DNA from: Vampirovibrio sp.
GTDB lineage: Bacteria > Cyanobacteriota > Vampirovibrionia > Vampirovibrionales > Vampirovibrionaceae
Direction: 5' to 3'
Assembly: GCA_027448865.1 (NCBI GenBank)
Contig: DAIDMR010000230.1
Coordinates: 1 to 41,301 of the forward strand
DNA length: 41,301 nt
Shown here: piece after piece, positions 1 to 41,301 of the stretch
Numbering within the stretch: the first letter of the stretch is position 1
Layout: each line of letters starts with the position of its first letter
Notes under the pieces: model-generated
What the model was told of the DNA's origin: nothing
The model's database searches: none
What the model saw: the letters and a program-made list of their open reading frames with translations, nothing else
Translations under genes and position numbers: made by a program

Positions 1-790
1 TACGCCGGTGGCATTCAAATGCGCCTGAACGACAAGGGGCAGCTGGATCTGGAAGCCTCTGAAACTTTGTATACGGCGCCTTACGATTTGACCACGGTCA
101 TGGGGCAGGATGGTCAGCCGCTGCCCACCTTGCAGTCCTACCAGAGTTTCCTGATTCATCTGGAAGAGATGGCCGCTCTGAACGCCAAAAGCGAGCGTCC
201 CGCGCAACTGTGGAACGCCTCTCTGGGGGGGGGCGCATATCGAAGGCTTCCCGCTGCTGGACTTGCAGAGCTGGGTGGGTCAGTGGCCCTCCTGGAAGCA
301 TCCCCACGCCCTTTCGCAACCTCCGGCATGGACGGCGGAAGAGAAACAGACCCGAGCCATAACCTTGAACAGGGCGATACAGGACTTGCAGGTGGAACTG
401 GTCGGTCACATCCGCTTTTTAAAAGAGCAGGGACGGCTGGTGGCCCGTCATCAATCCGATTTACGGAAGCTGGCCAATTTGACCCTGGGGGTGAATCAGG
501 CCATTTATACCCGCTTTGCGGAGGCTCCCTTTTCAGCGTATTTACTGATTCACGAAATGCGGGTGTATCGGGAGCAGTTTCAGGAGACTTTACCGCTGCC
601 AGATGGCCCCTTGAAGGCCCAGAAGGTGATTAAAAGCTTTTGCCAGTCCGCGGCCAACTTTCTGGAGCAGCAAATCTTGCCCGCTGTCTGTAAAGCATCC
701 GATCAGTGCCTGGCGATAGCTCGTCTGGATGATGCCACCGGAGGCCCCGCGGATAGCGCCCTGATGAATTGGCACGCTCAGGTGTCATAG
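1..790 (+). pseudogene. C-terminal part of MAF/DUF115-like (motility-associated factor / MptE-like) protein, frame interrupted at a G9 tract; truncated by window edge
   Basis: Frame 1 reads ...PAQLWNASLGG up to the G run 225-233; frame 2 continues ...AHIEGFPLLDLQSWVGQWPSWKHPH to 790. Removing one G gives LWNASLGGAHIEGFPLLDL, resembling the N-A-[ST]-x-G-G-A-x-I-x-G motif of DUF115/Maf proteins. Confidence 0.5.
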
Positions 791-1002
791 TCTTCAATAC
801 TCAAGGGAGGGCGGGACATGTAAGGCGTTCTGCCGTGAGCCCTTTCCAGGCGGTGGTGTGTCCACTGCTGCTCCAGCGCGGTCAAGCTGGCTTGCAACAC
901 GTCCGCATCGCTTTGAAACTGGCCTATGCTTTTCAAACGGTGGAATTGCCGATACAGGTTGGCGGGTAAAATCAGCTGGGCGGATTCCGGTTCCATAGCC
1001 AT
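778..1002 (-). CDS. hypothetical 74-aa protein
   Basis: ORF, convergent with the preceding gene; ATG-initiated. Confidence 0.5.
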   Translation of the reverse strand: MAMEPESAQLILPANLYRQFHRLKSIGQFQSDADVLQASLTALEQQWTHHRLERAHGRTPYMSRPPLSIEDYDT

Positions 1003-1050
1003 CTCCCTTTTGTCTGGTGGGATTTAGTGCCTGAACGGTGGAAGCGGTCT

Positions 1051-1251
1051 TTAACAGTGGGTGGCGGAGGCAGCGGTCGTGGGATTACTGAGGTCAATGT
1101 TCAGAAAGTCCATCCAGCCACATTGCTGGCAGCAGCACTGAATGCGGTTTTCCAGTTTTACAAGCAGCGCGGAATCACACAGGACCTCAATGTCCTGCGT
1201 AACCACCGAAAGTTTCCCGCAGTTCGGACAGCGTGTTTGACGAATTTCCAT
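1051..1251 (-). CDS. small zinc-ribbon-like protein (66 aa)
   Basis: Two Cys knuckles CPNCG and CQQCG in MEIRQTRCPNCGKLSV...CCCQQCGW. Confidence 0.55.
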   Translation of the reverse strand: MEIRQTRCPNCGKLSVVTQDIEVLCDSALLVKLENRIQCCCQQCGWMDFLNIDLSNPTTAASATHC

Positions 1252-1404
1252 AAAAATGAACCCTTAATCATCCCAATCTGGAATTATATCGGTTGATACA
1301 AGGTACGCCTATTGCCAGAACAGGCAATGTTTAACAGACGGCCAGCGCTGTGTCGATTTCCTGTTGCATTTTCAGGCGGATCTTGGCTGCCCGTGCAAAC
1401 GTGA

Positions 1405-2241
1405 TTGGGTTGTATTACAGTAGGCGTTCATCATCAAGGGAGATGTTTTCCATTGGCTTTCCTGATTGTGGGCGGTTTGACCCTACTGATTTCCCTGCTC
1501 ACCCTGTTTTCCGGTTTTGGACTGGGCACCTTGCTGCTGCCGGTCTTTCTGGTGTTTTTTGAACCACCCATCGCCATTGCCGCCACGGCCATGGTGCATT
1601 TAGCCAACAACCTGCTAAAGGCCATGTTGTTTGCCAGACACGCCCATGTCGGGGTGTTGCTAAGGTTCTCGAGGCCTGCTATCCTGGCCGCTTTTGGAGG
1701 TGCTTTCCTGCTTCAGTACCTGAATGCGCTCCCCCCGTTGTTCCAATACCACTGGCAAGCGCAGTGGTTTCAGGTAACCCCCATTCGGTTCACCATCGGC
1801 TTGCTGATGATCGTCTTTGCCAGTCTGGACTTGAGCCCGAAATTCAGGGCGTTGACCCTGTCCCGGCAGTGGATTCCCGTGGGTGGGGTGTTGTCCGGTT
1901 TTTTTGGCGGTTTGACCGGCCATCAGGGGGCGTTTCGTTCAGCCTTTTTAATTCGAGTCGGTCTGGATAAGGAGGCGTTCATCGGGACAACCGTACTGGC
2001 CGCTGTTCTGGTGGACATGGCCCGCATCGGGGTGTATGGTTTTACCCTGATTCAGGGGCATCACGCACTGTTCCAGAATCCAGCCCAATGGCAGTTGCTG
2101 CTTTGGGCCATAGCTTCCGCTTTTTTAGGCACATGGCTGGGCAGTCGCTGGCTGCAAAAAGTGACCTTGACCTGGATGCAAACGGTTGTTGGCATTTTGT
2201 TGGTGGCTTATGGCCTGTTGCTGGCCGCAGGCCTGATTTAG
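1405..2241 (+). CDS. TauE/SafE family sulfite exporter/permease
   Basis: Multi-pass membrane protein; GGLTLLISLLTLFSGFGLGTLLLPVF and GGVLSGFFGGLTGHQGAFRSAFL repeats typical of TauE/SafE. True start may lie downstream of the listed one. Confidence 0.8.
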   Translation: MGCITVGVHHQGRCFPLAFLIVGGLTLLISLLTLFSGFGLGTLLLPVFLVFFEPPIAIAATAMVHLANNLLKAMLFARHAHVGVLLRFSRPAILAAFGGAFLLQYLNALPPLFQYHWQAQWFQVTPIRFTIGLLMIVFASLDLSPKFRALTLSRQWIPVGGVLSGFFGGLTGHQGAFRSAFLIRVGLDKEAFIGTTVLAAVLVDMARIGVYGFTLIQGHHALFQNPAQWQLLLWAIASAFLGTWLGSRWLQKVTLTWMQTVVGILLVAYGLLLAAGLI

Positions 2242-2397
2242 GGAGAAGAGAGCCGCGCTGTTGTTTTTAAGGAAAACACAATAATTTTTGGATATGGGGA
2301 ATCGGGGGTTTAGAAATGGAAGGAGTGGCCCATTTGTACTAGTACCTCCCTGCGATGCTTTGCTGTTGACACCATTGATTGTCGTGTTCCCTGAACG

Positions 2398-3030
2398 ATG
2401 GAATCTTTGAGCAAGATGGCCCATGTTCGTTTTTACGAGAAAAACCCCACGGTTAAAGAGGCCGTGACTTCTCTATTCGGGTTTTCCGGGGATATCCGCT
2501 CGATCCTGGCCAAAGGGATGTGTTCCATCGCTGAAAGTGACTTCAATGCCCACATTCGTATCAACGACTTAAAAAGTCTGGGCAAGGAAAAAGCCCTGGC
2601 CCTTTACAAGTCCCGGGCCAGGCGCCGCGACTATGATCTGGACCCGTACCTGTCCAAAGCGATGAACTATTTAATGATTCTGGAGCCTTCGGATCAGTTT
2701 TTTCTGGCCGTGAAAGTGAACGATATGATTCGGGTGGTACGGGAGTTTATGGACTTGTGCCAGGTTTACTCCCAAAAAATCCAGCTGGCCATTGTGGAAC
2801 GCCTGACCGGAACCTACGTGCAAGGCGGATTACACGAAGCTCAGGATTTACTCTCGATCATCCACGGAAAATTCCATAAATATTTTTCAGGCATGAAAAA
2901 GGCATCCGCTGAAGCCTCGCAACCCTCTACGGCAACCCAGGCCGGGCTTGAGGCCAAAACAGCCAGCGAGTATGCCGCGGAGGCCATCACCGATCAAAGT
3001 ACCGGTATGCGCATTTGTCTTGAAAATTAG
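2398..3030 (+). CDS. unknown protein, paralog of the 38674-39204 product
   Basis: Long ORF; shares LKSLGxEKxLxLxxSxxxRRxYDxxPxxxKAxNxxxxLxxSDQ with the minus-strand ORF at 38674-39204. Confidence 0.65.
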   Translation: MESLSKMAHVRFYEKNPTVKEAVTSLFGFSGDIRSILAKGMCSIAESDFNAHIRINDLKSLGKEKALALYKSRARRRDYDLDPYLSKAMNYLMILEPSDQFFLAVKVNDMIRVVREFMDLCQVYSQKIQLAIVERLTGTYVQGGLHEAQDLLSIIHGKFHKYFSGMKKASAEASQPSTATQAGLEAKTASEYAAEAITDQSTGMRICLEN

Positions 3031-3195
3031 CCGCCAGTCTGCTTATAGGGCGTGGGGGCGTGAACGGTTTGTTGGCGTGAGGAGAGGGGCTGGCCGGTGG
3101 GAATCCGGATTTGCGACACTTGGCGGGATGACAATGGCGGCTTTTGTAAGAAAATAATCCAATGACCGTCATGATGTTGATCAGAGGATTTTGAC

Positions 3196-4278
3196 ATGAG
3201 CATTGCCACTCAAGCCAAGCTAAAGCCGGGCGTTGTTTCCGGAAAGGACTATCAGACCCTGGTAGAGGCCTGTAAGGCTGGAAAGTACATTCTGCCTGCC
3301 GTCAACGTGGTAGGAACCAACAGCATTAACGCCGTGCTGGAAGCGGCCCGGAAAAATAAATCCGATGTCATCATCCAGCTGTCCAACGGTGGGGCTGAAT
3401 TTTATGCTGGCAAAGGCTTTCCCGATTCTTTTCAGGCCAAAGTCCTGGGGGCGGTCTCCGCAGCCCAGCATGTCCATTTAATGGCCCAGCACTATGGGGT
3501 CTGCGTGGTACTGCACACCGATCACGCCAACAAAAAGCTCATTCCCTGGGTGGAGGCCCTGCTAACCCACGGGGAAGCCCACTATCAACAAACCGGACGT
3601 CCCCTGTTCACTTCGCACATGCTGGATTTGTCCGAAGAGACGCTGGAGTTCAACCTGTCGGAATCCGCCCGGATTTTAAAACGCGCCGCGGCCATTGATA
3701 TGAGCATTGAGATTGAGCTGGGCATTACCGGTGGCGAAGAGGACGGGATTGGCTCCGAGGATGACGATTTGGATAATCCCAACCTCTACACCCAGCCGCA
3801 AGATGTGCTTCAGGCCTACGAGCGCTTGTCTCCCCTCGGGTTCTTCTCCATTGCCGCTTCTTTCGGGAACGTGCATGGGGTTTACGCGCCCGGTAACGTC
3901 AAGCTGCGTCCGGAAATCCTGAAAAACTCCCAGGCTCTGGTGGAATCTACGCACAAAACCGGGCCCAATCCGCTGAATCTGGTGTTTCACGGTGGCTCCG
4001 GCTCTGAACAAGCCAAAATCGAGGAAACATTGCACTACGGCGTGTTCAAAATGAACATTGATACCGACTTGCAGTTCGCCTTTGCCCATGAGGTGGGTAA
4101 ATACGTGATGGCCAACCCCAAAGCGTTTCAGTACCAGATTGACCCGGAAACCAATGCCCCTTACAAAAAGGCTTACGACCCCCGCAAGTGGCTGCGCACA
4201 GGCGAAGAAGGCGTTATTGCCCGGTTGGACGAGGCGTTCCGGGACTTGAAATCCGCTGGCAAATCCATTGCGGAGTAA
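3196..4278 (+). CDS. fbaA: fructose-bisphosphate aldolase class II (class IIA)
   Basis: VVLHTDHANKKLIPWVEALL, EIELGITGGEEDG, NLVFHGGSGSEQAKIEE, GVFKMNIDTDLQFAF are class II aldolase motifs. Confidence 0.95.
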   Translation: MSIATQAKLKPGVVSGKDYQTLVEACKAGKYILPAVNVVGTNSINAVLEAARKNKSDVIIQLSNGGAEFYAGKGFPDSFQAKVLGAVSAAQHVHLMAQHYGVCVVLHTDHANKKLIPWVEALLTHGEAHYQQTGRPLFTSHMLDLSEETLEFNLSESARILKRAAAIDMSIEIELGITGGEEDGIGSEDDDLDNPNLYTQPQDVLQAYERLSPLGFFSIAASFGNVHGVYAPGNVKLRPEILKNSQALVESTHKTGPNPLNLVFHGGSGSEQAKIEETLHYGVFKMNIDTDLQFAFAHEVGKYVMANPKAFQYQIDPETNAPYKKAYDPRKWLRTGEEGVIARLDEAFRDLKSAGKSIAE

Positions 4279-4327
4279 GAGACCCGCTAAAACTTTCGTT
4301 TAATCTTGTTTTTTTAAAGGTTTTTTG

Positions 4328-4370
4328 AAAAAGAGCAGTGGTCTTGTTTAAGAGCGCCACTGTTCTTTTT
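4328..4370 (+). terminator. rho-independent terminator after fbaA
   Basis: aaaaagagcagtgg...ccactgttcttttt inverted repeat with T-tract. Confidence 0.75.
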
Positions 4371-4399
4371 TACGTTTCAGATTTGCATTTCAGAGGCGC

Positions 4400-4498
4400 T
4401 TACCCGGTTTCCGGTTCCGGTTGCAGGATGGGAGCCCCACACTGTTCACAGTGATAGCTTCCAGCCGGAATATAGGCGCCACAGCACTGACAAGTCAT
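4400..4498 (-). CDS. 32-aa zinc-ribbon mini-protein MTCQCCGAYIPAGSYHCEQCGAPILQPEPETG
   Basis: Below the ORF-track cutoff; preceded by gggaggg Shine-Dalgarno; CxCC...CxxC knuckles. Confidence 0.55.
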   Translation of the reverse strand: MTCQCCGAYIPAGSYHCEQCGAPILQPEPETG

Positions 4499-4627
4499 GT
4501 TAGCCCTCCCAAGGTTTGTATATGAATTATGTCTCGGCCATAATCTGGAAATCTAAAGACCAGAATCCTCATTTCAGGGCGATTTCCTGAAAACGCGCTT
4601 TCCGGGGCTCTAAAAGTCAAATTTTAA

Positions 4628-4800
4628 GGTCAGTATCCCGTCTCAACACCTTTCTAAAACTGCGTGCAGCTCAAACAAGGTGTGGAACGGCCTCCGGCAA
4701 AGCCACCATGACTTGAATCTGGGGGACATGAATTTTGGGCGTAATTTCTGAACCCGCTGTACTCAAACAGTTACAAACGTCTTGAGGCGGAATCCGTACC
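4628..4800. repeat. long imperfect inverted repeat (hairpin element), copy 1
   Basis: 5' arm cccgtctcaacacctttctaaaactg pairs with 3' arm cagttacaaacgtcttgaggcgg; inner sequence shared with copy 2 (5121-5284). Confidence 0.65.
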
Positions 4801-4827
4801 AGTTTTAAAATAAAAGAGGCAAATTTT

Positions 4828-5094
4828 ATGGATGTTTCAGGTATTTATGAGACGTTAAGCCCATTGGAGAAGGTCTATTGGGCTCAACTGGAAGCCCTGT
4901 TCAGACGGGTTGAAGCCCGCAGGCCCGAAAAAGGGATTGTCGCATTGATTTTCAGGGCCCGAGCGTTGGTCGCTCATCAAAATATTCCGCTGGAACAGGC
5001 TTTGGCGGATACTCTGGAAGGCGCTACCCAGCGAACCGAGCGACGGATAGCCCTTTTAAAGCAGTGCCCGCTGAAGTCGGACTCAGTACTTTAA
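4828..5094 (+). CDS. hypothetical 88-aa protein between two hairpin repeats
   Basis: ATG ORF preceded by aaaagaggc. Confidence 0.5.
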   Translation: MDVSGIYETLSPLEKVYWAQLEALFRRVEARRPEKGIVALIFRARALVAHQNIPLEQALADTLEGATQRTERRIALLKQCPLKSDSVL

Positions 5095-5120
5095 GGGAAT
5101 GCGCAGGGCGAATACACATT

Positions 5121-5284
5121 CAATTATGAGGCAAGACTGCCTTCCCAACACGTTTCTAAAACTGCGTGCAGCTCAGACAAACCCAGGGTGCTTTTGGCAA
5201 AGATGCCCAGCCTGAAGTTTTAACTCGCTGTATTCATACAGTTACAAACGCGTTGGGAAGGCAGCCTTGCCTAATATTATTGAG
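5121..5284. repeat. long imperfect inverted repeat (hairpin element), copy 2
   Basis: 5' arm aggcaagactgccttcccaacacgtttctaaaactg pairs with 3' arm cagttacaaacgcgttgggaaggcagccttgcct. Confidence 0.7.
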
Positions 5285-5362
5285 ACAATAAAAAGTTGAT
5301 GCTTGTTGTCGCAAAGTCTTTTTCATATACTGTAACGCAAGAACAGGAAATTTCTGACTGTC

Positions 5363-5434
5363 GGGCGCATAACTCAGCGGTAGAGTGCCACCTTCACACG
5401 GTGGAAGTCGTAGGTTCAAGTCCTACTGCGCCCA
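5363..5434 (+). tRNA. tRNA-Val (anticodon CAC), intact; left attachment site
   Basis: 72-nt cloverleaf: acceptor GGGCGCA/TGCGCCC, D arm ACTC/GAGT, anticodon stem CCACC-TTCACAC-GGTGG (anticodon CAC), T arm GTAGG-TTCAAGT-CCTAC. Confidence 0.9.
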
Positions 5435-6618
5435 TATTTTTAAATCCCGAAACGCCTCACTCCCACAGGATTTTAGAGAATCCGGGGAGTTTTTTAGTTT
5501 CTGAGGATTCTCAATCTCAAAGCGGCATTTCTGCTAAAAAGAGCCAAACTTCCACAAAAGTTCAACATGTTTCGGGGCTACTTTCTGTAAGCCAGGTCAG
5601 CGAAAAGCTGGGTGTTTCTTCCATGACTGTCACACGCTGGTGTGAATCTGGAAAACTTCCGGCCACGGCCAAACCTTACGGTAAGAAAATCAGCTGGTTT
5701 ATTAGTCCTTTGGCTTTGGACATGCTGGCCCGTGAGGAAAAGATTGAACTTGAAGCGAAAAAAACAAAAAACATCAAGCCCCACAGTGAATATATGGCTC
5801 AATGGGTTCAGGCTATGGCCACCGGCACGCTGAATGGCAAAATCTACACAAAGCGTTCAATTGAGGAATATGTCCGCTATGTCAGGGCTTATCTGGAGAA
5901 TCATGCCGTGGTCACCGCTTCCGGGCTAAAATCTGAGCTGATGAGCATTCCTGCCGTGATGTTCGCCAAACGGGAAAAATATTACAAGGGTGTTCTATGC
6001 TTTGCTAGGTTCCTAGTGCAATGTGAATTTCTGGAACCTGAGTTTTTAAACTCAATCAAACCACTATTCCCAAAGCGCCATTTACCCCCCAAAAGAACCG
6101 TGGTGGATGAGACGGGGGTTGAAAACCTATTGATGGCCTGTAAAACAGTTCAGGAACGCTTAATAATCCTATTGTTAGCTCACACTGGCCTACGGGCAAG
6201 TGAGGCATGCTCCCTGGTGTGGGGGGATGTCGATATGGAGCAAGGCTTTATTGTTGTTCGCTTGGGCAAGGGGAATAAAACCCGCAAGGTTGGCATATCT
6301 GCTCGATTGATGGAGGCGTTACAGGATCAAAAGCAAGCCACTTGTCACGTTGGGACTAAACCTGTCCTGTTGGATAAGCATGGGCAAGCCATGCACCGGA
6401 GTGGTCTACTGCAAAGGCTCAAGCGTTTGGGGCGGATGGCCAGTGTTATAGTTTCCCCTCATGCCTTGCGCCGGGCCTTTGTGACTATCAATGCCAATAA
6501 AGGCCGCCCCCTGGTTATCTTGCAACGCTCTTGCGGACATTCTGACATCAAGACGACCATGAGCTACTGTCGGACGGCTGAGCAGGAGGTCATCGAGGCC
6601 ATGAAAGGGTGGGATTGA
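5434..6618 (+). CDS. int: tyrosine recombinase/integrase, body (intC) of a gene split by integration; N-terminal MerR/excisionase-like HTH plus catalytic domain
   Basis: LLSVSQVSEKLGVSSMTVTRWCESGKLP HTH; catalytic HTGLRASE (R), GKGNKTRKV (K), PHALRRAF (HxxR), CGHSDIKTTMSY (H, Y). No ATG/GTG/TTG in frame from 5434 to 5622; the frame is open through the tRNA back to 5296. Confidence 0.9.
   Translation: MFLNPETPHSHRILENPGSFLVSEDSQSQSGISAKKSQTSTKVQHVSGLLSVSQVSEKLGVSSMTVTRWCESGKLPATAKPYGKKISWFISPLALDMLAREEKIELEAKKTKNIKPHSEYMAQWVQAMATGTLNGKIYTKRSIEEYVRYVRAYLENHAVVTASGLKSELMSIPAVMFAKREKYYKGVLCFARFLVQCEFLEPEFLNSIKPLFPKRHLPPKRTVVDETGVENLLMACKTVQERLIILLLAHTGLRASEACSLVWGDVDMEQGFIVVRLGKGNKTRKVGISARLMEALQDQKQATCHVGTKPVLLDKHGQAMHRSGLLQRLKRLGRMASVIVSPHALRRAFVTINANKGRPLVILQRSCGHSDIKTTMSYCRTAEQEVIEAMKGWD
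5550..5568. promoter_or_regulatory. candidate arm-type integrase-binding site (P' side)
   Basis: TTCCACAAAAGTTCAACAT, 18/19 identical to 23222-23240 TTCCAAAAAAGTTCAACAT across the att core. Confidence 0.5.
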
Positions 6619-6649
6619 AAAATAAGTTCATTGAGTGTACCATATTTAA

Positions 6650-6967
6650 ATGAAGCCGACTTACGACCTAAAGCTTGTTAAAGAACTGATCCGCAATGGA
6701 CATTATCGAATAACCCTTCGGGCTCTGAGCGACGCTCAAAGTGACTTCGATTTTGATGCGGAGAGGATTTTGGAAGAAATTCTCGGGCTAAAACTACAAG
6801 AGCTAGACAAGACTATGCCTTCAGAGAAAATGCCAGATCTTTGGCAGGATGTTTACAAAAAGCGGGTCATCGTCCATGCCAGAGTCCAAACGGCCTATAT
6901 CAAGCTCAATATTGTAAGGCCTAGTAATAAAGAGACAGCCGTTGTGATCTCGTTCCACAAAGCCTAA
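6650..6967 (+). CDS. mqsR: MqsR-like toxin
   Basis: LQELDKTMPSEKMPDLWQDVYKKRV...AYIKLNIV...AVVISFHKA resembles MqsR (DFYKSM...WQDVYRPRL...YLKITV...LIVSFKE). Confidence 0.75.
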   Translation: MKPTYDLKLVKELIRNGHYRITLRALSDAQSDFDFDAERILEEILGLKLQELDKTMPSEKMPDLWQDVYKKRVIVHARVQTAYIKLNIVRPSNKETAVVISFHKA

Positions 6968-6986
6968 AAGGAAAGGAGCCAAACCA

Positions 6987-7472
6987 ATGAGCAGAACAAC
7001 TGACAAGGTAAAAGCAATGGGTGATTGCGCGGTTTGTGGCGCCTCGACTCTCTTGGTGGTTGTGCCCGAATGGGAGGTTCCCGGCTCCGCCACAAAGCCT
7101 GCCGTGGTTGTCCAGGCGGTTGAGTGCCTTGAATGTGAAAGCTGCGGGGAGCGCTACCTGGAGCCTGAGCAAGTCCGTGCTTTTGAGAAGAAAGTGATAG
7201 AGGCTCAACGTGCTGCAAAGAACCTGCTCAGTGCGGCAGAGATTTTGCAAATTCGTGAGTCTTTGGGCATTAACAAGGAGCGCCTTGAAAAAATCCTGAA
7301 TTTAAACCCAAAATCTTTCTACCGTTGGGAAAACAGCCTGTCTATTCAATCTGACGTAGTGGACACGATGCTGAGAATCCTGCGTAAGAACCCAAACGCA
7401 GTTTATGCTTTAGCGGAAGAGCGGCATATTCCCCTAACCGCATTAAAAGGCCGCCCTAAAAAAGCTGGATAG
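6987..7472 (+). CDS. mqsA: MqsA/YgiT-like antitoxin (zinc finger + HTH)
   Basis: CAVCG...CLECESCGERYLEPEQV zinc-binding N-terminus and HTH LRESLGINKERLEKILNLNPKSFYRWE-type C-terminus, directly downstream of the toxin. Confidence 0.8.
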   Translation: MSRTTDKVKAMGDCAVCGASTLLVVVPEWEVPGSATKPAVVVQAVECLECESCGERYLEPEQVRAFEKKVIEAQRAAKNLLSAAEILQIRESLGINKERLEKILNLNPKSFYRWENSLSIQSDVVDTMLRILRKNPNAVYALAEERHIPLTALKGRPKKAG

Positions 7473-7479
7473 CCAAGAA

Positions 7480-7512
7480 ATTTCATGGGGCGCACTCGAA
7501 GCCCCATGAAAA
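7480..7512. terminator. bidirectional terminator-like hairpin between convergent TA operons
   Basis: TTTCATGGGGC-gcactcga-GCCCCATGAAA. Confidence 0.55.
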
Positions 7513-7522
7513 CAGGGATAGA

Positions 7523-7858
7523 TTAGGCTTTTGCCCCTGAAGCGTCGAGTTTCACTTCTAAATGAGCGCCAAGCACTTTAAGAATGGCTCGGATATTCGA
7601 CCACTTGGGGTTGCCTTTTTCTGACAGTAAATCATAGATATGCTCCCGTGAAACACCGGCCACGGTAGCCACTTCCGCCATGCTCAGGCCATAGGCTGCC
7701 GCTACATGCTTAACGGCTATCAGGAAAGCTGCTGGATCGTCATCTTCAAGAGCTACATTCAGATAAGCCTGGGCTAATTCAGGATCTTCTTTTAAGGATT
7801 GGTGAAGCCCCTCATCATGAAGAACAGAACGGGGTGGTGCTTTCTTTTTAGTGGCCAT
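7523..7858 (-). CDS. HTH antitoxin (HigA-like addiction module antidote)
   Basis: HTH MAEVATVAGVSREHIYDLLSEKGNPKWSNIRAILKVLGAHLEV; paired with the RelE/HigB-like ORF. Confidence 0.8.
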   Translation of the reverse strand: MATKKKAPPRSVLHDEGLHQSLKEDPELAQAYLNVALEDDDPAAFLIAVKHVAAAYGLSMAEVATVAGVSREHIYDLLSEKGNPKWSNIRAILKVLGAHLEVKLDASGAKA

Positions 7859-8189
7859 CGTTTCGGCTCCTGTAATCTTTTAAGTAAGTCTGGGCTTTGT
7901 TAATGTCGGCTTGTTGCCCATTTTTTGAGCCTCCCAGTAGGAGAAGAACAATTTTTTCACCTTCCAAGCCGTAATAAACTCGGTAGCCAGGGCCAAAATT
8001 CAGCTTGAGTTCAAAGACTCCGCCGTCTACACTCTCGGAAACACCAAAATTACCGGCTTCCATTTTGGTAACACTGTTCATGATTCGGGCCTTGGTGAGC
8101 TTATCCTTGATAGTGTTTAGCCATTCGGTGTAAGGTTCATGGCCTTGAGGCGTAACGTAGCGCTCAAGTGTTTTAGCTTGACCTTGCAT
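7848..8189 (-). CDS. RelE/HigB-like toxin (addiction module killer, Gp49-like)
   Basis: FELKLNFGPGYRVYYGLEGEKIVLLLLGGSKNGQQADINKAQTYLKDYR motif; overlaps the antitoxin start. Confidence 0.85.
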   Translation of the reverse strand: MQGQAKTLERYVTPQGHEPYTEWLNTIKDKLTKARIMNSVTKMEAGNFGVSESVDGGVFELKLNFGPGYRVYYGLEGEKIVLLLLGGSKNGQQADINKAQTYLKDYRSRNDGH

Positions 8190-8246
8190 ATTTGCAGTGT
8201 AGGATAAAACCTACAAGTTTGTAATCATTTTGTTGTTGATTATCGA

Positions 8247-9575
8247 TTAAGGCATTAGTTTTTCCCTAAACTTTGTCAAGTGAGGCACGAACAGAAGGGG
8301 GATCTCCATCTGGACGCCATCCCGCTGTTTGGCGATAGTCAAAGAAGCCACCCCGGTTGGCTTACGGTCTTCCATGCGCTCAATGCTGGTGAAAAGCACA
8401 ATATCGCTGTCCATTTCAATGCCGCCTGAGTCTCTAAGGTCGGAGAGCATGGGCTTCTTGTCCTGCCGGGCATCCACCGCCCGGTTCATCTGGGCCAGTT
8501 GGATAATGGGCACTTGAATGGTTTTGGCCAGAGTCTTTAAACGGCTGGTGATGGCCTGAATTTCATAGGCCCGGTTCTGTTGCTTGCTGTTGGGCTCTGA
8601 GGCAATCAAACCAATATGATCCACCACTATCAAGGCCAAATCAGGCCGCCGCTTTTTGGCTTTCATGATTTTGGACTGAATGGCCGCCAAGGTTTGACCG
8701 GCGGCATCCTCTATCATGAGATCCTTTTGGAACGGCTTCCAAGCAATGGCCGCTATCTTCAAGGCGTCCAAGTCTTTGGGGTTGCCTGCCTTAGCCTTGA
8801 TGGCCCGCTTCATTAACTCGCTGGCGGTCATTTCCAGGCTGATATAAAGCACCGGCTTCCGCTCTTGAAGCACCACATGACAAGCCACGTTCAACGCAAA
8901 AGCGGATTTACCCCCACCGGGTCGGGCAGACACGGTGATCAACTGCCAGGGCTGAAAGCCGTGGGTTGAATTATCCAGTGTGGGGAACCCCGTGGATAAT
9001 CCGGTAACCCCATTGGGACTGTTGGCCTCCGCTTCAAGCTGTTGAATGGCCTCCTCAATGGGATCGGATGTCCCCATAGTGTCGGTGGGGAAGGTTTCCG
9101 ATATTAGGTAAAGTAGATTTTCCGCCTCTTCCAGATAGGTGGACTGTTCCCGCTGGGCTGCTGAGTCGGCAATATCCTGACAGGCCAGAATCACTTCCCG
9201 CCGCCGGGCCAGATCAATCAAGAGCTTTGACCAGTGCTTCAGGCTGGCATCATTTAGAACTTGGACATCGGGATTGCTGCCAAGCATTAAATCATAGAGA
9301 TAGGCTGACCCTTCGGCTATGGCCAAGCTGCCGGAAACCTCCAGAGTCTGGGTTAAGGAAATGGGCTCTATAGGGACTTGCTGTTCAAAGCAGTCCAGCA
9401 TAGCCTGAAAGATTGCCTGATGAACGTTTGAGTAAAAGTGTTCAGGCTGAAGCAGGCCCACCACTTGGGGAAACAAAGCAGGATATTGCAGTAGCCCACA
9501 GAGAATGCCCTGCTCTACCGCCACAGAATGAGGAAGACGTTCAATTGGCTGAAGCTCTGTCTCAAAATCATGCAT
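8247..9575 (-). CDS. dnaB: replicative DNA helicase DnaB-like
   Basis: LITVSARPGGGKSAFALNVA (Walker A), LIVVDHIGLI (Walker B), MLSDLRDSGGIEMDSDIVLF; N-terminal PHSVAVEQGILCGLLQYP. Start taken at MHDFETE. Confidence 0.92.
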   Translation of the reverse strand: MHDFETELQPIERLPHSVAVEQGILCGLLQYPALFPQVVGLLQPEHFYSNVHQAIFQAMLDCFEQQVPIEPISLTQTLEVSGSLAIAEGSAYLYDLMLGSNPDVQVLNDASLKHWSKLLIDLARRREVILACQDIADSAAQREQSTYLEEAENLLYLISETFPTDTMGTSDPIEEAIQQLEAEANSPNGVTGLSTGFPTLDNSTHGFQPWQLITVSARPGGGKSAFALNVACHVVLQERKPVLYISLEMTASELMKRAIKAKAGNPKDLDALKIAAIAWKPFQKDLMIEDAAGQTLAAIQSKIMKAKKRRPDLALIVVDHIGLIASEPNSKQQNRAYEIQAITSRLKTLAKTIQVPIIQLAQMNRAVDARQDKKPMLSDLRDSGGIEMDSDIVLFTSIERMEDRKPTGVASLTIAKQRDGVQMEIPLLFVPHLTKFREKLMP

Positions 9576-10545
9576 TTGAGGGCTCCTCCAGGCAGCCTTC
9601 CAGGTGGGCGACCGGATAATAATCAAAGGTCTTCTTGTGGCTCAATCCGCTGGGGGATTCCGGGCGAATTTCGAGTTCCTCTGAACGAAACCATTCGGGG
9701 GTGTACTTATGCCGGATGAATGGGAACTTTAACAAAGCCTCTGATTGGCTGCTCAGATCCTCGATGGCATGCGTTTTTGGTGCTTCGGGTGTCCAAGCCT
9801 CTAATTTATTTTTAAGCGTCGTTTTGAACCACTGGGGCGCTGTTGCGTTTTTGGACACCGCAAGATCGCAAGTGTCTCGCCATAACCGAAGGATTTCCGG
9901 TTTGGGAATATCGGGTTTGGTTTTTGCCAGTTCCTGAAGTTGGATTTTCAGGAATCCCTGAATCCACCCAGTGTTTTGATGATTGGGGCTGTTTAGGGAG
10001 GACAGGTAAAGCATGCCCTCCTGAGCCAATGCTTGGTTGGGGTCTATTTCATTTTCCAAACCGATCACACTCACACCTGAACCGATAGGTTCGGATTGCA
10101 GGTTAGAGTTTAAGGTTAAAGGGTTAAGGGTTAAGGCCGGGCTCGGCATCGCCTTGGTTGTGCTTAGGCACTGCCTAGGTTGTGCCTCGGCATCACCTAG
10201 GTTTGCCTTGGAAATTGGACAGGGTGGAATCTCGCTCTCTGCCTCACGGATGTGTGGTTTTTGATGCTTATGGAAGTTCTCGATTTGAATAAACTTCTCC
10301 CCTTCGATCTGGTAACGGGTGATAAACCGGCCTGAACTATCAGCAAGTTCATTTAAGAGAGGTTCTATATCAATGGCTTCAAATGGGAACAGTTCGGCCT
10401 TTATTTTTAATGGCCGGTCTTCTAATCGGCCACGGCGATCAGCAAGCAGCCATAGACCTGCAAATAATAAACGGGCATAGGGGCTCACCTGAACCAGAAA
10501 TTCGTTTTTATAGAATCCTGGCTTTAAAAGTCTGGCTCTGGCCAT
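9568..10545 (-). CDS. phage replication-initiator-like protein (replication protein O / replisome organizer type)
   Basis: N-terminal MARARLLKPGFYKNEFLVQVSPYARLLFAGLWLLADRRGRLEDRP typical of phage replisome organizers; overlaps dnaB start. Confidence 0.7.
   Translation of the reverse strand: MARARLLKPGFYKNEFLVQVSPYARLLFAGLWLLADRRGRLEDRPLKIKAELFPFEAIDIEPLLNELADSSGRFITRYQIEGEKFIQIENFHKHQKPHIREAESEIPPCPISKANLGDAEAQPRQCLSTTKAMPSPALTLNPLTLNSNLQSEPIGSGVSVIGLENEIDPNQALAQEGMLYLSSLNSPNHQNTGWIQGFLKIQLQELAKTKPDIPKPEILRLWRDTCDLAVSKNATAPQWFKTTLKNKLEAWTPEAPKTHAIEDLSSQSEALLKFPFIRHKYTPEWFRSEELEIRPESPSGLSHKKTFDYYPVAHLEGCLEEPSNA
10101..10208. repeat. iteron cluster inside the initiator gene; candidate replication origin
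   Basis: GGTTAA-type 7-8 bp repeats (10101-10136) followed by three tandem 22-bp units 10143-10164, 10165-10186, 10187-10208. Confidence 0.5.
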
Positions 10546-10576
10546 TGGGCAAAATCTCCAACAGGTTCGGAAAATA

Positions 10577-10594
10577 GGAGGGCCGAAGCCCTCC
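10577..10594 (-). terminator. stable hairpin with cUUCGg loop (minus strand)
   Basis: Minus strand GGAGGGCttcgGCCCTCC between two minus-strand genes; no strong T-tract. Confidence 0.35.
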
Positions 10595-10646
10595 CTGTTC
10601 CGTGATAATATGTGGGTAACTTAAATTTGCTTCTAACGGTCGTAGG

Positions 10647-10829
10647 CTAATTGCCTGCGGCTTTTGTTTTACTGCCCTTGGGCTTTGGCTTCCCGGAGTT
10701 GTGGATGTGAAACAAGCCAGCTTGCATCAGGTGGGCATAGAGCTTCGACTCACGGAAGTCCTGCCAGGCTTTATCCTCCAAGGGGAGGTAAAGCTTCAAC
10801 TCAGCGTAAGGCTTTGAAAACTTGGACAT
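10647..10829 (-). CDS. hypothetical 60-aa protein
   Basis: ORF in the tightly packed minus-strand operon. Confidence 0.5.
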   Translation of the reverse strand: MSKFSKPYAELKLYLPLEDKAWQDFRESKLYAHLMQAGLFHIHNSGKPKPKGSKTKAAGN

Positions 10830-10831
10830 GG

Positions 10832-11089
10832 TTATTGTTCCTCTCTCTTATGCGCTTTCAACCACTCACCGAGGAAGGCCCCGGCTTGAAGCATTTCGTA
10901 AACGTCCACCTCTTTGTGAGGATCTACATTCATCAGGCAAAACCCCTCAAAGAAGGTGAAATGGGCGATTTCAGTAATGGGCTCTAGGGTGTCCGCCGCA
11001 TGCTCCAGTTGCTGAAACTGGTCGGGGTGTTCAGCTTGTAAAATGCGGACAAATTCGCTGGGGCCCGAAGGCAGGAAATAGGTTTTCAT
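10832..11089 (-). CDS. hypothetical 85-aa protein
   Basis: ORF adjoining neighbours in the operon; preceded by aaggagcaccacc on the minus strand. Confidence 0.6.
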   Translation of the reverse strand: MKTYFLPSGPSEFVRILQAEHPDQFQQLEHAADTLEPITEIAHFTFFEGFCLMNVDPHKEVDVYEMLQAGAFLGEWLKAHKREEQ

Positions 11090-11101
11090 GGTGGTGCTCC
11101 T

Positions 11102-11311
11102 TTAGTTATTGGTTGGACTTTTAAATTCAAGGACTTTGGCGGGTTTGTGTTCGGCGGCACGGCGGGCCATAACCTTCTGATGAAGCTGGGTAATGTTTTC
11201 TTCAAAGATTGCCATTGCAGCTTGCAGGTCACCGACTATCTTTTGATAACTGCTGTTTTCCTCTGCCGTCATCTGCTCTTCGAGCAGATTTTTGAAGATT
11301 CCTTCACGCAT
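11102..11311 (-). CDS. hypothetical 69-aa protein
   Basis: ORF overlapping the upstream gene end. Confidence 0.55.
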   Translation of the reverse strand: MREGIFKNLLEEQMTAEENSSYQKIVGDLQAAMAIFEENITQLHQKVMARRAAEHKPAKVLEFKSPTNN

Positions 11312-11930
11312 GATTAGAGTCCTCTTTTTGGTTTTTGAGTTCTGATAACGGTCGTAAAATGCCTTCCCGGTGCAGGGTGTGAACTCTTACGGTGTACCGG
11401 TGCCCTTCATCTCTTAAATGAGGCTTTACATCTGCCCGAAAGCTCCAGCCAAACATTTCAATTCGAGTTTCCAGTCCGGCCAGTTCTACATGAGCAAAAA
11501 TGTAACCATCGGCAAGGTGGGTAAAACGGTTGGTTTTACTGATTTTCAGCCTGAGGCTTTCTGATTTACTAGATTTAACATCCAGCTTCAAGCCTTCCAC
11601 TACAACGTCATAGCCACCATCTGTTCCTTTAAGCCCAGCCAGAAACTCAGAAATGATTTTTTCTGCTGTAAACCCTAAGTAACGTTGAACGGCTATTTCC
11701 CCCAATAGGCCAATATAGTCGGCTTCTGGGTTCCACCGTGAAGTGGTTTTCCAGTCCCGTTTCCTTAGCTCAGACACCTCTCGGATAATCTCAGACGCAT
11801 CCCTAGAGAATCGCAGAATGGGTCTGTCACCTTCAAAAATGTAGCTGGATTCGATGGCAATCTTGAAAGCCTTTTCCCCCCTTGGGGTAAGCCCCCGAAA
11901 GCCGGGCCGGATGGTAATCAATTCAGACAT
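11304..11930 (-). CDS. PD-(D/E)XK nuclease-like protein
   Basis: GLLGEIAVQRYLG...GTDGGYDVVVEGLKLDVKSSK resembles the E...D...DVK signature. Start taken at MSELITIRPG with aaagga upstream. Confidence 0.5.
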   Translation of the reverse strand: MSELITIRPGFRGLTPRGEKAFKIAIESSYIFEGDRPILRFSRDASEIIREVSELRKRDWKTTSRWNPEADYIGLLGEIAVQRYLGFTAEKIISEFLAGLKGTDGGYDVVVEGLKLDVKSSKSESLRLKISKTNRFTHLADGYIFAHVELAGLETRIEMFGWSFRADVKPHLRDEGHRYTVRVHTLHREGILRPLSELKNQKEDSNHA

Positions 11931-11977
11931 AGTTCTATCCTTTATTTCTTGGTTACAGGGGTGAATTTTCAAAGTAC

Positions 11978-12012
11978 AAAAGCCGCCTCACGAATGTGTC
12001 AGACGGCTTTTT
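11978..12012. terminator. terminator-like hairpin within the minus-strand gene cluster
   Basis: aaaagccg...cggctttt. Confidence 0.6.
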
Positions 12013-12088
12013 GAAAGGTCGCTGAGCATCAATCACTCGGTGACCTTGTTATCTCATTTAAGGTTGAGGGAATCAGGACTGTAGAAGG

Positions 12089-13051
12089 TTAGATTTGGGT
12101 AGTTTTCGGGTAGCAATTTTGCTCTATTTCCCAGTCTAATCTTATTTTCCCTTGATTTAATCTCAGTAGAATATGACCAGGCACAATCCTTTTAAAATCT
12201 GACTTGATGGCATTGACCTGCGCTTTGAATTGGTCACAATCCATTTCCAAGTCTCTGCTAAGAGTGTCGATATCAGCCGTGCCACCCTTTTCAATCAAAC
12301 TTTTTAATAGTTTGTGCTTATCATAGCCTCTTCTCAGAAACGGCTGTTTACCGAAGTAGACCTGTGGCTCTTCAAATTCATCAAGACCTATGTAGAAGGT
12401 GTTTGAACGGTTGTTTGGACATTGCTGCTCGTTTTGTCCAGATTGGTTGAGGGTGTTTTCTCCCTCAGCAGGGGGTAAATCAATATCAGCAGTGGCTTCC
12501 TCAATTTTGAGGTCGTTGGTTTCTGTGTCCAGTAAGTTTCCGGTCAGTTCGCTCAATCCCTCGAAAAAGCTTTCTGCCTCAAAATTCAACCACCAAAAGC
12601 CTTGGATCATTGAATCTTTGAAAAGGGCGACTGCTACAATTCGACAAAGACCCTCTAGTTCGGATTCTGAAGGAGATAGCGTAATGTCTGAGAGGTTCAG
12701 GAAAGCTAGGACACTTCGGCTTAAAATCTGTTTTAAGTAGATAGGTGCTTCTACAGGGTAGCCTTTAATCCTTTCGGGGAGTGATTGAATTACAAATTCA
12801 AGAAATTCTGGTTGAAAAGCTTGCCACTGAAGGGGGCCTTGGTTTTTGAATCTCTCTATTGCAAGGTCGTCAAAATCCCGATAAACCATCAACACAAGTT
12901 TTCGGGCGATGTTTTGTTTTTGCTCGTCGGACAAATTTTCAAGGGAGGGTAAGTCAATAAACGGCAATGCGACTTTCAGGAAAGCCAGCTTCCAGTCTGT
13001 GGCCGTTTTCAGGTTCCAGATAGATAGATCGTTTGATGGGGCTTGACTCAT
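12089..13051 (-). CDS. unknown protein with a possible C-terminal winged-helix domain
   Basis: Long ORF; C-terminal KLLKSLIEKGGTADIDTLSRDLEMDCDQFKAQVNAIKSDF looks wHTH-like. Confidence 0.6.
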   Translation of the reverse strand: MSQAPSNDLSIWNLKTATDWKLAFLKVALPFIDLPSLENLSDEQKQNIARKLVLMVYRDFDDLAIERFKNQGPLQWQAFQPEFLEFVIQSLPERIKGYPVEAPIYLKQILSRSVLAFLNLSDITLSPSESELEGLCRIVAVALFKDSMIQGFWWLNFEAESFFEGLSELTGNLLDTETNDLKIEEATADIDLPPAEGENTLNQSGQNEQQCPNNRSNTFYIGLDEFEEPQVYFGKQPFLRRGYDKHKLLKSLIEKGGTADIDTLSRDLEMDCDQFKAQVNAIKSDFKRIVPGHILLRLNQGKIRLDWEIEQNCYPKTTQI

Positions 13052-13120
13052 TAATAGCCGTCCTCGTGGCTCTTTGACCTTTGCGTTTTGGGAAATCTTA
13101 CGGGCGCAAATCTGCGCCGG

Positions 13121-13585
13121 TTACTTTTTCTTTGACCTGATTAAAACTTCGCCTTCCTCCTCATCCTCCCAGGAGATCAGTTTAAAATCTTTTAAAACCT
13201 CGAAAATCATATCCAGGGCTTCTTCTGGCCTGACCTTATCTAAGTCCGCAAAGAAAAACCCGCCAATATCCACCGCCAAGTCAAACCGAAATGCGATGTC
13301 CTGTCTGGCTTTCTTCTCTGGGAAATCAACCTGCCGCCAAGTTACATAATCATTGCCTTCCACCGGCTTAAAGTACTTCAGAATGTCTTTAAGCCAAGCG
13401 TCGAACTGCTCATAAAACTCGCTGTCTTCATAAGATGTGTCTGTGGACTTGAGATAAATCCACCGGGCATCGATGAACTTGCGCTGAGCCTTCCCTTTTT
13501 CAACCAACAGGCAGGGAATATCCAGCAATTTGTCATTGAACTGAACGTAAACAGGTTTTTTCTCTGGGGGTGGGGGCTTGGTCAT
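13121..13585 (-). CDS. hypothetical 154-aa protein
   Basis: ORF in operon, abutting its neighbour. Confidence 0.65.
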   Translation of the reverse strand: MTKPPPPEKKPVYVQFNDKLLDIPCLLVEKGKAQRKFIDARWIYLKSTDTSYEDSEFYEQFDAWLKDILKYFKPVEGNDYVTWRQVDFPEKKARQDIAFRFDLAVDIGGFFFADLDKVRPEEALDMIFEVLKDFKLISWEDEEEGEVLIRSKKK

Positions 13586-13822
13586 TTAATCAGCCTTTGG
13601 CTTGGGTTGTTCTGCCAGCTTCTCTTTGAGGGATGCAATAAAGCCATCAAAGGCCACGGCGTCCAGTAGCTTCATGGCCGCTTGATCTTCTGGGTTTGGC
13701 CACATCAAGGCAATTGCGGCATCCCGATCCCGTTCGGCCAAGGCGATAAACTCGGCATCGGTTAGTTCGGCAACGGGTTCCGCCAGACACTCCTGAATAG
13801 GTGCTTCCTTAACAAGGGACAT
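13586..13822 (-). CDS. hypothetical protein, tandem paralog of the 13809-14072 product
   Basis: DAEFIALAERDRDAAIAL...AFDGFIASLKEKLAEQ matches LADFVTLAQHDRKTALQV...AFDGYVVFLNERQAKQ. Start taken at MSLVKEA. Confidence 0.6.
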   Translation of the reverse strand: MSLVKEAPIQECLAEPVAELTDAEFIALAERDRDAAIALMWPNPEDQAAMKLLDAVAFDGFIASLKEKLAEQPKPKAD

Positions 13823-14072
13823 GCTGTTTCTCCTGCTTGGCTTGGCGTTCATTCAAAAAGACAACATAGCCATCAAAGGCCTGCTCTAATAAAGGACGGT
13901 TGGTTTCATCCAGGTAAGCAGGGGGAACGTCTTTCATAAAGACCTGAAGGGCAGTTTTCCGGTCATGCTGGGCCAAGGTAACAAAGTCCGCCAAGTCCAT
14001 GCCCAGATTGTCCTGAGTCAGGCATCCCTGATCCTCTGGCATGCTGATGGCAGGATCATGCTTATCGCACAT
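13809..14072 (-). CDS. hypothetical protein, tandem paralog of the 13586-13822 product
   Basis: See paralog; ATG directly abuts the upstream stop at 14073. Confidence 0.6.
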   Translation of the reverse strand: MCDKHDPAISMPEDQGCLTQDNLGMDLADFVTLAQHDRKTALQVFMKDVPPAYLDETNRPLLEQAFDGYVVFLNERQAKQEKQHVPC

Positions 14073-14219
14073 CTACAAGTCTCCCTTGAAAGCATCTTCT
14101 TTCCGCCGGGCTTCTTCCTTGGCCTTGAATCGGCCTTTATTGTTCCCTAGGAAGCGATTTTGAGTGCACATAGTGCAACGGACATTGCGGCGGGTTTTCT
14201 TGCGCTTGAAATTGGCCAT
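14073..14219 (-). CDS. 48-aa basic protein MANFKRKKTRRNVRCTMCTQNRFLGNNKGRFKAKEEARRKEDAFKGDL
   Basis: Below track cutoff; stop abuts the next ATG; CxxC and many Lys/Arg. Confidence 0.5.
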   Translation of the reverse strand: MANFKRKKTRRNVRCTMCTQNRFLGNNKGRFKAKEEARRKEDAFKGDL

Positions 14220-14254
14220 AGCTTGGTCCTGTCTCTTAAAGGCTCTTTGGTAGA

Positions 14255-14521
14255 TTAGCTGCTACGGAGAAACCAGTAATGGTTTCCTTCGCGGTTATTT
14301 TCCTTATGGAAAGAATAAAATTCGTTGGCTGCCTCAGAGGCACTCATATCTTCTGGAATGCGTTCACTGGCAAACATAGCATCATCCATGAAGATAAAAG
14401 CTCCGGAAGCTGAGATTTCATGTCGATTTTTTAATGCCTCATCTGGTTCTAGGGTTTGGTTAATAGCGTTAGCCAGGAACATTGTTTGAACAATCATCAA
14501 AAATTGAAGGGGCTTACTCAT
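14255..14521 (-). CDS. hypothetical 88-aa protein
   Basis: ORF in operon. Confidence 0.5.
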   Translation of the reverse strand: MSKPLQFLMIVQTMFLANAINQTLEPDEALKNRHEISASGAFIFMDDAMFASERIPEDMSASEAANEFYSFHKENNREGNHYWFLRSS

Positions 14522-14537
14522 TCTGTTATTTACCTCT

Positions 14538-14747
14538 CTAGTTTTCTAAAAAAGCTTCTTCAGGGTGTTTTTGTAGGACTTCAACGGCAAGGTCTATAAG
14601 TTCACCAATGCTTTTGTCGGCCTCTGCCTTTTGATTTTCAAGCCAAACCTTAGTTTCGGGTGCTACTCGGCAGGTAAGAGTCTGTCGTTTTAAGTCATCT
14701 GAGATCGCAGGCCTGCCACCACCTCTCCATCCACCTCTAGGGGACAT
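14538..14747 (-). CDS. small ribbon-helix-helix-like protein (69 aa)
   Basis: MSPRGGWRGGGRPAISDDLKRQTLTCRVAPETKVWLENQKAEADKSIGELIDLAVEVL resembles RHH/CopG-like regulators; first gene of the minus-strand operon. Confidence 0.5.
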   Translation of the reverse strand: MSPRGGWRGGGRPAISDDLKRQTLTCRVAPETKVWLENQKAEADKSIGELIDLAVEVLQKHPEEAFLEN

Positions 14748-14939
14748 AAAAGAATCCTCTTTGTTTTTTGTTATTCAAATATTCTACAGAGTTAAAATCA
14801 ACTTATAAAGCTTTTTATAGTTTTTTGCATTGCTAATATTAAGATTTTTAAATATTTGTTTTTCGTGTTGCGTAAAACAAGATGATGGGCTATATTCTTA
14901 TTGTTAAATGCAATGCTTTAAACATAAAGGCTTATCAAA

Positions 14940-15119
14940 ATGGAACATCTGCAAGACCAGCATTTAAATGAACCCCGTGACACCTGGACACCGTGGCAGG
15001 CTGATGAGGAAATGCTGTGGGGCATCCTGACCGGCCAACTCTTCCCCCCTGCCGATGAGACTCCGGTTTGGGTGGATGTGGTGATGCCCACTCCCTACAT
15101 TTCGGCTTTGGCCGCATAA
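14940..15119 (+). CDS. 59-aa protein MEHLQDQHLNEPRDTWTPWQADEEMLWGILTGQLFPPADETPVWVDVVMPTPYISALAA
   Basis: ATG ORF just below track cutoff, first on the plus strand after the AT-rich divergent region. Confidence 0.4.
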   Translation: MEHLQDQHLNEPRDTWTPWQADEEMLWGILTGQLFPPADETPVWVDVVMPTPYISALAA

Positions 15120-15351
15120 AAAGAGCCCTTGAGATAGAAGCTCCCAAGGACTCAAGTCCAATCGCAAAGGTCAATCATTGAAAGGACAAAACAAGCCTAA
15201 CACGAAACCCCGTAATCACACACCATCGTTAGAACATCAATAAGAGAGAGGTAGAGAGAGAATGCACCCCCAACCCGCTAACGGGCAAGCTTGCGCTGCC
15301 CTGAAAACCTATAACAGTCGCACCGAAAGCAACCCACAGGAGGAAAACACC

Positions 15352-16002
15352 ATGGCCTTGAGAGCCGAATCCCTGAAACCTGAATTAAATTTGCTGGTGT
15401 TACCTGGCACCCCATCCGACAATCTAAGTGATGAAGACTGGGCTGAAAAGGCCTTGCGTTCAAAGCTGCCGATTGAGCGTTTAGAGTTTATGCGCCAAAT
15501 GGTGGCCCGGCATCCTGAGGAGCAAGCGCAACAGGCCCGCTATATTGAGCTGCTGGAAGGTCTGGTTCGAGAGTGGGAAGGGGATTACAGTAACCCGATT
15601 ACCAGCTATGGGGTGCTGGCTCACTTCCGGCAACTGCCAGAGGATGTTTTTCTGGAGCGCTTGGGCGCTGTCTTCCAGAAGGCAAAAATCAAGCTGAATG
15701 AAGACCAGGCTCGGGAAGCTCACCGGGATATGGTAAACATTGAATTGCCAGTGTTGCCTCAGCAGGAACGGGAGGCGCTTTATTTGCTGGGGGAAAGTAA
15801 CACCCCTACCCAGAATCGCATCTTTCTGGAACTGTTACAGGATATGACGGGGCAGCTCATTTTCGACTATTGCGACACGCTGGATCTTTTCGATGTTTTT
15901 GAGACGAAAGACTGGCTGGCGGAAACGGTCATTCAAGCCCTGAAAAGGTTGAGGCCCGATTTTCGAGAAATGCTAATATCCACCCTGAACGGCATGAAGT
16001 AA
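15352..16002 (+). CDS. unknown protein (216 aa)
   Basis: ORF start MALRAESLKPELN preceded by caggagg Shine-Dalgarno. Confidence 0.7.
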   Translation: MALRAESLKPELNLLVLPGTPSDNLSDEDWAEKALRSKLPIERLEFMRQMVARHPEEQAQQARYIELLEGLVREWEGDYSNPITSYGVLAHFRQLPEDVFLERLGAVFQKAKIKLNEDQAREAHRDMVNIELPVLPQQEREALYLLGESNTPTQNRIFLELLQDMTGQLIFDYCDTLDLFDVFETKDWLAETVIQALKRLRPDFREMLISTLNGMK

Positions 16003-16197
16003 GTCCTAAAGCGCCTGAATAGAAAGAAAGCCCACTGAGCTAAGCCGCTTGGTGGGCTTTCGAGAGGTCGGGGTAAAATTTCGATAACTGACTCGGAGAT
16101 TTTACCGAGTGCAATTTTTCGCTCAGCCTTCCTCTTTTTTACGAAGACGAAAATTCGATTTTCCTATAAAACACACTGCCATTGGGCCTTTTTAAAT

Positions 16198-16209
16198 TGA
16201 GAATTCTCA
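16198..16209. promoter_or_regulatory. palindromic operator-like site TGAGAATTCTCA, copy 1
   Basis: Perfect 12-bp palindrome within repeated tttaaattgagaattctcaca. Confidence 0.5.
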
Positions 16210-16264
16210 CACAATTAAATGGATCAATATATTTATGATATTGAGAAAACACTTTTTAGGTCAA

Positions 16265-16273
16265 TGCTATAAT
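16265..16273 (+). promoter_or_regulatory. extended -10 promoter TGCTATAAT
   Basis: Perfect TGnTATAAT upstream of the non-coding structured region. Confidence 0.55.
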
Positions 16274-16279
16274 TGGGTT

Positions 16280-16740
16280 CGGGCTTGCAAAGGTGTGTTT
16301 ACAGTACATTGCTGCCGCAGGCCAAAAGCAATTTAAATCTATAAAATAAAAACATGAACGGCCAAGTTAAGCCGCAGAGCAGGTGGGCGAGTGAAACGAG
16401 GACGGCTGCGAAGAGGCCCCGTCGAGCAAAGCGAGACCCTGAAAAGCTTACCTTTTTACAGTGTAAATAAAAAAAAGAAAAAGCCTACTTGATGCGTTCC
16501 CGCAGCGGAGCGAGGAAACGCATGCCTCACCGGGGAGGTGGTTCCCCTGGAAGGGGCGGAGGGGTAGTTTAACTGAAAACCTGTGATTGGGCCATCCTAT
16601 TTTTTAAACAGCCGAAAAATTTTAAAATTGAGAATTCTCACAAAAAACATCTAGATCGCCGCAATTTTGCGGAGACTATTAACCACCCCAATTTTGGGAG
16701 CGTTAGATTTAACAGCGGGCGTCTCCCAGTTTGAAGGCCG
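16280..16740 (+). ncRNA. candidate structured non-coding RNA region
   Basis: No substantial ORF; many stems: CGCAG/CTGCG, GTCGAGCaaaGCGAGAC, ATGCGTT/AACGCAT (16492-16523), CCCCtggaaGGGG, CCGCAATTTTGCGG, CCCAATTTTGGG, GTTA/TAAC enclosed by GGAGAC/GTCTCC (16671-16726). Confidence 0.4.
16629..16640. promoter_or_regulatory. palindromic operator-like site TGAGAATTCTCA, copy 2
   Basis: Same palindrome and flanks as 16198-16209. Confidence 0.5.
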
Positions 16741-16844
16741 GGTGAAATGTTTGATCGGATATGAAAAAAGGTTAATTGGCTCTAGTCAATAGGCTAAGAA
16801 CATTGGAGAATAAGGCTGACCTGAGGAACTATGGAGGAGCATCT

Positions 16845-17015
16845 ATGAAGCAATTGGATAAAGAAATGGACGCAATCGACTCATTGAACATGGTTTTAAA
16901 CCGCATTGCATCGAGACTGCCCTTTGATTACCCCGACCTTTATGAGCGCTACCTAAAGCGGTGGCACCCGGAAGATTACGAGGCTTACAAACGGAGCCAA
17001 GAAACTCAAGAATAG
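16845..17015 (+). CDS. hypothetical 56-aa protein
   Basis: MKQLDKEMDAIDSLNMV... with ggaggag upstream of ATG 16845; the longer ORF from 16776 is less likely. Confidence 0.55.
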   Translation: MKQLDKEMDAIDSLNMVLNRIASRLPFDYPDLYERYLKRWHPEDYEAYKRSQETQE

Positions 17016-17027
17016 AGCCAGCTTAAG

Positions 17028-17063
17028 ACAATCTTAAACTTGCTCACTTGGGTTTAAGATTGT
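17028..17063. terminator. 12-bp perfect inverted repeat hairpin
   Basis: ACAATCTTAAAC-12 nt-GTTTAAGATTGT; no T-tract, so terminator status uncertain. Confidence 0.35.
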
Positions 17064-17114
17064 ACGCTTATCATTAGGAATGATTAGAAATGGCTGAGTG
17101 TGGGAGTAAAGTTC

Positions 17115-17252
17115 ATGGGCAATATCCACGATTACACTGACAGCTTGGTTCGTTTAGTTTCTCAGTTTATGACGGTCTGCTCTGTGGATCCTGGCATTTC
17201 TGAAGCTGAATATCAGTCGATTCGAGAGCGTTTGTTAAGGGCCATGATCTAA
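17115..17252 (+). CDS. hypothetical 45-aa protein MGNIHDYTDSLVRLVSQFMTVCSVDPGISEAEYQSIRERLLRAMI
   Basis: ATG ORF below cutoff, convergent with the 17253 gene. Confidence 0.35.
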   Translation: MGNIHDYTDSLVRLVSQFMTVCSVDPGISEAEYQSIRERLLRAMI

Positions 17253-17714
17253 TTAAGCCTCTTTCATGGCTTCTTTTTGCTGATTCAGAACGACTGTGTG
17301 AATCCGATCCATCGCCTTTACGGCCACATCGGCCAAAGCAGCCAAATCCCGATCTTTGAGAGGCGTTTCATCGGCCAGCCGGGCATTGATGCGCTCAATC
17401 AACTTACGAAGTACACCGCTGGACTCTGTGAGCAGTGCGGCCAACTCGGTCACGTCCTGGTCAAGCGCTCTGTTAATCTTTTCCTGCCGCTCTTCCAGGT
17501 AGGCTTTCACACCCTCGTCAATGCGCTCCTTATGAGCGTTTATAATCTCACGCACCGCCTGCCGGGAATAACCGTGGCGTTTCATTAACTCCCCAATGGT
17601 CAGGCCAGCAATGCGATCCTGAACCACCTTTTCATGCTTGCCGGTTTCTTTGACCGACTGCGCTTTTGGCGTTGGCTTCTTGGCTTTACTTTTTATAGTT
17701 TTGTCTTTTTGCAT
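17253..17714 (-). CDS. HTH protein; possible terminase small-subunit-like
   Basis: HTH DRIAGLTIGELMKRHGYSRQAVREIINAHKE followed by coiled-coil-like helices; TerS assignment tentative. Confidence 0.5.
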   Translation of the reverse strand: MQKDKTIKSKAKKPTPKAQSVKETGKHEKVVQDRIAGLTIGELMKRHGYSRQAVREIINAHKERIDEGVKAYLEERQEKINRALDQDVTELAALLTESSGVLRKLIERINARLADETPLKDRDLAALADVAVKAMDRIHTVVLNQQKEAMKEA

Positions 17715-17863
17715 GCTTATGCCGCTTTATGCCCTTCTCGCTCGGCTTTGAAATTGACTCGCTCACTGTACATCCCCTTTGCGAAAACGCTTTCGACAAT
17801 GGAAAAGAAAAGCCCCACCCACAATGAGGCCGTAGCGTAGTTATTAAATAGGGCGTCACTGCT

Positions 17864-18433
17864 TTGAAATTAGCAGAGATTATGCTTGATCGTGGCATGA
17901 CTGATTCTGAACTTGCCAAAGCCATAGGCGTTCAGCAATCAACCGTTTTCCAGTGGAAAGCAGGCGGCTTTTCTCCTAAGGCAAAGAGTCTGTTTAAGCT
18001 TTGCGACGTTTTAAATTGCTCCACCAATGAACTGCTTGGGTTCAACTCTGTTGATGTGTCTTTACCCGACTATCAAGGACAGCGCCTTTATGACGCCGTT
18101 ACTCAAGAAGGGCATTTTGATTCCCAGTTGATTCATATTTTTGCAACCCGGATCCGCAAATTTGCTGGGAAAGCCACCAGTCTTGAAACGTGGATGAGAC
18201 ATATTGCGGAAGCTCTCTATGAAATAGAACTCGCCAAGAGCGATCCTGCTTCCCTCTCCAACGCTCCTCGGGGCTTGGTTGCTGTACCGGATCAAGAGAC
18301 TGCCGATATTACTCAGCGCAATTTTGCGCCTACTTTTGTAGTGGAAGCATCTGATGTCAAGCCGCTCAGTCTGAGAAAGATTGATCGAAAGCGGCGTAAA
18401 AAAGCATTGCGCTTTAAATCTGGTAAAAACTGA
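17864..18433 (+). CDS. XRE-family transcriptional regulator
   Basis: MTDSELAKAIGVQQSTVFQWKAGGFSPKAKSLFKLCDVLNCSTNELLGF HTH. TTG 17864 or ATG 17881 start. Confidence 0.75.
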   Translation: MKLAEIMLDRGMTDSELAKAIGVQQSTVFQWKAGGFSPKAKSLFKLCDVLNCSTNELLGFNSVDVSLPDYQGQRLYDAVTQEGHFDSQLIHIFATRIRKFAGKATSLETWMRHIAEALYEIELAKSDPASLSNAPRGLVAVPDQETADITQRNFAPTFVVEASDVKPLSLRKIDRKRRKKALRFKSGKN

Positions 18434-18517
18434 AAGCCATTGGCCTTCTTTTGCCCGCCTCTCAATGAAAAAGCGGCTTTATTCTTTGCTCAATTGCAAA
18501 GCGTAAGGTGCTGATTC

Positions 18518-21500
18518 ATGACTGAAGAAAAAATAGCGATAAGTTACGAGGCCAAAGGCGTTGGTCAGTTTATAAAGTCCGCCAAAGACGCTGAGAAGGC
18601 TTTGCGGGAAGAGGCCAAGGCGCTGGATGTGTCAGTCAATCAGATTCAGAAGCGCATCATCGAATTAAAGAAGTCAGGCACGGCCAGCCAGGCACAAATT
18701 CGGGCCTTGCAACTAGAAAGCCAAGCCCTTCGTTTAAATTCCGCAGACTTGAAAAACCAAGCCGCTGCACTTAACCAACAAGCCCAAGCCGCCAAACAAG
18801 CCCTTCGTCCTGCTGAAGATCTGACCAAAGCATTGTTAAGCCAAGGCGTGGCCGCTGTTGGAACCGGGGTGGCTTTTGCGGGTTTAGGCGTTGGATTATC
18901 GAAAGCAATCACTGGGTTTGGAGACTTTGAGCGGACGCTGAACACCATTAAGGCAGTGTCTCAAACCACGGCTGGGGAGCTAGATGCTATCAAGCGCTCA
19001 GCCTTAGAACTGGGTGCTAAAACCATCTTTTCCAATCAGGAAGTGGCAAACTCTTACCTGGAATTAGCTCGGGCCGGGTTTACCACTCAGGAATCCTTGG
19101 CCGCTATGCCGGGTTTGCTCAGTTTGGCTGCAGCCGCTGGGGGTGATCTGTCCTCCTCTGCTGAAATTACAGCCGGGATTCTCAGGGGCTTTAACCTAAA
19201 CGCTTCTGAAGCGGGCCGGGTGGCTGACGTGTTAGCCCAAGCCGCCAATGTGTCCGCCGGTGAAATTGGAGACTTTGGGGCGGCCCTGAAGCAATTAGCC
19301 CCTGTGGCCCTCAGCTCTAACCAGTCCCTTGAGGATTTATCCGGCTTACTGGCCGTTCTGTCTAACCGGATGATTAATGGAGCGGATGCCGGAACCGACT
19401 TGAAAGCGGTTCTATTACGTTTGGTAAGGCCAGAAACACAAAAAGAACTCAAAGCCTTAGGGTTAGAAGTCACCGACACCGAGAAGCGCATTAAGCCGCT
19501 GATTCAGATTATTGGAGAGTTTCAGCAAAAGTTCAAAACCCTGAATCAGGCTGGACAGCTTGAAGTCGCTGGCAAAATTGCAGGCATTGAAAACGTAAAA
19601 TCCCTTTTGACCCTGATTAACACGGATAAAGGGGAGCTGGAAGAGTTCATCGCCAAAATGAAATCAGCGGATGGGGCCGCTGCCTCTATGGCTGCAACCA
19701 TCAATCAAGGGGTGAACACCTCCCTTGAGCAGTTTGGCGGCTCGGTGGAAACGCTTGCCTCTAAACTAGGTGAAAAGCTGGCTCCTGCGTTTACCGCTGT
19801 TGTGGACACCGCCACGGATCTATTTACTGCCTTGGGTAGTAATGACGGCTTGCAAGCCTTCACCATTGGGGCTGCTGCCGCTGTGGTGGGTGTGGGTAGC
19901 TTGGTGGGGGCATTAAAACTGATCCCGCCTGTGATTGAAGCTGTAAAAGCAAGCTCCCTTGCTCTTTCCGTCGCCTTGGGCATTGAAACCGGGGGACTGA
20001 CTTGGGTCATTGGTGGGCTGATTGCCGCCGGTGGGGCGCTGGGGGTGATGTACCAGCAGCAATCCGAGAATCAGCGCCGCATGGCTCAAACCACTCTGGA
20101 ACTTAGAGGAGAAGTGGATCAGCTTACTGAATCTCAGGCTCAAGAGGCTTTAAAAACAATCAAGCTGGCAAAGGAATATGATGAGCTGTCAAAGAAGAAA
20201 AACCTAACCAGCAGTGAAAGCCAGCGCTTAGGGGATTTGGCCGATTTTCTAGTGACTCAATTAGGCGTTGAGGGAGAATCGGTTGATCAGCTCACTAAAA
20301 AATATGGTTCTCTGACAGCGGCCATTCGGGAGAAAACCATCGCTCAGCTTGCCGAAAAAAGACAAGAGGCTCTGACTGAAAAACTGAAACAAACACAGGC
20401 CGATAGAAAACAGGCTGGCTTAGATGTACAGGCGGCTCAAGGCGCGGAAGGTAACTTCTTTAACCTGATTTACGGGCCAGATGGCAAGCTGGTGACAGGA
20501 AAGGCTCGAAGGAAACTCCTTAGCAGCCAGACAAGAAAAGCCAAAGAGACGCTGGAAAGGCTGAAGCGAAAGGAAGAGTTTGAAAAAGATGCTATCCTTT
20601 CGGCCTTGGATGACACACGAAAGATTGTAAGCGCCACGGAGAATCCACCCAAAAATCCAGCGCCTAGCAATTTTGGCAATCAAAATGCCCCAAGCTCTGG
20701 GGGAAGTACCAAGAAGCCCCGGCAAGGGCGGTCTCAAGATTCTGTTGAAAGACGGCAAGTGAGTGACATCCTCAAGGGACAGAGCGCCTTTACGGCCAAC
20801 CTGGACGCCAATGAAGCATTATTCAAAGCAAACCTTGGGCCGGAGCCAACACGGGTTGAGTTGGCGGCTATTGAAACTCGTAAGCTGGCACTTGCTGAAA
20901 AAGAGTTGCTAGAAACCCAGAAACAACTGAACGCTTTAAATCCCAAAACGGAAGGGGGGCTTGAGGCCCGTAAAACCGCACTGGAAAATGTGGCCGCTGA
21001 GCTAACCAGAAACAAAGTGGCCACCAAAGAGTTGGAGAACGAGACAGCCCGATTCAACAAGACTATTCAGAACCGGGAGCGGGACTTTATCCAAAACCTG
21101 CAAGCCAATGGCGCTCAAAATGAGTTCAGCCAGCTTGCAGAGAATATCCAGCAGCGCCAGCAGGAGATTGAAACCCTTTATGATAAAGGCCTGATCACGG
21201 CCGAGGAATATTACGGCAGACTTGCAGAAGCCAGCAAGTTTCAAGCAGACGCTGAAATTAAGTTTATTGAGCAGCAAATTGCCGCTATTGACGCCCAGGA
21301 AGAAGCCCTAACCGGCCTTGAGATTGAGAACGGTAAGCTTTTAGAGCTTGAACAAAAGCGGGCGGAGCTGCAAGGACAAATCACGGTCAAGCTGAAACAA
21401 CAGCAAACCACCCAAGCCGAACTGAGCGCCAAGCTCACCAAAAGCCTAGAGGCTACTGGCGATAGACTGGGCAATGCCTTTGAGCAGCAGTTATCTAACG

Positions 21501-22870
21501 CCATTCAGGACGCTTTGACCGGCGGTGGGGTGCTTGGGGCGATCAAGCAATTCGCCAAGGCGTTTGGTGGCTCTGTCCTGAAAGAATTGGCCGATGGACT
21601 GGCTAAAAATGCCAGAATAGCGCTTGAGCCATTCCTTCAAGCAATCGGCCAAGGCATTAACCGGCTGTTTGGACGACAAAGCAACCCTAACGGCGCAGCT
21701 TCCCCCGGCCTTGGGATTTCCGGAGCTTCTATTGGCAAAGCGGGGGCCGCCGCCGCAGGCATCGCAATCTCCTCTTTAGGCGCTAATATCGCCGGGCAGA
21801 ATAGAAGCACAGGCCGGAATTTGGCAGGGGTTGGCGTTGGCGCTGCTGGTGGTGCTATTGCCGGGGCCACCATTGGCTCTATTGTCCCTGTGGTTGGAAC
21901 GGCAATTGGCGCAGTGCTTGGGGCTGCTGTAGGCGGAACTGCGGCGGCTGCAAAATCCAGCGGTGGAGCTTTCGCAGGTAAAAGCAAAAGCGCTTTAATT
22001 GGTGGTCTTGCGGGTGGGGGATTAGGCTTTTTAATTGGCGGCTTTTTAGGAGCTGCCAAAAGAAAGCGTGAAATTGAGCGGCAGCAAAAAATTGCAGACG
22101 AGTTAGTAAATAAGGCTCTTAACGGCGCAGACCAAAATAATATTTTAGACCTACAAGGCCGCAGAAGCGCACTGTTGCGAAATAACAAAGGTCTGACCGG
22201 CAGCCGGGTTAAAACCATCCGGGATGGCGTGGCTCAAATTGACGCACTGATTAAAGCCCGGCAAACCTCAATCAATGAAGCCATCAAGGAATTTGAGAAG
22301 CAAAACAAAGACTTGGCCGACCAAGTGGCCTTGAATGATGCCAAGCCATTCGAGCAAGCCGCTATTGAGCGGAAAATAGCCATCCGACAAATCGAGTTCG
22401 ACACGGCCAAGCTATTAGAGCAGTTTAAGGACTCCGAGAAGGCCAAGACCCAGATCCTTGAGCAGGAAGCCTTGAAGCGGAAGCTGTTGCAGCAGCAGGA
22501 GTCTGACAATGCCAAGGAACTGGTGCTGGATTATCAAGACTTGCTCAAGCAGCGGGATGAAGTGGCGAATGCAAACGTGTTCCAGCGGGCTAAAAGCGCT
22601 GAGCAGGTCAAAAAAGAAGCCCTCAGCAATATCGATAAAGACATTGCAGAGGCAGTTTTAAAGCTGCAAGGTGTTTTGAATGCGGGCATTACCCCTAGTA
22701 AGGCTTCGGGATTGAATCAGGTACTTGGGCAGCTCCAGCAACTTAATGGCTCAAATGCTACCTTGAATGTCTATATTGATGAAGCCAATGATCCAGCTAT
22801 GGTGAATGAAGCTGTAACCAGAGCGTTTAACTCATTTGCCATGAAAGTCTTTGGAGCCAATGCTGTTTAG
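18518..22870 (+). CDS. phage tail tape measure protein (TP901-type), 1450 aa
   Basis: FERTLNTIKAVSQTTAGELDAIKRSALELGAKTIFSNQEVANSYLELARAGFTTQE...GDFGAALKQLAPVA motifs; long coiled-coil; C-terminal glycine-rich hydrophobic segment. Confidence 0.9.
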   Translation: MTEEKIAISYEAKGVGQFIKSAKDAEKALREEAKALDVSVNQIQKRIIELKKSGTASQAQIRALQLESQALRLNSADLKNQAAALNQQAQAAKQALRPAEDLTKALLSQGVAAVGTGVAFAGLGVGLSKAITGFGDFERTLNTIKAVSQTTAGELDAIKRSALELGAKTIFSNQEVANSYLELARAGFTTQESLAAMPGLLSLAAAAGGDLSSSAEITAGILRGFNLNASEAGRVADVLAQAANVSAGEIGDFGAALKQLAPVALSSNQSLEDLSGLLAVLSNRMINGADAGTDLKAVLLRLVRPETQKELKALGLEVTDTEKRIKPLIQIIGEFQQKFKTLNQAGQLEVAGKIAGIENVKSLLTLINTDKGELEEFIAKMKSADGAAASMAATINQGVNTSLEQFGGSVETLASKLGEKLAPAFTAVVDTATDLFTALGSNDGLQAFTIGAAAAVVGVGSLVGALKLIPPVIEAVKASSLALSVALGIETGGLTWVIGGLIAAGGALGVMYQQQSENQRRMAQTTLELRGEVDQLTESQAQEALKTIKLAKEYDELSKKKNLTSSESQRLGDLADFLVTQLGVEGESVDQLTKKYGSLTAAIREKTIAQLAEKRQEALTEKLKQTQADRKQAGLDVQAAQGAEGNFFNLIYGPDGKLVTGKARRKLLSSQTRKAKETLERLKRKEEFEKDAILSALDDTRKIVSATENPPKNPAPSNFGNQNAPSSGGSTKKPRQGRSQDSVERRQVSDILKGQSAFTANLDANEALFKANLGPEPTRVELAAIETRKLALAEKELLETQKQLNALNPKTEGGLEARKTALENVAAELTRNKVATKELENETARFNKTIQNRERDFIQNLQANGAQNEFSQLAENIQQRQQEIETLYDKGLITAEEYYGRLAEASKFQADAEIKFIEQQIAAIDAQEEALTGLEIENGKLLELEQKRAELQGQITVKLKQQQTTQAELSAKLTKSLEATGDRLGNAFEQQLSNAIQDALTGGGVLGAIKQFAKAFGGSVLKELADGLAKNARIALEPFLQAIGQGINRLFGRQSNPNGAASPGLGISGASIGKAGAAAAGIAISSLGANIAGQNRSTGRNLAGVGVGAAGGAIAGATIGSIVPVVGTAIGAVLGAAVGGTAAAAKSSGGAFAGKSKSALIGGLAGGGLGFLIGGFLGAAKRKREIERQQKIADELVNKALNGADQNNILDLQGRRSALLRNNKGLTGSRVKTIRDGVAQIDALIKARQTSINEAIKEFEKQNKDLADQVALNDAKPFEQAAIERKIAIRQIEFDTAKLLEQFKDSEKAKTQILEQEALKRKLLQQQESDNAKELVLDYQDLLKQRDEVANANVFQRAKSAEQVKKEALSNIDKDIAEAVLKLQGVLNAGITPSKASGLNQVLGQLQQLNGSNATLNVYIDEANDPAMVNEAVTRAFNSFAMKVFGANAV

Positions 22871-22892
22871 CTATTTTTCAGCACCTAACCTG

Positions 22893-22926
22893 AAACGCCC
22901 CGGCTAACACCGAGGGCATTTTTTTA
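22893..22926 (+). terminator. rho-independent terminator after tape measure gene
   Basis: gccccggctaacaccgagggcattttttt. Confidence 0.7.
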
Positions 22927-23221
22927 GCCAAAGTCACTGGGTAGGTTCTAGTTTTTCGGTAAGAAGCTTCACAAGCCTATTTTTAGGCAGGTAAAAGGGC
23001 TTTTATCCCTAATTTTAGAACGCTTTTGGATTTAAGCCCGCTAGAAAGCTTATAAGCAGGCGCTTCAAGTCTTGGCATGCCCTAACACCTAAAGTCTCGC
23101 TTGCGCTTCTTCCTGAGCCTCCTAGCATGGGGCAAAATTTAGAAGCCTTTGGTTACTTTTAGAAACTACTTACGCTTGCCCTGTGTTTTCGATTTCTTAT
23201 CAACGGGCCAAACAGGCCAAG

Positions 23222-23240
23222 TTCCAAAAAAGTTCAACAT
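23222..23240. promoter_or_regulatory. candidate arm-type integrase-binding site (P side)
   Basis: TTCCAAAAAAGTTCAACAT, 18/19 match to 5550-5568. Confidence 0.5.
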
Positions 23241-23266
23241 TTAAGCAAAGGTCAGGAGAAACCAAA

Positions 23267-23383
23267 ATGGCAAAACGCACGCCAGATGCGCATAACTCAG
23301 CGGTAGAGTGCCACCTTCACACGGTGGAAGTCGTAGGTTCAAGTCCTACTGCGCCCACCACTCTGTTACAACAAACAAACTAA
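23267..23383 (+). CDS. intN: N-terminal fragment of the split integrase (start codon + core peptide), running into chromosomal sequence
   Basis: caggag SD 8 nt before ATG 23267; MAKRTPDAHNSAVECHLHTVEVVGSSPTAP in the same frame through the core as intC; followed here by host-derived TTLLQQTN-stop. Confidence 0.75.
   Translation: MAKRTPDAHNSAVECHLHTVEVVGSSPTAPTTLLQQTN
23288..23357 (+). repeat. attR: 70-bp tRNA-Val direct repeat lacking the first two acceptor bases
   Basis: Identical to 5365-5434; 5' bases AT instead of GG disrupt pairs 1-72 and 2-71. Confidence 0.92.
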
Positions 23384-23672
23384 GCCCCCCACCTTGAAAT
23401 AAAAGCCCCGCCAATAGGGCTTTTTTCTGTTTTCAGGGCTCCACCGTTTTGAAACCTGAGAACCATCCTGATTTTGATTTGCTTGCCGTTTCACCACGCT
23501 GGGAGATACTCAATTCACTGTTCGGAATGTCTGCTCTAATAGCAGGCGTGGTTTTTCGGCGTCTTGGTAAACTACTTGGTAAACTATCTGTTTCTCGGGG
23601 GATTCCTTTCCAAATCAGGATATCCCCCCCACGATGTTCTGGAGGATAGACGACTACCCGCTAGGTTGCGGT

Positions 23673-24467
23673 TTAGCTGGATAAAGGCTGCCCGCCATAG
23701 GCCAGCCCGCTTTCATTGGTCAGGGTGCTACGGAGTTCCAGTAATTCCGGAAAAAAGCGGGTTTTAACCCCTTTTTGCAGTACCTGGGTGGCCAGGCCTT
23801 TTAAGGACTGCGACTCGGTGCCAATGGTCCTGGCCACCAGCGCCAAATGATGGGCCCGCCATTTGTGGAAGAGATCGTCAAAGTCCATCAGCGCCTCGGC
23901 CAGCGTGTGCAATTCCAGGTGATTGTGATAATCCGTGTAAATCTGGCGAACGCTGATCTGGCGGCGAGTCAGCAACTGCTCAAAGGCCTCTCCCAGTTTC
24001 GGGGCCATCTCCAGCAGCCAGTTAAAACCGGGCGACTCCATGCCGCTGCCTTGCCCCAGTACCTGTCGGATTTTCCCGTATTCCACAATACGGATGTGGC
24101 TGCCGATTAAATCCACCTGCTGAATCAGGAGCCGCTGACAATCGTGCACCAATCGTAAGCTTCTGAGCGCAGCCCACAGGTTGTCTTCGTTCATGGCCTT
24201 TACCAGCTCATTCAGCTCTTTCAGCATCAGTTTCATCCAAAGCTCAGAAGCCTGATGGGTCACCTGAAACAAGAGTTCATCGGGGCTGACTGTTTCAGCC
24301 GGTGTTTTTTGCAGACTGAGCAGCTCCAGGGTGCGCAGGTACTTCTCATAGTCGGTTTTACCCTCTCCAATGGGAAAGCCGGGGATGTAATACCGTCCCG
24401 TCACATCCGGATGGGGATTGGAGGCACTGAATTTACCCGTTGACTCACTATTCAGAGACTCACCCAC
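23673..24467 (-). CDS. kynA: tryptophan 2,3-dioxygenase
   Basis: DELLFQVTHQASELWMKLMLKEL, SGMESPGFNWLLE, HHLALVARTIGTESQSLKG motifs. Confidence 0.93.
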   Translation of the reverse strand: MGESLNSESTGKFSASNPHPDVTGRYYIPGFPIGEGKTDYEKYLRTLELLSLQKTPAETVSPDELLFQVTHQASELWMKLMLKELNELVKAMNEDNLWAALRSLRLVHDCQRLLIQQVDLIGSHIRIVEYGKIRQVLGQGSGMESPGFNWLLEMAPKLGEAFEQLLTRRQISVRQIYTDYHNHLELHTLAEALMDFDDLFHKWRAHHLALVARTIGTESQSLKGLATQVLQKGVKTRFFPELLELRSTLTNESGLAYGGQPLSS

Positions 24468-24568
24468 AACGCACCCTTCCTCAATCTAATGAAATATATC
24501 CTATTATGCGATAAAAATGGCCCTGCTTCAAAGGAGGGTATTCTGAGAATAGGCGGAAGTTCAAGGGC

Positions 24569-25318
24569 CTAGGGCTTTCTGGCACAGCCCTTGCTGATGC
24601 GGGCCTCTACCTCGCTGGCCTTGGGTGAACCCAGACTTTTTAATTTCTCTAGTTGGGCCTTGGCCCGGGTCAGGTTACCCTGATTGCAATATTCAATCCC
24701 CAGCGCCACCCGGGAGTTATCCAGGCTCGGGTTGAGTTCCAGTGATTTTTCATATTCGGCAATGGCCAAATCGTGCTGGTTGGAAGATTGATAAGCCCAG
24801 GCCAGGGTGGCATGCGGGTAAGGATTTTTGGGGTCTAGGTCAATGGCCCGCTTGGCCTGCTCCTGAGCGTCTGACCAACGTTTCTTTTCGGCGTAGACCC
24901 AAGCCAGATTGGCATGGGCTCCGGCATTGCCAGGATCCAGGGCCACAGCGCTGATGAGATGGCTCTGGGCTTCGTCCCACATTTTTTGTTCGGCGTAAGC
25001 CCAGCCAATTTGCACATGACCCTGCACGTTGCGGGCGTCCGCGGCCAGAACGGTCTTGAACTCCTCGGTGGCTCCGGCCCAGTCACCGGCCTTGGCTTTA
25101 CTGTTGCCTGCGTCCAGATGGGTTTTGATAAATTTGGCATCGCCCTTGCCCGGCTCGGGGCTGGACGATCCGTCTGTGCTTTGGGAGGCAGGTTGTCCTT
25201 TGGGCAGGAAAGGCAGTTTTTCCAGAAGGTCACAACCGCTCAAACTGGCACTGACAAAAAGGGTAAAAAGGGCCAGAAGATATGCGTGGCGCTTTTGACT
25301 TGCTTGCTTAAATGACAT
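24569..25318 (-). CDS. TPR-repeat lipoprotein
   Basis: Lipobox LSGC after hydrophobic signal; tandem TPRs (WAYAEQKMWDEAQSHLISAVALDPGNAGAHANLAWVYAEKKRW). Start at MSFKQASQK. Confidence 0.85.
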   Translation of the reverse strand: MSFKQASQKRHAYLLALFTLFVSASLSGCDLLEKLPFLPKGQPASQSTDGSSSPEPGKGDAKFIKTHLDAGNSKAKAGDWAGATEEFKTVLAADARNVQGHVQIGWAYAEQKMWDEAQSHLISAVALDPGNAGAHANLAWVYAEKKRWSDAQEQAKRAIDLDPKNPYPHATLAWAYQSSNQHDLAIAEYEKSLELNPSLDNSRVALGIEYCNQGNLTRAKAQLEKLKSLGSPKASEVEARISKGCARKP

Positions 25319-25437
25319 TTTGGTCGACACTCCCAGAGCATTTGGGGAAACAGGCCAAGCTGGCAGGGCCAATGAACCTGACTCCAGATCACTCCTTTTA
25401 TTGTAGGGACTTTCTCGGTTTTTGCGCACAGGGAGTT

Positions 25438-26037
25438 CTAAAGTTCCTTTTTTCGACGGAGAACCATCAGGCGTTCGATGCCACGGCGGTTGCTGGCGGG
25501 CTGGCGTTCCTCCACGGAAATGATGTCAAAACCATGGGAAAAGAGGGTGTTTATCTCGTGCAACGTACTGCTGAACGGGGGGCCGTCAGGTTCCTCATGC
25601 TCCCAGAAAATGCCGATCAAATGGCCCTCGGGCTTGAGCAGGCCTGTGACGGTTTTAAGGTAGTCAGGGCGCTGATTGGGTAAAATGGCGCAAAAGCAGG
25701 TGTGCTCCAGAACATAGTCAAACCGGTGCGCAAAGGGGGAGTCTGGTTGTCCCAGCGTAAAAATGTCCATTTGCTGAAAATCGGCCCATTGGCCATAGCG
25801 CTGTTGGGCCTCCTGAACGGCGCTGCTGGCGTAATCGAAACCGGTAACCTGAAAGCCGTTCTGCCCAAACAGTGCCGCATCGTGACCGCCCCCGGCCCCC
25901 AATACGGCCATAGAGCCCGGTTTTAAAAATCCCGGTGGCGTCTTGATGAGTTCGACGAAATGCGGAGAGGGGCCCGCCAGATCCCACCCAGTGTTTTGGG
26001 TGATGTAGCGATTTTCCCAAAAATGAACATCCAGCAT
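25438..26037 (-). CDS. TPMT-family SAM-dependent methyltransferase
   Basis: FWENRYITQNTGWDLAGPSPHF...MAVLGAGGGHDAALFGQNGFQVTGFDYASSAVQEA. Confidence 0.85.
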   Translation of the reverse strand: MLDVHFWENRYITQNTGWDLAGPSPHFVELIKTPPGFLKPGSMAVLGAGGGHDAALFGQNGFQVTGFDYASSAVQEAQQRYGQWADFQQMDIFTLGQPDSPFAHRFDYVLEHTCFCAILPNQRPDYLKTVTGLLKPEGHLIGIFWEHEEPDGPPFSSTLHEINTLFSHGFDIISVEERQPASNRRGIERLMVLRRKKEL

Positions 26038-26160
26038 ATTGAAACCAATCCAGTGCTTTTGTTTGCTCTTTTTGACCCGGGCAAGCCCGTTACTGACTGA
26101 CAGCCGAATTAGTATATCACCGCCGGGAGCCTGAACACAGAGCCTGGATCCAGGTGGCGT

Positions 26161-26577
26161 CTAGTTTGAGCTTGAGTTGGCGGGGCTGATCGGTAGATCT
26201 GGTTTTTGCTGCAGGAACTGGTATGTGGCCGAAACAAAGTGAACCAGCGCCAGACAAAATGCCCCCGTAGCCACCGGGGGAATGGGCAGCAGCATAACGC
26301 CACCCAGGCTATAGCCCAACGTCCACATCATGTTTTTGCGGGGCTGGCCAAACAGTTTGTGAATGATTTGTGGCGGTTTTGGCGAACACGTTTTACGGCC
26401 CGTTTGTCCGGTTGAGTCCGTCTGTGGGCGTTTTCCCTGAAAGTGTACTGGTCGGCTGGTGGGTCTGGTCAAGTCCAGCCTATCAGAAATGACCGGCTCC
26501 TGTTTTTGCTTATAAGCAAACGGGGCGCCATTATTTTTAACGTGCCGTTGAGGACGAACGATTTCAATCCGAGTCAT
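26161..26577 (-). CDS. hypothetical protein with C-terminal membrane segment(s)
   Basis: ORF; hydrophobic GYSLGGVMLLPIPPVATGAFCLALVHFV. Confidence 0.5.
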   Translation of the reverse strand: MTRIEIVRPQRHVKNNGAPFAYKQKQEPVISDRLDLTRPTSRPVHFQGKRPQTDSTGQTGRKTCSPKPPQIIHKLFGQPRKNMMWTLGYSLGGVMLLPIPPVATGAFCLALVHFVSATYQFLQQKPDLPISPANSSSN

Positions 26578-26771
26578 GGTGGAAATCTGTAAATTCTATA
26601 GTTGTAAATGAAGCCACTTGAAAGGCTTGACATGAAGCCCTTGCTTGAACCCCTTAAAACTACACCAAACAAGCGACTCTGGCAAAACCCTTGTCGTCAG
26701 GATGTTACAAAGGTTTAAATCGTTTTTTGGGGGTCTCGGATGACCCTATTTTGCTGGAAACCCCTGGCTTA

Positions 26772-26981
26772 CTAGGCTCTACTCTTGAGAAAAGCGGCAA
26801 ATGCGATGTCTAGCAACCCTGTACCAACCAGCACAGTTCCTATCCATAAGGGATCGAGGCCATTCGCCTGCAGCAGCGTTCTGGCCTGCGCCTGAAAAAT
26901 CAGTATCCCGATTCCCAGAACCAGTGGCAAAAGAGAGGCCATCAAAAGCAGGGCGTATGCTGGAATCTTTTTGTCGGGCAC
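26772..26981 (-). CDS. small membrane protein (69 aa)
   Basis: Two hydrophobic segments; upstream of the exosortase gene's 3' end. Confidence 0.5.
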   Translation of the reverse strand: MPDKKIPAYALLLMASLLPLVLGIGILIFQAQARTLLQANGLDPLWIGTVLVGTGLLDIAFAAFLKSRA

Positions 26982-27018
26982 AGGTGCTTCTCCTTGTTCG
27001 TTATCGAGAATCCGGGGG

Positions 27019-28551
27019 TCAGGGCTTTCGGTGTAAGGTACTGAGTACCAGTGTAGAGAAGTCCTGCAAGGTCTCTATATGCCGCTTCCGGGATTCTGTA
27101 ACGCTCTGGGGCGGCAAGGGCATGGTGACGGTCACAACCTTCCAGTCAGACTGCGGTTTGCCAAAACGGGATTGCAGCACAGCCTTGTACCACTGCCACC
27201 GACTGGCCGTAATGCCGCTATCCCACTGGTACCAGAGGGCTTCATAATACAGCCTCCCCTCATACTCATACTGTATGACCGGAATGGCATAAACCCGCTG
27301 GTTCAGGGTCAGCTTGAACTGAGCCACCTGTTTGGGCTGAAGTCCCTGACCCACCAGGCATCCCCAAAAGTTATGAATGTACTCCGGAGATTCACTCTGA
27401 AGCACGGTCAGCAACAACCGTTGGCTGTGGCGGTGATATGCCCGATTGACAATTTGCGCGCCTGCCAGTGATTTTTTCTCGGCTTCCGATAGCGCCAGCT
27501 CCGACCCCTGCCAGCCTGCCAGTTGGTTGGGAACGCTTAAAGACGCTGGTGTTGGGGGGGTCAGTGGCACGTTCACCACCCAGTGAAAGGCGATGACACA
27601 GAAGAACAGACACGCCGTGATTCCGGTAATCAGGCTGTTTTTTCCGGGGGAAGCGGGATGCGCTGTGTTAGAATTCGGCTTTCCCGTTTTCCCCGGGAAG
27701 CGGGCTTTGAGCCAATGGCCACTTTCCCAGATGAGGTAGAAACCAATGGGCAGCAGAACATAATCCAGATTGGTGTGTATGGCCAGCGCTTGATCCGCGG
27801 AGGCGAAGTAGGCAACCAGCGCGGTCACGCATAACCGGATGCCGTTCAGAAAGAGCGCCAGAATCAGGGAAATGGGGATGAGTAAAGCCAGTTCCAGTTT
27901 TTGAAGTCCTTCAAAAAGCTGCTTGAGCAGCCCCGCGAAAATAAAACCGACCCAACTCTGGAGACCGCTACAATCGGCGGTGATTTCAAAGGTTTCCCCT
28001 TTAATGTACATCATATTCTGGTGGTAGGTGAGTGGAATAAACAAAGCGGAAAATTGGGTGGCCATCCAGGTTGAAACCAGTTGTAACGGGAGACTGATGG
28101 CTGTGTGGATTTCCGCGTTTACCACCGGCAGCAGAAACGCTGAAAACAGAAAATAGGGCAAACAATGCAGGAAACGCTGAAAGCCAAGCAGTGTCCAGCC
28201 GGAAAATGCAAGAATTCCCAAATAGCTCATCCAGTACAACGATTTAATATGCAAAAAGTCAAACAGGGCGTGAGCCAGCAGTACACCAGTTAACAAAGCC
28301 AGTCCTGTCCAGCTTGTGTTCAGGAGGGATAGCCCGGTAAGTTTTTTTTTGAGCGTTTCGCGTTTGAAGCCGTTTAACAGGGCAAACAGCAACACGGTTG
28401 CGCCTCCCAGCTGGATTAAATTGTGGTCCAGCGGGCGTTGCCAGAGTGTTTGCAGCCAGCTTGTCAGCACAGGCAGACTGAGAAGAACCAGTAAAGCAGC
28501 CAGTAACAGATGTTGCGGGACTGATTTTTTCCGAAATTCAGAAATTTTCAC
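27019..28551 (-). CDS. exosortase fused to EpsI domain
   Basis: Exosortase catalytic motifs ADCSGLQS (Cys), LNGIRLCVTA (Arg), AIHTNLDY (His); C-terminal EpsI-like domain. Confidence 0.85.
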   Translation of the reverse strand: MKISEFRKKSVPQHLLLAALLVLLSLPVLTSWLQTLWQRPLDHNLIQLGGATVLLFALLNGFKRETLKKKLTGLSLLNTSWTGLALLTGVLLAHALFDFLHIKSLYWMSYLGILAFSGWTLLGFQRFLHCLPYFLFSAFLLPVVNAEIHTAISLPLQLVSTWMATQFSALFIPLTYHQNMMYIKGETFEITADCSGLQSWVGFIFAGLLKQLFEGLQKLELALLIPISLILALFLNGIRLCVTALVAYFASADQALAIHTNLDYVLLPIGFYLIWESGHWLKARFPGKTGKPNSNTAHPASPGKNSLITGITACLFFCVIAFHWVVNVPLTPPTPASLSVPNQLAGWQGSELALSEAEKKSLAGAQIVNRAYHRHSQRLLLTVLQSESPEYIHNFWGCLVGQGLQPKQVAQFKLTLNQRVYAIPVIQYEYEGRLYYEALWYQWDSGITASRWQWYKAVLQSRFGKPQSDWKVVTVTMPLPPQSVTESRKRHIETLQDFSTLVLSTLHRKP

Positions 28552-28710
28552 CGGGTCAATGCTCCGGGCGCTCTTCTCAAGGGATCAGCGCGTTTCAAAT
28601 AGCTCGAACAGGGTATGATTTATTGGAAACCCTGTAAAAAGATTGACATTTATAAAAACATGGATCAACATTCAAATGAGGGACTCTTTTTCTCTGTGGG
28701 CAAAATAAGT

Positions 28711-28947
28711 ATGAGAGGCATTGCTGTGAATCAATTTTTCAGAACCGCTGGTTTGCTGTGTACGGTAACCGTCCTGTTGCTCAGCGCCGTTACCCTGACT
28801 GCGGAAGCGGCTCCCGGGAATGGAAACGGAAATGCCAATGGACATGGTAATGGGAATGGCCCCAAAAAAACGCCGGGTCTGGCTCTGGTGGCGGTTGCCG
28901 CTTTGTCATCCGCCAGCTATATGGGTTACAAGCGGCTGAAGAAGTAA
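28711..28947 (+). CDS. small secreted Gly/Asn-rich protein, candidate dedicated exosortase substrate
   Basis: Signal peptide; APGNGNGNANGHGNGNGPKKTPG; C-terminal hydrophobic helix LALVAVAALSSASYMGY then KRLKK. Divergent from exosortase. GTG 28726 with gagagg upstream is an alternative start. Confidence 0.6.
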   Translation: MRGIAVNQFFRTAGLLCTVTVLLLSAVTLTAEAAPGNGNGNANGHGNGNGPKKTPGLALVAVAALSSASYMGYKRLKK

Positions 28948-29258
28948 ATAAGCTGGCTTCTAGAAAAAGTTAAAAAAAGGGGCTGCAGGGTGACTCACCG
29001 ATCGTTTGGATTTTAGCTGATTCGGCCCCGATTGAGTGACTGTTGACCACGGTGTACCCCATTCAGTGGGAATATGGGAGACCTCGAATAACTCCTGTAT
29101 TTAAAGGATAAAGTCTGTCTTTGCTTGAGACTAATATGAACATGACCGGTTGGGATCGGTGATTGACCGAACAACGTTCTTTAGCTCTGCTGGGGCTATC
29201 GCTCGTTTTTTCCCAAGCGAAGGGTTCAAGAACGGTCATTTGGGAGAGCTGGACAGCC

Positions 29259-31328
29259 ATGGACTCCATTTTTCTGGTTTTAAAGCGCCATCGCTGGCTG
29301 GCAACGGCTGTGTTCTGTTTTTCGTTGCTGACTGTCGTGCTGATTCACTTTTTGAGCGCTCCCGTGTATGAGGTGAAATCCAGCGTTTATATTCAGCGAA
29401 AAATTCCAAACCAGTATCAGGTTTACGAGTATGATGACACCCTGGATCATATCCGGATTTTAAAGTCCAATCTTGTGATTGATAAAGTGGTGACTCGGCT
29501 GAGAAAAGAGTTTCCCAAGCGGGAGGACGTGGCGCAAGACATGCTGCTGAGGCGCTTGAGAGCCGATAGTAACGTGAGTACGGAGCTGAATCAGGTTACC
29601 AAGGTCATTGATCTGTATTTTCAGGATACTTCGGCTCATTTTGCAAAAAAAGTGCTGGATTATACCCTCAAATCCTACGAGGAGGCGTTGGCGCACATCG
29701 CGCAGGAAACCCGGCTGAAGGGGCTCGACTTCCTGAAGTTGCGGCTGGCAGAGGTGCAGAGGAATCGACACCAGTTGGCCGAAAATCTGAAACAGGTGGA
29801 AGCCTCCAGCGGGACAACCGATATTGATCTGAAAAATTCGGAACTGGTTAAGTTAAAGAGTAATTTTACACAGTTACTCGGCACCACCAGTGCTGAAATT
29901 CTGGCAACAGAAAAGCAGATCAAACATCTGGAGAAAATATTGGGATTATCTCCCGCACAGGTGCAGCGCCTGGTCAGTATTAAAAGTGATCCCAAGCTGG
30001 AAATCTGGCAAAAGCAACTCGCTATGGAAAAGGGAGAGCTGGCAAAGCTGAAATCCGCCTTTACAGACAGCTATCCGGTGGTGCTGGAAAAAGAAGACCT
30101 CATTCACCGCCTAGAGCGCCTGATCAGTCAGCGTATTCAATCCAGTTACAGCCAGAGTATTCATCCTGCCGCTCTGGTGGGAGAGGATAAGGCTTTCAGT
30201 GATCTGGACGTCACTTTTGGCAAGCAGCTCATCGAGTTGACCACTCAGCGGGCAGCCCTGCTGCAGCAAAAAACTTATTATGAGAGTTTTTTGTCTCAGC
30301 TTGATAATGGTTTTAAAAAAGTCGCTTTTGAAAAAAAGGACATGGATGACTTGAGGTTGGCTTTGAACGCCCTGAAAAGCGAAGAGGAAAAGCTACAGGA
30401 TAAAATTCAGGAAACCATTCTGGAGCAAGCCAGCTTACTGAATTTGGGAGCCTTTGTGGTTTTGACGCCGCCGATTGAGCCGGAACAGGGCGATGCCGTT
30501 TTTCCCATTTCCTTGAAAACCACTGTACTTTTGGGGGTTATTGCCAGTCTTGTGCTGGCGCTGTCCAGTGTGGCCATCGCTGAATTTCTGGATCCGCGAA
30601 TTCCGTTTCTGGAAAGACCGGGCCTGTCACTGGGCAGTTTTTACGGTAGGCGGCTTCGCACCACAGAAACGCTGTACGAGGAGCTTTCGGCCCTTTGTCA
30701 GGGCATCGCTCTTCAGATTCGGAAACGAGGGCTTCAAACCCTGTGCTTTATGTCCCTGTTTGATCATGCGGACACTCGATGTGCCTTGCCCATTTATGCC
30801 GAGGGCTCCAGTAAAAAGCCTGAGTCGTTCTGGCATCCTGGTAATCTGGCCAGTGTACTAAGCGGACTTTACGCCTTTAAGCACCCTGATCTGAAAATTT
30901 TATATTTCACCCAGCGTTCCGCAGAATTGGAGGGTTTCACACTCTTTAATCCCTTCCGGAATAAGCGACTGGTTCTCAAACTGGGGCGTCTGGAATTGTA
31001 TCGTTCCTGCACTCAGGAGAATCTTTATTTGCTACTCGCTGAAACTCTGGATGAAGATATTCTGGATCCCTACTTCCTCAAAAACCTGCAAGAACAGCAG
31101 GGCTTTCACCTGATTTTCCTGCACCCGTGGATGTCCGCTACCGGTGATAAGCATCGGGGTGGTCAGCCTCAAGCGATCGAACGACAGAACCGGATTGCCC
31201 TGATCGAGGATCTCGCAGATGGCATTATTCTGGGAATTTCAAAGTCTGCCAGCGATGTTCGGGAGTTGCAATTCCTGGAATCGTCGATTCAACCGGAGCA
31301 GATTGTCGGGAACATTATTTTTCCTTAA
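29259..31328 (+). CDS. polysaccharide chain-length determinant / co-polymerase (Wzz/GumC-like) with degenerate BY-kinase-like C-terminus
   Basis: N-terminal LKRHRWLATAVFCFSLLTVVLIHFLSAPVYEVKSSVYIQR, coiled coil, second TM; start at MDSIF with gggagag. Confidence 0.85.
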   Translation: MDSIFLVLKRHRWLATAVFCFSLLTVVLIHFLSAPVYEVKSSVYIQRKIPNQYQVYEYDDTLDHIRILKSNLVIDKVVTRLRKEFPKREDVAQDMLLRRLRADSNVSTELNQVTKVIDLYFQDTSAHFAKKVLDYTLKSYEEALAHIAQETRLKGLDFLKLRLAEVQRNRHQLAENLKQVEASSGTTDIDLKNSELVKLKSNFTQLLGTTSAEILATEKQIKHLEKILGLSPAQVQRLVSIKSDPKLEIWQKQLAMEKGELAKLKSAFTDSYPVVLEKEDLIHRLERLISQRIQSSYSQSIHPAALVGEDKAFSDLDVTFGKQLIELTTQRAALLQQKTYYESFLSQLDNGFKKVAFEKKDMDDLRLALNALKSEEEKLQDKIQETILEQASLLNLGAFVVLTPPIEPEQGDAVFPISLKTTVLLGVIASLVLALSSVAIAEFLDPRIPFLERPGLSLGSFYGRRLRTTETLYEELSALCQGIALQIRKRGLQTLCFMSLFDHADTRCALPIYAEGSSKKPESFWHPGNLASVLSGLYAFKHPDLKILYFTQRSAELEGFTLFNPFRNKRLVLKLGRLELYRSCTQENLYLLLAETLDEDILDPYFLKNLQEQQGFHLIFLHPWMSATGDKHRGGQPQAIERQNRIALIEDLADGIILGISKSASDVRELQFLESSIQPEQIVGNIIFP

Positions 31329-31376
31329 AAGTATTCCCTTAAAAGCCGTTTCCTGAACAGAGCTGGAAAAAATAGT

Positions 31377-32732
31377 ATGTCGCTGATTTTAAAACATCCC
31401 GATCAAAAATCCATAACCGCTCTTTGTTTGCTTGCTTTACTGGCGTTGTTCAGTATGCAGTGCGCAAACGCTGCGGATCATACACGGGGCGCTAAGCAGC
31501 AGACGCACACGGAGTCCGTTGTCACCCGTTTTTCACTGGAGGAAACAGACAGAAGCCCGGCACCCCTTTTCCTGAGTTCCTTGAAAAGTACCTCTTCAGT
31601 GGTGCTGACGGATAAGGACTTCTCGGTCTGGTGGACACAGTTCTTGTCTCAAAATTCAAAGCCCGATACTCAGGCAGCGCTGAACAGCGCTCACCCCGCT
31701 TCAGCGGCATCATATACAGAAAAAGGCATTCATCCGGTTTCGCTCAGTAATAACGGGAATCCTGCTTTGGTCGCCAAGGCTGAGTGGCAGGACTATCATT
31801 TAAAGCCGGGGGATGTTATTTCCTTGCAGGTGCTGAGTCATCCGGAATTTTCCCTCAGGAATATTTTAATTGCGCCAGATGGCACCATTGCCTTGCCCTT
31901 GTTGGGTAAAGTCAATACCACCGACCATAGTGTAGACAGTTTGACTGCCGTATTGACGCAGGAATTCGCAAACACCTTGCGTCATCCCGCAGTGACGGTG
32001 TCACTGGATAAAATTGCCCCTCAGCGAATTTATGTTCTGGGGGCGGTCAAAAAACCCGGGCTGTACCTACTGGATGGGCAGGATAATTCATCAATCACAC
32101 CGGTTGGTCTTAATCCACCCAGACTGGATTACCATCTCAGCACAGCCTTGGTCAAGGCGGGCGGCTTACTGGCCGATGCGGATTTGGCCCATGTAAGGGT
32201 GTTTAACCTGAATAACGCCTCTTGCGTGGAGGCTAACATTTTGGAATTACTGGCTTACGGCGCATTGGCAAACGATGTTTCGCTGGGGCTGGAGGATGTG
32301 ATCTACGTTCCCCGGCTGGAGAACGCTCAGTGGAATCACCCTGAGGTGCTGAAACTGCTGGCAAACAGCAATTTGGGTCAGGACACCTATCCCATTCGGA
32401 TCTATGGCTATGTGACGCGTCCGGATGTGTACCAGTTAAGTCCTACCGAGATGAGTTTGCAGAGCGTGCTGGCCAAAGCCGGGCTGGATATTGATAAAGC
32501 GCAGCCCAGACACGTTATTGTGGCTAGAACCTTGCCCAATCAACAAATGCTGGCTTTAAAAGTGGACGCCACAAAAAAAGATATGATTCTGTTTCCCAAT
32601 GATTCAGTTATTGTGTCCAAAGGAAACTGGAAGCACTGGATTAAATCCACGTTTGGGGCGGCCTCTGCAATTACCTTGCCCGCGGCCAATATCAAGTACA
32701 TTCTGGACAATACCAACGTCGTCACGCCATGA
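31377..32732 (+). CDS. polysaccharide export protein (Wza/OPX, SLBB domains)
   Basis: YHLKPGDVISLQVLSHPEFSLRNILIAPDGTIALPLLGKV; RIYVLGAVKKPGLYLLDG. Confidence 0.9.
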   Translation: MSLILKHPDQKSITALCLLALLALFSMQCANAADHTRGAKQQTHTESVVTRFSLEETDRSPAPLFLSSLKSTSSVVLTDKDFSVWWTQFLSQNSKPDTQAALNSAHPASAASYTEKGIHPVSLSNNGNPALVAKAEWQDYHLKPGDVISLQVLSHPEFSLRNILIAPDGTIALPLLGKVNTTDHSVDSLTAVLTQEFANTLRHPAVTVSLDKIAPQRIYVLGAVKKPGLYLLDGQDNSSITPVGLNPPRLDYHLSTALVKAGGLLADADLAHVRVFNLNNASCVEANILELLAYGALANDVSLGLEDVIYVPRLENAQWNHPEVLKLLANSNLGQDTYPIRIYGYVTRPDVYQLSPTEMSLQSVLAKAGLDIDKAQPRHVIVARTLPNQQMLALKVDATKKDMILFPNDSVIVSKGNWKHWIKSTFGAASAITLPAANIKYILDNTNVVTP

Positions 32733-34174
32733 TTCATCCCCGTCCGCTTCCTCAGACGAATTCATTTCCGCTGGTTTTGTTTGGGATGTTCGCTGCCATG
32801 ATCCTCTTATTGTGGGCTACTTTTTTTCAATCCGCTTTCCTGATTGATGCCCTTGGCTTATCCCCCAAAATACACATGTTGCTTGGTTTGGTACTGCCCA
32901 TGGTGCCTGTGTTCTGGTTTTTAAGCTGGAATAACAGTCGGTTGTGCCTGATTATTTACACCCTTCTCATTTTTTTTGGAGACGCATTTTCCGCGTTATG
33001 CGCACCCGCCCTGATGGCCGCCACGCTGCCCAACTGTATTTATCTGATGCTACGCTGGCGAAATACACGATTGCGCTTTTTGGTAGCGCCCTTACTGCTG
33101 CTGGGACTGATCTACTTTTTTACGGCCATCGCCATGGGTTCGGTTGAAATACCAATTCAGTTAACCAATCGTATGCAGTTTGATCCAGGATTTCCGGCAC
33201 TGACGTTGGGCTGGGCATCTTCCCTGCTGGGCCTTACCATTGTCTATCCACTTATTTATATTCCCTGTTTACTTTATGAACTTTACGTCAATCATCCCCT
33301 GTTTTTAAAGCGATTTCTGTTGTGCCTGAGTGTGGTGTTCAATGGCATTCTGTTGTATGGCGTGTTCCAGTTTATACAGGCGGGCGGAATGATTCGGGTC
33401 TCGTCGATTATGCGTTTGCCCACTCGACTGGGCCCGTTTATTGTGGTGTTCCTCACGTTTGTTTGTACCCAGCTGGTTTTATCCAAGGGAAAACGGAAGC
33501 TCTACTGGCTTTCCACGGGGCTTCTGGGGTTAGTAGTCTTGGGTATGACCCAGACCCGAATCGCGATTGTGGCCCTGGGTTTGGTGGTGATCATGGCCGC
33601 TTTGTCGCTGCTGGTCACTCGAAGCTGGCGGCAGCTTAAACAGTTTACTGTGGGCTGTTTGCTGGTTTTCGTGCCGTTGGCGCTGCTTTTGTGTGCAACG
33701 CCTGAATTGGGAGAACGGTTTTCACCGGGTCAAATTGAATCGGGCAACAATAGCCGGGAAAAAATTATTCAGGATTATCAAGCGGGTATCAATCTCGAAA
33801 ACGTGACACGCTTTCAAACCGTTACCCGATTTTTGTTTGGGTATGGCATGTTTCGGGAACGTCAACTGGCTCACTTTAATCTGCACGATACGCTGGCCTG
33901 TGCTTTATCCGTATTTGGCCTGGTGGGCACCATTCTGTACTACAGCCCCTATTTGTTAATAACCGGGGTCTTGTTGTTCAAGACCCTGAACACACCCCAC
34001 TTGCCCCACAATTTTCGCTACGCCATGGCTTGCTCCGGTTTCCTGGTCTTTTTTCTGACCGGGGCGTTCCATAATAAGCTGTATTCCCCCATTGAAACCG
34101 CTTATGTCTGGTTGGTGGCAGGCTTTGTGATGGATCTGGATTTGCCGCTTTTATTGGCAGGAAGGAAACCGTGA
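32729..34174 (+). CDS. O-antigen ligase/polymerase-like membrane protein (Wzy)
   Basis: Multi-TM with FGYGMFRERQLAHFNLHDTLACALSVFGLVGTILYYSPYL; overlaps the preceding stop. Confidence 0.8.
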   Translation: MIHPRPLPQTNSFPLVLFGMFAAMILLLWATFFQSAFLIDALGLSPKIHMLLGLVLPMVPVFWFLSWNNSRLCLIIYTLLIFFGDAFSALCAPALMAATLPNCIYLMLRWRNTRLRFLVAPLLLLGLIYFFTAIAMGSVEIPIQLTNRMQFDPGFPALTLGWASSLLGLTIVYPLIYIPCLLYELYVNHPLFLKRFLLCLSVVFNGILLYGVFQFIQAGGMIRVSSIMRLPTRLGPFIVVFLTFVCTQLVLSKGKRKLYWLSTGLLGLVVLGMTQTRIAIVALGLVVIMAALSLLVTRSWRQLKQFTVGCLLVFVPLALLLCATPELGERFSPGQIESGNNSREKIIQDYQAGINLENVTRFQTVTRFLFGYGMFRERQLAHFNLHDTLACALSVFGLVGTILYYSPYLLITGVLLFKTLNTPHLPHNFRYAMACSGFLVFFLTGAFHNKLYSPIETAYVWLVAGFVMDLDLPLLLAGRKP

Positions 34175-35319
34175 AGCCACCCAAAGTTATTTTGCTGGCC
34201 CATGAACATTTATACGGCGGGGGCACAAAGCAAACGTTTCTATTGGCGGAAGCGCTGGTTGCAGAGGGTGTGCAAACGGTGTTGATCTCCAACGCGGAAA
34301 AAACCTGGCTGGGACAAATGCTTCAGCAAAGCGGCTTGCCCGTTAAAACGTATTACTCTCCTCTCATCGATCGGGCTATCCGGCCCGGGCAGGAACTTCA
34401 GGTGCTTTTTTTGATCATCCGGATATTCCTTGAAGAGAAGCCGGATGTGGTTCTGGCCTCTGGTGTCAAGTTGATTGGCTTGAGTGGTGTGGCAGGCTGG
34501 TTATGCAGGGTTCCCAACCGGTTTGCCATTATTCGGGGAGAGGGCGCTCCGCCGGGTTCTCGAACACTCAAAGTGATTTACGTCATGCATCGGTTGTTGG
34601 CCCTGCTGGGTGTTCGCTATATTACAGTCTCCGACTATATTCGGCGGCAGATGATTGATGGGGGCATTTGCCGCCCGGATCGAATTCACACCATTCACGA
34701 TGGCATTCCGCTTTCAGAGTTCAAGCCCCCCTCCGGGAATGAGCAAAACAGTGGTGATGGCTGGGAGTTACCGCCCGGTGCTTTTAAAATTGGCATGGTG
34801 GGTCGTCTGGTGCCGGGAAAGCGCTACGATTATTTCATTCAGTTGATGACCGCCTTATGTCGAGAATTCCCCCACGTCTATGGTGTGTTGATTGGGGAAG
34901 GCCCGGATCGCCCCCATCTGGAACGGCTGATTCAATCCTCCGGTTTTACGGATCGCATTGTGATGGCGGGTTACTGTGCCGATATGCCGAAAGTTTATCG
35001 TGATCTGGATTTCACGGTTTTATTCACCGATTATGAAGGGTGTCCCAACTCCGTTTTGGAAAGTATGGCGGCTGGTGTACCTGTGCTGGCTTCGGATGTT
35101 TGTGGGATTGGTGAAATTCTGGAGTCAGGGTGGAACGGATTTCTGGTGAAGCATGGCGATGTGGAAGGCGCTATCGCCCTGGTAAGAAAGATTATAGAAA
35201 ATCCAGCGTATTACCAGTCACTGGGCCAGAATGCCCGCGATTCTGTTTCTCGTCGTTTCGACGCCAGCCAAAAGCTACAGGCGCTTGTTTCACATCTGCT
35301 TGGGTCAGATTCGTCCTGA
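34171..35319 (+). CDS. GT4-type glycosyltransferase
   Basis: HDGIPLSEFKP, IGMVGRLVPGKRYDYFIQ, EGCPNSVLESMAAGVPVLASDVCGIGEIL. GTG start overlapping previous gene. Confidence 0.92.
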   Translation: MKPPKVILLAHEHLYGGGTKQTFLLAEALVAEGVQTVLISNAEKTWLGQMLQQSGLPVKTYYSPLIDRAIRPGQELQVLFLIIRIFLEEKPDVVLASGVKLIGLSGVAGWLCRVPNRFAIIRGEGAPPGSRTLKVIYVMHRLLALLGVRYITVSDYIRRQMIDGGICRPDRIHTIHDGIPLSEFKPPSGNEQNSGDGWELPPGAFKIGMVGRLVPGKRYDYFIQLMTALCREFPHVYGVLIGEGPDRPHLERLIQSSGFTDRIVMAGYCADMPKVYRDLDFTVLFTDYEGCPNSVLESMAAGVPVLASDVCGIGEILESGWNGFLVKHGDVEGAIALVRKIIENPAYYQSLGQNARDSVSRRFDASQKLQALVSHLLGSDSS

Positions 35320-35403
35320 ATGTGAAATTGGCTTAAAGTTTTCCCTGCCTTCGCCGACATTAACCAAAGTAGAGTCAAGAAAGTGCTTGTTGGGTGTTGA
35401 AAT

Positions 35404-36453
35404 ATGACGATCTCTGAACTTCCGGCTATGAGCTGCCTTGTTACTGGTGGGGCAGGTTTTGTCGGTTCACATCTGGTGGATGCCCTGGTATCCGGGGGGC
35501 ACCGGGTGAGTGTGTTCGATAATTTATCCACGGGTAAACGCCATAACATTCTGCATCACGGCGGAAAGGTTGAATTTATTCAGGGTGATATTCGCGATAT
35601 GACCGCTTTGGTTCAAGCCTGTCAGGGTAAAGACGTTATCTTTCACAAGGCGGCCATCGCCTCCGTGTCTGAGTCGGTCAGGGATCCCCAAAGTACCTAT
35701 GAGGTGAATATTCTGGGAACGGGCAATGTATTTGAAGCGGCTGGGCAGGCGAAGGTCAAGCATCTGGTGTTTGCCTCCAGTGCCGCTGTTTATGGGCCGG
35801 TGGAGTATCCTGAGTGCCACGAGGGTCTACTCCCGAAGCCAGCCTCCCAGTATGGGCTCAGCAAACTGGTGGGCGAACAGTATGGGCAGTTTTATGCCGG
35901 GTTCAACAATATGCAGGTCACCTGCTTACGGTACTTTAATATTTATGGCGCCCGGCAGAGTCAGAGTTCTGACTACGCGGGCGTTATTTCGTTATTCATT
36001 GGCAACTTGCTCTCAAACAAGAATTTGATTGTGTTTGGAGATGGGAAACAGACCCGCGATTTTGTTAATGTGGCAGACGTGGTGCAAGCCAACCTGAAAG
36101 CGCTGGCGAATACCGGCCAGTACCCGTTTGAGATTCTGAATGTCGGAAGGAGTCAAAAGCTTTCTCTGCTGGATTTGATTGAAGGGTTAAAGGCACTGGG
36201 CTTCCAGAATTTTGAAGTGGAGCATCGACCGGAGCGTCGGGGCGACTTGCGGCATTCTTTATCCAACATTGACAAGGCAAAGAAGCTGCTTGGTTTTTGT
36301 CCTGAGGTCGCTTTTAAAGACGGACTGGCTGAAGTGGTGGAGTACATCCGGCTTCAACGCTCAGAAAATTCTTTGCAGGCTGGTGAGCCTTTGGTGCAGT
36401 ATACGGACAGAGCTTGCAAGGCATCAAGCCAATCGAGGAGTTCGTTTTTTTGA
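35404..36453 (+). CDS. NAD-dependent sugar epimerase (UDP-glucose/GlcNAc 4-epimerase family)
   Basis: CLVTGGAGFVGSHLVDAL; SSAAVYGP; YGLSK; RYFNIYGARQ. Confidence 0.92.
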   Translation: MTISELPAMSCLVTGGAGFVGSHLVDALVSGGHRVSVFDNLSTGKRHNILHHGGKVEFIQGDIRDMTALVQACQGKDVIFHKAAIASVSESVRDPQSTYEVNILGTGNVFEAAGQAKVKHLVFASSAAVYGPVEYPECHEGLLPKPASQYGLSKLVGEQYGQFYAGFNNMQVTCLRYFNIYGARQSQSSDYAGVISLFIGNLLSNKNLIVFGDGKQTRDFVNVADVVQANLKALANTGQYPFEILNVGRSQKLSLLDLIEGLKALGFQNFEVEHRPERRGDLRHSLSNIDKAKKLLGFCPEVAFKDGLAEVVEYIRLQRSENSLQAGEPLVQYTDRACKASSQSRSSFF

Positions 36454-37190
36454 TGGAACCTTCTTCTTTTCCCAGCCAATCTTCCCTTCCTGAGCCGGAA
36501 GTGGCCTCGGAGCGCTTTTTACTGGAATACATGCCGTTTACGCCTTCTGTGGAGTATCGCCGCTGGTATGGTTTTAAGCGCGTGTTCGATGTTGCTTTGG
36601 CCAGCCTTGGACTGATTCTTTTTGCCCCCCTTTTTGTGCTGATTGCCATAGCCATCAAACTCACCTCGCCGGGGCCGGTCTTGTTTCGTCAGGAGCGGCT
36701 GTCGATCTATGAAAAGCCGTTTACCCTGATCAAATTTCGCACCATGGTGGATCAGGCGGAGGCTAAAACAGGCCCCACCTGGGTTCAGGAGGGGGATACT
36801 CGAATTACACCGATCGGGCGATTTTTACGAAAAACGCACGTGGATGAATTGCCCCAGCTCTGGAATATTCTACTGGGCGAAATGTCATTGATTGGCCCAC
36901 GCCCCGAGCGTCCTGTTTTTGTGAAACGGTTCCGAGATGAGGATGTTGAGAATTACAGCTGCAGACACTTTTTCAGACCCGGGATCACGGGCTACGCTCA
37001 AATGCAAAATCCGAATCCCACGGTGGATCAGATCCGGGAAAAAACCGATGCGGATCTCTGGTACATTACCAACTGGAGTGTCAAGCTGGAGCTTTGGTTG
37101 ATGCGTCAGACCGCTGTATACTTTTGTCGCTCGCTCCGGAAACTGATTTTCAGACCGTCTAACCCTGCCCGACATCCGGATGGGCATTAA
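36453..37190 (+). CDS. undecaprenyl-phosphate sugar phosphotransferase (initiating glycosyltransferase)
   Basis: KRVFDVALASLGLILFAPLFVLIAIAIKL...SPGPVLFRQERL...LIKFRTM...HVDELPQLWNILLGEMSLIGPRPERP. TGATG overlap with the preceding gene. Confidence 0.92.
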   Translation: MEPSSFPSQSSLPEPEVASERFLLEYMPFTPSVEYRRWYGFKRVFDVALASLGLILFAPLFVLIAIAIKLTSPGPVLFRQERLSIYEKPFTLIKFRTMVDQAEAKTGPTWVQEGDTRITPIGRFLRKTHVDELPQLWNILLGEMSLIGPRPERPVFVKRFRDEDVENYSCRHFFRPGITGYAQMQNPNPTVDQIREKTDADLWYITNWSVKLELWLMRQTAVYFCRSLRKLIFRPSNPARHPDGH

Positions 37191-37195
37191 TTAAA

Positions 37196-38635
37196 ATGCT
37201 CATTCACCTGAAACGATTCACCCAATTTCAAGCGTCGATTCTTCGAAAACTGCCTCTGGGTGGCTGGCGGCTTTTGGCGCCACTGACCAGGCAGGGTGGC
37301 TCTAAAATTGCCATCTTGCAGATTCTGGTGGTTGGGCTGACTTTTTTGAAAGAAATTGTGATGACGGCCTTTCTGGGGCTGGCTCAATTCATGGACGCTT
37401 ACACGCTGGTGAACAATATCCTGATATTTACCAGAAGCTATTTTGAGCAGTTGGGCTACGGTGCGCTGATTCCGGCTGTAACTCAGTCTGAGCCGACAGA
37501 TGCCAGCCGAAGACGGGCGAGTCCGGCAAGCCAGCCAGTTCAGGCAGATCAGAATGAAGAACCTTTTTCGCAGCAAAAACTGTTGGTCGTTTTGCTCAAT
37601 TACGCCATTCTGTTTACCGTCGTTGTGGGGGGGGCCATTGGCCTGCTTCATCAGCCAATTGCACAGCTGATAGCGCCAACCTGGGCCGGTGAAAAGCTAC
37701 AGTCCCTGTTATTGCTGACCTGGCTGGTGCTGCCCTCCTGCTTTATGTTTCAGGTGGCTGAAATGTTTCGGGTGCTGTGCATTCAGGAAAAACGGTTTGC
37801 ACTCTACCAGCTTCCCCGAATCACGAGTTTATTGTTGTTTATTATCAGCTTTGTGCTGTTGTTGAAGATTATGGGGCCAATGGGGCTGGTAATCGCCTTG
37901 CCTCTCTCTCAATTAGTGGAATTGCTGATGTACTGTGTGGGGCTGAAAATCCGGCCCCGGTGGCTGTGGCGTACGGTTGGTTCAGCGTCTTTTCTGCAAA
38001 AAATAATACCGGTGAGTTTGACCTGGGGTGTTTTCTCCCTGACAGCCCTGGTCGATAACTACTTTTTGAGCTTTTTGCCCACCGGTGAGCCCAGCGCCTT
38101 TCGCTATGCTTATGTCAGTGTTTTGATCGCGGGAAGTCTGACGGTCGTTAATTTGCAAATGGTCAAACTGGCCGACCTGAATCAGGCTTGTTTCGAGAAG
38201 GATCTGGAGAAGACGCTGACTATTTTAAAAAACGCCAGTGTCCAAATCCTGTTGTGGAGTTTACCCCTGATTGTGGCCTCGATAGTGTTTGCCCCCTGGT
38301 TGATCAAAGTCGTGTATGAACGGGGAGCATTCACGGCTCACAACACGTTGCTGGTGTCACAGTGCTATCAGATACTGATTGTGATGGTGCCTTACACGGC
38401 GCTCTGGCGTCTGATTAGTAGTTGCTACTATAACCTCAACCTGATTCGCCCCTTGCTTTTGATTGGCGTGGTTTTGCTGGCGTTGCGCATTGGTATGGAC
38501 TGGCTGGGCCTTCAGCTTTTGGGCCTGCACGGTCTGTCCTGGATGGTGTTGATTAATTCCTATTTATTGTTACTGGCACTGATCTGGTTTTTACTTGGGG
38601 CGAAAAAACAGTTCAAAGTCGAGGGCGCACCCTGA
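37196..38635 (+). CDS. MurJ/MVF-like flippase (Wzx-type role)
   Basis: Multi-TM MATE/MOP fold; KIAILQILVVGLTFLKEIVMTAFLGLAQFMDAY. Confidence 0.8.
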   Translation: MLIHLKRFTQFQASILRKLPLGGWRLLAPLTRQGGSKIAILQILVVGLTFLKEIVMTAFLGLAQFMDAYTLVNNILIFTRSYFEQLGYGALIPAVTQSEPTDASRRRASPASQPVQADQNEEPFSQQKLLVVLLNYAILFTVVVGGAIGLLHQPIAQLIAPTWAGEKLQSLLLLTWLVLPSCFMFQVAEMFRVLCIQEKRFALYQLPRITSLLLFIISFVLLLKIMGPMGLVIALPLSQLVELLMYCVGLKIRPRWLWRTVGSASFLQKIIPVSLTWGVFSLTALVDNYFLSFLPTGEPSAFRYAYVSVLIAGSLTVVNLQMVKLADLNQACFEKDLEKTLTILKNASVQILLWSLPLIVASIVFAPWLIKVVYERGAFTAHNTLLVSQCYQILIVMVPYTALWRLISSCYYNLNLIRPLLLIGVVLLALRIGMDWLGLQLLGLHGLSWMVLINSYLLLLALIWFLLGAKKQFKVEGAP

Positions 38636-38673
38636 CCAGTTCCAGCGTGGTTTGAGCCAACTGACTGGCTGAA

Positions 38674-39204
38674 TTACTGCCCAATGATCAAATCGCCCTG
38701 AGATTCCTTCAGATATTCCGCAGGCTTGGCATTTTGGGCCAATTTTTGACGAAGGGCTTTATTGAACGCCGAGGCCTGCTTAAGGCCGCCCTCGGTAAAA
38801 GCATCGGCCAGCTTCTGAAGCGTCTCTTTTTCTGGCGGCACGTTCAAGGCCTGATGAAGTTCAAAGTAGGAGAAAACACAATCCATCAGGTTTAAGACGT
38901 GCTTTGTCATTTTGGCCTGATCGCTTTCGGATAATATATAGACGTGGTTGACCGCCTTGTGGGTGGCGGGATTTTTATCATAATTGCGCCGTTTTTTCTG
39001 AGACTGGTGCAGTCCGAGTATTTTTTCGCTCCCTAAAGATTTGAGGTTGCTCATTAACTGGGAAACCTTATATTCTTTTTCCGCGATTTTGACCACACAG
39101 TCGCCAATAATTGTCTGGACATCATTTGGCAATGAGCCTAAAAAATGGATCGCCTTGGCCATCTCCGGCTTTTTGTCGTGCCAACGCGCCTGCTTCTTAC
39201 TCAT
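38674..39204 (-). CDS. unknown protein, paralog of the 2398-3030 product
   Basis: See 2398-3030. Start at MSKKQARW. Confidence 0.65.
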   Translation of the reverse strand: MSKKQARWHDKKPEMAKAIHFLGSLPNDVQTIIGDCVVKIAEKEYKVSQLMSNLKSLGSEKILGLHQSQKKRRNYDKNPATHKAVNHVYILSESDQAKMTKHVLNLMDCVFSYFELHQALNVPPEKETLQKLADAFTEGGLKQASAFNKALRQKLAQNAKPAEYLKESQGDLIIGQ

Positions 39205-39410
39205 ATCAATCATCACGCTCCCAACGATAATCCCAAAGCCCCAGCATAACACTCCCCGGGCTTTTGGAAATCCTCTATCGGAAGGAGTCCAATCCGATAG
39301 CAGAATCGGGTTGGCAGGATCTGAGCTATCGTTGCGTTCTCATTCAAGATTTTGGTGAGTCTGCCCTCACCCAGATTTTTAAAAAGTGCTAAGGTGCTCC
39401 TGGCTAAAAA

Positions 39411-40416
39411 TTAGCGCAACTTTTTTTCGACAAAGCCGTTAACGACTTTCCCTAGAAACTGACTACCGGGGTAGACCACGATTTTCCCGTAGCCACTGTC
39501 AAACTGTACTTGTCCACTGACCGTACTGCCATTGCGAAGTTCCAGCACATTCACAACCGGTTTGTTTTCTGCTTTCTTTTTACTGTTGCCGGTAGCGGCT
39601 TTATGAGATGAGGAGACCACCGAGGGATCCCAGCCTGGGCCATAAACCGTCGGAGCTTCCGGGTTGGCGGCCTGGTAGGCCTGATAACTGGCTGGGCCTT
39701 CCCCGGAGACTTTGCGGCCATTGACATAGATGCTTTGCTCCGGGGTAATCACTGTGGTCTGGTTCATGGCACCTTTGACGGTAAAGCCATTGATGGCGGA
39801 AAGGCCGGTGGAACCTACCCGCACGGTGGCCGTATTGTTACCGCCGATGACGATACCTGAGCCCATAGTTTGATTACTCTCTGAAAAGAGGATGTCTGTG
39901 GCCTTACTATTGTCCAGCGTCGCCAAATGCCCCCCCCAACGCAATCAGACCGCTGACTTCCGAATGTTCAAGGGCCACTTCATTTCCAGCGCTAACACGC
40001 TGGTATACGCTGGCATCGTGGAGGATAACGTTGTGCCCGGCAGCAATGCTCTGATTCACTGTGCTGTGCGTAATTTCAGCGTCATGACCGGCGGCGATGT
40101 TCTGGACTTTGGAGCATTCATTGAGCGCGATACTTTTTCCCGCCGAAATATTACCGCCAATGGCGCAGTTGTTGCAGGTAATATTGCGCCCTGCGGCCAA
40201 TTTGCCCTCCACCTGGACAGCACTCAGCATTAAGTCTCGCCCCACAGAGGCTGAGCTTATGGACTGGGTTACCAGTTGCAGATCAGTGGCGCTGGCATAG
40301 TGGCTGCTTCTGGCCTCTGAGAAAGGCACGCACACACACGAGATGGCAAGGACGAACAGCAGGGGGAGCATGAGGCCGGAAACTTTATTGCGCATCTGTT
40401 TATTCATCACGGGCAT
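39411..40416 (-). pseudogene. secreted beta-helix (bactofilin-like repeat) protein, frameshifted at a G8 tract
   Basis: Signal peptide then repeats (IAAGHDAEITHSTVNQSIAAGHNVILHDASVYQRVSAGNEVALEHSEV); frame breaks at C8 (39930-39937, plus strand) and continues in the 39411-39944 ORF as GGHLATLDNSKATDILF. Confidence 0.6.
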
Positions 40417-40593
40417 AATGTTCTCCTGGTGTGTTGGCTTGCAAGCGAAGCTCAAAGCGAGTGTGCCTGAGTTTTGTTTCAAGCTAACACAACCAACCGG
40501 ATTTTGCACCGCCACACCGTGTTGTCTTGCACACATCAACATCATGGCGCGCTCGATCCTCGATCATCCATACACGCCATGGACGCGCCCGAT

Positions 40594-41301
40594 TCAAAGC
40601 GGCAGATTTTCCCAGTGCATGGGATTGGGTGATTGTGGCGACGGGCTATTCCGGGTTGGGGCTTCTTGCCAGTTATGTTCCCGGCTCAGCTGTTCGGACT
40701 CTTTCAGCCACTGTGTCACCTGGGCGTCTGTGCATTGGGGAAAACGCTCATACCACGCGCTGACCGCATCAAAACTCTCGGGCTTTTCCAGACAAACGAG
40801 ATCATCCACTTCGTAACGGAGCTGGCTTAACAGGGGGCGGGTTCCAACCGGAACCGCCAGCACTACCTTGGCAGGGCCCAGGGCCTTAAGCGCCTTCAGG
40901 GCCGCCCGAGCCGTGGCGCCCGTGGCCAGGCCATCATCCACAATGATGGCGGTTTTCCCGTTGAGATTGGGGAATGGGCGGTTGCCCCGGTATTGGCGCA
41001 GTCGGCGGTTTAACTCGGTTCTGGCTTGCTCAATTCTTGGCTGAAGCGCATGGGGCTGTAGTCCCAGCATGACCAGAACGTCCCGGTTCAGAATCAGGAC
41101 ATCCTCAGGGCCAACCGCCCCTGCGGCCAGTTCCTCATGACCCGGCGCGCCGATTTTTCGAACCACCAGCACATCCAGTGGTTTTCGCAGCCGACGGGCC
41201 ACTTCAATGGCCACCTCGGCCCCTCCTCGGGGCAGGGCAAGAATCAGGCAGTTTTCCCGCTCATAGGGCAGTAACGCCTCTGCCAATTGACGTCCGGCAT
41301 C
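40594..41301 (-). CDS. phosphoribosyltransferase family protein (5' end outside window)
   Basis: PRPP loop AIIVDDGLATGATARAALKAL; LALPRGGAEVAIEVARRL; frame open to window edge. Confidence 0.88.
   Translation of the reverse strand, partial: DAGRQLAEALLPYERENCLILALPRGGAEVAIEVARRLRKPLDVLVVRKIGAPGHEELAAGAVGPEDVLILNRDVLVMLGLQPHALQPRIEQARTELNRRLRQYRGNRPFPNLNGKTAIIVDDGLATGATARAALKALKALGPAKVVLAVPVGTRPLLSQLRYEVDDLVCLEKPESFDAVSAWYERFPQCTDAQVTQWLKESEQLSREHNWQEAPTRNSPSPQSPNPMHWENLPL

Follow-up and report, generated by a model that had tools for sequence, protein, structure and literature searches.

Vampirovibrionales are predatory relatives of cyanobacteria. In the window analysed here, a stretch of 41,301 nucleotides from a Vampirovibrio sp. 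genome, an island of 17.9 kb is inserted in a tRNA-Val gene, and the reading frame of its integrase (Int) runs out of that tRNA with no evident start codon. Where does this gene begin, and what would the position of its beginning mean for the element once it is integrated?

The island in tRNA-Val and the two ends of its integrase gene

ARAGORN recognises a tRNA-Val(CAC) at the left border and a second copy at 23286-23360 at the right border, and the two share a perfect direct repeat of 70 bp (Table 1). A genome of the same genus (G015) carries an uninterrupted tRNA-Val site whose flanks are 82% identical to those of the window. This empty site fixes the ends of the island, and thus the host's tRNA terminator is seen to stand now beyond the right end.

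Table 1. Features of the island and its borders (positions within the window)
Feature	Position	Strand	Evidence
tRNA-Val(CAC) at attL, restored by the island	5363..5434	+	ARAGORN, repeat, frame
Left att core, part of the tRNA; int frame reads through	5365-5434	+	repeat, frame
Integrase body without start codon: tRNA-encoded codons, linker, winged HTH, core-binding and catalytic domains	5365..6618	+	
Intrinsic terminator in the int frame, 25 nt past the tRNA; hairpin of -12.8 kcal/mol, then TTTTTT	5460..5495	+	
Left-arm repeat CCACAAAAGTTCAACATGTT within int; probable arm-binding site of Int	5552..5571	+	
HTH_17 (winged HTH) of Int, contains first in-frame ATG (5623)	5578..5733	+	Pfam, structure model
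Tyrosine recombinase catalytic domain (Phage_integrase, PF00589)	6103..6585	+	Pfam, E=1.7e-30
Two toxin-antitoxin modules adjoining int	6650..8189	both	Pfam
MqsR/MqsA module	6650-7472	+	Pfam
HI1420-like antidote with Gp49-like toxin	7523-8189	-	Pfam
Island genes for a DnaB-like helicase and a phage replication initiation protein	8247..10545	-	Pfam, PHROGs
Tail tape-measure protein, 1450 aa, last gene before the right end	18518..22870	+	PHROGs
Right-arm repeat AGTTCCAAAAAAGTTCAACATTT, immediately 5' of the SD; probable Int arm site	23220..23242	+	
Shine-Dalgarno (SD) AGGAG, right end	23254..23258	+	
int start codon and first 7 codons (MAKRTPD), in frame on through the core	23267..23287	+	
Right att core, displaced tRNA copy	23288..23357	+	ARAGORN, repeat
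Host's original tRNA-Val terminator, moved to the island's far end	23401..23424	+	follows the tRNA in the uninterrupted site of the same genus

The integrase ORF is open from 5284 to its normal end at 6618. Past the tRNA, the first in-frame ATG, GTG or TTG is ATG 5623, which has no SD and lies in the recognition region of the HTH. At the opposite end of the island, ATG 23267 opens MAKRTPDAHNSAVECHLHTVEVVGSSPTAP in the frame of the left ORF, and the right end joined to the left ORF via the core forms a stop-free ORF of 424 aa. An earlier note on this DNA had claimed the start-less body, the right-end SD and ATG in its frame, the single joined ORF, and the parting of SD and start codon from the catalytic body; the frame scan, the repeat and frame checks and the stop-free joining agree with it on all four. 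One qualification applies. The left body is start-less after the tRNA, but the note had missed that its frame remains open upstream of the tRNA into host DNA, where TTG 5296 and ATG 5299 stand in frame. Neither has an SD or is conserved, and both lie within the likely tRNA promoter or upstream of it; upstream host starts of this type, also without SD, are present in the left frame of the window and of a few relatives.

In a structure model of the ORF, Int residues 1-70 are disordered (pLDDT about 30), and the winged HTH, core-binding and catalytic domains all follow residue 70 and are all found in the left piece. Because of this disorder, a tRNA in any frame may be tolerable as N-terminus, and integration would remove expression signals only: the predicted loss consists of these signals plus about 30 residues of disordered tail, with no folded domain. 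The R..K..HxxR..H..Y catalytic residues are invariant in the integrase alignment. Profile matches at E<=1e-5 include XerA/XerC-like, XerD, XerH, IntI4, Tn1549, Brujita and HP1, and an SSV1 entry is absent among the matches listed; in sequence, the enzyme is nearest to Xer-like and phage integrases.

The same frame at other tRNA genes of the order

The survey sample comprised 18 genomes of the order Vampirovibrionales. In 15 tRNA-adjacent HTH-integrases from several genera, located downstream of tRNA-Val, Pro, Asp, Gly, His, Glu, Ser or Arg and on the same strand, the int frame runs open from the tRNA core as far as the HTH. A paralogous island in the window's own genome (contig C309, tRNA-Pro), with an Int 43% identical to that of the window, shares the layout. 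Past its tRNA there is no ATG or SD-preceded start, a 55-bp exact repeat lies 19.7 kb away, and the far end contains an SD-ATG (MLECTNSRERSP...) in the int frame. Exceptions are one tRNA-Ile relative with its own start and one tRNA-Pro relative with a stop before the HTH.

Right ends were mapped by the att repeat in eight islands; some others run beyond contig ends or have short flanks. All eight contain an SD and an ATG or GTG in the frame of their own int, and in all eight the joined ORF is continuous and stop-free. Random island positions meet the criterion of SD plus in-frame start 3.9% of the time, which would give eight of eight by chance at about 6e-12 for independent islands, an assumption not fully true of this set. 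L090, where an SD-ATG/core junction is present but out of frame, was left out of the count: this locus belongs to a MAG with many frameshifted integrases, and its int is damaged.

In the tRNA-HTH linkers of 11 loci, totalling 550 codons, the int frame contains no stop and a single ATG; the other two frames contain 21 and 39 stops. These data bear on a reading in which the integrases are decayed genes that lost their start after integration, with a right-end ATG in frame by coincidence. Several copies in tandem arrays have indeed decayed. The integrases considered here, however, have intact catalytic residues and linkers free of stops, in-frame starts at eight of eight right ends, a conserved SD-ATG motif, and a distribution over 15 loci in several genera; decay is already contradicted by these facts and is scarcely credible.

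Another reading takes the right-end SD-ATG for a separate leader peptide ending past the core, so that its agreement with the int frame would be a side effect of the shared tRNA sequence. It is true that, once the element is integrated, the right ORF stops shortly past the core (in the window with TTLLQQTN and a stop). Yet the frame through the tRNA varies among elements (Val/Pro/Asp, Gly, two for Glu), and each right end takes the frame of its own int. In G011, two tandem islands at one tRNA-Glu use different tRNA frames, and each right end fits its own integrase. Moreover, the int body is otherwise start-less, and sister elements whose integrases have their own start show no start at the right end. 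A leader peptide is very improbable, and the right-end ATG is taken below as the start of int.

The earlier note had looked to related islands for a conserved frame across the tRNA core, and had named a junction that breaks the frame and a native N-terminus located after the core as points that would tell against its view. The frame is conserved over eight tRNA types and unbroken in the eight mapped islands, and on this evidence the natural Int N-terminus does extend across the att core.

Arm sites, terminators and the proposed switch

The right ends have in common AAGTTCAACATTT..AGCAAAGGTCAGGAGA..ATGGCAAAA. The SD lies in GGTCAGGAGA..ATGGCAAAA, which is exact at four right ends from four genomes, and the motif GGTCAGGAGAN{2,8}ATGGCAAAA is confined to these right ends in the 18 genomes (0 matches in the reversed-pattern control). 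A AAGTTCAACAT repeat is present at the right end and again in the left arm inside int, and the arm repeat co-varies between both ends of one element (AAGTTGGACAT, AAGTGAAAC and AAGTGGGACATT elsewhere; permutation p=0.0003). Repeats of the AAGTTCAACAT type are probably Int arm sites, bound by the HTH. The right end of the window's island yielded no consensus sigma-70 promoter, and the promoters of the host group may differ from that consensus.

A terminator scan detected a hairpin with a T tract inside the int ORF in 8 of 11 loci, in most at 13-34 nt from the tRNA; among the 8, one lies at 103 nt and one is weak. The in-ORF terminator takes the place of the displaced terminator of the tRNA.

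The explanation favoured here, which as a whole we hold to be highly probable, is that attP lies inside the 5' end of the island's own integrase gene, that integration displaces the start, and that Int is on in the circle and off in the integrated element. In the circle, the right end, with Int arm sites, probably a promoter, the SD, the ATG and 7-17 codons, would join the left end via the tRNA-derived core and give an int of about 420-450 codons. Integration would cut this gene at the core, placing the start signals at attR and the full catalytic body at attL behind the tRNA, where the body would have neither SD nor start. Ribosomes from the far-end ATG would cover the hairpin in the circle, and int would be transcribed; at attL, transcripts from the tRNA promoter would carry no ribosome through the hairpin, and the in-ORF terminator would end them before the int body. 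Excision would then depend on Int supplied in trans by a superinfecting relative or another integrase, or on leaky starts; besides superinfection and such starts, intact integrases elsewhere in the genome (two on contig C231) are candidate sources. We infer, with the earlier note, that integration may act as a one-way self-silencing switch.

A more far-reaching version, to which we give slightly less than even credence, would make these enzymes a bacterial family of self-disarming integrases with two locks, the removed start and an in-frame terminator that acts unless ribosomes from the far end cover it. Int would come only from the closed circle, integration could in effect be reversed only with the help of a second element, a tandem neighbour or superinfection would rearm the gene, and the tRNA would be coding in whichever frame is open.

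It might instead be that Int is also made in the integrated state, from the tRNA promoter and a weak start (host ATG 5299 or TTG 5296, some codon other than AUG, or ATG 5623 at the cost of a broken HTH), the start at the far end being only an extra used in the circle. In integrated ICEKp1, ICEclc and ICEEc1 the tRNA promoter drives transcription of int (PMC13023037), an internal start is frequent among archaeal int(C) pieces (PMC8371274), and the window does contain the in-frame ATG 5299. In 8 of the 15 loci, however, the int frame closes inside the tRNA; the linkers hold their one ATG in 550 codons, the first common ATG falls within the HTH recognition region (in the window without SD), and a terminator stands between tRNA and HTH. 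Expression of this kind is considered unlikely, and an integrase silenced by its own integration remains the preferred reading.

Sister integrases, known systems and accompanying elements

In other orders of the class, homologous HTH-integrases lie beside tRNA-Ala, Asp, Arg and Pro and have their own SD-preceded start a few codons before the HTH; an SD-ATG before the core is absent at all three of their mapped right ends. In a tree of 44 integrases these own-start enzymes form a separate clade (support 100/100), and the window's clade holds the split integrases plus nested HTH-less or own-start forms. Relatives with a start downstream of the tRNA, which the earlier note had named as evidence against its view, thus do exist, in that separate clade and in the tRNA-Ile case, while the window's clade keeps the frame. 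The simplest reading of the tree is one origin of the split int with later losses, although counts of 2-4 changes are not proof. Among 388 genomes sampled from the phylum outside the class, none yielded a close relative.

Integrase sequence and profile scans found no split relative as a free circular form in viral contigs; neither there nor among tandem second copies was a continuous int or an excised circle seen, and phage records gave distant matches to the integrase only. A scan of viral contigs with the right-end motif returned two unrelated chance matches. The second integrases of tandem arrays on G016 C16 and G017 C10, considered as natural continuous copies, proved to be decayed, and HTH-less integrases (G000 C231 and others), considered as split copies, have their own starts.

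Suicidal integrases were termed exclusively archaeal in a 2021 review, the type being that of SSV1, pTN3 and pT26-2 with their int(N)/int(C) pieces (PMC8371274). Like these, the split int has attP inside the gene, is cut by integration at a tRNA site and leaves a catalytic part without its start; the archaeal enzymes need a whole integrase from elsewhere for excision (PMC8371274), and by analogy the same may hold here. The present enzymes are, however, bacterial, with sequence kinship to Xer and phage integrases, and whereas the split divides the archaeal protein into an N-terminal and a C-terminal piece, here the HTH, core-binding and catalytic domains stay together. The term 'SSV-type partition' used in the earlier note therefore suits the mechanism but not the membership: no domain is split off, and no SSV1 match is listed.

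In ICEKp1, ICEclc and ICEEc1, described in 2026, a promoter at the far end serves the circle, and int expression driven from the tRNA is damped by stem-loops (PMC13023037). Common to them and the present islands are an int adjoining the tRNA in the same direction, a stem-loop past the tRNA and a host tRNA terminator displaced to the far end; far-end signals reach int in the circle only (PMC13023037), as the layout suggests here. In the ICEKp1 type, int begins 161 bp past the tRNA, the stem-loops lie in its 5'-UTR, and it is expressed in both states (PMC13023037), whereas here the start codon itself is displaced, the terminator is within the coding frame and there is no own start beside the tRNA. 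The split int works like an archaeal suicidal integrase combined with switching in the style of ICEKp1 and ICEclc, and is a member of neither family.

Other systems are partly similar. Myxophages Mx8 and Mx9 have a bacterial int that contains attP (PMC6070905) and that the Islander paper cites alongside SSV (PMC4383910); when Mx8 integrates, the 3' end of int is exchanged and its activity altered without being abolished (PMC6070905), while here the 5' end and start are removed. In the integration-dependent immunity of mycobacteriophages, attP also lies in a regulatory gene whose product integration changes, but that gene encodes a repressor, the change is C-terminal and the product is activated (PMC8092301); here the int 5' end is affected. 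In KplE1, attL overlaps the expression signals of intS, and Int arm sites near its start suggest autorepression, but unlike the split int it retains its own promoter and start at attL (PMC2951348). In the literature, subscription papers aside, no bacterial int was found whose start codon is displaced by integration.

A bacterial lineage would thus follow the suicidal logic by another route, with the start removed instead of a domain; if true, this would be a general solution for staying integrated without a dedicated repressor. Natural pairs of split and own-start integrases at tRNA genes bear on whether losing self-excision pays. The layout also accounts for gene callers missing or mis-starting these integrases, and for the fact that a peptide derived from a tRNA, such as VEVVGSSPTAP, can be genuine protein sequence.

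Several neighbouring elements deserve mention. In tandem arrays at tRNA genes (L054/L055 in G011 C29, L048/L049 in G017 C10, L044 in G016 C16, L053 in G015 C8), one element's right end immediately precedes the core and int of its neighbour, an order that in principle could rearm the downstream int; in both G016 and G017 the second copies seen have decayed, and the frames in G011 are mismatched. In the convergent pairs L047 (G015 C9), L061 (G001 C33) and L062 (G011 C5), an HTH-type integrase faces a shorter HTH-less one that has an SD-start of its own; the HTH-type int of G015 C9 is split, so that the second enzyme there could serve excision. The L063/L029 element (G017 C22), a split int at tRNA-Pro(CGG), contains in the coding linker of its left arm a second tRNA-like piece (GATAAGGGTGAGGTCCGGTGTTCAAGTCACCGATGGCCCACCA, like tRNA-Ile), possibly the trace of a changed target tRNA.

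Within the 18-kb island of the window, the tape-measure protein is the sole clear structural phage gene recognised, joined by a weak terminase-small-subunit match at 17253-17714 (PHROGs). This gene content suggests a satellite or a remnant, either borrowing the tail of a helper or measuring one of its own. Just upstream of tRNA-Val, a dispersed repeat of about 80 bp occupies 5201-5285 and recurs at 4620-4678 and 5122-5180. Some thirty matches to it are found in each of the window's genome and G014, and about twenty in G015; it is apparently a REP-like element of the genus.

Follow-up and report, generated by a model that had tools for sequence, protein, structure and literature searches.

A bacterial tyrosine integrase gene that probably loses its start codon on integration into a tRNA gene

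Where does translation of an integrase begin when its reading frame runs back into a tRNA gene? The window, which is the whole 41,301-nucleotide stretch of Vampirovibrio sp. DNA analyzed here and comes from a bacterial MAG, raises this question. In its chromosomal form, the integrase frame runs without a stop from 5284 to 6618, straight across the tRNA, and the only in-frame ATG, GTG or TTG codons before the helix-turn-helix (HTH) domain are those at 5296/5299 and a GTG at 5401. The starts at 5296/5299 lie before the −10 box presumed for the host tRNA-Val promoter (TATACT, 5326–5331, + strand, assigned by eye; CATATACT is preserved in the empty site of congener G007), and GTG 5401 lies within the tRNA. 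The next in-frame start, ATG 5623, falls midway through the HTH, and the stretch from the tRNA end to the inside of the HTH contains no in-frame ATG, GTG or TTG. Judged from its sequence, the chromosomal integrase ORF has no plausible start.

The integrase gene belongs to an integrated element of 17.9 kb (5365–23357 including both core copies, + strand), bounded by an exact 70-bp direct repeat (5365–5434 and 23288–23357). ARAGORN called tRNA-Val(CAC) twice in the window, at 5363–5434 and 23286–23360. At attL (5363–5434, +), which the integrase gene adjoins, the tRNA has its host 5′ end restored and the core is open in the integrase frame. At attR (23286–23360, +), the tRNA copy has lost its own 5′ end and kept the host CCA end, and the host tRNA-Val terminator (23401–23430, +) has been shifted to this side. 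G007 carries the empty site, a single tRNA-Val around which both window flanks are contiguous and in which the overlap of the two flanks is exactly the core. The original prediction had the core covering 70 of 72 tRNA bases; that count leaves out the encoded CCA, which lies on the attR side, and the empty-site tRNA measures 75 nt. A core search of the 2.69-Mb, 353-contig genome found no copies other than the two in the window. The locus is a tRNA-targeting genomic island, with an intact tRNA at one end, a 3′ fragment at the other, an integrase gene beside the intact tRNA and an empty site in a relative.

A candidate start lies at the far end of the element. There, a Shine-Dalgarno (SD) sequence, AGGAGA (23254–23259, +), stands seven nucleotides before an ATG (23267) from which MAKRTPD is read into the core, in frame with int. 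The core itself reads AHNSAVECHLHTVEVVGSSPTAP without a stop at both element ends, in agreement with the original prediction that it is both a tRNA segment and a coding segment. Joining 23357 to 5435 yields one unbroken ORF comprising MAKRTPD, core, linker, HTH and catalytic domain. In the closed circle, the 5′ part of the gene (ATG, MAKRTPD and core-encoded peptide; 23267–23357, +) is in frame with the 3′ part (linker, HTH, core-binding and catalytic domains; 5435–6618, +), which is headless when integrated. The duplex energy of this SD is −7.4, which ranks it among roughly the top 3% of start-like triplets in the window, and a scan of 22860–23480 found no consensus promoter upstream of the far-end start. 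Sequence comparison places the element's attP within its own integrase gene, in the 5′ part. Insertion into the host tRNA gene therefore cuts the start codon off int and separates the gene in two, with the start at attR and the body at attL, 18 kb apart.

Our preferred and highly probable reading is a "suicidal" integrase, bacterial and directed at tRNA genes, whose gene gives up its start codon when the element integrates. In the circle, translation would begin from the SD and start codon on one side of attP and then run in frame through core and linker to the HTH and catalytic domains. Integration carries the start codon, the SD and the upstream region away to attR, leaving a headless int behind the host tRNA. 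Full-length integrase would be made from the circle only, and the integrated copy would be silent or yield a short form at most.

We collected related HTH-tyrosine integrases from searches of the family, class and order. Thirteen integrases, the window's included, are associated with eight tRNA types, and in all 13 the integrase frame runs open through the 3′ part of the tRNA. The 12 relatives lie at genes for tRNA-Asp (two; L004 and L006), tRNA-Arg (one; L005), tRNA-Glu (three; L007, L009 and L017), tRNA-Gly (one; L013), tRNA-Pro (three; L014, L015 and L016), tRNA-His (one; L053) and tRNA-Ser (one; L084). L016 resides in the window's own genome; at L005, the tRNA-Arg is represented by a 3′ fragment, and the complete gene lies about 1 kb upstream. 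The closest pair of integrases is 56–59% identical in protein. The fused members have a common ancestry, so that these counts are not fully independent. In the tree, all fused members fall in a Vampirovibrionales clade that also holds HTH-less and conventional members, and class-level relatives, whose SD-ATG stands immediately ahead of the HTH, form a clade of their own (100/100). One class-level integrase at tRNA-Asn (L065) is open across the tRNA but has in-frame starts downstream; no second end of its element was found. L052 has no neighboring tRNA and contains an internal stop, and L054 and the integrases at G003:C5 and G073:C33 proved not to be fused to a tRNA. Two scans of viral contigs turned up no intact free copies: the first found none, and the one close match of the second, L097, is HTH-less with its own start and was set aside. 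Phage and plasmid records contained no close relative. We also observed HTH-containing and HTH-less integrases in convergent, tail-to-tail pairs (G003:C5:4255-6271, G073:C33:12696-14661 and G007:C9:10049-12435).

Second element ends were located for seven relatives. Exact tRNA identity in these spans 32, 41, 48, 48, 55, 70 and 70 nt. The long core of the original prediction is exact at 70 nt in the window, but neither as a general length nor as a required feature did it survive comparison; the general att feature is the tRNA 3′ half. In all eight reconstructed circles (the window's and those of the seven relatives), the att site lies inside the integrase reading frame, with an in-frame start, mostly reading MAK..., 90–95 nt before the core 3′ end. 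The window and the seven two-ended relatives support the main claim of the original prediction, a tRNA-derived peptide at the integrase N-terminus in the circle. The chance of in-frame far-end starts in all eight is (1/3)^8. SD-like sequences at these starts (ggtcaggaga, aaagga, gaaagg, ggagg) vary in strength, with a mean energy of −7.0 kcal/mol in the eight elements against a background of −2.1 kcal/mol at the window's start-like triplets; L009 has the weakest, at −3.6. Members differ in phase between tRNA end and HTH, and all three phases occur; where the core is 70 nt long (three elements), no frame other than that of the integrase is open.

Three relatives show further arrangements at their tRNA genes. 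L007 and L017 (G003:C29, about 150.6–174.2 kb) are tandem elements in one tRNA-Glu that is read in different frames, and this difference keeps the start codon of the first element from being fused to the integrase body of the second. At L015:1208-1360, the integrase frame reads tRNA-Pro and then, by eye, a 3′ fragment of tRNA-Ile, perhaps the trace of a target switch.

If the elements were decayed remnants, the open frame might simply be left from an ordinary integrase gene. Decayed second copies do exist, and the tape measure is the only clear virion gene of the window element. However, the 13 integrases retain intact catalytic residues, the 70-bp repeats are exact, a congener has the empty site, two elements stand in tandem in one tRNA-Glu, eight tRNA types are used, and the frame is conserved, which together make decay very improbable.

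Frame conservation extends across the linker, where the original prediction had proposed looking for it. All 13 linkers are free of stops, at a combined chance of about 1e-9 against dinucleotide shuffles, and the distance from a U-tract motif to the HTH tryptophan takes nine values, each a multiple of three, in the 11 of 11 elements in which it is measurable. In a further element, L063, the frame shifts by one base between linker and HTH, and its linker remains open in the other frame; L063 may be active, decayed or misassembled. A chance ORF is rejected by the 13/13 openness, the 8/8 in-frame far-end starts and the conserved linker frame.

These linkers also bear on another reading, in which the true start lies in or after the linker at a non-obvious codon and both the open tRNA frame and the far-end ATG are incidental. 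A GTG or TTG is present in the linkers of L004, L005, L006, L009, L013, L015 and L016, and class-level relatives start right before the HTH. Yet the tRNA-Val element of the window, L007, L017, L053, L084 and L014 have no in-frame linker start, the linker starts of the eight elements tested have weak SDs (−3.0 or weaker), and the reading leaves the far-end starts and the 11 frame-keeping linkers unexplained. We regard it as improbable and continue with start-codon loss on integration.

In the integrase protein, an HTH_17 domain of BldC/MerR-like type (PF12728; 5578–5733, +), resembling the BldC-type structures 6amk/6ama, precedes a Phage_integrase catalytic domain (PF00589, E 2e-30; 6103–6585, +). 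Both domains occur in 13/13 members, the catalytic residues R...K...HxxR...H...Y are invariant in all of them, and none of the 13 matched Phage_integr_3 (PF16795). We utilized AlphaFold2 (13 sequences) with the chromosomal ORF (window:5299-6615) as input, the first residues of which differ from those of the circle form. Residues 1–90 were predicted to be disordered (pLDDT about 30), with folded HTH, core-binding and catalytic domains. A tail of this kind would account for the tolerance of whatever peptide the tRNA encodes. The different tRNAs, the use of all three frames and the predicted disorder lead us to reject a conserved tRNA peptide that functions in the protein. The frame test suggested in the original prediction came out in its favor (11/11 linkers), but the peptide itself is not conserved (eight tRNA types, all three frames); since the tail is also predicted to be disordered, the translational constraint seems to be just an absence of stops in the right frame.

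The linker additionally contains a hairpin and U-tract resembling an intrinsic terminator inside the integrase reading frame (5459–5495, +; dG −14.5, with 1.7% of shuffles as low), although a simple terminator scan did not list it. A strong hairpin with a U-tract (dG −10.4 to −19.4) was present in 10 of the 12 fused members scanned (all except L084) and absent in L009 and L053; eight of the 10 lie 47–72 nt after the tRNA, between it and the int body. The region is read in frame as EAFFVS, GSFLVS, EGFFVS and similar peptides, and because the hairpin and U-tract encode this motif, its conservation may reflect the terminator and not the protein. In the chromosome, the tRNA transcript would be stopped by the linker terminator; in the circle, ribosomes coming from the far-end start would keep the terminator open, allowing RNA polymerase to pass. 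In this family of N-terminally split integrases, about 200 bp would then serve as tRNA gene, crossover site, tRNA terminator, arm sites and int coding sequence, and integration would act as a self-erasing switch, far-end translation suppressing the terminator in the circle and the chromosomal tRNA transcript terminating without a start codon. We put this combined model forward tentatively, at slightly below an even chance.

Some members carry starts inside the HTH, and a short integrase may therefore be made in the integrated state. L007 and L017 in particular have internal starts within the HTH preceded by good SD-like sequences. Under a two-isoform explanation, the circle would produce the full HTH integrase and the integrated copy a short, HTH-damaged form with its own role in excision or inhibition, on the model of Mx8, whose enzyme is altered and not lost on integration. 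The in-frame HTH-internal starts with SD-like sequences in L007 (−9.7), L017 (−10.3) and L004 (−5.9) speak for it, as do HTH-less relatives with complete catalytic domains in the same genomes and the in-frame starts noted near int(C) of archaeal pTN3-type integrases (PMC8371274). Against this, internal start position and SD strength vary, the SD is weak in the window (−3.9) and in L006, and the terminator precedes the internal starts in most members; we judge two isoforms to be unlikely, though a serious contender. With the start codon lost on integration, excision would need integrase from the circle or from another or related element, or else a short form from the internal starts. A need for integrase from elsewhere has been argued for archaeal cases (PMC8371274).

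The candidate arm-type sites also overlap the gene. AAAAGTTCAACAT, a 13-nt word, is common to a right arm inside the int coding sequence (5556–5568, +) and a left arm upstream of the SD (23228–23240, +), a match above all 300 shuffles. Left and right arms have common words of 12–17 nt in six of the eight elements, again above all 300 shuffles, at about −130 to −145 and +97 to +123. By eye, an M in the HTH recognition helix (tRNA-Val element, L004, L005, L007, L013) goes with CAACA arms, a K in a KTVxRWC context (L009, L016, L084, L052, L063) with GGACA arms, and L006 (KTIREWC) has AAGTGAAAC arms; AAGTTGGACAT is another arm sequence. This pairing by eye of helix residue and arm suggests that the HTH binds the arms.

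A 2021 review places integrases that disrupt their own gene only in archaea, with a single origin (PMC8371274). These SSV-type "suicidal" integrases (SSV1, SSV2, pTN3, pT26-2) are the closest kind to ours: they are tyrosine integrases with att inside their own gene, which integration splits, leaving the catalytic part beside a tRNA, and their tRNA targets likewise have a core of about 40–50 bp (PMC8371274). The window family differs in being bacterial, in combining PF00589 and an N-terminal HTH_17 without a PF16795 match, and in having its terminator and arm repeats in the coding region. What becomes detached in the window family is only a start codon, an SD and a short disordered tail; archaeal Int(N), by comparison, has a multimerization region.

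Among bacteria, Myxococcus phage Mx8 (and Mx9) encodes a tyrosine integrase with attP in the gene, which is altered by integration (PMC6070905, PMC4701971). The Mx8 attP lies in the 3′ part of the gene, where integration swaps a 112-residue C-terminus for 13 residues and leaves an active enzyme; in the window family it is the start codon that is lost. As the Islander paper points out, the integrases of Mx8 and SSV both reach across attP (PMC4383910). The promoter-switching elements ICEKp1/ICEclc resemble the window family in having int behind a tRNA and may share two further features with it, int of the circle being driven from the other end and terminator-like stem-loops before int that damp the tRNA-driven transcript (PMC13023037). 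Their stem-loops are reported to lie in the int 5′-UTR; in the window family, the reading frame takes in both core and terminator, and the start codon, too, is swapped. The rumA-type streptococcal ICEs are likewise bacterial with att in the integrase gene, but they use a serine integrase, undergo a C-terminal change and target a site that is not a tRNA (PMC4701971). Our literature search, which covered few subscription journals, found no report of a bacterial tyrosine integrase losing its start codon by tRNA integration. The family looks like a separate bacterial case, with a different integrase family and many tRNA genes; Mx8 is a precedent in bacteria, though of another type. The family offers a compact system for testing how start-codon loss locks integration, how tRNA targets are switched with an open frame and whether a terminator within coding sequence is overridden by translation. 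It also serves as an annotation warning, as gene callers will assign such integrases wrong or missing starts.

The remainder of the element (5435–23287) encodes a DnaB-like helicase, a replication initiator and a repressor. Its one clear virion gene, for a 1450-aa tape measure, lies beside attR, and there is a weak small-terminase match; the element may be a satellite or a deleted prophage. Directly behind the integrase is a MqsR/MqsA-like toxin-antitoxin pair (Pfam; window 6650–7472), and a second toxin-antitoxin-like pair, a toxin and a repressor-like protein (PHROGs), lies at 7523–8189. Near-identical repeats around TTGAGAATTCTCA at 16189–16214 and 16620–16645 are possibly repressor operators. 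In host DNA left of the tRNA, a 59-nt repeat (4620–4678 and 5122–5180) is 81% identical. The proteins encoded at 2398–3030 and 38674–39252, which flank the element, look alike by eye, with a common NLKSLG.EK stretch, and are probably paralogues.

Follow-up and report, generated by a model that had tools for sequence, protein, structure and literature searches.

Repeats flanking a tRNA-embedded att core are probable arm-type sites of a self-split tyrosine integrase gene in a Vampirovibrio element

The window analysed here is a 41,301-nucleotide stretch of a Vampirovibrio sp. contig, in which tRNA-Val(CAC) has been called twice by ARAGORN, at 5363-5434 (the functional gene) and at 23286-23360 (a displaced copy). 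Within these lie two identical 70-bp att cores, at 5365-5434 and 23288-23357 respectively; these and the integrase, arm, promoter-like and hairpin features described below are all on the + strand. In a sister species (G003) the site is empty, the window flanks 4807-5434 and 23288 onward being contiguous at a single intact tRNA-Val (82% identity over 642 bp and 87% over 1337 bp), which indicates that the 17.9-kb stretch between them is an inserted element. A long inverted repeat directly upstream of the tRNA, at about 5120-5280, is present in the sister species too. The element encodes a tyrosine integrase with an HTH_17 domain, and its relatives have been found in Vampirovibrio and Vampirovibrionales MAGs. 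Two neighbouring toxin-antitoxin pairs, MqsRA and a RelE/HI1420-like pair, lie beside the integrase (6650-8189), and the stretch 8247-22870 encodes a DnaB-type helicase, a phage-type replication initiator and a tail tape-measure protein. The element proteins scanned included no recognisable capsid or large terminase, and the element appears to be either a remnant or satellite-like. Viral contigs contained no close relative by protein and four weak partial matches by profile, and in phage records the top-ranked match has 29% identity.

The integrase gene is divided between the two ends of the element. Its start codon and N-terminal codons (intN, 23267-23357; MAKRTPDAHNSAVECHLHTVEVVGSSPTAP..) lie at the right end, in frame through the core, with a conserved leader GGTCAGGAGA..ATGGCAAAA at 23250-23275 that holds the SD and the ATG at 23267. 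The remainder of the ORF (intC, 5435-6618) contains the HTH domain at 5578-5733 and the tyrosine recombinase catalytic domain at 6103-6585, the latter assigned by PF00589 (E 2.3e-30) and by alignment with relatives. No in-frame ATG, GTG or TTG occurs from the core to the ATG at 5623, inside the HTH, and leftward of this domain the frame contains no start codon as far as the tRNA or across it, the first being a TTG at 5296. Joining the right end to the left end yields one int ORF, from ATG 23267 through the core to 6618. Such a restored ORF, with an SD and a start codon (seven ATG, one GTG), is found in all eight split elements with both ends located. In the order as a whole, the int frame passes through a tRNA or tRNA copy in 15/21 HTH-bearing loci (one through a partial copy), with nine isotypes represented (Val, Asp, Glu, Gly, His, Pro, Ser, Arg and Ile); there is no tRNA passage in G010:C94, G010:C166, G014:C33, G007:C5, G013:C167 and a remnant in G002:C10. 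Of the 18 genomes of the order, 4 have the intN leader pattern, each a single time and always at the right end of such an element, and its reversed control gave zero matches; none of the viral contigs carries the pattern, so that no free form with an uninterrupted int gene was seen there. The more distant integrases of the class mostly begin beyond the att core and remain intact. One locus (L043) has a full tRNA 1 kb upstream of int and a partial tRNA copy at int. In three loci (G003:C9, L044; G014:C33, L056; G007:C5, L057) the HTH integrase has a second integrase of its family beside it in tail-to-tail arrangement, HTH-less, which might carry out excision when the first gene is split.

The sequence-only reading had proposed that 19-bp direct repeats lie on both sides of this core, and the two copies were confirmed at 5550-5568 (TTCCACAAAAGTTCAACAT) and 23222-23240 (TTCCAAAAAAGTTCAACAT), on the same strand and identical at 18/19 positions. 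With up to three mismatches allowed, the 19-mer pattern has just these two matches in the 41,301 bases, against 0.05 expected, and two matches were reached in 0/100 shuffles of the window. In the 2.69-Mb draft genome the two copies are the sole exact matches to the repeat, and at up to three mismatches there are 6 matches (four extra, with 2-3 mismatches) versus 3 for a reversed-pattern control. The upstream GCCAA, also said to recur, was seen at 5543-5547 and 23216-23220, separated from TTCC by a 2-base spacer at the left copy and a 1-base spacer at the right. Each 19-mer is composed of two heptamer half-sites 11 bp apart: TTCCACA (5550-5556) and TTCAACA (5561-5567) in the left copy, TTCCAAA (23222-23228) and TTCAACA (23233-23239) in the right. 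The left copy lies within the integrase reading frame, as codons for ..T-S-T-K-V-Q-H.. just ahead of the winged HTH, with its half-sites in two different int reading frames. The right copy is non-coding and ends 13 bp ahead of the intN SD (AGGAGA). In the excised circle the copies are in direct orientation around the core, as had been claimed, 47 bp before it and 115 bp after it.

Comparison with related elements indicates that these repeats are very probably arm-type sites of the element's own tyrosine integrase. From 20 + 20 fetched stretches, the 160 bp preceding the core (right arm) were compared with the stretch from core to HTH (left arm) for their best 20-bp match, in both orientations, against 500 dinucleotide shuffles of the left arm; loci with a left arm and no located second end (L043, L044, L047, L050, L051, L052 and G10C94) and a further set (L056, L057, L059, L060, L066, L067, L069, L071, L073, L076, L080, G13C167 and G29C34) were left out of this test. 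In 6/8 split elements a direct match was found that was reached by 0/500 shuffles, with 18 of 20 bp in the window and 19 each in L042, L048, L049, L055 and C309; the match was not above shuffles in L045 (14; 272/500) and G7C29b (13; 493/500). The absence of the repeats from close relatives, which had been named as evidence against the proposal, was thus not what was seen, matching flank repeats being present at equivalent places in these six. In the outgroup the match is inverted, reaching 0/500 shuffles in 5/9 elements (L068, 19; L070, 17; L075, 16; L078, 17; L079, 17), with L072 at 16 (1/500), L077 at 16 (8/500), L058 at 16 (11/500) and a weak L074 at 15 (46/500). The left arm is inverted in 9/9 outgroup elements, and orientation thus differs between lineages: the earlier proposal of arm sites has gained matching arms in relatives, while the direct orientation it took as expected is lineage-specific. 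When right arms were crossed with the left arms of other elements, the own partner was best or tied-best in 6/8 split and 9/9 outgroup elements. The motif itself varies between elements (TTCAACA, TTGGACA, TGAAACC and others), yet it agrees between the two arms of one element.

The domain proposed to bind these arms is an excisionase-type winged HTH, with the recognition helix SSMTVTRW. It is matched by PF12728 (E 1.2e-8; 35.5 bits against a gathering threshold of 27) and by PHROG excisionase families, and scores 24.7 with TIGR01764, under the 28.8 cut-off. AlphaFold2 on 5 sequences gave a winged HTH with pLDDT 83, and the nearest Foldseek matches to the model were RacA, the phage Pukovnik Xis, BldC and MerR proteins, with a best E of 2e-3 (to RacA, Xis and BldC). 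According to the available part of one report, proteins of this class bind head to tail with about 10 bp per protomer, a geometry that 11-bp half-sites would fit (PMC11963761).

Across elements, the motif follows the recognition helix. Methionine or isoleucine in the helix occurs with CAACA in 7/7 cases (the window, L042, L043, L047, L049, L045 and the remnant), and lysine, with arginine three residues on, occurs with GGACA in 7/7 (L055, C309, L050, L051, L052, G10C94 and L120); the Fisher p for this table is 0.0006, a value that takes no account of descent. A KT[IV]REW helix accompanies TGAAAC in 2/2 loci, L048 and L119, which have helix and motif in common despite different tRNA genes, and there are single cases of Q with CTGACAA (L044) and R with GGCCAAA (G7C29b). 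The rule held in 3/3 loci that were read after it was formed (L119, L120 and the remnant). On the integrase tree helix and motif never change opposite ways, with just 1 to 3 independent pairs on supported branches, too few for significance. The agreement between left and right arms of each element, together with a motif that tracks the helix, is the behaviour expected of sites read by the integrase itself; arm-type sites of the integrase are well supported at this comparative level, with its own excisionase-like domain as the probable reader. This tracking also bears on the alternative that the repeats are sites of a separate excisionase (RDF), with the integrase HTH a relic or otherwise employed. 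The excisionase character of the domain, in both its Pfam and its PHROG matches, is in keeping with that idea, and RDF sites too are described in att arms in the excerpted literature (PMC11963761); since the motif follows the integrase's own helix residues, and no separate excisionase was recognised among the element proteins scanned, it is nevertheless considered unlikely.

The position of the right copy raises the question of transcription. It had been suggested that this copy, lying just upstream of the intN SD, points to integrase autoregulation. The position holds, and an iteron read by eye lies directly upstream of the int SD in 7/8 split elements; the promoter-like match upstream of the right copy, TTGCCC-16-TATCAA (23176-23203), is weak, ending 15 bp ahead of the matched stretch and being equalled or beaten by 73 of 300 random segments. 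In the promoter scan as a whole, individual matches were mostly no better than random segments from the same locus. Autoregulation is therefore best regarded as plausible, as suggested by position. Were the repeats operators for int transcription only, with no role in recombination, the same placement before the SD would be accounted for; there would, however, be no call for a second, orientation-specific copy across the crossover, and the left-right match holds in the outgroup as well as in split elements (L045 and G7C29b excepted, L074 weakly), which makes this explanation very unlikely.

A further feature that may bear on expression is an intrinsic-terminator-like hairpin (5459-5490, -14.5 kcal/mol) with a T run, together spanning 5459-5495, immediately past the tRNA and within the int frame; 0/40 shuffles were as stable. 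A hairpin reached by at most 1/40 shuffles was found in 9/14 loci, with a weak one in L050 (6/40) and none in L045, L055, L051 and L052 over the 125 bp scanned. In ICEKp1, as described in the accessible portion of the report, stem-loops that follow the tRNA attenuate int while the element is integrated, and a promoter at the opposite end drives int after excision (PMC13023037). By analogy with that system, the in-ORF hairpin suggests that int may be expressed from the circle alone.

The spacing of the half-sites also indicates what has been conserved. The heptamer pair is exactly 11 bp apart in 12/15 split-type loci, a count made on heptamer words picked by eye beforehand; the exceptions are L049 (12 bp), G7C29b (19 bp) and L052 (a single heptamer). 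A step of 11 bp is not divisible by 3, so that a single gene reads the heptamer in two or three frames, and it is therefore the DNA, not the peptide, that is conserved. That the left copy is instead kept for its encoded peptide (T-K-V-x-H before the HTH), the right copy being a coincidence, is extremely unlikely: the last left half-site mostly keeps one frame, and many relatives have the peptide too, yet half-sites of one gene occupy several frames, outgroup arms lie outside the integrase ORF or at its very start, and the right copy matches in 6/8 elements while non-coding, partner copies of that kind already contradicting a peptide-only reading.

With the repeats taken as arm sites of the integrase, a working model can be proposed. 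Each arm would be a head-to-tail pair of half-sites of about 11 bp, read by the excisionase-like winged HTH on the N-terminal side, and the XerC/D-like catalytic part would act on the tRNA core between the arms. In the circular form the right arm would sit between a presumed promoter and the int SD and ATG, the ORF would cross the core, and the left arm would fall in coding sequence just ahead of the HTH codons. Docking of the integrase on both arms may bring the core into synapse, and integrase on the right arm may also damp its own transcription. Integration would then leave the remainder of int without promoter, SD and ATG. As an added step, translation from intN in the circle would keep the hairpin open.

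In phage lambda, arm sites are repeated to either side of the core, and the integrase binds them through an N-terminal domain distinct from its catalytic one. The present element resembles lambda-type att systems (lambda Int, Tn916-like elements and ICEMlSym IntS) in that repeated sites flank its core, and differs from them in its presumed arm reader, an HTH_17 excisionase-type winged HTH, in half-sites that recur at 11-bp intervals and in having one arm inside the int coding sequence. For ICEMlSym IntS, five arm sites (P1-P5) with the sequence TGKTGGTATC are given in the portion of the source available (PMC11963761). No direct case of a winged-helix arm-binding domain in integrases was found in the open-licence literature. 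The archaeal SSV-type suicidal integrases provide another parallel: as in those systems, attP lies within int and integration at a tRNA gene splits the gene. Unlike them, the enzyme has a PF00589 core without PF16795 (Phage_integr_3), which marks SSV-type enzymes and was not found in a Pfam scan at E up to 0.01 that gave PF00589, HTH_17, HTH_23 and AbiEi_4; moreover, the host is bacterial, only a short N-terminal piece is lost and arm repeats are present.

Phage 16-3 has its attP near the 5' end of int, and nothing on this phage was found in the open-licence literature. The myxophages Mx8 and Mx9 are bacterial phages with attP inside the integrase gene, as reported in the accessible parts of two papers (PMC6070905, PMC4383910). 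In Mx8 attP is at the 3' end of int, which is replaced on integration with the enzyme remaining active, as far as those parts describe it; here the core is at the 5' end, which is lost together with the SD and start codon. The position of the right copy would fit autoregulation of the KplE1 IntS kind, in which arm sites overlapping the int promoter are stated in the available text to repress that promoter (PMC2951348); the promoter match here is not above random. State-dependent int promoters are described for ICEKp1 and ICEclc, where int is driven from the opposite end after excision, again as given in excerpts (PMC13023037); in the present element, by comparison, the start codon also moves and the hairpin is inside the ORF.

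Relative to the open-licence literature, what looks new is that a 5'-split integrase gene, an excisionase-type arm domain and arm sites in coding sequence would occur together in bacteria. A 2021 review, in the part available, states that self-disrupting recombinases are exclusive to archaea (PMC8371274); set against that statement, the loci described here document bacterial cases in which an integrase splits its own gene at the 5' end, and they would make an excisionase-type winged HTH the arm-binding domain of an integrase. It is rare for arm-type sites to be assigned without biochemistry; in this case comparison alone links the arms of each element to the helix of its own integrase, with a candidate code of M/I for CAACA, K for GGACA and K..E for TGAAAC. 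A broader and more tentative reading, which may well not hold in all its parts, is that these elements form a bacterial family of self-splitting integrases, each with its own excisionase-type arm reader and with arm sites in several frames of its own coding sequence, in which the circular and integrated states act as a genetic switch. The SD and start codon would be joined to int in the circle alone, where the ribosome would keep the terminator behind the host tRNA from closing and silencing the gene, and a few helix residues would set the iteron that is read. If this joint reading is true, related elements in one cell would stay separate, since the helix residues set the iteron.

At one locus (G007:C29), two tandem elements, L049 and L063, occupy a single tRNA-Glu gene, and their integrases read the same tRNA sequence in different frames. 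Different motifs lie side by side there, the second element's own pair not being significant. L050 (G010:C166) has a run of three TTGGACA half-sites at 11-bp steps, at about 1588-1616 of the reversed stretch, and its upstream int frame is broken; an 11-bp unit gained within the gene would cause a frameshift.

What the first reader, a model, noticed from the sequence alone, without database searches (positions are those of the whole stretch)
18518..22870. Lone tape-measure protein: satellite that may set or hijack a helper phage tail
The ~17.9 kb element has a full-length 1450-aa TP901-type tape measure gene and replication genes, but I recognise no capsid, portal, large terminase, tail tube or baseplate gene. 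Tape measure proteins dictate siphophage/myophage tail length. Inference: the element is a phage satellite that substitutes its own tape measure (and perhaps a TerS-like protein at 17253-17714) during helper infection, redirecting tail assembly or DNA ejection toward its own genome.
Basis: partly seen in the sequence, partly recalled or inferred. Interest (0 to 1): 0.8.

Follow-up and report, generated by a model that had tools for sequence, protein, structure and literature searches.

The report
Phage satellite carrying its own tail-ruler
A 17.9-kb mobile element in a Vampirovibrio genome lacks every recognisable virus-particle gene except one intact gene for the protein that sets phage tail length, so it may be a virus parasite that puts its own ruler into a helper virus's tail, as was recently shown for cholera-bacterium satellites.

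Summary
18518-22870 encodes an intact 1450-aa tape measure protein (TMP; PF10145 E=3.5e-44). It is the last gene of a 17.9-kb element bounded by a 70-bp exact duplication of tRNA-Val, with an integrase at the other end; a congener has the empty site. Profile scans find Rep, DnaB, two toxin-antitoxin pairs and regulators, but no TerL, portal, capsid, tail tube, tail chaperone or baseplate gene. The 'TerS' at 17253-17714 is only a weak candidate, but a sibling element in the genus has a true TerS inside its replication operon. The TMP and its upstream HTH gene recur intact (about 49% and 44% identity) in a second Vampirovibrio genome, among decayed prophage debris, again without tail genes; codon-position divergence shows past protein-level constraint. 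Best reading: a satellite that inserts its own TMP into helper tails. V. cholerae PLEs were shown to do this (Nature 2026, PMC12987554), which also reports putative tmp genes in PLE-like elements and cf-PICIs, so the kind is known. New here: a remote host lineage, no tail chaperone or capsid gene, and a conserved HTH-TMP pair. No helper with a matching TMP was found; substitution is inferred, not shown.

The parts
5365..5434 (+). attL: 70-bp core = positions 3-72 of tRNA-Val(CAC); the full tRNA here is 5363-5434
5296..6618 (+). tyrosine recombinase (integrase) with N-terminal HTH_17; the listed ORF start lies upstream of the tRNA, so the true start is probably downstream of it
   Evidence: PF00589 E=2.3e-30; 53-55% identical to integrases of sibling elements in G001 and G003
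6650..6967 (+). MqsR-type toxin
   Evidence: PF15723 E=1.8e-16
6987..7472 (+). MqsA-type antitoxin
   Evidence: PF15731 E=5.6e-11
7523..7858 (-). HigA-type antitoxin/regulator
   Evidence: PF21716 E=3.3e-15
7848..8189 (-). HigB/Gp49-type toxin
   Evidence: phrog_3445 toxin E=2.4e-26; 46% identical in G001 element
8247..9626 (-). DnaB-type replicative helicase
   Evidence: PF03796 E=1.6e-64; 94% identical in G003, 63% in G001
9568..10545 (-). phage-type replication initiator
   Evidence: phrog_16167 E=4.8e-42; 69/54/45% identical in G003/G001/G010
11304..11972 (-). conserved 222-aa protein with a possible nuclease-like E...D...DVK pattern (by eye)
   Evidence: present in G001 (53%) and G010 (37%) elements; no Pfam/PHROG match
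12089..13051 (-). 320-aa protein of unknown function
   Evidence: no family match; no relative among the other genomes searched
13121..13585 (-). 154-aa protein, weak antirepressor-like match
   Evidence: AntA E=0.0046, below cut-off
14538..14747 (-). 69-aa small protein shared with the G001 element
   Evidence: 41% identity, E=2e-7
15262..16002 (+). 246-aa protein of unknown function; single-sequence model of residues 31-246 poor (pLDDT 52)
16189..16645 (.). two copies of a 26-nt repeat around the palindrome TTGAGAATTCTCAC (16189-16214 and 16620-16645), in the gene-poor centre; possible operator or origin sites
17253..17714 (-). 153-aa HTH protein, candidate small terminase (TerS); weak
   Evidence: phrog_51 TerS E=0.0038; AF2 model = HTH plus two long helices, pLDDT 77; no confident fold match
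17864..18433 (+). XRE-type HTH regulator, 84 bp upstream of TMP, same strand; conserved with TMP in G002
   Evidence: PF01381 E=6e-11; 44% identity to L007 7019-7639
18518..22870 (+). tape measure protein, 1450 aa, intact
   Evidence: PF10145 E=3.5e-44, phrog_1533 2.7e-84; full-length homologue in G002
23288..23357 (+). attR: second copy of the 70-bp core; this copy carries the encoded CCA end
   Evidence: empty site in G003:C5

Best explanation
The element is a phage satellite integrated in tRNA-Val of a Vampirovibrio. Shown: it is a discrete insertion with an integrase, Rep, DnaB, regulators and toxin-antitoxin pairs, and its only recognisable virion gene is an intact TMP with its own HTH regulator. 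Inferred: after a helper phage infects or is induced, the element excises and replicates with its own Rep and DnaB, and its DNA is packaged into helper heads (possibly via its TerS-like protein and helper TerL). Late expression of its 1450-aa TMP, on helper tail chaperone, tube and baseplate, makes satellite-specific (chimeric) tails; the TMP would set tail length, bypass helper-TMP-directed defences, or adapt DNA ejection. This is the PLE mechanism reduced to the TMP alone.
For: Complete att-bounded 17.9-kb element with empty site in a congener. No other head or tail family among its ORFs. Sibling elements sharing integrase, DnaB, Rep or the 222-aa gene sit near tRNA genes in G001, G003 and G010; the G001 one carries a true TerS (PF03592 E=1.8e-31) inside the rep operon, and G001 has no PF04860 portal or phrog_38 TerL. 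HTH-TMP pair kept intact in two genomes at 44-50% identity, with codon-position divergence 0.41/0.30/0.67. Direct precedent: PLE TMPs replace the ICP1 TMP in chimeric tails and tmp deletions cut PLE transduction; putative tmp genes in PLE-like elements and cf-PICIs (PMC12987554).
Against: No helper found: no PF04860 portal in G000, G001, G002 or G004, and no homologous TMP in any complete prophage of the genus; the own genome is only 76% complete. No tail assembly chaperone beside the TMP, unlike PLEs. TerS assignment weak. The only homologous HTH-TMP locus lies in prophage debris. No expression, excision or packaging data. The constraint signal covers the whole history since the two copies split, including any time spent in phages.
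Confidence: 0.5

Rival explanations
1. Relic: the element is a reduced prophage, or acquired the HTH-TMP pair from a decayed phage by recombination; the TMP is passenger DNA that has not yet decayed and does nothing.
For: In G002 the only other HTH-TMP copy lies among debris of a prophage of the G003:C7 kind (capsid C-terminal fragment, truncated methyltransferase, fragmented UmuC- and SRAP-like genes). No siblings with TMP in G001, G003 or G010.
Against: A 1450-codon ORF is intact in both genomes, with a conserved regulator directly upstream and more change at third codon positions. No other virion gene remnants in the element. att sites, integrase, rep and DnaB are intact. The same pair kept twice without tail genes is unlikely for random relics.
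Confidence: 0.25
2. Interference: the TMP is made to sabotage phages (dominant-negative or chaperone-titrating), giving tailless helper or rival virions, as a defence rather than for the satellite's own tails.
For: Tail assembly is a known target of satellite- and prophage-encoded defences (Tai: PMC11364771; PLE11 Rta: PMC12987554). No tail chaperone is encoded, so the TMP would compete for the helper's. Own regulator upstream.
Against: Known tail inhibitors are not full-length TMPs. The protein keeps the general TMP layout (N-terminal PF10145 domain, hydrophobic segments at 105-128, 444-512 and 1105-1179). The full length is conserved. No PADLOC match.
Confidence: 0.15
3. The element is a plain integrative element that moves without phage help, and the TMP serves another role (for example a membrane-active or tailocin-associated protein).
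For: No demonstrated packaging gene; TerS label weak.
Against: No conjugation genes among the ORFs scanned; replication genes match phage families; sibling with true TerS; no tailocin genes nearby.
Confidence: 0.1

Closest known systems
PLE satellites of Vibrio cholerae (PLE11, PLE1, PLE4) with satellite-encoded TMP and chimeric tails (PMC12987554)
   Same: Small integrated element without its own full virion, encoding a full TMP.
   Different: PLE tmp sits with a tail assembly chaperone (and a baseplate hub in PLE11); none is recognisable here. Here a tyrosine integrase at tRNA-Val and own DnaB/Rep. Unrelated host lineage (Vampirovibrio, Cyanobacteriota). Incorporation of the TMP is shown for PLEs, not here.
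cf-PICIs with putative tmp genes (PMC12987554 Extended Data Fig. 10, legend only)
   Same: Satellite outside the PLE family with a predicted TMP.
   Different: cf-PICIs encode capsid genes (general knowledge); none is found here.
PICIs / SaPIs
   Same: Size, integrase, replication module, TerS in the sibling element; TerL, portal and capsid absent.
   Different: Classical PICIs are not known to carry TMP; the repressor/alpA/pri-rep module of PICIs was not identified; DnaB-type helicase instead.
TP901-1 / Tuc2009 siphophage tape measure proteins
   Same: 40% identity over residues 135-435 (PF10145 region).
   Different: C-terminal ~1000 aa unrelated; in Tuc2009 the TMP is preceded by tail chaperone genes, here by an HTH regulator.

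Membership tests
Phage satellite (general) | Discrete integrated element with integrase and att sites | tested here: met
   70-bp att repeat, integrase, empty site
Phage satellite (general) | Lacks genes for a complete virion (no TerL/portal/capsid/tail tube) | tested here: met
   Pfam/PHROG scans of 20 ORFs and tblastn of local prophage proteins; tiny ORFs not covered
Phage satellite (general) | Mobilised and packaged by a helper phage | not testable with these tools
   No helper identified in own genome or congeners
PICI | TerS for redirected packaging | tested here: inconclusive
   17253-17714: phrog_51 E=0.0038, no confident fold match; sibling in G001 has true TerS
PICI | Characteristic regulator (stl/alpA) and pri-rep arrangement | tested here: not met
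   HTH regulators and Rep+DnaB instead
cf-PICI | Own capsid and packaging genes | tested here: not met
   No capsid family hit
TMP-carrying, chimeric-tail satellite (PLE type) | Encodes its own full-length TMP | tested here: met
TMP-carrying, chimeric-tail satellite (PLE type) | Encodes a tail assembly chaperone next to the TMP | tested here: not met
   Only an HTH regulator lies upstream of the TMP and attR downstream
TMP-carrying, chimeric-tail satellite (PLE type) | TMP is incorporated in satellite virions | not testable with these tools
   needs induction and mass spectrometry
Tape measure protein family (PF10145) | Above the curated Pfam cut-off | tested here: met
   151.5 bits against cut-off 33.2

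The most novel reading that the evidence does not exclude
A capsid-less, tail-chaperone-less satellite family in Vampirovibrio hijacks tail assembly by a single substituted protein, its own HTH-controlled tape measure: an independent origin of chimeric-tail building far from Vibrio, with the HTH-TMP pair moving as a unit between elements.
Probability: 0.4. Interest if true: 0.7.

Novelty: new variant of a known kind. Interest (0 to 1): 0.5.

Why it matters
Satellites were long thought to take whole helper tails. PLEs overturned that in 2026, with PLE-like elements and cf-PICIs named as further candidates. A lone, regulated TMP in a satellite of a distant lineage would suggest that TMP substitution is convergent and that the TMP alone suffices, which makes testable whether tail length, ejection or escape from TMP-directed defence is the benefit.

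Tried and rejected
Single-sequence genome and viral scans with the whole TMP found nothing; the two-sequence profile found only G002 and weak distant TMPs. The C-terminal 950 aa found no relative in viral contigs, nor in 386 sampled genomes of the phylum other than its own (G002 was evidently not in that sample). The Rep N-terminus is widespread in phages and so not satellite-specific. TerS fold search inconclusive; no close relatives of the TerS-like protein in 289 class genomes, phages or viral contigs. The 246-aa protein modelled too poorly to use. A programmed frameshift at the HTH 3' end (chaperone-like) was considered by eye and rejected: the A-run heptamer is out of register and not conserved in G002.

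Full report
OBSERVATION. ORF 18518-22870 (+) is an uninterrupted 1450-codon gene. It scores 151.5 bits against Pfam PhageMin_Tail (cut-off 33.2) and E=2.7e-84 against a PHROG tape-measure family. Residues 135-435 are 40% identical to the tape measure proteins (TMPs) of lactococcal phages TP901-1 and Tuc2009; the rest has no match in 50,697 phage records. By eye, AAGGTG lies 7 nt before its ATG.

BOUNDARIES. Two tRNA-Val(CAC) genes (5363-5434 and 23286-23360) share a 70-bp exact repeat, 17,923 bp apart. The integrase lies next to the left copy and the TMP ends about 420 bp before the right copy. In congener G003:C5 the left flank, a single tRNA-Val and the right flank are contiguous; the joined window flanks align through the junction at 85% over 1.7 kb. 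The element is therefore a real insertion.

CONTENT. From attL: integrase; MqsR/MqsA; HigA/HigB; DnaB; phage-type Rep; small proteins; a conserved 222-aa protein; a 320-aa and a 154-aa protein; small proteins; a 246-aa protein on the other strand; a gene-poor centre with two 26-nt repeats around a palindrome; a TerS-like HTH protein; an XRE HTH regulator; the TMP; attR. No terminase large subunit, portal, capsid, tail tube, chaperone or baseplate family matched. tblastn of proteins from local prophages and Tuc2009 hit only TMP, HTH and integrase.

RELATIVES. The host is a Vampirovibrio: genus-mate G002 is the public MAG 'Vampirovibrio sp. isolate C_No_T20_B_bin.46'. Integrase, DnaB and Rep recur in elements in G001 and G003, and more distantly in G010, each on a contig with a tRNA gene close by (tRNA-Asp, tRNA-Arg, tRNA-Asp). 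DnaB is 94% identical in G003. The G001 element has a true TerS (PF03592, 1.8e-31) followed by rep genes, not by TerL. G001 has no PF04860 portal and no phrog_38 TerL, though a TerL of another type (phrog_2) lies just beyond its tRNA-Asp. The left end of the G001 element is cut by the contig end. None of these three genomes has the TMP.

THE HTH-TMP PAIR. Only G002 has a full-length homologue: 1462 aa, 49-50% identical, preceded by a homologous HTH gene (44%). In G002 it has no tail genes beside it. It lies among debris of a prophage of the G003:C7 kind: the last 46 residues of a capsid protein at 91% identity, TerS-like, TerL and ParB genes still open, a truncated methyltransferase, and fragmented UmuC- and SRAP-like genes. 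Divergence between the two TMP genes at codon positions 1/2/3 is 0.41/0.30/0.67, so the protein was constrained for at least part of the time since they split. Both copies are intact.

HELPER. No helper was found. The own genome (76% complete) has no PF04860 portal; it has a TerL module on contig C231 without capsid genes. Mu/P2-like prophages with portal, capsid and contractile-tail genes exist in G003 and G007; their TMPs are about 600 aa, and G007's is only 30% identical over the PF10145 region.

TerS. 17253-17714 matches phrog_51 at E=0.0038. Its single-sequence AF2 model is an HTH followed by two long helices (pLDDT 77), but Foldseek gave no confident match. It remains a candidate.

MECHANISM. 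PMC12987554 showed that PLE11 of V. cholerae incorporates its own TMP and baseplate hub into chimeric tails, that PLEs encode a TMP with a tail chaperone, and that tmp deletion lowers PLE1 and PLE4 transduction by 96 and 99%; it lists PLE-like elements and cf-PICIs with putative tmp genes. The same logic fits here with fewer parts: satellite TMP, helper everything else. By rough proportion to TP901-1 and lambda tails (general knowledge), 1450 aa would give a tail of about 180-220 nm; this is inference only.

VERDICT. Observation confirmed. The satellite reading is well supported in anatomy. TMP substitution is plausible and has a precedent but is not shown. The relic rival stays at about one in four. 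The idea is no longer new as a kind; the chaperone-less, capsid-less, HTH-linked form in Vampirovibrio is a new variant.

Noticed in passing
G000:C231 (L146 10453-16351): Own genome has an intact TerL (555 aa), a TerS-like protein, ParB-like protein and a DNA methyltransferase with no capsid or portal nearby, beside an XerD-like recombinase and a divergent short SAM-like ORF; a similar recombinase pair lies near tRNA-Pro in G002:C210 (L008 18201-19590).
   Followed up: partly
G000:C231 (L146 18302-19954, L147 439-1853): Possible defence island by eye: CD-NTase-like protein, a 241-aa protein and an AAA ATPase next to a second recombinase.
   Followed up: no
L020 2439-3179 and 12845-14335: Sibling element in G001 has TerS inside the rep operon; a different TerL (phrog_2) lies just beyond its tRNA-Asp.
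   Followed up: partly
window 16189-16214 and 16620-16645: 26-nt repeat (92% identical copies) with palindrome TTGAGAATTCTCAC in the gene-poor centre; a one-mismatch relative at 5502-5514.
   Followed up: partly
window 11304-11972: 222-aa protein conserved in two sibling elements, with a nuclease-like E...D...DVK pattern by eye and no Pfam/PHROG match.
   Followed up: no
L007 11884-13062: A predicted secreted protein gene overlaps the end of the G002 TMP on the opposite strand, suggesting a recombination junction there.
   Followed up: no
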